Source of the DNA: Prevotella sp.
GTDB taxonomy: Bacteria > Bacteroidota > Bacteroidia > Bacteroidales > Bacteroidaceae
Direction of reading: 5' to 3'
Assembly (NCBI GenBank): GCA_017554385.1
Contig: JAFZIL010000064.1
Span: forward strand, 1 to 32,290
DNA length: 32,290 nucleotides
How positions within the stretch are numbered: the stretch's first letter is position 1; each line of letters begins with the position of its first letter. The notes beneath the pieces are model-generated. The model saw only the letters and a list, made by a program, of their open reading frames with translations, was not told where the DNA came from and did not search any database. Shown here one piece after another: positions 1-32,290 of this stretch. Position numbers and translations under genes: made by a program.

Positions 1-138
1 GAGGCTAAGCGCGACGATGAGAACTACTTCTATGTAGGCTGCTGGGAGTATAAGGGCAAGGGCAACGAGCCTGAGCTCATCAAGGAGCCGCTGGAGTACG
101 AGGCAATCAAGGTACAAACCCGTAACTACAAGAATTAA
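1..138 (+). CDS. sdhA: Succinate dehydrogenase/fumarate reductase flavoprotein subunit, C-terminal end (partial)
   Basis: An open frame runs from the window edge to a TAA at 136-138 and gives 45 residues, ending in VQTRNYKN. The fragment carries no diagnostic cofactor motif. The assignment rests on the gene immediately downstream being the iron-sulfur subunit of the same complex, and on the C-terminus ([12 protein letters not shown]...) resembling that of Bacteroidetes-type SdhA/FrdA. The flavoprotein oxidises succinate or reduces fumarate at a covalently bound FAD on the cytoplasmic side of the inner membrane; in Bacteroidales it usually serves as the fumarate reductase of succinate-producing fermentation. 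The membrane cytochrome b gene would be expected further left, outside the window. Confidence 0.8.
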
Positions 139-149
139 GTCACAGTGTG

Positions 150-170
150 TGCTGCGGTTTTGCCGCAGTA
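150..170 (+). other. Intercistronic hairpin between sdhA and sdhB
   Basis: CTGCGG (152-157) pairs perfectly with CCGCAG (163-168) around a TTTTG loop, extendable by one or two pairs. It lies 25 nt upstream of the sdhB start and has no T-tract after it, so it is not a terminator. It may stabilise or process the mRNA between the two cistrons; that role is inference. Confidence 0.45.
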
Positions 171-193
171 ACCGCCTAAATAAGTATATAACT

Positions 194-952
194 ATGGCAA
201 AGAATATTTCATTTACAATAAAGTTCTGGCGCCAGAACGGCCCCAAGGACCAGGGTCACTTCGATACTCACGAAATGCACGACATCCCCGATGACACCTC
301 CTTCCTGGAGATGCTCGACATTCTGAACGAAGAACTGATTAATGAAGGCAAGGAGCCCTTCGTGTTCGACCACGACTGCCGCGAGGGTATCTGCGGTATG
401 TGCTCACTCTACATCAACGGTACGCCTCACGGAAAGACTGAGCGTGGTGCTACCACCTGTCAGCTCTATATGCGCCGTTTCAACGATGGCGATGTCATCA
501 CCGTTGAGCCTTGGCGTTCAGCTGCCTTCCCTGTAATTAAGGACTGTATGGTAGACCGCGGTGCCTTCGATAAGATCATCCAGGCCGGTGGCTACACCAC
601 CATCCGCACTGGTCAGGCTCAGGATGCCAACGCTATTCTCATCCCCAAGGAGGATGCCGACGAGGCTATGGACTGCGCATCTTGCATCGGCTGTGGCGCT
701 TGCGTTGCCGCTTGTAAGAACGGCTCAGCTATGCTGTTCGTATCTTCTAAGGTCTCTCAGCTCGCCCTGCTTCCTCAGGGTCGCGTAGAGGCTGCCCGTC
801 GTGCTAAGGCCATGGTGATGGCTATGGAAGAGGCCGGCTTCGGCAACTGCACCAACACTCGTGCTTGCGAGGCTGTCTGTCCGAAGAACGAGACCATCGC
901 CAACATTGCCCGCCTGAACCGCGAGTTCATCAAGGCCAAGCTGGCTGACTAA
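194..952 (+). CDS. sdhB: Succinate dehydrogenase/fumarate reductase iron-sulfur subunit
   Basis: This 252-residue protein carries electrons between the flavoprotein and the membrane quinone site through three Fe-S clusters. The N-terminal ferredoxin-like domain has the 2Fe-2S cysteines C62, C67 and C70 (CREGICGMC) plus C89. The C-terminal domain has the cluster run [10 protein letters not shown] from C161, and a later [13 protein letters not shown] motif, giving the 4Fe-4S and 3Fe-4S ligands. The ATG at 194 ([12 protein letters not shown]) is preferred over an in-frame GTG at 149, which would add 15 residues that do not fit the family and would start inside the intercistronic hairpin. It lies 55 nt after the flavoprotein gene and is followed by a terminator, so it is the last gene of the operon. 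Codons are strongly biased (GCT, GGT, AAG, AAC), as expected for a highly expressed metabolic gene. Confidence 0.95.
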
Positions 953-972
953 GACTCTGCCTTATCTATAAG

Positions 973-1005
973 AGCGTCGCAGATTTCCTTGCGGCGCTTT
1001 TTTTT
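973..1005 (+). terminator. Rho-independent terminator of the sdh/frd operon
   Basis: The 9-nt arms AGCGTCGCA (973-981) and TGCGGCGCT (990-998) pair with a single T-G wobble around an 8-nt loop, followed directly by a run of eight T (998-1005). Confidence 0.9.
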
Positions 1006-1027
1006 CTTGGATTATCGGGGACTCCAT

Positions 1028-1093
1028 GATTATTCTCTTCCTTAAGCCAAAGGCTTGCTTCCGTCTGGAAGTAGGCCTTTGTGCATAATAATC
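1028..1093. repeat. Imperfect 66-nt inverted repeat between sdhB and the protease gene
   Basis: Nested pairings share one axis: outer GATTATT (1028-1034) with AATAATC (1087-1093), CAAAGGC (1048-1054) with GCCTTTG (1075-1081), and CTTCC (1058-1062) with GGAAG (1067-1071) around the loop GTCT. There is no long T-tract. It lies between the sdh terminator and the promoter at 1112-1143, so it could be a cruciform, an operator or a small structured RNA. No function can be assigned. Confidence 0.45.
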
Positions 1094-1111
1094 TTCTTTT
1101 TCACTTAATCA

Positions 1112-1143
1112 TTTGGTGGTTTTGGAACTTCTTCGTATATTTG
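1112..1143 (+). promoter_or_regulatory. Probable Bacteroidetes-type promoter of the protease-esterase unit
   Basis: A -33-like TTTG (1112-1115) and a -7 box TATATTTG (1136-1143, matching TAnnTTTG) are separated by 20 nt, the usual geometry for the Bacteroidetes primary sigma factor. Transcription would begin near 1150, giving a leader of about 55 nt before the ATG at 1206. Confidence 0.65.
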
Positions 1144-1205
1144 CAGCCAAAAGTTACAATTTCTAAGTTTAACGAGTAAGTAATAATCAATCAAAAACCT
1201 AAAAA

Positions 1206-4722
<3,517 letters not shown>

Positions 4723-4730
4723 AGCCCTGT

Positions 4731-6167
4731 TTACCAACATCCTAACTCGTCTTCTATCTCAGGCAGCTGACTGCGATGGAAGACGGGTTCTTTTATGCCC
4801 TGTTGTTTCTGCTGGCGGTAGTCATCGAGCAGACGGAAGGCATAGCGGCCCAGAAGGACGATGGCAGCGAGGTTGCAGGCAGTGAGGAAGGCCATGAAGA
4901 AGTCGACGATGTTCCATACCAGTTCGAAACTGGCCAGGGCACCGAAGACCACCATCAGGCCTGCTGAGCAGATGCGATAAATGGTCATCACCGTGGTGTT
5001 AGGCGTGATGAAGCGGATGTTCGCCTCGCCATAGTAGTAGTTGCCGATGATGCTGGAGAAGGCAAAGAGGAAGATGGCGACGGCGATGAACATAGGACCG
5101 ATGCTTCCCACCTCTGACTGCAGCGCTGATTGAGTAAGGGCGATGCCGTTGAGCTCGGGCACCTGATACAGTCCACTGATAAGAATAATAAAAGCGGTAC
5201 ACGAGCAGACCAGCAGCGTGTCGGTGAAGACACCCAGCGCCTGGATAAGTCCCTGTTTCACGGGATGCGACGTCGAGGCCGTAGCCGCCACGTTAGGAGC
5301 GCTGCCCTCGCCCGCCTCGTTCGAGAAGAGTCCGCGCTTGATGCCGTTCATCATGGCTGCACCAATGCCGCCGCCCGCTATCTGCGTCACGCCGAAGGCA
5401 TCGAGCACGATGACCTTCACCACATGCGGAATCAGGTCGATGTTCATCACGACTATCACGATGGCGAGCACCAGATAGCCTACCGCCATCACAGGCACCA
5501 GTACGGAGCTGACCTGGGCGATGCGCTGGATGCCGCCAAAGACAATAAACAGGGCCATAGCCGCCAGCAAGCCGCCCACCCAAACGGGCGACCAGCCGAA
5601 GGCCTCCTGCATGGCACCGCAGATGGTGTTGGCCTGGATGGAGTTGTTCGACAGGCCAAACTGCAGGGTGATGAGCACGGCAAACAGGATGGCCATCCAC
5701 CGCTTCTTCAGTCCCCGCTGGATATAGTAGGCAGGACCACCGATGAACGAATCCTTGTGCTTCTGCTTGTACAGCTGTGCCAGCGTCGACTCCACGAAAG
5801 CCGTCGCAGAGCCTACGAGGGCGATGAGCCACATCCAGAACACGGCGCCAGGACCACCGATGGCAATAGCAGTAGCCACGCCAGCCAGATTGCCTGTTCC
5901 CACACGGGTGGCCACACTCACGGCAAACGCCTGAAACGAGGAGATATGGCGTCTCCGCCCTCCACCTTCCATCTTCTGTCCTTCACCCTTCACTTGCTCT
6001 TCCACCGTATTGACAGCCGACTCCGTGAGCAGTCGGATCATCTCGCCCACCATACGGAACTGTACAAAGCGGGTACGCCACGTGAACCACAGACCACAAC
6101 CCACCAGAGCTACGATGAGCACGTAACTCCATATCACATCATTTATCGTGGTAATCCATTCAGTCAT
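4731..6167 (-). CDS. Sodium:alanine/glycine symporter family (AGCS) transporter
   Basis: This 478-residue polytopic inner-membrane protein belongs to the AGCS family, which imports alanine, glycine or related amino acids with Na+. Evidence includes many hydrophobic segments spread along the chain, the N-terminal block SSFQAFAVSVATRVGTGNLAGVATAI and the signature GIKRGLFSNEAGEGSAPNVAA. Length is normal for the family. The predicted cytoplasmic loop before SSFQAF contains a short low-complexity stretch (VKGEGQKMEGGGRRR) encoded by a purine-rich repetitive tract. The ATG complement at 6165-6167 is used as start. The gene converges on the esterase with only 8 nt between stop codons and no terminator hairpin visible there. 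A candidate promoter and a repeat-rich leader lie upstream at 6168-6313. Substrate specificity cannot be read from the sequence. Confidence 0.93.
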   Translation of the reverse strand: MTEWITTINDVIWSYVLIVALVGCGLWFTWRTRFVQFRMVGEMIRLLTESAVNTVEEQVKGEGQKMEGGGRRRHISSFQAFAVSVATRVGTGNLAGVATAIAIGGPGAVFWMWLIALVGSATAFVESTLAQLYKQKHKDSFIGGPAYYIQRGLKKRWMAILFAVLITLQFGLSNNSIQANTICGAMQEAFGWSPVWVGGLLAAMALFIVFGGIQRIAQVSSVLVPVMAVGYLVLAIVIVVMNIDLIPHVVKVIVLDAFGVTQIAGGGIGAAMMNGIKRGLFSNEAGEGSAPNVAATASTSHPVKQGLIQALGVFTDTLLVCSCTAFIILISGLYQVPELNGIALTQSALQSEVGSIGPMFIAVAIFLFAFSSIIGNYYYGEANIRFITPNTTVMTIYRICSAGLMVVFGALASFELVWNIVDFFMAFLTACNLAAIVLLGRYAFRLLDDYRQQKQQGIKEPVFHRSQLPEIEDELGCW

Positions 6168-6194
6168 ATCGATTACTTGTTATTGGTTGAGACG

Positions 6195-6204
6195 TAAGTA
6201 CTTA
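6195..6204. promoter_or_regulatory. 10-bp perfect palindrome in the symporter leader
   Basis: TAAGTACTTA is a perfect palindrome 28 bp upstream of the symporter start. It could be a regulator half-site pair, but a 10-bp AT-rich palindrome may also occur by chance. Confidence 0.3.
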
Positions 6205-6215
6205 TCGCCCGTTGC

Positions 6216-6278
6216 GCAAACAGCCCCTCTCAGGGGTGCAAACAGCCCCTGTCAGAGGGTCAAACAGGGGCTGTTTGC
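6216..6278. repeat. Direct and inverted repeat cluster upstream of the symporter gene
   Basis: GCAAACAGCCCCT occurs at 6216-6228 and again at 6238-6250. The second copy extends to a 15-nt arm (6238-6252) that is perfectly complementary to 6264-6278 across an 11-nt loop. A small CCCCT/AGGGG hairpin sits at 6224-6236. On the minus strand the segment would lie in the symporter's 5' leader, where one arm could pair with either of two downstream copies. No T-tract follows in either direction, so it is not a simple terminator. Confidence 0.7.
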
Positions 6279-6305
6279 AGGCTCACGGTGCTTTTGTTGA
6301 TGGTG

Positions 6306-6313
6306 CAAAGATA
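6306..6313 (-). promoter_or_regulatory. Candidate -7 promoter box for the symporter gene
   Basis: Read on the minus strand the sequence is TATCTTTG, matching TAnnTTTG. No clear -33 TTTG is seen at the usual distance. If used, transcription starts near 6299 and gives a leader of about 130 nt that contains the whole repeat cluster. Confidence 0.4.
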
Positions 6314-6451
6314 CTGTTTTTTTCCATAAACAGTGTAAATAATGGCTACAAATGCAGTAAAATTCGTCATTTTGCGGTGTTGTAACCACACTTTTTGGGC
6401 TTCCGAACGAAAAAAACTTGGAAAAATGATACAAGTTATTAAAAATTTGAT

Positions 6452-6459
6452 TATATTTG
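6452..6459 (+). promoter_or_regulatory. Candidate -7 promoter box for the 1208-residue protein gene
   Basis: TATATTTG matches TAnnTTTG and is followed by GC, as at the protease promoter. The -33 element is not obvious. It predicts a start near 6466 and a leader of about 98 nt. Confidence 0.5.
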
Positions 6460-6563
6460 CAACCGATTTGGTGTGTTCGGACGCGAACGTGCCAAGGCCA
6501 ATAGCGTAACTAATCATTTTTTTAATTATCCTTATTTACTAACTTTACAAATTTAAACAGCTT

Positions 6564-9500
6564 ATGAAAATTTCAAGACTACTCGTTTTGAGCGCACTCT
6601 GGCTTGTTGGCCTCAGTGCGAATGCTGCTAACCTCAACGAGCGTACCGCGCCCGAGGAGCCTGCATGGGATGTCGACATTGCTTCGCTCGACATGACCCC
6701 GCAGGAATTTGTAGTGGGCAATGTGTATGCCCTCTACAATGTTGGCACTATGATGTACTACTACCGTGGTAATGCCTGGGACTCTCAGGCTACCGGTTCT
6801 GCTGAGAGAGCACTTCCCGTGCGTTTCGTGCTTCCTAACGGAAAGACCTTAGAGGACAAGGCTCTCTACATCCGTGACTATTTCGACAGAGACAACCCCG
6901 CAAGATGGCGTACAGCCTTCATCACTACTGGCGACAGTAAAGTGAATGGCGCCTTTGGCGACGGCACAGCAGCCCTGTTCACCGACAACAACGACGGTAC
7001 CGCTGCTCTGATGTGGATTGAGCCCTCTGCCGCTGGCGACAAGCTTTACAACATCAGCATCTCTGAGTTGAATACCGCTGCCCAGCCCGAAGGTCTCTTC
7101 CTCGGTATCGACCCCGAGGGTCCTGGCGTGGATGCTGGTGAGCCCGGTACGGCCATCATGCCGAAGGTTGATGTCAACATCGATTGGCAGCTCATTGCCA
7201 TTCCCGAGATGACGGAGTACTTCAAGGCTTATGATGTCTATGAGAAGTCGTTGGAGCTGAAGAGCATGATCGAGAAGGCCGAGGAGGCTGGTATCGACGT
7301 TTCTGCAGCCGTTAATGTCTACAACAACGAGGCTTCGACCGTTGAGCAGATGCAGGCCGCCATCGAGGCCCTGCAGCAGGCTATGGCCGGTGGCATCGGT
7401 AACGGTACTGCCGAGAATCCTACTGACGCTACTTCGCTGATCAACAATCCCGACTTCGACAACGCCAGCAGTGCTGGCTGGAGTGGCAGTACCCCCAATA
7501 TGGTGGGTTCCGGTTCTCATGGTCCTGCCAACGTGGCTGAGTTCTATCAGGGTAACAACGTCAACATGTATCAGGACCTGAGCGGCATGCCCGCCGGTGT
7601 CTATCGCCTGACCATGTATGGAATGTATCGTTCGGGTAACGCTGGTCCTGCCTACCAGAACTACTTGAACCACGAGAACTATCGTGCTAAGCTCTATGCT
7701 ACTGCCGACGGCGATGAGCTGACCACCGACATTGCCAACCCGTTCGAGGCTCAGAACAAGACTTCGCTGGGCGGTGCTACCGAGTGGGGCGTCAACGCTG
7801 GTGAGAGCAGTGAGAGCGGCTTCTATATCCCCAACGATCCTAGCTGCGCACGCGTCTACTTCAACCAGGGCTGGTATCTGAACACCCTGTTCTTCGAGGT
7901 GCAGGGCGGCGAGGCTACGATTGGTGTGAAAGAGGATGGTGCTAATATTTCAGGCGACTGGTTCCCCTTCGACGAGTTCCGTCTTACTTACTTCGGCAAC
8001 ACCGCTGCTTCCTTCCAGAAGTGGGTGGAGCTGAGCGCTCCTGCGGTCAACGAGAATGCTGTGGTGACCACTTCAGTGCTCCAGGCTTACAAGGACTTCG
8101 TGGCCAGCAAGGCTCAGAGCGCTACCGATAAGGCTTCGGCTATGGCTGCTGTTGAAGAGGTGAAGGCTAGCCCGCTCTATGGCGACGTGCAGGATAACAT
8201 CGCTGCATGGCTCGACTATATGTCTGCTCTTGACGAGGCCAACAAGGCTATCCTTGAGCTGATGGATGACTTCGTGATGGATCTGGCTGACTATATTTCC
8301 GACTCTGAGGAAATTCTTGCAGCCCGTGCATTGAGCACCGAGGAGGTGAAGGCTGAGACCGAGAAACTCCGTGCCATGATTACAAAGGCTTACGAGGATG
8401 CCAAGAATGATGTGAAGCCCGGTGACGACGTGACCGCTGCTTATCTGAACAACGCAGACTTCAACAAGGGTGGTGAGCACTGGACCATCGGCACTGGCGG
8501 TTGCAACTTCCGCGAGAACATTGCCGAGGCCTATGGCACTACCTTCGATCTGTATCAGGATGTAGAGAGCCCGAAGGTGGGTGTCTACAAGCTCGAGCTG
8601 AACGGCTTCTTCCGTACCGGCCGTGACGACTCTACTGGCGACGCTGCCTACACCAGCTACCTGAATGGTGAGCAGAAGTGCGACGCTGGTGTCTACCTCG
8701 GCACCACGCTGAGCGTGAACAAGACCCACCTGATGCCCGTCTACGACCAGATGGTCGATGACGGTTCTGAGCTTGCAAGCGTTTCGGGTATGTACTACCT
8801 TACCGGTGCAGGCATGTACTCTCCCAACGACATGCACAGTGCTGCTGCCTGCTTCGAGGCTGGCATGTATACGAACACAGCTTACGGTCTTGTGGCTAAC
8901 AATGGCGAGACCATGCGCGTGGGTGTCGGCGGTGTGCTCGGTGGCTCTGACTGGATCTGCTGGGACAACTTCAAGCTGACCTATATGGGCTATGACGCTG
9001 CTACCATCAGTCCTATCCTGGCTCAGGCTGTTGACGAGCTCGACCTCACCCAGCCCATGGGTAAGGACGTAAAGGCCGAGGCCGAGCAGGCTGCTGCTGC
9101 TGCTGCTGCCCAGATTGGCGGTACCGATGGCGAGGCTATGTTTGCCGCTCTGAAGGCTATCTTTGCTGTGAAGGATAAGGTGGCTACCTCTATCGACCTG
9201 TTCGCTGAACTGAGCAAGCTCATTGAGAATCAGCTCTATCCTGCTGTTACAAATGGTGGCGTGAACACTAAAGCTACCGGTGATGCTGCTGCTCTGTGGG
9301 AGACTCTCACGCAGAACATTCCCACTTGGCAGTATAACGACAGCGATGTTCCCGGTCTGAAGAAGCAGATTCAGACTGTGATGCAGCGCATGGGTGTACC
9401 TGACAACGCTGAGAATGCTTCGGATGCTGCTCCCGTTGACATGTCGGGTGCTATCCTGACCAATGAGTTCGTCGACTTCGAGGGTGCTAACTCTATCGCA

Positions 9501-10190
9501 TGGTGGGAGACCGAGGGTTACAACTTCGGTAACGACGAGACTCAGAGAAGCGCTGAGGCTCTTGAGTACTGGAACAAGCCATTCGATATCTATCAGGACA
9601 TCGAGGGTCTGCCTAACGGTACCTACGAGGTTCAGGTGTTAGCATTCGGTCGCTTCGGCGGTAACGATCAAGACCTTGCTCAGAAGCAGGCCGGTGGCCA
9701 GAACGAGTCGTTCCTCTATGCTGTTCCCGGTATCGAGGGTGAGACCAAGGCTTCGGCTCCTCTGAAGTTCATCACCGATGGTGTACAGGAGTACAGCCTG
9801 TCTGATGAGGACGGTACAATGGAAATCGACGGTGTGACCTACTACCTGCCCAACAGCATGGTTTCGTTCGCCGCATTCAAGGAGTTCTATGTGAACACAA
9901 TCACCGTGAAGGTAACCGACGGCAAGCTGCGCGTAGGTATCACCAAGCCTGACAACTCACTTGAGAATGGTTGGGTGGTCATGGACAGCTGGAAGCTGAC
10001 CTACTTCGGCGCCAACAGCTCGAAGGAGCAGACCGGTGACGGCATCGAGAACGTGACCGACGCTCCCGTCGTGATGACCGAACTCTTCACCGTCGACGGA
10101 CGCAAGGCCGGCAACGCACAGAAGGGCTTCTTCATCCAGAAGCAGACCCTGAGCAACGGCCAGGTGATTGTGAAGAAAATCCAGAAGTAA
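6564..10190 (+). CDS. Large secreted multidomain protein with three related beta-rich modules and a T9SS-like tail
   Basis: I do not recognise a named family for this 1208-residue protein. It has a signal peptide ending near ANA (residue 21). Residues about 45-215 form an N-terminal domain starting ALYNVGTMMYYYRGN, which recalls a trefoil-like binding fold (guess). Three related modules follow at about 290-480, 625-812 and 962-1152. Each opens with an N/D-x-F line, has a central YQD followed by G-x-Y, and closes with a W/F-x-LTYFG or LTYMG line; they resemble galactose-binding-like carbohydrate-binding modules. Helical Ala/Glu-rich linkers, one FIVAR-like (about 222-285), separate them. The C-terminus (FTVDGRKAGNAQKGFFI...) resembles a T9SS sorting tail. 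No catalytic motif is seen. It stands alone between its own promoter and terminator, and codons are strongly biased to GCT, GGT, AAC and GAG, like sdhB, suggesting high expression. Confidence 0.75.
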   Translation: MKISRLLVLSALWLVGLSANAANLNERTAPEEPAWDVDIASLDMTPQEFVVGNVYALYNVGTMMYYYRGNAWDSQATGSAERALPVRFVLPNGKTLEDKALYIRDYFDRDNPARWRTAFITTGDSKVNGAFGDGTAALFTDNNDGTAALMWIEPSAAGDKLYNISISELNTAAQPEGLFLGIDPEGPGVDAGEPGTAIMPKVDVNIDWQLIAIPEMTEYFKAYDVYEKSLELKSMIEKAEEAGIDVSAAVNVYNNEASTVEQMQAAIEALQQAMAGGIGNGTAENPTDATSLINNPDFDNASSAGWSGSTPNMVGSGSHGPANVAEFYQGNNVNMYQDLSGMPAGVYRLTMYGMYRSGNAGPAYQNYLNHENYRAKLYATADGDELTTDIANPFEAQNKTSLGGATEWGVNAGESSESGFYIPNDPSCARVYFNQGWYLNTLFFEVQGGEATIGVKEDGANISGDWFPFDEFRLTYFGNTAASFQKWVELSAPAVNENAVVTTSVLQAYKDFVASKAQSATDKASAMAAVEEVKASPLYGDVQDNIAAWLDYMSALDEANKAILELMDDFVMDLADYISDSEEILAARALSTEEVKAETEKLRAMITKAYEDAKNDVKPGDDVTAAYLNNADFNKGGEHWTIGTGGCNFRENIAEAYGTTFDLYQDVESPKVGVYKLELNGFFRTGRDDSTGDAAYTSYLNGEQKCDAGVYLGTTLSVNKTHLMPVYDQMVDDGSELASVSGMYYLTGAGMYSPNDMHSAAACFEAGMYTNTAYGLVANNGETMRVGVGGVLGGSDWICWDNFKLTYMGYDAATISPILAQAVDELDLTQPMGKDVKAEAEQAAAAAAAQIGGTDGEAMFAALKAIFAVKDKVATSIDLFAELSKLIENQLYPAVTNGGVNTKATGDAAALWETLTQNIPTWQYNDSDVPGLKKQIQTVMQRMGVPDNAENASDAAPVDMSGAILTNEFVDFEGANSIAWWETEGYNFGNDETQRSAEALEYWNKPFDIYQDIEGLPNGTYEVQVLAFGRFGGNDQDLAQKQAGGQNESFLYAVPGIEGETKASAPLKFITDGVQEYSLSDEDGTMEIDGVTYYLPNSMVSFAAFKEFYVNTITVKVTDGKLRVGITKPDNSLENGWVVMDSWKLTYFGANSSKEQTGDGIENVTDAPVVMTELFTVDGRKAGNAQKGFFIQKQTLSNGQVIVKKIQK

Positions 10191-10237
10191 ACCATCAGGC
10201 ATGACATATCATAAAAACCTGATCACACTCTAATGAA

Positions 10238-10291
10238 AAGGGATCGGGGACGGGGCGAAAAGCCCGTCTCCGACCCCTTGTTTTTCTTTTT
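10238..10291 (+). terminator. Rho-independent terminator after the 1208-residue gene
   Basis: A long GC-rich hairpin starts with AAGGG (10238-10242) and ends with CCCTT (10275-10279). GGGACGGG pairs with CCCGTCTCC-type sequence around a GCGAAAAGC tip. TGTTTTTCTTTTT follows. It isolates the gene from the Sus operon downstream. Confidence 0.9.
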
Positions 10292-10304
10292 ATCATACAA
10301 AACA

Positions 10305-10316
10305 ATTGCCGGCAAT
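10305..10316. promoter_or_regulatory. 12-bp perfect palindrome upstream of the FAS1-Sus operon
   Basis: ATTGCCGGCAAT is a perfect inverted repeat 157 bp upstream of the first gene of the operon. It is the best operator-like site in a region where I find no TAnnTTTG promoter box. A role is inferred from position only. Confidence 0.35.
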
Positions 10317-10341
10317 AGCCGGGAGGGCAAGGAACAAGTCT

Positions 10342-10395
10342 CCTATAAGTCCCATAGGCCCTATAGGCCTTATTAGCCCAATAGGCCCCATTACT
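10342..10395. repeat. Six tandem 9-bp units upstream of the FAS1-Sus operon
   Basis: Units start at 10342, 10351, 10360, 10369, 10378 and 10387. The central ones read CCCATAGGC, CCTATAGGC, CTTATTAGC and CCAATAGGC, with degenerate flanks. Consensus is roughly CCnATAGGC, and CCTATAGG is itself palindromic. The array lies 78 bp before the ATG of the first operon gene. Confidence 0.65.
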
Positions 10396-10472
10396 ATGAA
10401 ACCAAAGATCCCTACTTAGGGGCACCCTATACAAGCAAATATTTATAATCAATAACTAACAACCAAATTACT

Positions 10473-13304
10473 ATGGAACGAAAAACTATCTGGATCAATG
10501 GACGACGGGTGGCACTCGCTGTCTGTGGCCTGTTGATAGGGACGGCGATGCTACAGTCGTGTAAGGACGACGACGTGCTCACCGGCCAGCCATCGTGGCT
10601 GGGTAACTCTATCTACGAGCGGCTGCAGGATGAAGGCAAGTACACCACCACGCTACGCCTCATCGATGATTTGGACCTCAAGGAAGTGCTGGGCCACACC
10701 GGATCGAAGACGCTCTTCGCGGCCGATGATGATGCCTATGCCAAATGGTTCAAAAGCAACGACTGGGGCGTGACCAGCTACGAACAGCTGACCCTCGCCC
10801 AAAAGCGCATGCTGCTGAACAACTCGATGATCAACAATGCCTACCTCATCGAGCTGATGTCGAACGTGTCAGGTACACCCCCCGTAGAGGGCAAGGCCAT
10901 GCGCCGCGAGACAGCATCGAGCATCTACGACTCGGTCTACATCATGAAACCTTCGGAGATGCCCGATACCAAGGTATGGGAGAATTTCAAGTCGCGTGGC
11001 AAGAGCATCCCCATCTTCAAGGATGCCACGAGTGCACCGATGATTCACTTCCTTCCTGCCTTCATGTCGTACAACAAGATTACCGACGAGGACCTCACCA
11101 TATTGACGAACGGCCAGGCCACCTCGGCCAGCGAGGCGTGGGTGAACGGCAAAAAGGTTATCGAGCGTGATATCACCTGCAAGAACGGATATATTCAGAA
11201 GGTGGCTGACGTCATTGAGAGCAGCCCCAACATGGCCGAAATTATCCATCAGGATTCGCGCACCACGACATGGGCTCGTCTGCTTGACCGCTTCTCGGCT
11301 CCTTATTTCTATGCTACGGGCACGCGCGAGTACAATAGAATATATAATAACGAGGATTCCGTCTATATCCTGCGCTATTTCAGTTCACGTTCGTCAGAAT
11401 CGTCGTTGAGCAAGAACACGAATTTTGACCGTCTTCCCGGCGAGACGAATGGCCACTCAATGCTGCGTTTCGACCCAGGATGGAACCAGTACACCTACAA
11501 CAACACCATGGACTACGACCTACACTACGACGCAGGTGCCATGATCGTTCCTACAGACGAGGCAGTAGAGGAGTGGTGGAGCGACCAGGGCAAGGACTTG
11601 CAGGACGAGTATCATTCCATGGACTCCATTCCCGAAGCCACGCTGAGTAAGCTGATCAACGTGAACATGCTCGACGTGTTCACGGCAGCAGTACCTTCGA
11701 AGTTCGGCACCGTGCTCAACGACGCCAAGGAAGTGTTGGGTATCAAGAAGGAGAATGTGGTACAATGCTACATGGGCTGCAACGGTGTGGTCTATGTGGT
11801 GAACAAGGTATTCACACCTGCCGAGTATTCGTCGGTGGCCTATCCCGCACTGGCTCACGAATCGACGATGAACGTTATCTACTGGGTCATCGATCAGCGT
11901 AACTTCCTGCCTTATCTGCTCTCCATGGACTCGAAGTACGCACTGATACTGCCCAACAACAATGCCATGCTCATGTATCTCGATCCTGCTTCTTATGGAG
12001 AAGTGGATAAGAAGAACGGTGCCGAGGCTCCCAACGTCGTGGAGTTTGTCTACGACAGGAAGAAAGGAATATCAGAGCGTGTGCAGGCTGCCAGCTACGA
12101 TACCAATGTCGACGAAAACGGTAATATCGTCAAGACTGGAAGCGTGGTGAAGGGCCAGCTGACGAGTGATGTCATTAATGCCATGGTCGAAGACATGATG
12201 AACCAGCTGATCATCGTGCTGGCCGACAAGACGAAGAACCTCGACGACTATGTCGATGCCGGCTACACCATGTTCAAGACCAAGGGCGGCACGATGCTGC
12301 GCATCACACGTGGTGACGACGGAAGACTGAACATACAGGGTGGCTGGCAGATGGAATATGGCCGCAAAGAACCAGTCGTAGAGTCGTTTACGAAGGTTAA
12401 CGGACGCTCGTATTTGCTGGATTCGCAGATGCCTCTCTCCACGAAGAAGTCGCTCTACATGACGCTGCTGGAGCACGACGAGTATTCGGGCTTCAAAAAA
12501 CTGTTGAACAACGACTTCAGCGACCTGCTCGCGGTGACGCTGAACAACAAGTACAATTCATTGAAAATAGGTGAGAATAATTTGAATATGCGCCTGTTCG
12601 ACAACTATAACTACACCGTATTCATTCCTTCGACCCAGGCCATCGAAGACCTGCAGGCCAAGAAGCTCCTGCCCAACTGGCAAGAACTGGAAAGAGGAAA
12701 GTACGATGAAAAGAAATACATCGATCCCACTGTCGACAGCATCTGTATCGCAGAGAACTGGTATCCTGCTGATGCCGACGACGAAATGAAGAAGGACATC
12801 AGGGCCGATGTGGTGAGCTGTATGAGAAGCGTTGTCACTGACTTCGTACGCTACCACGTCATGGACCGCAGCGTGGCCATCGGCATGGCTCCCGAGGCCA
12901 ACAGCCAGGGCAATTTCTACGAGTCGATGAAGCGTAATCCTGAGACGGGCCGCTTCTTCCGCCTTGAGGTGGAGTTCGACCAGAAGAACCTCACGGTGAA
13001 GGACATCGTGGGCAACACCCGTTCAGTGAAACCCGTCGAAGGTCTTTATAATAATATCTGCCGGGAGTACTGGTTCAAGAACTACGGAACCAACAATGCC
13101 ACCATCTACATGGCCAGCAGTGCCGTTTCCCATCTCATCGACCAGCCGCTCTACTACGGTTATACCTATCCTGACGAGGATGGCGACCTGAACTATGATG
13201 GTGTCAAAGACGACAAGGACAAGAATCTCAGGGGTAAAACCGTTGAGATGCGTCCCTGGCGCGAGATAGTGAGAGAAGCCCTCGTAAAGTACAAGAAGAA
13301 TTAA
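10473..13304 (+). CDS. FAS1 (fasciclin)-domain surface lipoprotein, four FAS1-like modules
   Basis: This 943-residue protein has a lipoprotein signal ending AMLQSC, with the lipidated cysteine at residue 30. It is followed by KDDD, which fits the Bacteroidetes surface-export signal (K followed by acidic residues), so it probably faces outward. Four divergent FAS1-like modules can be traced at about 40-245, 250-450, 465-670 and 675-905. They are marked by the TLFAADDDAY, MIVPTDEAV, ALILPNNNAM and TVFIPSTQAI lines, each preceded by a helix of the type 'L...LDL...L', and several have large insertions. Near the C-terminus a DLNYDGVKDDKD loop fits a 12-residue EF-hand/dockerin calcium site. FAS1 domains mediate adhesion or ligand binding elsewhere; the ligand is unknown here. 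It is the first gene of a seven-gene unit, 7 nt before the SusC gene. Confidence 0.85.
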   Translation: MERKTIWINGRRVALAVCGLLIGTAMLQSCKDDDVLTGQPSWLGNSIYERLQDEGKYTTTLRLIDDLDLKEVLGHTGSKTLFAADDDAYAKWFKSNDWGVTSYEQLTLAQKRMLLNNSMINNAYLIELMSNVSGTPPVEGKAMRRETASSIYDSVYIMKPSEMPDTKVWENFKSRGKSIPIFKDATSAPMIHFLPAFMSYNKITDEDLTILTNGQATSASEAWVNGKKVIERDITCKNGYIQKVADVIESSPNMAEIIHQDSRTTTWARLLDRFSAPYFYATGTREYNRIYNNEDSVYILRYFSSRSSESSLSKNTNFDRLPGETNGHSMLRFDPGWNQYTYNNTMDYDLHYDAGAMIVPTDEAVEEWWSDQGKDLQDEYHSMDSIPEATLSKLINVNMLDVFTAAVPSKFGTVLNDAKEVLGIKKENVVQCYMGCNGVVYVVNKVFTPAEYSSVAYPALAHESTMNVIYWVIDQRNFLPYLLSMDSKYALILPNNNAMLMYLDPASYGEVDKKNGAEAPNVVEFVYDRKKGISERVQAASYDTNVDENGNIVKTGSVVKGQLTSDVINAMVEDMMNQLIIVLADKTKNLDDYVDAGYTMFKTKGGTMLRITRGDDGRLNIQGGWQMEYGRKEPVVESFTKVNGRSYLLDSQMPLSTKKSLYMTLLEHDEYSGFKKLLNNDFSDLLAVTLNNKYNSLKIGENNLNMRLFDNYNYTVFIPSTQAIEDLQAKKLLPNWQELERGKYDEKKYIDPTVDSICIAENWYPADADDEMKKDIRADVVSCMRSVVTDFVRYHVMDRSVAIGMAPEANSQGNFYESMKRNPETGRFFRLEVEFDQKNLTVKDIVGNTRSVKPVEGLYNNICREYWFKNYGTNNATIYMASSAVSHLIDQPLYYGYTYPDEDGDLNYDGVKDDKDKNLRGKTVEMRPWREIVREALVKYKKN

Positions 13305-13311
13305 TGCGACT

Positions 13312-16300
13312 ATGAAAATACTGAAATCCATCATCATCATGCTGGCACTGATGCTCACCACACAGCTCAGTGCGCAGACCATCACGTCGGTTCATGGTAC
13401 CGTGAGCGACGACATGGGCCCGCTGATGGGAGCCACCGTCTGCGAAATCGACGGAACGGGGCGTATCATCAACTCGGCCGTGACCGACCTGAACGGTAAC
13501 TTCACCATGAAGGTGAAGAACCAGAAGGACAAGATCCGATTCACCTACGTGGGTATGAAGGCACAGATACTACCCATCACAAAGACCACGTTCAACATCA
13601 ACATGGCCTCGGCCACACAAATCAAGGAGGTGGTGGTGAAATCGAAGAAGCGTATGCAGGGTAATGCACTACCCATCCCCGAGCGTGAGATATCGTATGC
13701 CACGCAGACCATCTCGATGAAAGAGTTCGAAGGTCTGGGCATTACCTCGGTCGATGAGGCCCTGCAGGGCCGTATCGCCGGTCTCGACATCATTGGAAAC
13801 TCGGGTGACCTGGGCTCCGGCTCGACCATGCGTCTGCGCGGTGCCTCGTCGCTATCCAGTCTCACCGACTCGAATCCACTCATTGTCGTCGACGGTAACA
13901 TCCGCGAGGTGAACCTGAGCGACTTCGACCTGGCTGGTGCCAACAACGAGAAGTTTGCCGAACTGCTGAACATCAACCCCGAGGACATCGCATCGATCAC
14001 GGTGCTGAAGGATGCCGCCGCCACGGCCGTCTACGGTTCACAAGGCGGTAACGGTGTCATCGAGCTGACCACGAAGCGTGGTGTGCGCGGCAAGCCGAAG
14101 CTCACCTACTCGCTGAAGCTCACCGGCACCTATCAGCCGAAAGGCTATGACCTGCTGAACGGTGATGACTACACGATGATGCTGAAGGAGGCCTACTTCA
14201 ATCCCTCGCAGGACGACAACGCCTCGAACATCGACGAGCTGAACTATCTTGGTGCAGCCGACGACTTCGCCGACTGGCGTCAGTACCGTGCCAATACCGA
14301 CTGGCGCGACGAGGTGACTCAATGGGGTCTGCGCCAGAACCACTACGTGACCATCTCGGGTGGTGGTGAGAAGGCTTCGTTCCGTATCGGTGGAGGTTTC
14401 GACCATGAGACGGGTACGATGATCAAGCAGAAGCTGAACCGCTTCTCGACGCGTGTGGCACTGGACTACAACGTCTCTGACCGCATCCGCGTATCGACCA
14501 ACTTCGCCCTGACCTACACGAAGAACGAGATGAACTACGACGGTCTGTTAGGCATCGCACAGAAGAAGATGCCGAACATGAGCATCTACGAGAAAGACCC
14601 CGACACCAACGAGGACACCGACGTTTACTACACCATGCCTCGCGTGGGCATCTACGCTGGCTCGAACGTCTTCAAGGACGACCAGCGTAACTACGTGAAT
14701 CCTGTGGCTTCGGCCAATCTGGCACGCAACGACCGTCGTACCTACGACATGAGTCCTGAGCTGGTCATCAACTACCAGCTGCTGGGCACCGACGCCGACC
14801 ATACCCAGTTGAACTGGCGCGGTAGCGTCTATATGAACATTTTCAACCAGTACGATGACAAGTTCTATCCTTGGGAGTTGAATCCTATTATATATAATAA
14901 TGGTGTGAACGTGGCCTACAACGGCTCGTCGAAGAGCGTGTCGTTCAACACCAAGCAGACCCTTACCTTCATCCCGGCCTTTACGAACAAGGACCACTCG
15001 ATGATGGTACTCGGACGCTTCGAGCTGACCAGCGGATCGAGCAACGGACAGTCGACCAACGCCAACGGACTGGCTACGGGAGTGGAAAGCCCCTCGGCTG
15101 GTGGTCTGAACTACAGCCCCGGCTCGTGGTATAACCAGTGGCGCTCTATGTACTATACCTTCTCGACCCACTACGCCTATAAGGAGCGCTACATTGCCGA
15201 CTTCACAGTGCGTGCCGACGGTACGACGAAGTTCGGTCCGGGCAACCGCTGGGGTTACTTCCCCTCGGTGTCGCTGAAATGGATTGTCAGCGACGAGCCT
15301 TGGTTCGAGAAGCTGAAGCCTACTATCTCCATGCTCGCCTTCCGCCCGTCGTGGGGTCTCGTGGGTAACCAGCCCAACCAAAACTACCTGTACACGTCGA
15401 AATACGGCACCACGAGCATGTACATGGACATGAGCGCCATGGCTCCGCTGAACATCCGACTCACCGACCTGAAGTGGCAGAAGCAGTCCAGCTTCAACGG
15501 CGGTATCGACATTCACTTCTTCGACGAGCGCCTGAAGCTGACCATCGAGGGCTATGTGGCCACGATTACCGACATGCTCATGGCCAATCCACGCATTCCC
15601 TCGAATGTTGGTTTCGCTACACTGCCCTATATCAACGACGGTAAGATGCGTAACATGGGTTGGGAGTTCCATATCAACACCGAGAAACTCATCAAGTCCG
15701 GTAAGTTCTATATGGACGTGAACGCCAACTTCGGTAACAACCGCAATGAGATCTTAGAGATGAACGAGTACATCCTTGACGGACTGAACTCGGTCTACGG
15801 CTATGAGAACGGCGAATGGCTGCGTCGCGTGCAACTGCACAATCCGTTTGGTGCCATCTACGGTTTCAAGTACAAGGGCGTCTATACACACAACTACAAC
15901 ACGTTCGTCAACCTGAATCTCTCTGACGAGCAGTATAAGCAGTTTGTCGAAGGAACGCTGCCCGACGAGTGGTATGCCGAGCACGGATGGGCCAAGCAGC
16001 CCTACAGTGCACCAGTGGCTACTAATGCCGACGGTAGCCTGATTCGCGATGCCAACGGCAATCCGTTGCGCATGATGTACGATTATACCAACCCTGGTAC
16101 AGGCCGCAATGGTAAGAACTACCGGTTCAACGGTGGTGATGCCATCTACGAGGATGCCAACAACGACGGTAACATCAATGCATTGGATATCTGTTACCTC
16201 GGCTCGTCGCTGCCGAAGCTGACCGGTGGTTTCGGTTTTGCGTTCAACTATGGCGACTGGCGCCTGAATACGCAGTTCACCTACCGCGTGGGCAACAAGA

Positions 16301-16707
16301 TCCTGAACATGTCGCGTCTGAACCTGGAGTCGATGCTCTACAACGACAACCAGGCACAGGCCGTGAACTACCGCTGGCGTAAGGAGAGCGACGTGACCAC
16401 CATTCCACGTGCTATGCACGGAAAGAATGCTGCCTACAACTCGCTCGTCAGCGACCGTTATGTTGAGGATGGCTCCTACCTGCGTATGAGCTACGCACAG
16501 CTTTCGTATTCTATTAAGAAGAAGTATCTGACTTGGATCGGACTGAACCGTATTTCGCTCTATGCGTCGATCAACAACCCGTTCGTCATCACGAAGTACT
16601 CGGGTGTTGACCCCGATATCTCGCAGGGCGGCTACGACCCGGCCATCGATAATGCCCAGACACCGCGTTCACGCTCGTATACACTGGGTGTGACGGTTGA
16701 CTTCTAA
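13312..16707 (+). CDS. SusC/RagA-family TonB-linked outer-membrane transporter (first)
   Basis: This 1131-residue protein forms the outer-membrane barrel of a SusCD importer, driven by TonB. It has a signal peptide (1-21, ending LSA), then a carboxypeptidase-like regulatory domain at about 25-105 (VHGTVSDDMGPLMGATV...TDLNGNFTM). A plug domain follows at about 136-256, with LQGRIAGLDI, RLRGASSL, PLIVVDGN, ITVLKDAAATAVYGSQGGNGVI and TTKRG, all hallmark SusC lines. The barrel ends in an aromatic residue (GVTVDF). IYEDANNDGNINALDICYLG is the calcium-loop-like line common in SusC barrels. The gene starts 7 nt after the FAS1 gene and is followed by its SusD partner 34 nt later. The substrate is not evident; no degradative enzyme is linked. 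Confidence 0.97.
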   Translation: MKILKSIIIMLALMLTTQLSAQTITSVHGTVSDDMGPLMGATVCEIDGTGRIINSAVTDLNGNFTMKVKNQKDKIRFTYVGMKAQILPITKTTFNINMASATQIKEVVVKSKKRMQGNALPIPEREISYATQTISMKEFEGLGITSVDEALQGRIAGLDIIGNSGDLGSGSTMRLRGASSLSSLTDSNPLIVVDGNIREVNLSDFDLAGANNEKFAELLNINPEDIASITVLKDAAATAVYGSQGGNGVIELTTKRGVRGKPKLTYSLKLTGTYQPKGYDLLNGDDYTMMLKEAYFNPSQDDNASNIDELNYLGAADDFADWRQYRANTDWRDEVTQWGLRQNHYVTISGGGEKASFRIGGGFDHETGTMIKQKLNRFSTRVALDYNVSDRIRVSTNFALTYTKNEMNYDGLLGIAQKKMPNMSIYEKDPDTNEDTDVYYTMPRVGIYAGSNVFKDDQRNYVNPVASANLARNDRRTYDMSPELVINYQLLGTDADHTQLNWRGSVYMNIFNQYDDKFYPWELNPIIYNNGVNVAYNGSSKSVSFNTKQTLTFIPAFTNKDHSMMVLGRFELTSGSSNGQSTNANGLATGVESPSAGGLNYSPGSWYNQWRSMYYTFSTHYAYKERYIADFTVRADGTTKFGPGNRWGYFPSVSLKWIVSDEPWFEKLKPTISMLAFRPSWGLVGNQPNQNYLYTSKYGTTSMYMDMSAMAPLNIRLTDLKWQKQSSFNGGIDIHFFDERLKLTIEGYVATITDMLMANPRIPSNVGFATLPYINDGKMRNMGWEFHINTEKLIKSGKFYMDVNANFGNNRNEILEMNEYILDGLNSVYGYENGEWLRRVQLHNPFGAIYGFKYKGVYTHNYNTFVNLNLSDEQYKQFVEGTLPDEWYAEHGWAKQPYSAPVATNADGSLIRDANGNPLRMMYDYTNPGTGRNGKNYRFNGGDAIYEDANNDGNINALDICYLGSSLPKLTGGFGFAFNYGDWRLNTQFTYRVGNKILNMSRLNLESMLYNDNQAQAVNYRWRKESDVTTIPRAMHGKNAAYNSLVSDRYVEDGSYLRMSYAQLSYSIKKKYLTWIGLNRISLYASINNPFVITKYSGVDPDISQGGYDPAIDNAQTPRSRSYTLGVTVDF

Positions 16708-16741
16708 GGAATTGAAAATTGATAATTGAAAATTTAGAATT
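16708..16741 (+). promoter_or_regulatory. AT-rich repeated leader before the first SusD gene
   Basis: The 16-nt core GATAATTGAAAATTTA (16721-16736) ends 5 nt before the ATG, where a ribosome-binding site would sit. The same core recurs at 18524, 20663 and 25910 before the other lipoprotein genes, but not before the SusC genes. Confidence 0.6.
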
Positions 16742-18514
16742 ATGATTACCAAATATATCAAAAAGGCAGCGAAGGGAGTAACCTACATGTTGCTCTACTT
16801 CTCTACTCCCCTGCTCCTCATTTCCTGCTCCGACTTCCTCGAGATTAAGTCGACAAGTGAAATCGTGCTGGAGGACTTCTGGAACGAGAAGGCCGACGTA
16901 GACAATATCGTGGCAGGCTGCTACTCGCGCCTACAGAGCGACGACGTGATGTGCCGCATGATTGTATGGGGCGAGGCTCGAAGCGAAAATGTGAAGAACG
17001 GTAGTGGCAACGATGGTGCCGACTACGACGGAAACTTGGAGAATGTGCTCAAGGAGAACATCACCTTCAAGAACACCTATGCTACCTGGGACGGCTTCTA
17101 CACCGTCATCAACCGTTGTAACACCGTACTGAAATATGCGCCTGGTGTGGCTGAAAGCGACCCGGGCTACACACAGAGTGAGCTGCGTGCTACGCGTGCC
17201 GAGGTGTCGGCACTGCGCGACCTCTGCTACTTCTATCTGATACGCACGTTCCGCGACGTGCCCTATTCCACCGAGGCTTATACCGACGACAACCAGTTCA
17301 TGACACTTGAGCCCATGGATTTCTACCAAGTACTCGACAAGCTCATTGCCGACCTTGAAAGTATTCAGGACGATGCCATCGGACGCTATCCGGAAAATAA
17401 GAAGGAATATCAGACCGGACGTATCACCAAGTGCGCCATCTGGGCCATGCTCTGTGAGATGTATCTCTGGAAGGGCGACTACGACAATTGCATCAAGTAT
17501 GCCGACTTGGTCATTGAGGATAAGAAGGCACTGACCATTGAGCGTCGCAGCGACGGAGCCAGCCAGAGCAATAGCAACCGTACGAACGGTTTCCCGTTGG
17601 TGAATAATGGTACTTCGGGCTCCTTCGGTACTGCCTTCGGCCAGATTTTCGCTACAGGCAACAGTCAAGAGACTATTTTTGAACTGGTGTTTGACAGCGA
17701 CGCAGGCAATAGCCGCGTGGGTAACAGTGCTTGCGGACGCCTCTACGGACGTGATTTCCTGTCACCAGCAACTTGTGTGACCGACGACGTAGGCAAAGAG
17801 TCGGATCGTGTAATCTATGCCGAACGTAACAAGAAGGTGGATGCCCGCATCTACTGGAATACCAACAGCAATAAAAACACGTTCTGCAAATATGTTCATC
17901 GCACTGTGGGTATCGAGACTTCCGGTACTACCGTCACTACCATCAGCTATGGTTCGACTTACAACTACGAGAAGAAGAACAATGCTGACCATTACTACAA
18001 CAGCAGCAACTGGATTATCTATCGTCTGACCGACATCATGCTGCTCAAGGCTGAGGCCATCAGCCAGAAGCTGAGTGACGGTGCCGAGCAGGCAGATATC
18101 GATTACAACAAGCCGCTGCTGGCCGAAGCTTTCAATTTGGTGAATGCTGTGAACAAACGCTCCGTGTGCCAGCAGACCCTGACCGACACCCTTCGTGCTA
18201 TCGATTACAACACGAAGGATCGCATGCAAAAGCTCGTCATGCAGGAGCGCCAGCGTGAGCTGATGTATGAGGGCAAGCGCTGGTACGACCTCGTCCGTCA
18301 GTGTATGCGCGAAGACAACACACAGGCTGTGCTCGACGCCATGGGTAACCGCGACGGCATCAACTCACAGTATGTGAAGAATTTCTTCAGCGGCAGTGTA
18401 GGCAAGTATGCCATCTTCTGGCCTTACTATATTGAGGAGACGAAGGTGAGTCCGCCGTTGGCCAACCACCAGAATCCTGCCTTTGGCAGTGGTGAAGGCA
18501 ATATCTCCAAATAA
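16742..18514 (+). CDS. SusD/RagB-family surface nutrient-binding lipoprotein (first)
   Basis: This 590-residue lipoprotein is the partner lid of the preceding SusC barrel and captures substrate at the surface. The signal peptide ends LLLISC with the lipidated Cys29. SusD lines follow: FLEIKSTSEIVLEDFWN near the N-terminus, CYSRLQ, the TPR-like YLIRTFRDVPYS, MYLWKGDYDNCIKYAD, IIYRLTDIMLLKAEA, and the C-terminal RQRELMYEGKRWYDLVR. Its signal-peptide DNA is nearly identical to that of the FAS1 gene at 20691 over the first 38 nt or so, although the mature proteins are unrelated. It is in the same transcription unit as the genes on both sides (34 and 30 nt gaps). Confidence 0.96.
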   Translation: MITKYIKKAAKGVTYMLLYFSTPLLLISCSDFLEIKSTSEIVLEDFWNEKADVDNIVAGCYSRLQSDDVMCRMIVWGEARSENVKNGSGNDGADYDGNLENVLKENITFKNTYATWDGFYTVINRCNTVLKYAPGVAESDPGYTQSELRATRAEVSALRDLCYFYLIRTFRDVPYSTEAYTDDNQFMTLEPMDFYQVLDKLIADLESIQDDAIGRYPENKKEYQTGRITKCAIWAMLCEMYLWKGDYDNCIKYADLVIEDKKALTIERRSDGASQSNSNRTNGFPLVNNGTSGSFGTAFGQIFATGNSQETIFELVFDSDAGNSRVGNSACGRLYGRDFLSPATCVTDDVGKESDRVIYAERNKKVDARIYWNTNSNKNTFCKYVHRTVGIETSGTTVTTISYGSTYNYEKKNNADHYYNSSNWIIYRLTDIMLLKAEAISQKLSDGAEQADIDYNKPLLAEAFNLVNAVNKRSVCQQTLTDTLRAIDYNTKDRMQKLVMQERQRELMYEGKRWYDLVRQCMREDNTQAVLDAMGNRDGINSQYVKNFFSGSVGKYAIFWPYYIEETKVSPPLANHQNPAFGSGEGNISK

Positions 18515-18523
18515 TCGAAAACT

Positions 18524-18539
18524 GATAATTGAAAACTGA
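18524..18539 (+). promoter_or_regulatory. AT-rich repeated leader core before the 703-residue FAS1 gene
   Basis: GATAATTGAAAACTGA ends exactly 5 nt before the ATG at 18545, the same spacing as at 16721 and 25910. The whole gap is 30 nt (18515-18544). Confidence 0.55.
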
Positions 18540-18544
18540 ATATT

Positions 18545-20656
18545 ATGATTACTAAGAATATCAAAAGATTCCTCCTTGCCGTCACGGTGTGCTGTGGCTT
18601 TGTCACAGGACTCACTTCATGCTCCGACGAGCCTGACAGTGAGTACTTCTACACCTTCAACGGCGAGATGATGAGCGACTATCTCATCAATCGTCCGGAA
18701 TACAGTATGTTCACGGAGATCGTAGAACGGGCCAACCTGATGGACTTGCTGGCCACCTATGGCAAATACACCTGTTTTGCGCCCAACGACTCGGCCGTTA
18801 CCCTCTATCTGAAATCGCACAACATGCGTTCGGTGTCAGATCTGACCGATGCCGACTGCGATACCATTGCCCGCACCCATCTCGTGCCCAACATCTACTC
18901 CACGCTCGAGATGAATCAGACCAACCTGCCGACAGCCAACATGCAAGGGCGATACCTTGCCACTTCGGCTGACACCATCGACGGCCATCCCGTGATACGA
19001 ATCGAACAGACGGCGTATATTTATTATGAGCTGCAGAACGACTCCGTAGAAAATGGTATCATGCAGCCCGTGAGCAGAGTTATTGAGAAATCGAACAGCT
19101 CCGCTGCCGATATTCTGCGTCAGAACTCACGCATCAGCATCTTCTATGATGCACTTGTGGCTACTGGTGTTTACGATGACATTCTGTTGGTCGAGGATCC
19201 TGACTGGGATCCCAAGGAATATGGCAAGTACTACTATAAGAGCCACACCTGGAACGAGGTGGCGTGGGTGCCTGACACGAAGAAGTATGGCTTCACGCTG
19301 TTCATTGAGCCAGACTCCATTTATCAGGCCGAGTTCCAAAAGCGGGGAATCAGTACCGCTCAAGGCAATATGCGTGCCCTCTATGAACTGGCCTGCCAGC
19401 TCTACGACCCGGTATATCAAGATGATGTAAACGCTCCGGGCCACAGCTATGAAAACCTGACCGACAGCGTCAACCCGCTGCGCCGCTTCATTCAGTACCA
19501 CATCCTCAACCGTTACGTGCCCGGATCGAGCAGTCTTACGGCACTGATGATGACGGTGGCTGGTGTCAACGAGGCCTTCGGCTTTGAGGGCAAACTGGTC
19601 AACCCCGTGGACTGGTATACCACTTTGCTGCCCCATACGATGATTAAGGTTGAGCAGCTCACCATGGACAAGGACCGCGACGGCAACGACTGCCGCGGTA
19701 TTGACGGTGCCCACGTGGGCGGGCACTTCCTCAACCGCTGCTATGAGAAAGGCAACACCATTCGTGGTGCTCTGGTTGATTCGAAAATTGAGACCAATCC
19801 TACCCACGATGCCATCAATGGCCATTATTTCTATGTCGATGACATCGTGGCCTTCACGAAGACCGTGCAGGAGGTGGTACACAACACTCGTATCCGTATG
19901 GACTTCTCGGCCATCTTCCCCGAGGTGATGACCAACGACATGCGATTGAAGGGTAACCCGAGAGAGGATGATAATGCAGGTACTCCCGACGATGCATCAG
20001 TGCCCAAGAACGGACGAAACTATTATTTCCCCTTGGGATATCTCGACGGTGTGACGTTCACCAACTGTTACTGCGTGATGCGCCGTCCCCACATCAACTT
20101 CTGGTCGTGGCAGGGCGACGAGTGGAACCTCTTCGGAGACTACGACTTCACCTTCCGCATTCCGCCAGTGCCCTCCAGTGGCGAGTATCAGTTGCGACTG
20201 GGCTTCTGCGCCATTGAGACACGTGGTGTGATGCAGGTCTACTTTGATGGCGTGCCGCAGGGCATCCCCCTCGACATGACCAAGTTCTTGAATTCAGAGC
20301 TTTATATTGGTGACCGTTTCACCACTGATGAGACTGCTGCCACCTATGACAAGATGAGCGACGAGGATAAGGCTGAGGAGCAGAAGCTGCTGCGCAACCT
20401 CGGTGCTTACCGTGATGGAAGGTCACAGTATCATTTCGGCAACACGAAAAACTATTTCGTTGGTAACGAGCGTACTTATCGACGCATCCTCTGCCAGACC
20501 TATATCGATGCCACGAAGGATCATTACATACGTTTCCGCGTGGCTTCAGACGGTAAGCAAGGTAACAACAACGAGTTCATGCTCGACTTCTTCGAGATTG
20601 TGCCCAAGAGTGTCTACAGCGTTGATGGTGAAGGCGAAATGGAAGACGATCTGTAA
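18545..20656 (+). CDS. FAS1-domain surface lipoprotein with a C-terminal beta-sandwich-like domain
   Basis: This 703-residue protein has a lipoprotein signal ending GLTSC (Cys26) followed by SDEPDSE, an acidic stretch suited to surface export. The first FAS1 module is at about 35-185, with YTCFAPNDSAV and a helix before it. A second, more divergent module is at about 190-440 and includes FTLFIEPDS, FIQYHILNRYV and the closing HYFYVDDIVAF. Residues about 470-690 form a further domain rich in beta-strand patterns and aromatics (PHINFWSWQGDEWN, YDFTFRIPPVPSSGEYQLRLGF, VMQVYFDGVPQG), resembling a jelly-roll binding domain; its name is not certain to me. The gene sits between the first SusD and another FAS1 gene. 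Its signal peptide shares only the MITK start with its neighbours. Ligand unknown. Confidence 0.82.
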   Translation: MITKNIKRFLLAVTVCCGFVTGLTSCSDEPDSEYFYTFNGEMMSDYLINRPEYSMFTEIVERANLMDLLATYGKYTCFAPNDSAVTLYLKSHNMRSVSDLTDADCDTIARTHLVPNIYSTLEMNQTNLPTANMQGRYLATSADTIDGHPVIRIEQTAYIYYELQNDSVENGIMQPVSRVIEKSNSSAADILRQNSRISIFYDALVATGVYDDILLVEDPDWDPKEYGKYYYKSHTWNEVAWVPDTKKYGFTLFIEPDSIYQAEFQKRGISTAQGNMRALYELACQLYDPVYQDDVNAPGHSYENLTDSVNPLRRFIQYHILNRYVPGSSSLTALMMTVAGVNEAFGFEGKLVNPVDWYTTLLPHTMIKVEQLTMDKDRDGNDCRGIDGAHVGGHFLNRCYEKGNTIRGALVDSKIETNPTHDAINGHYFYVDDIVAFTKTVQEVVHNTRIRMDFSAIFPEVMTNDMRLKGNPREDDNAGTPDDASVPKNGRNYYFPLGYLDGVTFTNCYCVMRRPHINFWSWQGDEWNLFGDYDFTFRIPPVPSSGEYQLRLGFCAIETRGVMQVYFDGVPQGIPLDMTKFLNSELYIGDRFTTDETAATYDKMSDEDKAEEQKLLRNLGAYRDGRSQYHFGNTKNYFVGNERTYRRILCQTYIDATKDHYIRFRVASDGKQGNNNEFMLDFFEIVPKSVYSVDGEGEMEDDL

Positions 20657-20662
20657 ATTATT

Positions 20663-20678
20663 GATAATTGAGAATTGA
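20663..20678 (+). promoter_or_regulatory. AT-rich repeated leader core before the 634-residue FAS1 gene
   Basis: GATAATTGAGAATTGA matches the leader core of the other lipoprotein genes but lies 12 nt, not 5 nt, from the ATG at 20691. The 34-nt gap is almost entirely made of this repeat type. Confidence 0.55.
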
Positions 20679-20690
20679 AAATTGAGAACT

Positions 20691-22595
20691 ATGATTACCA
20701 AATATATCAAAAAGGCAGCAAAGGGAGTAGCCTACTTACTCCTTTACTCCTCTACTCCTCTACTCCTCGCCTCGTGTAGTGACACTTGGGACGATCACTA
20801 TGAGGGAACCGTTGCTGGCGCGAATGACGGCTCGTTGTGGGAGGCTATACGCAACAATCCCGAGCTCAGCAATTTTACCAGTGTCATTGAGGCTACAGGC
20901 TATGACAAGTCATTGGGAAGCAGCCAGGTGTTTACCGTTTTTGCTCCGACCAATGCCAACTTCTCCAAGTCTGAAGCCGACGAGCTCATCGCGCAGTACA
21001 AGCTTGAGAAGCAGACCGTGAACGATGCCGACAATACTGTCATCAAGGAGTTTGTACAGAACCATATTGCCCTGTTCAACTACTCTGTGTCGCCGTCGAG
21101 CAACGATTCCATCGTACTGATGAATGGCAAGTACGCTGTATTGAAGTCCGGTGCCTTAGACAACAGCACGTTCCAGCTTACCAACCAGCTTTATGGCAAT
21201 GGCGTGCTCTTCACCGTGAGCGAGCCCGTTCATTACTCGGCTAATGTGTTTGAGTACATGCGCAAGGATGCCGAGCTCGACAGTGTGCGTGCATTCCTTT
21301 ACAATCCTTGGTTCTATTATAAGAAGTTCAATCCTGCCAGCAGTGTTGAGGGTGGTATCGACGAACTGGGCCGCACCATCTATCTTGACTCAGCTTTCGT
21401 TCAGCGCAACGACCTGTTCGAGGAACTTGGCGAGATCAACTCCGAGGACAGCACCTACTGGATGATTGTTCCCACTAACGACCAGTGGCGACTTCTCCTG
21501 GAACAGTATGAGCCTTACTTCAAGTACGATACAAGAATAGGCAACCAGCTCACCGTAGGTACGCTCGACTCGCTTATCTATACCAACACCCGTATGGCCA
21601 TCCTGAAGGGTACCACCTTCAGTCGCACCATCAATAAGAACATCTTTGCTGGTGTGAAGTCAAGCGGAATCGACTCGGTCTATTCTACCAATGCCGTGCT
21701 CGACTACAACAAGCGTAATACGATGTGGGGCAACAACTTCAACTATTTCCAGTATTTCAACCCGTTAGTGTCTGGCGGTGTGCTGGACGAAGCCGACAGC
21801 GTGTCGTGTAGCAACGGCCGCGTGATGAAGGTTCACGACTGGAAACTCAATGAGTTGCAGACCTTCAACCGCTGGATTGTCGTTCAGGCCGAGAGCGCTG
21901 GCAGCATCAAGGAAATTTCGACGAGTGTCGACAAAAACGGTAATATTGTCCCATTGGCCAACAACATCAACCGCAGCGTGACCAACAACGAGTACAAGAA
22001 GCATGTATGGAACAACAGTTTTGTGGAGTTCCAGCCTACTACGACATCGATGTATGAAATAACGTTCAACATCAAGAACCTGTTGTCGAACATGGGCTAC
22101 GACATTTATCTTGTGTCAGCTCCTGCAGCAGCAGCCGATAGCAATGCCGTGGATACACTTGGCACGAAATTGCGTTGCTCGCTGAAATACTATGACCACG
22201 ACGGCAAGGCCATTACTGATCTTCTAACCTCTAAACATACCCCAAGTCTCACGCAGCCACGTGCCACCTCAGCGGGCATCATCGAGACCAAGGGTACGGA
22301 GATGGACTATATCCTCCTTGCAGAGGACTACAAGTTCCCCGTCTGTACCTACGGTGTCAAAGAGGACGATCCTGAAGTGCGTCTTTACGTGGAAAATCGT
22401 ACTAAGAACTCAGACATGAATGATGGCAAGTTCAACAAGGTTACCCGTATCGACTGCATCCTGCTCGTTCCCCACGGCACCTTGCAACTTGTTGACAACC
22501 TTGGCGAGTATGTCTCACCACAGTATCAGGGAATGCCTGGCGTGCTCATGTTCCCGCATGGTAACAACCTCATGTATTATTATATGTTCCGATAA
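20691..22595 (+). CDS. FAS1-domain surface lipoprotein
   Basis: The ATG at 20691 gives 634 residues and matches the MITKYIKKAAKGV start of the first SusD, so it is preferred over an in-frame TTG at 20682. The signal ends LLLASC (Cys29), followed by SDTWDDHYEG. One clear FAS1 module spans about 45-185 (LWEAIRNNPELSNFTSVIEATGYDKSL, VFTVFAPTNANF, FVQNHIALFNY, VLFTVSEPVHYSANVFEYM). A second partial module may follow (TYWMIVPTNDQWRLLLEQYE). Residues about 390-634 look beta-rich (MYEITFNIKNLL, LRLYVENRT-type lines) and could be another binding domain. The signal-peptide DNA contains four tandem 8-bp repeats. It precedes the second SusC gene by 26 nt, so each SusC is directly preceded by a FAS1 gene. 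Confidence 0.83.
   Translation: MITKYIKKAAKGVAYLLLYSSTPLLLASCSDTWDDHYEGTVAGANDGSLWEAIRNNPELSNFTSVIEATGYDKSLGSSQVFTVFAPTNANFSKSEADELIAQYKLEKQTVNDADNTVIKEFVQNHIALFNYSVSPSSNDSIVLMNGKYAVLKSGALDNSTFQLTNQLYGNGVLFTVSEPVHYSANVFEYMRKDAELDSVRAFLYNPWFYYKKFNPASSVEGGIDELGRTIYLDSAFVQRNDLFEELGEINSEDSTYWMIVPTNDQWRLLLEQYEPYFKYDTRIGNQLTVGTLDSLIYTNTRMAILKGTTFSRTINKNIFAGVKSSGIDSVYSTNAVLDYNKRNTMWGNNFNYFQYFNPLVSGGVLDEADSVSCSNGRVMKVHDWKLNELQTFNRWIVVQAESAGSIKEISTSVDKNGNIVPLANNINRSVTNNEYKKHVWNNSFVEFQPTTTSMYEITFNIKNLLSNMGYDIYLVSAPAAAADSNAVDTLGTKLRCSLKYYDHDGKAITDLLTSKHTPSLTQPRATSAGIIETKGTEMDYILLAEDYKFPVCTYGVKEDDPEVRLYVENRTKNSDMNDGKFNKVTRIDCILLVPHGTLQLVDNLGEYVSPQYQGMPGVLMFPHGNNLMYYYMFR
20737..20768 (+). repeat. Four tandem 8-bp repeats inside a signal-peptide coding region
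   Basis: TACTCCTT (20737) is followed by three perfect TACTCCTC units at 20745, 20753 and 20761. They encode part of the hydrophobic signal segment LLLYSSTPLLL. Because 8 is not a multiple of 3, gain or loss of a unit would shift the frame. Degenerate relatives occur at the same place in the genes at 16742 and 25931. Confidence 0.75.
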
Positions 22596-22621
22596 TATTC
22601 ATCTTAAAACGCAAAGACATC

Positions 22622-25600
22622 ATGAATATGAAACGATATATCTTATTTGGACTGACCATGCTGCTGGCCTTCCCTTTAGGCGTTTTCGCTCAGAACGATA
22701 GCGACGACGAGGAGGAAGGCACAGAGACTGCCGTACGTACTTTCGTACCGAAGCAGAAGCAGTATGAGACACGCACCGTCAAGGGCCTTGTTATCGATGC
22801 TGCCACCCAGCAGCCTATTGCAGGTGCCATTGTCCGTGCCTCAGAGACCGATGGTTACAGTGTGCTCACCGAGGACGACGGCAGCTATGAGCTGAAGGTG
22901 CCTCTCTTCTCGACGGCTCTCTTCATCTCCTCGCCCGACTATAATCCCGTGCGTATTGGCCTTCAGAGTGGTGATAAACAGAAGACTGCCAAGCTCTATA
23001 CCACAACCTTCAGTGCCGAGTATCAGGCTCAGACGAACGTACGTAACGACTATGTGGCCTCTGACTTCAAGTTCTCCAACGCTATCAATATCAAGGAAGA
23101 GGTGCAGAAGCAGCTGGGGGCTCAGGCCTACACCATCGGCCATAACGGCACGCCGGGCGTGGGAAGCGTGATGTTCCTTCAGGGACTCAACTCGCTCAAT
23201 GTGAATGCCCAGCCACTCGTTGTCATCGACGATGTCATCGTTGACCAGCAGTACGGTCGCACCTTGCTCCACGACGGATTCTACAACGACATCCTGTCGA
23301 GTCTGAATCCCGCCGACATTGAGCGTGTCACCGTCATGCGCAACGGTACTGCCCTTTATGGTGCCAAGGGTGCCAATGGTGTCATCTTGATTCAGACGCG
23401 TCGCAACAAGTCGATGGCTACCCGTATCACTGCCAGCGCTTCAGCAGGCGTGACCTTTGAGCCCAAGTATGTCTCGGTCATGGATGCCGGTGGTTATCGT
23501 GGCTATGCCTCTGAGTTGCTCAAAACCACCAATACCCGACTGAACTCTTTCAAGTTCCTCGACGAGCGTCAGGTGCTCGACAATGGCGACCAGAACTATT
23601 ATTATCCCATCTATCACCAGTCCACTGACTGGAAGGAATACGTCTATCGTACTGCTTTCACGCAGAACTACGGTATCAACATCGAGGGTGGTGACGACGT
23701 GGCCAACTACAATCTGTCCGTAGGCTACACCAACGCCAAGAGTACGTTGAAGATGAACGACATGGATCGCCTGAACGTGCGGTTCAATACCGACATCACC
23801 CTGCTCAAGCAGTTGGCCGTACGCTTCGATGCCTCATTTGCTAACCAGACGCGCAATCTGCGCAACGACGGTGCTCCTGAGAACTATGATGAAGGCACAC
23901 CGACGAGCCCCGCATTCTTAGCCTATGTGAAGAGTCCTTTCCTCAGTCCCTATAGCTATGGTCGCGGACAGTTCTCCTCCGACCACTGGAACACCGATAA
24001 GGAAGACTATCTGAAAGAGGCACTGGCCAACTATAGCAGCTACAACTGGCGTTTGGGCAACCCCGCTGCTATCCTCGAGTACAGCGATGCCGAGAACAAG
24101 AACCACTTCGAGAACTCAATGCTGAACCTCACCGTCACACCGAAGTTCCAGTTCAATTCCAACCTCTTCCTATCTGAGCATTTCAGCTATAACCTTGTTA
24201 ATACGAACGAGATGTACTACATTCCCATCAATGGTACACCCGACTATTATGTCTCCAGCATTGGCGCCTATCGCCAGAACGAGGTACGCTCGCTGGCTTC
24301 AAAGCAGAACTCTGTGCAGAGCGACACCCGTATCGACTGGCACAACCGCTTTGCTGCCCACTACCTTCACCTCTTTGGTGGTCTGCGTGTAAACTGGGAG
24401 AGCTTCACCACTAACTCGCAGGTGGGCTATAACACTGGTAGCGACAAGACTCCGTTCTTGAGTTCTTCGCTTCAGAATGTCGACGTGGCCGGTGTCGATG
24501 AGAGTTGGAATACCATGTCATGGTATGGTCAGGCCGAGTATAACTATATGTCGCGCTATTTCCTGCAGGCCTGCTTTGCCATCGACGGTTCGTCACGTTT
24601 TGGTAAGGATGCCGACGGCCTGAAGGTCGGTGGTGTCGCCTGGGGCATATTCCCCAGTGTTCAGGCATCGTGGGTAATGACCAACGAGCCTTGGCTTTCC
24701 GATGTCAGCGGTATCGACTATTTGCGTCTCTCTGCCGGTTACGATATATCTGGTAACGACGACATCGACTTCTATGCCGCACGTTCCTATTTCCGTGCCA
24801 CGCAGTTCCTTCACGCCGTGTCTGCCCTGTCCTATGAAGGTATTGGTAACACCAAGATCCAGTGGGAGACCACTCGCCGACTGAACCTCGGTCTTGAAGG
24901 CAACTTCATCGACAACCGCCTGAACCTTTCGCTCAACTACTTCCGTTCGAAGACCGACAACCTGCTCACGCGCCAGTCATTAGGCTTCCTCAGCGGTCTT
25001 AACCAGAACTGGTCCAACGGTGGTAAGCTCCAGAACGAAGGTTTCGACGTGAGTGCAGCCGTGAAAGTTGTTGCCCGCAAGAACTGGCAGTGGTTGGTAG
25101 GTGCATCGATGGGTCACTACAAGAACCAGATTACCGAACTGCCCGACAATGCCAGCTTCATGGATAACGAGGTCTACGGTGCTACCATCCGTAGTCAGGT
25201 GGGACAGGCTGCCAATCTGTTCTATGGCTATCGCACCAACGGTGTCTTCGCAACCACGCAGGATGCCGAGAATGCTGCCCTCTATGTCATCGATGATAAT
25301 GGTGTAGACCATGTCTATTTCCAGGCAGGCGACATGCGTTTCGTCGACATGAACGGTGACCATGAGATTAATGCCGACGATCGCGTCATCATTGGCGATC
25401 CCAATCCCGACATCTACGGTAATATCTTCACCACGGTGGCCTGGAAGCGTCTGAAGCTCGATGTGCGCTTCAACTACTCTCTTGGCAACGATGTCTACAA
25501 TTACATGCGTCAGCAGCTCGAGAGTGGTTCGCGCTTCATGAACCAGACCACTGCCTTGGACCGTCGTTGGCAAGTTGAAGGTCAGGTGACCGATATTCCA

Positions 25601-25894
25601 CGCATCACCTTCCAGGATCCCATGGGCAACGCCCGTTTCAGCGATCGCTGGATTGAGGATGGTTCCTATCTGCGTCTGAAGACAGCTACGCTGAGTTATG
25701 ATCTCCCCATGAAGTCTGAGTACATCCAGGGCTTGCAGTTATGGATCCAGGGTAACAACCTGCTCACCTTCACCAAGTATCTGGGTAGCGATCCTGAGTT
25801 CTCCATGACGGGTAGTGTCATTGGTCAGGGCATCGATCTGGGTCGTCTGGGGCAGAGTCCCAGCATCGTAGCTGGTGTGAAGATCAACCTGTAA
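22622..25894 (+). CDS. SusC/RagA-family TonB-linked outer-membrane transporter (second)
   Basis: This 1090-residue barrel protein has a signal peptide (about 1-23, ending GVFA), a short acidic linker (DSDDEEEGTE), and a carboxypeptidase-like regulatory domain at about 52-130 (VKGLVIDAATQQPIAGAIV...TEDDGSYEL). The plug at about 160-255 is more divergent than in the first SusC but keeps FLQGLNSLN, PLVVIDDVI, LNPADIERVTVMRNGTALYGAKGANGVI and QTRRN. The barrel contains VDMNGDHEINADDRVIIG, the SusC calcium-loop-like line, and FSDRWIEDGSYLRLKTATLSYDLP near the end; the final residue is Leu rather than an aromatic. It starts 26 nt after a FAS1 gene and precedes its SusD by 36 nt. The two SusC proteins are clearly different paralogues, so they likely take different ligands. 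Confidence 0.95.
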   Translation: MNMKRYILFGLTMLLAFPLGVFAQNDSDDEEEGTETAVRTFVPKQKQYETRTVKGLVIDAATQQPIAGAIVRASETDGYSVLTEDDGSYELKVPLFSTALFISSPDYNPVRIGLQSGDKQKTAKLYTTTFSAEYQAQTNVRNDYVASDFKFSNAINIKEEVQKQLGAQAYTIGHNGTPGVGSVMFLQGLNSLNVNAQPLVVIDDVIVDQQYGRTLLHDGFYNDILSSLNPADIERVTVMRNGTALYGAKGANGVILIQTRRNKSMATRITASASAGVTFEPKYVSVMDAGGYRGYASELLKTTNTRLNSFKFLDERQVLDNGDQNYYYPIYHQSTDWKEYVYRTAFTQNYGINIEGGDDVANYNLSVGYTNAKSTLKMNDMDRLNVRFNTDITLLKQLAVRFDASFANQTRNLRNDGAPENYDEGTPTSPAFLAYVKSPFLSPYSYGRGQFSSDHWNTDKEDYLKEALANYSSYNWRLGNPAAILEYSDAENKNHFENSMLNLTVTPKFQFNSNLFLSEHFSYNLVNTNEMYYIPINGTPDYYVSSIGAYRQNEVRSLASKQNSVQSDTRIDWHNRFAAHYLHLFGGLRVNWESFTTNSQVGYNTGSDKTPFLSSSLQNVDVAGVDESWNTMSWYGQAEYNYMSRYFLQACFAIDGSSRFGKDADGLKVGGVAWGIFPSVQASWVMTNEPWLSDVSGIDYLRLSAGYDISGNDDIDFYAARSYFRATQFLHAVSALSYEGIGNTKIQWETTRRLNLGLEGNFIDNRLNLSLNYFRSKTDNLLTRQSLGFLSGLNQNWSNGGKLQNEGFDVSAAVKVVARKNWQWLVGASMGHYKNQITELPDNASFMDNEVYGATIRSQVGQAANLFYGYRTNGVFATTQDAENAALYVIDDNGVDHVYFQAGDMRFVDMNGDHEINADDRVIIGDPNPDIYGNIFTTVAWKRLKLDVRFNYSLGNDVYNYMRQQLESGSRFMNQTTALDRRWQVEGQVTDIPRITFQDPMGNARFSDRWIEDGSYLRLKTATLSYDLPMKSEYIQGLQLWIQGNNLLTFTKYLGSDPEFSMTGSVIGQGIDLGRLGQSPSIVAGVKINL

Positions 25895-25909
25895 TCTGAA
25901 TTGAAAATT

Positions 25910-25925
25910 GATAATTGAAAATTGA
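25910..25925 (+). promoter_or_regulatory. AT-rich repeated leader core before the second SusD gene
   Basis: GATAATTGAAAATTGA ends 5 nt before the ATG at 25931. The 36-nt gap after the SusC stop consists mostly of repeats of this motif. Confidence 0.6.
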
Positions 25926-25930
25926 TAATT

Positions 25931-27886
25931 ATGATTACCAAAGTAAACAATAAAGCGGTGGCAGGAGTATTCTCCTTACTCCTCTTCTCCTCTACTCCTT
26001 TACTACTGGGGTCTTGCACCGATTTCTTTGAGCAGGAGTCCGAACATGTCATTTATTCCGACAAAGACCATCTCTACAATTGGTCCGACACGGTCTACTC
26101 TGTTATGGGCATCCTCAGCAAGTTGCAGGTTGTTGCCGACCGCACCATCCTTCTTGGTGAGGTGCGTGGCGATCTGGTCTCACTGACGTCTGAAGCCAAC
26201 TCCGACCTGCGCGACGTGGCAGCGTTTAATATTGGTGATGACAACCAGTACAATCAGCCGCGCGACTACTATGCCATCATCAATAACTGTAACTACTACA
26301 TTGCCCATGCCGACACAGTGCTGAAGAGCAATCGTAACGAGTACATCTTCATGAAGGAGTATGCCGCCGTGAAGGCCATCCGTGCCTGGGTTTACCTGCA
26401 ACTCGGTCTTAACTACGGCAACGTGCCCTTCGTCACTGAGCCCATCCTCACCAAGGAGGAGAGCGAGCGTGACTATCCGAGCTACTCGCTGCAGCAGATT
26501 TGTGAGTTCTTCCTCAAAGACCTCGCCACTCTGCCCGAACGCTACGATACGGAGTACCCGTATTATGGTGACAACGTGCGTGGCAACGACTCTCGCGTGT
26601 TCTTCTTCCCGCTCAATATCATACGTGGCGACCTGAACCTCTATCTCGGTTGCCTCAAGGGCACCAGTGGCGGTCAGCAGAACTTTGAGCAGGCAGCTCT
26701 CTGTTACTACAAGTATATCAGCAACCGCAATGGTCTCAACTCGTTCTACGGTAGTGGTATTGATTTCTGTATGCACAAACCGGGCACGTCCATGTGGACC
26801 GAGAATCTGTCGTTTATGAACTTCCCCAACGGATCGGTTACTGGTCATTCGGCACTGCGAACCCTGTTCTATGAAAGTGGGAGCATTAAGATGGAGCACT
26901 TCAGTCCTCAAAGTGAGCTTATTACTATGATTCCTGGCGACTCTATCCGAGCCGAGGGTAACTACAGTGAGTTGCGTAACCTCTTCTATTCCCGTTCTGA
27001 GAACGACAACAAGGTGAGCATCTCTCCCTCAAAGCGTATACAGGAAATCTCCGAGTCGCAGGTCAACTGCTGTCTCGCCAGCAATGGTAATAGCGCTTCC
27101 TATGCACCCACCGACCTCAGCGAGCACCGCGCTGGCGACCTTCGCCTGAGCATGTTCTGGTTGGAGGACACCCAGAGGGACGATATCACCGGCGGACGCA
27201 TCGAAACACAATACCTGTACAAATATGTTACACGCAATGTGCGCATCTACCGTCGCCAGATGATCTACCTCCGGCTGGCCGAGGCACTCAACTGGGCTGG
27301 CTATCCGTTAGTGGCATTTAAGATCTTGCAGCGCGGACTGTCAGACAAGGTGTTTGAGAAAGAGATTTATCCCTATGTCAGTGCTGCTGACAGCACTTGG
27401 CTTGCCAACTACATGTTCTTTGATGACCAGTATAAGGTCATAGAGGCTGAAGACCTGGTGACAAACGACTTTAGCAAAGCCAACTCGATGGGTATGCACT
27501 CACGTGGTTCCGGTTATACGCCTATGAACGACTTCTACACCATCACAGGCCTGAATCAGGTTCCCCAGCGCATGCTCGAGGACTCTACCTACGTGTTCGA
27601 TGACAATCTCTATGCCAGCTTCAAGGCGGCACAGCAGTTGGAAGTCGACAGTCTGATCATCAACGAGAGCGCATTGGAGTTTGCCTTCGAGGGTACGCGC
27701 TTCTACGACCTCATGCGCTATGCCTGGCGTCAGCCCGACCCCGGCCTCGCCATGGAGAACTTCATTCTTGCCCGTCGTGGCGAACAAAACCGCGAACTGG
27801 TGCGTAGTGACCTGAAGAAGTCACTGCGTCAGGAGTCTAACTGGTTCCTTAACTGGAACGGGCGCCTTGGTATGACTGGCAAATAA
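25931..27886 (+). CDS. SusD/RagB-family surface nutrient-binding lipoprotein (second)
   Basis: The ATG at 25931 gives 651 residues; an in-frame TTG at 25922 is rejected because MITK matches the starts of three neighbouring lipoproteins. The signal ends LLLGSC (Cys29), followed by TDFFEQESE. SusD features include YAIINNCNYYIAHADTVL, AVKAIRAWVYLQLGLNYGNVPFVTEPI, the repeat-type helix IYRRQMIYLRLAEALNWAGYP, and the C-terminal ESALEFAFEGTRFYDLMRYAW. It is longer than most SusD proteins (usually about 500-600 residues). The 8-bp signal-region repeats are present but degenerate (25977-26008). It is the last gene of the seven-gene unit, followed by a strong terminator. Confidence 0.95.
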   Translation: MITKVNNKAVAGVFSLLLFSSTPLLLGSCTDFFEQESEHVIYSDKDHLYNWSDTVYSVMGILSKLQVVADRTILLGEVRGDLVSLTSEANSDLRDVAAFNIGDDNQYNQPRDYYAIINNCNYYIAHADTVLKSNRNEYIFMKEYAAVKAIRAWVYLQLGLNYGNVPFVTEPILTKEESERDYPSYSLQQICEFFLKDLATLPERYDTEYPYYGDNVRGNDSRVFFFPLNIIRGDLNLYLGCLKGTSGGQQNFEQAALCYYKYISNRNGLNSFYGSGIDFCMHKPGTSMWTENLSFMNFPNGSVTGHSALRTLFYESGSIKMEHFSPQSELITMIPGDSIRAEGNYSELRNLFYSRSENDNKVSISPSKRIQEISESQVNCCLASNGNSASYAPTDLSEHRAGDLRLSMFWLEDTQRDDITGGRIETQYLYKYVTRNVRIYRRQMIYLRLAEALNWAGYPLVAFKILQRGLSDKVFEKEIYPYVSAADSTWLANYMFFDDQYKVIEAEDLVTNDFSKANSMGMHSRGSGYTPMNDFYTITGLNQVPQRMLEDSTYVFDDNLYASFKAAQQLEVDSLIINESALEFAFEGTRFYDLMRYAWRQPDPGLAMENFILARRGEQNRELVRSDLKKSLRQESNWFLNWNGRLGMTGK

Positions 27887-27907
27887 CACTCCTGTTTCAG
27901 CAACTAT

Positions 27908-27947
27908 AAAAGGGCTCCGCATACTTTCCGTGCGGAGCCCCTTTTTT
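27908..27947. terminator. Rho-independent terminator closing the FAS1-Sus operon
   Basis: The perfect 10-bp arms GGGCTCCGCA (27912-27921) and TGCGGAGCCC (27931-27940) enclose a 9-nt loop. Plus-strand C and six T follow (27941-27947), with AAAA before the left arm. It can also work on the minus strand, with a weaker T-run, for the CotH-family gene that ends at 28002. Confidence 0.92.
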
Positions 27948-28001
27948 GTTCATTGCGATTCGCTTACGTTGTGTTTCTCTGATGAATTACCGTTGGCAAT
28001 C

Positions 28002-29861
28002 TTATCTTGGAGATATAACCACTTTGCGCACCTGCTGGCCTTTGCGTACGATGTAAGTGCCGGCAGTCAGACCGTGGAGGCTGTTGCCCATTAGCATTCC
28101 TGAGAGTGAATAGACGACCGTGCTTTGGTCTTCAGACGTAAGGGCCGATGTCTGAATGGCCGAAGGAACGTAGGTATAGTTCAGCCGCTTGTCCATCCAT
28201 GCGAAGCGTTCCTGCATGAAGCGTCGCACGTTCTGCACCTCTGCCTTATAGCTGCCCCAGAGCTTTGGGTTCTGGTGTACCTTCTGGTTCATGATGGGCC
28301 AGCGCAGGAAATTGAGTTGCTGCGACTGTTGCAGCGAGTCTTCCCATTGGTCTATATATTCAGTCATGTATTCGCTGTTGAGCCCGTCCTGACGCACCTC
28401 GTCCCAGATGTCCAGGAGCTTGGCCTTGGCCGCGGCATTGTTGATGACGATACCGTTGACAAAAGAGCGCATGTTGCCCGCACAGCTTCCCTTGGTACGA
28501 TAGATGTAGTCGGTCAGACTATTGATGGGATAGGTGCGGTTGTCGTTCTCGAACGCCAGGTCGAAGTCCCATACAGGTCCTGTATAGATCATGTCGTCGC
28601 TACGGTCCTTGTACATGTAGACGCTCCAGTAAGTATCGGTGTTGCCCGACAGCTCGCCTACGAGGAAATGGCGCAGGAAGGTGTTCAGGTCAAGGTATGT
28701 ACTCCAGCTTCTCTCCATCTTGTTGAAGTAGCTCCTGATGTAGTTTTTCTGAACGAGCATGATGCTATCGCTGTCGGGCGACTTGATGGTGACGGGGTTG
28801 CCCTTTGTCGAGCTGAACCACGAGGGTTCGTCGTTGGCGTATGCGTCGATTTCAATCAGATAGCCTCCGGTCAGTTCGTCTCCGGCGATGTCTTGTGAGG
28901 TCATCTCTGTGATGTTGACGCGCTTCTTGTGTATCTGTATCTGGTCGCAGAGTTGGTAGCAACCCTTGAACTCGCCATTGAGCAGCACGTCGACGGCAGT
29001 AGCGTAGGGCGTGTACGGCAGTCCCATGCGACGGCTCAGCTCAAAGGCCAGTAGGTTGCGCATCAGCGTTTTGTCGCCATAGTTGTTGATGAGTGTCCAT
29101 TTCTTGGCCTTGGCAGGTGCGTCGAGCACATGCTGTTTCTTGTCGAACTTGATGCGCCACGGTTTTTTAGGGAATCCGCGCGACGCATTGCCTCGCTCAC
29201 GGATGGTACCTGTATCGCAGAGCAGTTTCGTCCCTCCGTCAGAAATAATGGTAATGAGCGCCTCAATCTGGTGCTCCTTGTCGTAGGGTTCCACATTGTC
29301 CTTGGTGTGGATGCTGACTACCGGCAGATTGGTCAGTTGGGTCAGCAGGCTGTCGTTTCCCTCGTCCTCATGGCCATAGAATTCGAGCTCGGCAATATTG
29401 CACCGGGCATCCGACGGACCTACATAGCGCACATAGCGGAAGCCGCGAGAACAGGCGACATCGGCGTACGACAGTTGTCCGATGGTGCCTTTCTCGGTGA
29501 TGATGTAAAGTGGCAGCGCATCCATGAAGTCCTCACGATTGGCACCCTCGAACACGCCGAGCAGAACGCGCTTCTCGCCCTGACTGTTGTTGCGTGGCGA
29601 CCAGCCCACCTTTGTGATGACATGTGGTGTGCCAAGGTCGAGTCCTGCCCAGGTGTAACTGCGTTCCCACGAAGCAAAATAGGTATCTAATTTGCCATCG
29701 AAGGCCATCTCGCGTGTGTTGACCGTTGTCGACTGCTTGGAGGTGGAATAGTCCACAGTCTCAGTCGTACCTATCACCGTGCCCGACAGTTTCTGGTCGT
29801 CGGCCACGGCGATAAGAACTGGCATCAGCAGCAAGACAAACAATACGATGTGTGTTTTCAT
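28002..29861 (-). CDS. Secreted CotH-kinase-family protein with discoidin-like N-terminus and T9SS-like tail
   Basis: The ATG at 29859-29861 (MKTHIVLFVLLLMPVLIAVA, a good signal peptide) gives 619 residues; the open frame extends to 30155 only as a shadow of the upstream gene. Residues about 45-155 look like an F5/8 type C (discoidin) binding module (AFDGKLDTYFASW, WAGLDLGTPHVITKVGW, FRYVRYVGPSDARCNIAELEFYG). Residues about 185-525 match the CotH family of atypical kinases, first known from spore coats: GTIRERGNASRGF near 218, NNYGDKTLMRNLLAFELSRRMGL near 255, GGYLIEID, and the metal-binding DFDLAF near 431. The last 37 residues (VYSLSGMLMG...GTYIVRKGQQVRK) resemble a T9SS sorting tail. It follows the FkbH-like gene by 26 nt, so the two are probably co-transcribed. 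The natural substrate is unknown. Confidence 0.88.
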   Translation of the reverse strand: MKTHIVLFVLLLMPVLIAVADDQKLSGTVIGTTETVDYSTSKQSTTVNTREMAFDGKLDTYFASWERSYTWAGLDLGTPHVITKVGWSPRNNSQGEKRVLLGVFEGANREDFMDALPLYIITEKGTIGQLSYADVACSRGFRYVRYVGPSDARCNIAELEFYGHEDEGNDSLLTQLTNLPVVSIHTKDNVEPYDKEHQIEALITIISDGGTKLLCDTGTIRERGNASRGFPKKPWRIKFDKKQHVLDAPAKAKKWTLINNYGDKTLMRNLLAFELSRRMGLPYTPYATAVDVLLNGEFKGCYQLCDQIQIHKKRVNITEMTSQDIAGDELTGGYLIEIDAYANDEPSWFSSTKGNPVTIKSPDSDSIMLVQKNYIRSYFNKMERSWSTYLDLNTFLRHFLVGELSGNTDTYWSVYMYKDRSDDMIYTGPVWDFDLAFENDNRTYPINSLTDYIYRTKGSCAGNMRSFVNGIVINNAAAKAKLLDIWDEVRQDGLNSEYMTEYIDQWEDSLQQSQQLNFLRWPIMNQKVHQNPKLWGSYKAEVQNVRRFMQERFAWMDKRLNYTYVPSAIQTSALTSEDQSTVVYSLSGMLMGNSLHGLTAGTYIVRKGQQVRKVVISPR

Positions 29862-29887
29862 TGTTATTCTTAATACCCTGTCTTGAT

Positions 29888-31639
29888 TTATAATGAACCT
29901 TGGTTTTCTTCTCGGGTGATGTGGCAGGGGCGTGGCTCGTAGTCGTCGACCGTCAGCTGGTACTGGGCGGTGGAAGCGCCCTCTACGGGCTTGAAGCCCA
30001 GTCGCGTGTAGTGGTCTTCCACCATGGCGTTCTTTGGTGTGGGCAGGTATTCGCCCACGATGCGGTGGTAGCCCCGTCGGCGTGCCTCGTCGACCATGAT
30101 GTTCAGTGTGAAGTTCTCCATGCCCCGTTTCAGCACGCGACAGCTCATCAACCATGTTTCTACGAAGAGCGTTTCTTTGTCCGTGGGTTTCATCACCACG
30201 ACGGCTATGAGTCCGTTGTCGCCGAACTTGTCGCGCAGTGTGAAGCTCAGGTCCACGGTGTCGCCGTCGTTGGCCAGTGCCTCTACGTCGGCCTCGGTAT
30301 AGCGCACGGTGCGCAGGTTGAACTGGTTGCTGCGCTGCGACAGCTGGGCCACACGCGGCGTATTGAAGCGGTTGAAGCCGCTCACCTGCGACACCATCTC
30401 TAACGACAGCAGGAAGTCGTCCTCGTTGGCAAACGTCTTCTTCAGGCTCACCCGCTGCGCCTCCACCTGGTATTGCCGTGTGCGATCCTTGTCGGTCTGG
30501 CTGTAGCTTGCCGTCTCGAAAAGGTTCTCTCCGTAGAGGAACTCCAAGTATTCGCCAGGATCCTCAGGCAGCTCGGGCACGGTAATACCGGGGATATTCT
30601 CTCGCACCATGGCCCGTTCGAAGGGGTTGTCGTCGAGGAACACCATCGAGTCGAACCCGATGTTCAGCACCTGTTGTATGGCCCGGATGTTGTCGACCTT
30701 CGTCTCCCAGTTGGCCATGAACACGGCGATGTCGTCGAGTCGCAGTACCATATCGGGATGGTGCAGGAAGGGTTCTTTCGCCGTTTCCTCGTTGTTTTTC
30801 GACGCCACGCAGATGATGATGCCGCGCTGCCGCAGCTTCCTCACCCACATCTGCAGTTCGGTGAAGGCCTTGCCGATGCCTAACCCGTGACCCAGCTGAA
30901 TGCCCTCGATGCCGTCGTCGCCGATGACGCCGCCCCAGAGGGTGTTGTCGAGGTCGAGTATGAGGCATTTCTTGAACTGTCCGCGCACGGCTCCGATGAT
31001 GTCTATCACGCGCGAAGCCACCCACGGCAAGGCCTCGATGGAGAGCACCATCTCCGTCGACACGTAGACGTTGGGCGCAAACATCCGGTCGCGCCCCAAC
31101 TTTGCCTGCAGGGCAGCAAGGTCGCACACGAAGAGATTGGCGTGCTGTTCTGACAGCTCCATGAGTCCCGTGTTCAACTTCCTAACCTGAAACGTGAAGC
31201 TTGAATCCACTTTATTGGCATAACTCCCGAACACGGTGTCGTCAATCTCAGGGTAGTTCATGCAGATAATCTTCGTTGTGGCAAAAGCCTCATCGCGACA
31301 GATGCCATCGACCATCGCCAGCCTTTCCTCGGCTAGTAGCCGTTGTCTGCCGGTGCTGAGCATGCTGTGGTGCTCGCCCAGCTTATGTGTCGACTGGAAT
31401 AATACGATGAAATCGGCCATAAATGCGCGTAATTCGCTCTGCGGATCCAGGAACTGCCGTTCTATCTGATTATATTCAGCCTCAAACAGCTCTACGTCGA
31501 ATCCGCGCCCGATGGCCTCTCCGCGCAGGGCAGTAGCCAGCAGCTGGGTGGCCGTGTCGCCCACCAGTGCCACGCGACATGCCTTTGGTGGCAGCTGTTC
31601 CCTACGCAGGTTCTTTTTCAGCTCTTTGAATGTGTACAT
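29888..31639 (-). CDS. FkbH-like HAD-IIIC phosphatase with C-terminal acyltransferase-like domain
   Basis: The ATG at 31637-31639 (MYTFKELKKNLRR) gives 583 residues and is preferred over an in-frame GTG at 31669. Residues about 1-220 form the N-terminal FkbH region. The HAD core follows with DLDNTLWGGVIGDD; D229 is the expected nucleophile and D231 the acid. Later lines are IIICVASKNNEETA and MVFLDDNPFERAMVRENIPGI. From about residue 430 a GNAT-like domain follows (FGDNGLIAVVVM, FVETWLMSCRVLKRGMENF, GEYLPTPKNAMVEDHYTRLGF). Characterised FkbH proteins take 1,3-bisphosphoglycerate and load a glyceryl group onto an acyl carrier protein, and related ones work in surface-polysaccharide clusters. 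No acyl carrier protein gene is seen nearby within the window. The partner downstream is the CotH-family gene. Confidence 0.9.
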   Translation of the reverse strand: MYTFKELKKNLRREQLPPKACRVALVGDTATQLLATALRGEAIGRGFDVELFEAEYNQIERQFLDPQSELRAFMADFIVLFQSTHKLGEHHSMLSTGRQRLLAEERLAMVDGICRDEAFATTKIICMNYPEIDDTVFGSYANKVDSSFTFQVRKLNTGLMELSEQHANLFVCDLAALQAKLGRDRMFAPNVYVSTEMVLSIEALPWVASRVIDIIGAVRGQFKKCLILDLDNTLWGGVIGDDGIEGIQLGHGLGIGKAFTELQMWVRKLRQRGIIICVASKNNEETAKEPFLHHPDMVLRLDDIAVFMANWETKVDNIRAIQQVLNIGFDSMVFLDDNPFERAMVRENIPGITVPELPEDPGEYLEFLYGENLFETASYSQTDKDRTRQYQVEAQRVSLKKTFANEDDFLLSLEMVSQVSGFNRFNTPRVAQLSQRSNQFNLRTVRYTEADVEALANDGDTVDLSFTLRDKFGDNGLIAVVVMKPTDKETLFVETWLMSCRVLKRGMENFTLNIMVDEARRRGYHRIVGEYLPTPKNAMVEDHYTRLGFKPVEGASTAQYQLTVDDYEPRPCHITREENQGSL

Positions 31640-31716
31640 ATTTGGATAATTTTTGAAAGAAAACAGCACGGTATAAGTTCATGACTAAAAAATAAATTGG
31701 TACAAATGATTAATGG

Positions 31717-31788
31717 AACACGAAGATACGAAGATACGAAGTTTTTCGTTCTCGTGAAATCATCTTCCTTTCTTCGTTTCTTCGTGTT
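31717..31788. repeat. 17-nt inverted repeat with ACGAAGAT direct repeats
   Basis: Arms at 31717-31733 and 31772-31788 are complementary at 16 of 17 positions, with a 38-nt spacer. The left arm begins a short direct repeat (ACGAAGAT at 31719-style spacing, two and a half units of 8 nt). It lies in the probable leader of the FkbH-like gene. Confidence 0.6.
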
Positions 31789-31918
31789 TAGTTAAAACCA
31801 TACCCACTTATTTTTATACGATTACTTAAATAGAGAAAGTATTTCTTCTTTCTTCATATTTGTTCATTCAAGTTGCACGCTCTGATAACCCTTAATTTGA
31901 TTTGACAAATTCTGACCA

Positions 31919-31926
31919 CAAAAATA
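31919..31926 (-). promoter_or_regulatory. Weak candidate -7 promoter box for the FkbH-like gene
   Basis: On the minus strand the sequence is TATTTTTG, a TAnnTTTG match in AT-rich DNA. A possible -33 CTTG lies 22 nt upstream, which is a poor fit. It would give a leader of about 270 nt containing the ACGAAGAT inverted repeat. Confidence 0.25.
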
Positions 31927-31936
31927 TAAAAATAAT

Positions 31937-31971
31937 TGCAGACTATCGCAAGAACGAAGCGAGAATCTGCA
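31937..31971. repeat. Small symmetric hairpin
   Basis: TGCAGA (31937-31942) pairs with TCTGCA (31966-31971), and TCGC (31946-31949) with GCGA (31959-31962), separated by a symmetric 3-nt internal loop. No T-tract follows. Function unknown. Confidence 0.4.
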
Positions 31972-32037
31972 TTATTTATGATTCTTTGTGAGAATGGACC
32001 ATCATGCGCTTTCCCTACATGTAAAAAAATAAAAAAA

Positions 32038-32133
32038 GGTGTGCCCCTGTGCCCCCTTTGCCTTTATCTCCCTTATACAGAGGTGATTAGAGGGGGCACA
32101 CCATGCCAAAAAACGTGCCCCCTGTGTGCCCCC
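32038..32133. repeat. Cluster of GTGCCCC motifs with a 10-bp inverted repeat
   Basis: GTGCCCC or GTGCCCCC occurs at 32041, 32049, 32115 and 32126 on the plus strand and inverted at 32092-32099. GGTGTGCCCC (32038-32047) and GGGGCACACC (32093-32102) are perfect inverted copies. Read on the minus strand this pair is followed by seven T, A and seven more T or nearly so (31023-style poly-A at 32023-32037 on the plus strand), so it could also act as a leftward terminator. It lies 60-150 bp upstream of the promoter box of the edge gene. Confidence 0.65.
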
Positions 32134-32172
32134 ACCACGCCCCCCTGCCGTAAGCGTATCCGCTGTAGCATC

Positions 32173-32203
32173 TTGTACGCAATCCCAAAAGTCAGTACCT
32201 TTG
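32173..32203 (+). promoter_or_regulatory. Bacteroidetes-type promoter of the edge gene
   Basis: TTG (32173-32175) and TACCTTTG (32196-32203, matching TAnnTTTG) are separated by 20 nt. Transcription would start near 32210, giving a leader of about 22 nt before the ATG at 32232. Confidence 0.7.
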
Positions 32204-32231
32204 CACATTCACTTTAATAAATTGTGCAAAA

Positions 32232-32290
32232 ATGGAATTAATGACAGCCGATGCCCGTTATGAAAAGACTTGGCATCAATTTCTTTCAGC
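32232..32290 (+). CDS. Unidentified protein, N-terminal 19 codons (partial)
   Basis: An ATG at 32232 follows a good promoter by about 22 nt and opens a frame that runs off the window edge, giving MELMTADARYEKTWHQFLS. A second in-frame ATG lies at codon 4. There is no signal peptide, so the product is probably cytoplasmic. The fragment is too short for me to assign a family. Confidence 0.6.
   Translation, partial: MELMTADARYEKTWHQFLS

Follow-up and report, generated by a model that had tools for sequence, protein, structure and literature searches.

In Bacteroidota, the range of nutrients that a cell takes up is set by its SusCD importers. Here, we ask what kind of uptake system is encoded by an operon that combines two different SusCD pairs with three predicted fasciclin (FAS1) lipoproteins, and whether this combination is fixed or accidental. 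The operon lies in a 32,290-nucleotide stretch of Prevotella sp. DNA (the window; GCA_017554385.1, JAFZIL010000064.1), which is the whole contig, so more distant partners are out of view.

Composition of the operon and its surroundings

Seven ORFs in the order FAS1a-SusC1-SusD1-FAS1b-FAS1c-SusC2-SusD2 (943, 1131, 590, 703, 637, 1090, and 654 codons) fill positions 10473 to 27886, all on the + strand. The intergenic gaps are 7, 34, 30, 34, 26, and 36 nt when FAS1c and SusD2 start at the ATG codons at 20691 and 25931, which are the likely starts rather than the TTG codons at 20682 and 25922 that open the listed ORFs. At the operon end, there is a strong terminator-like hairpin with an 11-bp stem (8 G-C) and a T run (27912 to 27940, + strand); a further terminator-like hairpin (10244 to 10273, + strand) sets the operon apart from an upstream gene for a 1208-aa protein. 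Because a scan of the window gave 18 terminators compared with 13.9 in shuffles (SD 3.4), a total not above chance, single weak sites are meaningless. ORF coordinates, profile matches, and the terminal hairpin bear out the sequence-only reading of seven genes on one strand with 7- to 36-nt gaps and a strong terminator. A repeated leader element lies over the SusD1 start (16703 to 16763, + strand), with further copies from 18506, 20652, and 25892, and its pattern has six matches outside operons. In a within-locus comparison, sharing of the leaders was strong in this genome but confined to a subset of the loci elsewhere, arguing that the element is not part of the conserved module.

SusC1 (13312 to 16707, + strand) and SusC2 (22622 to 25894, + strand) are TonB-linked outer membrane importers that match the NCBIfam family OMP_RagA_SusC (TIGR04056) with 669 and 550 bits, respectively (cut-off 368). 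Plug scores above the Pfam cut-off in both, and a CarboxypepD_reg-type domain scores above it in SusC1 only and below it in SusC2. Among the lid lipoproteins, SusD1 (16742 to 18514, + strand) has both PF07980 (SusD_RagB) and PF14322 above cut-off; in the more divergent SusD2 (25931 to 27886, + strand), PF07980 reaches 29.5 bits vs a cut-off of 23.1, and PF14322 is below cut-off. Both pairs, therefore, have a SusC/RagA protein above the curated cut-off beside a SusD, as is characteristic of SusCD importers. The nearest solved chain of both importers is 8aa4 (E 7.2e-97 for SusC1 and 2.3e-80 for SusC2), which is labelled merely "SusC homolog" and ranks ahead of the peptide importer RagA.

FAS1a (10473 to 13304, + strand; 943 aa), FAS1b (18545 to 20656, + strand), and FAS1c (20691 to 22595, + strand) belong to the FAS1 family, with Pfam Fasciclin (PF02469) scores of 56, 44, and 31 bits vs a gathering score of 22. 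Each is predicted to be a lipoprotein by its signal peptide and lipobox; these signals were read by eye in alignments of 23 sequences per protein, in each of which the lipobox Cys is invariant (Cys30 in FAS1a). Periostin and TGFBIp, both matrix proteins, are the solved structures closest to the FAS1 parts. In Foldseek, the single-chain AlphaFold2 model of FAS1a (pLDDT 84) aligns with them across roughly 900 columns, consistent with four modules in a row; together with Pfam, this suggests about four FAS1 modules. FAS1b (single-chain model, pLDDT 86) appears to have about two FAS1 modules and a C-terminal CBM-like beta domain. Among its Foldseek matches (7ehg, 2w1w, 2wz8, and 2w47) are the MiXBM structure 7ehg and CBM35 structures, one of them with d4,5-anhydrogalacturonate. 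The CBM-like match is to a jelly roll, a common fold, and beta-glucuronidases and Cry proteins appear among the matches as well. These matches would fall on the C-terminal part of FAS1b, a placement made from a Foldseek table without query range. As FAS1b has no CBM Pfam match at E up to 0.01, the similarity to CBM35 is one of fold only. FAS1c is predicted to have one or more FAS1 modules and a C-terminal region. The models thus fit the four modules and the extra beta-rich domain that had been proposed for the first and second FAS1 proteins, and the domain make-up of the operon stands established, partly from models.

A Pfam scan revealed neither degradative enzymes, which usually characterize polysaccharide utilization loci, nor a regulator inside 10473 to 27886, and no linked sensor or regulator (HTCS, SusR, or ECF sigma) was detected among the 15 window proteins scanned, with the contig ends close by. 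Outside the operon, the window encodes an M4 (thermolysin-type) peptidase and a PF00756 esterase, both further upstream beyond a symporter on the other strand, the 1208-aa protein, and CotH- and FkbH-type genes. The 1208-aa protein (6564 to 10190, + strand) has no Pfam or NCBIfam match; by eye, its start is signal-like, several repeated segments resemble jelly rolls, and the tail is T9SS-like; a profile search did not find a T9SS-type tail in it. It is a companion of the operon, with BLAST-cluster relatives upstream in 8 of 79 related named loci, and probably forms its own transcription unit. Elsewhere, the T9SS-type tail scores above the family cut-off only in locus L133 (27 vs 23 bits) and below it in the protein at C15, another copy of the operon in this genome; at locus L132, the Pfam version is above its own cut-off. 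We also asked whether the proteins encoded upstream of four of the own-genome copies descend from one ancestor and rejected this, as they resemble each other in their tails and the alignment reveals no convincing shared core. The protein upstream of C15 is an HExxH protein.

Conservation and co-inheritance of the gene order

We found five FAS1 loci in this genome, and all five have the full seven-gene order at 24 to 64% identity. Of the 79 related loci on named contigs, 64 carry the complete order and a further 11 are consistent with it although cut or split; two repeat FAS1b, and two lack SusCD in the sequence seen. In a genus sample, 20/20 FAS1 genes sit in the operon (16 complete, four contig-cut), and 17/20 regions from other families and orders are consistent with it (four complete, 13 edge-cut); the operon is also present in genomes of the same class but other orders. 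In contrast, when 20 ordinary short FAS1 genes from the phylum were inspected, with at most 7 kb of sequence visible on each side, no SusC or SusD gene was near any of them. Moreover, the gene trees largely agree, sharing pairwise 33 to 43 of 40 to 47 strongly supported splits. Exceptions are L138, which has one FAS1 gene fewer, and L112, L120, and L131, in which the available sequence contains FAS1b but no SusCD. Among examined loci with enough sequence, none has only one SusCD pair plus FAS1; both pairs are there, in the same order.

The seven-gene order is, therefore, a conserved module and more than chance, and its gene set is inherited together. This contradicts a random association of FAS1 genes with SusCD pairs and supports the proposal that the FAS1 lipoproteins are fixed partners of the importers, with the FAS1-SusC-SusD order kept in relatives across the class. 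The recurrence of this order across the class and in five copies in one genome suggests a single uptake machine in which all seven proteins cooperate; that these five copies are divergent suggests a platform used for several ligands.

Neighboring enzymes and candidate ligands

The sequence-only reading had noted that the operon lacks degradative enzymes and a regulator. This holds for the operon in the window and fails as a general property. Pfam identified HTCS genes downstream of C15 and of another own-genome copy, C45, and a third copy has GH43 and GH115 beside the operon. In several relatives, HExxH proteins, HTCS, or CAZymes lie beside it, and HTCS is downstream in 13/79 named loci (by BLAST cluster only). 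Downstream of C15, a DUF6055 protein carries an HExxH motif followed further on by a Glu, and it matches the Svx family of NCBIfam weakly (34 bits vs a cut-off of 625). Among the loci with FAS1b and no SusCD, L131 is near GH127, GH78-type, and apiosidase genes, and in L112 and L120, FAS1b adjoins a gene of a GH51 cluster. In Xylanibacter brevis and two MAGs, copies of the window type are bordered on one or both sides by genes that, judged by eye, are housekeeping genes. The scans covered chosen representatives among 253 flanking proteins, most flanks of the 79 loci reach about 2 kb, and several neighbors gave no informative family; the counts come from related loci and, hence, are not independent.

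Protease-like and polysaccharide enzymes are both found near operon copies. To ask about pectin as a ligand, we counted enzyme genes close to 57 operons in 23 genomes, with random position, not other SusCD loci, as the null; for G427, a contig end was used in place of the FAS1a position. The count comprised 139 GH28 rows (seven second pieces of counted genes dropped), 106 GH88/105 rows among the matches listed (those with E up to 1.6e-30, second pieces excluded), and, as a control, 50 of 52 GH92 rows; P values are raw, from nine tests. Within 25 kb, we found 13/139 GH28 genes (expected 7.8, P 0.046), 14/106 GH88/105 genes among the matches listed (expected 6.0, P 0.002), and 3/50 GH92 genes (expected 1.2, P 0.12). 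The corresponding numbers were 8/139 (P 0.09), 8/106 among the matches listed (P 0.02), and 1/50 (P 0.52) within 10 kb, and 9/139 (P 0.12), 8/106 among the matches listed (P 0.07), and 1/50 (P 0.60) within 15 kb. Because GH92, the control, was enriched by a comparable factor within 25 kb, albeit on a small number of genes (3/50), the enrichment of pectin enzymes is no better than that of the control. In the genome of the window, 0/6 GH28 and 0/4 GH88/105 matches are within 25 kb of the five copies. With such weak proximity counts, we rejected pectin as the single substrate and retained it only as a rival.

Rather, we infer that the ligands are plant cell wall components, either glycans or wall glycoproteins or both, and differ between paralogues; a non-polysaccharide ligand, as proposed earlier, may apply to these importers. 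That the operon is a pectin or rhamnogalacturonan importer throughout is quite improbable. Several distant copies are flanked by GH28, GH88/105, PL22, GH106, GH95, SASA and GDSL esterases, or a putative rhamnose-type sugar-use cluster, and the CBM35-like fold in FAS1b would suit such a ligand; however, the enrichment is modest, no own-genome copy has GH28 or GH88/105 within 25 kb, and the copies in X. brevis and the two MAGs border on apparent housekeeping genes.

A candidate uptake machine and its relation to known systems

We propose, with moderate confidence, that the operon encodes a utilisome-like outer membrane uptake module in which the FAS1 lipoproteins are capture or scaffold parts. 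In this model, the operon would be one nutrient-uptake module, inherited and duplicated as a block. The two SusCD importers would provide TonB-driven channels with lids, and the three FAS1 lipoproteins would stand where surface glycan-binding proteins (SGBPs) are usually found; we infer their surface exposure, physical assembly, and capture role. The FAS1a array could provide a scaffold or an arm for docking. The arms that catch the ligand would be FAS1b and perhaps FAS1c, with FAS1 modules and a CBM-like domain. Sensors and cutting enzymes would lie outside the module and be supplied by neighboring genes that vary by copy.

Tandem SusCD pairs are known in polysaccharide utilization loci, and the operon could comprise two independent importers that happen to be transcribed together. 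Each importer would have a FAS1 lipoprotein of its own that acts as an ordinary surface binding protein, and there would be no joint complex. FAS1b-type genes without SusCD and the locus with one FAS1 gene fewer fit this explanation, but the presence of both pairs in the same order wherever enough sequence was examined makes it unlikely. The resemblance of the FAS1 parts to periostin and TGFBIp would also fit an adhesion module, in which FAS1 arrays hold the cell on plant particles or on neighboring cells and the importers only profit from being close by, and adhesion has been suggested for fasciclin and similar domains in marine flavobacteria (PMC2668756). However, the fixed interleaving with two SusCD pairs, a placement not shared by the 20 ordinary FAS1 genes inspected, and the co-inheritance make adhesion very improbable, and a 2018 review of FAS1 remarks that "cell adhesion" is context dependent and possibly misleading for bacteria (PMC6032426). 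Going beyond the utilisome-like module, we speculate that SusC1-SusD1 and SusC2-SusD2 might form an obligate mixed pair held by FAS1 arrays, which would be a separate class of outer membrane machine throughout the class Bacteroidia, with some copies tuned to plant cell wall O-glycoproteins (extensin or arabinogalactan proteins) cut by neighboring secreted gluzincin-type proteases and arabinose/galactose-releasing enzymes; we regard this as rather unlikely.

In the literature on fasciclin/FAS1 with SusCD-type systems, we found no published description of a twin SusCD/three-FAS1 operon. One parallel is a cellulose/hemicellulose-like locus of Gramella portivictoriae (Flavobacteriaceae), a SusD-bearing locus that also has a FAS1 gene; the legend of Fig. 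6 labels it "FAS1 domain protein," and the text on this locus goes no further than the label and describes no such operon (PMC4891872). The Svx peptidases of Pectobacterium (PMC10815107, PMC9266454) have in common with the DUF6055 protein at C15 the HExxH motif with its later Glu and a weak match far below the family cut-off (34 vs 625 bits), and this Svx-like protein is a companion of C15-type copies that is absent from the window. As in periostin and TGFBIp, FAS1 modules are the building blocks; unlike in these proteins, they are here in predicted lipoproteins of an importer operon, and FAS1b has an added CBM-like domain. RagAB (6sli) is a peptide importer, and to our knowledge, no FAS1 partner of RagAB is known. 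The two systems are alike in being SusCD-type importers, and several copies of the operon have HExxH proteins or peptidase genes beside them; however, SusC1 and SusC2 match RagAB less well in sequence than they match 8aa4.

Such an operon, old and inherited as a block, would represent a second architecture for these machines, built from two different importers and three fasciclin lipoproteins. It would also give bacterial FAS1 domains a concrete role, and it makes the mixing of SusC pairs a directly testable question. A precedent is offered by the levan and dextran utilisomes of Bacteroides thetaiotaomicron, in which, as described, accessory lipoproteins (SGBP and GH) are stably mounted on SusCD (PMC7618045). 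Like these, the operon has a SusC/SusD core and extra lipoproteins from the same locus; unlike these, it has two different SusCD pairs and no surface enzyme. Where the utilisomes have an SGBP with Ig-like domains, the operon has three FAS1 lipoproteins, and a mixed pair would differ from the levan utilisome, in which the paired SusCs are alike (PMC7618045).

The operon and its products

The sequence-only reading had described seven genes on one strand at 10473-27886, in the order FAS1a, SusC1, SusD1, FAS1b, FAS1c, SusC2, and SusD2, with gaps of 7-36 nt and a strong terminator, and this arrangement, on the plus strand, was borne out. When the likely ATG starts are used, consecutive genes are 7, 34, 30, 34, 26, and 36 nt apart; the strong terminator hairpin is located at 27912-27940, and a second hairpin, at 10244-10273, lies between the operon and the gene upstream of it. 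The window spans an entire contig (C61), which belongs to a 3.06-Mb draft genome that is 81% complete. Upstream, a 1208-aa protein (6564-10190), which by eye has a signal-like start, repeated jelly-roll-like segments, and a T9SS-like tail, matched no Pfam or NCBIfam family; it has relatives upstream of window-type copies. Beyond the terminator, CotH-kinase-like and FkbH-like genes lie on the minus strand (28002-31669).

The lipobox Cys is invariant in the alignments of FAS1a, FAS1b, and FAS1c, giving all three lipoprotein-type signals. Using Foldseek, the FAS1a model (pLDDT 84) aligned with periostin and TGFBIp across some 900 columns, a length that fits four predicted FAS1 modules. In the FAS1b model (pLDDT 86), the FAS1 part matches periostin across about 400 columns in the structure comparison, and the model also matches the MiXBM structure 7ehg and the CBM35 entries 2w1w, 2wz8, and 2w47. 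We assign the latter matches to a putative C-terminal beta domain; the same list holds beta-glucuronidases and Cry proteins of similar fold, and a sequence comparison did not place FAS1b in CBM35. In FAS1c, FAS1 was detected by profile, and the solved SusC closest to both importers is 8aa4.

A similar leader, with 80-87% identity between copies, spans the start codons of SusD1 (16703-16763), FAS1b (18506-18566), FAS1c (20652-20712), and SusD2 (25892-25952). It consists of AATTGAAA-type repeats leading into ATG ATT ACY AAR. Allowing up to 2 mismatches, the pattern has 24 matches genome-wide, of which 18 are inside the five FAS1 operons, and read backwards it has none. The leader could serve as a common element in translation or regulation, or it could have arisen by gene conversion. 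In L201 (contig C94, about 38922-39003), two leader copies face each other on opposite strands, ~40 bases apart.

Conservation and co-inheritance

The 12 Fasciclin matches in the genome are confined to five loci, all five with the identical seven-gene set and order. These paralogues show 24-64% identity, and each gene scores highest against its matching slot in the window. Conservation of the FAS1/SusCD order, which the sequence-only reading had suggested looking for, held in other genomes. From an alignment-based scan with FAS1b that returned at least 488 relatives, we kept the 79 loci with the best matches, and 64 of these have the complete order, while 11 are consistent with it but are cut by contig ends or have a split ORF. 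FAS1b is present twice in two loci, both in Paraprevotella, and the last two (L112 and L120) have a FAS1b-like gene without SusCD, although only 1.2 kb is visible on one side in L112. In both, this gene adjoins a gene of a GH51 cluster. By FAS1b, the closest named relatives among the matches listed are Prevotella-type bacteria, with best-segment identities of 71% (a Prevotella MAG) and 59% (Xylanibacter brevis).

Because these loci are the best FAS1b matches, we drew a second, genus-wide sample. Fasciclin matches occurred in 28 of 60 genomes (our own included), and we took the top match from each of 20 of the 27 others, in list order. All 20 genes lie in the operon arrangement, 16 complete and four cut by contig ends; the complete ones include L212, in which SusC2 is split, and L214, in which the region edge cuts FAS1a. 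In four loci (L202, L204, L209, and L220), the slot-5 gene has the correct size and place and was not recognized by the profile; in L213, the slot-5 protein scored weakly, but Pfam detects Fasciclin.

Across 65 loci that each carry one copy of all seven genes, the genes' pairwise distances correlate at 0.76-0.92, and each gene tree has 40-47 strongly supported splits, of which 33-43 are found again in the tree of each other gene. The operon has mostly been transmitted and duplicated as a block. Because a shared locus history alone yields such congruence, it indicates joint inheritance and not contact.

By profile search, 65 of 294 genomes of the order have FAS1b relatives, and 36 of 296 genomes of the phylum have FAS1a relatives, many of the latter weak and short; FAS1b had no match in three same-family genomes of other genera. 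Among 20 distant regions, selected for the presence of FAS1 matches, four have the complete gene order and 13 agree but are cut by region or contig edges; two of these 13 carry an additional FAS1b behind SusD2. In L138, two FAS1 genes stand in place of three; L131 has FAS1b without SusCD inside about 9 kb; and L127, a contig of 7 kb that stops immediately upstream of FAS1b, counts neither way, although the sequence that follows resembles the L129 tail. Six regions from five genomes (L139-L144) lie outside the taxonomic order but within the same class. The FAS1b-like gene of L131 is near GH127, GH78-type, and apiosidase-type genes.

As a control, we took the best-scoring FAS1 gene of each of the first 20 genomes listed in the phylum search. 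None of these genes, which encode short proteins (166-297 aa) and so represent short rather than other long FAS1 proteins, had a SusC or SusD match nearby (stretches of up to 14 kb, four shortened by contig ends). Therefore, linkage to SusCD is a feature of the multi-FAS1 lipoprotein group and not of ordinary FAS1 genes. With the conserved order, this supports the proposal that FAS1 lipoproteins are fixed partners of these importers.

Variable neighbours

In the same genome, a DUF6055 protein and an HTCS, a sensor/regulator type, come downstream of the C15 copy; the C45 copy has an HTCS downstream and, about 7 kb upstream, a GH127 gene; and the C62 copy has GH115 and GH43 downstream. BLAST was used to cluster the proteins that flank the 79 loci and the genome's own copies. 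HExxH is present in 22 of 22 members of the DUF6055 group (one member domain-scanned), 18 with a Glu 8-28 residues later, and HEGIH with such a Glu in 17 of 17 of an upstream group; these counts are non-independent because both groups sit in one operon clade. The C15 DUF6055 protein matches the Svx family weakly (34 bits; cut-off, 625). The C15 copy and several relatives are flanked on both sides by distinct HExxH families, HEGIH upstream and DUF6055-type downstream (L011:5726-6964; L012:8874-11444).

Near distant copies are GH28, GH88/105, GH95, GH106, PL22, GH115, and GDSL and SASA esterases, and some lie near a sugar-use cluster that we read as rhamnose-type. The 17 scanned flanking proteins of genus copies include GH97, GH95, GH43, a GDSL esterase, and two HTCS-type propellers, the rest having mostly repeat domains or nothing known. 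Window-type copies (X. brevis and two MAGs) have, by eye, housekeeping genes on at least one side, with GH51 (L047) or an M6 peptidase (L049, X. brevis) downstream; X. brevis also has, by eye, a second SusCD locus farther out. Pectin-enzyme enrichment near the operons is modest, and the 25-kb fold change is no better than that of the GH92 control.

A proposed uptake module and known systems

We propose that the operon would encode one surface uptake module, in which two SusCD pairs would perform import, the FAS1 lipoproteins would catch or scaffold, and variable neighbouring genes would supply enzymes. The analysis establishes the gene set, its order, co-inheritance, domains, and lipoprotein-type signals; from these we infer that the products assemble, that the FAS1 lipoproteins have the capture role, and that the ligands derive from plant walls. 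The operon's parts are already known; in the literature searched, which covered neither subscription papers nor preprints, we found no description of the FAS1/SusCD combination. A figure legend for a Gramella locus labels an FAS1 gene, without comment there (PMC4891872). Because two different SusCs co-occur in the examined loci, a mixed SusC pair would be the boldest reading that the data allow. The levan utilisome is described as a single complex with two copies each of SusC, SusD, SGBP (surface glycan-binding protein), and hydrolase (PMC7618045); the operon in the window instead encodes two different SusCs.
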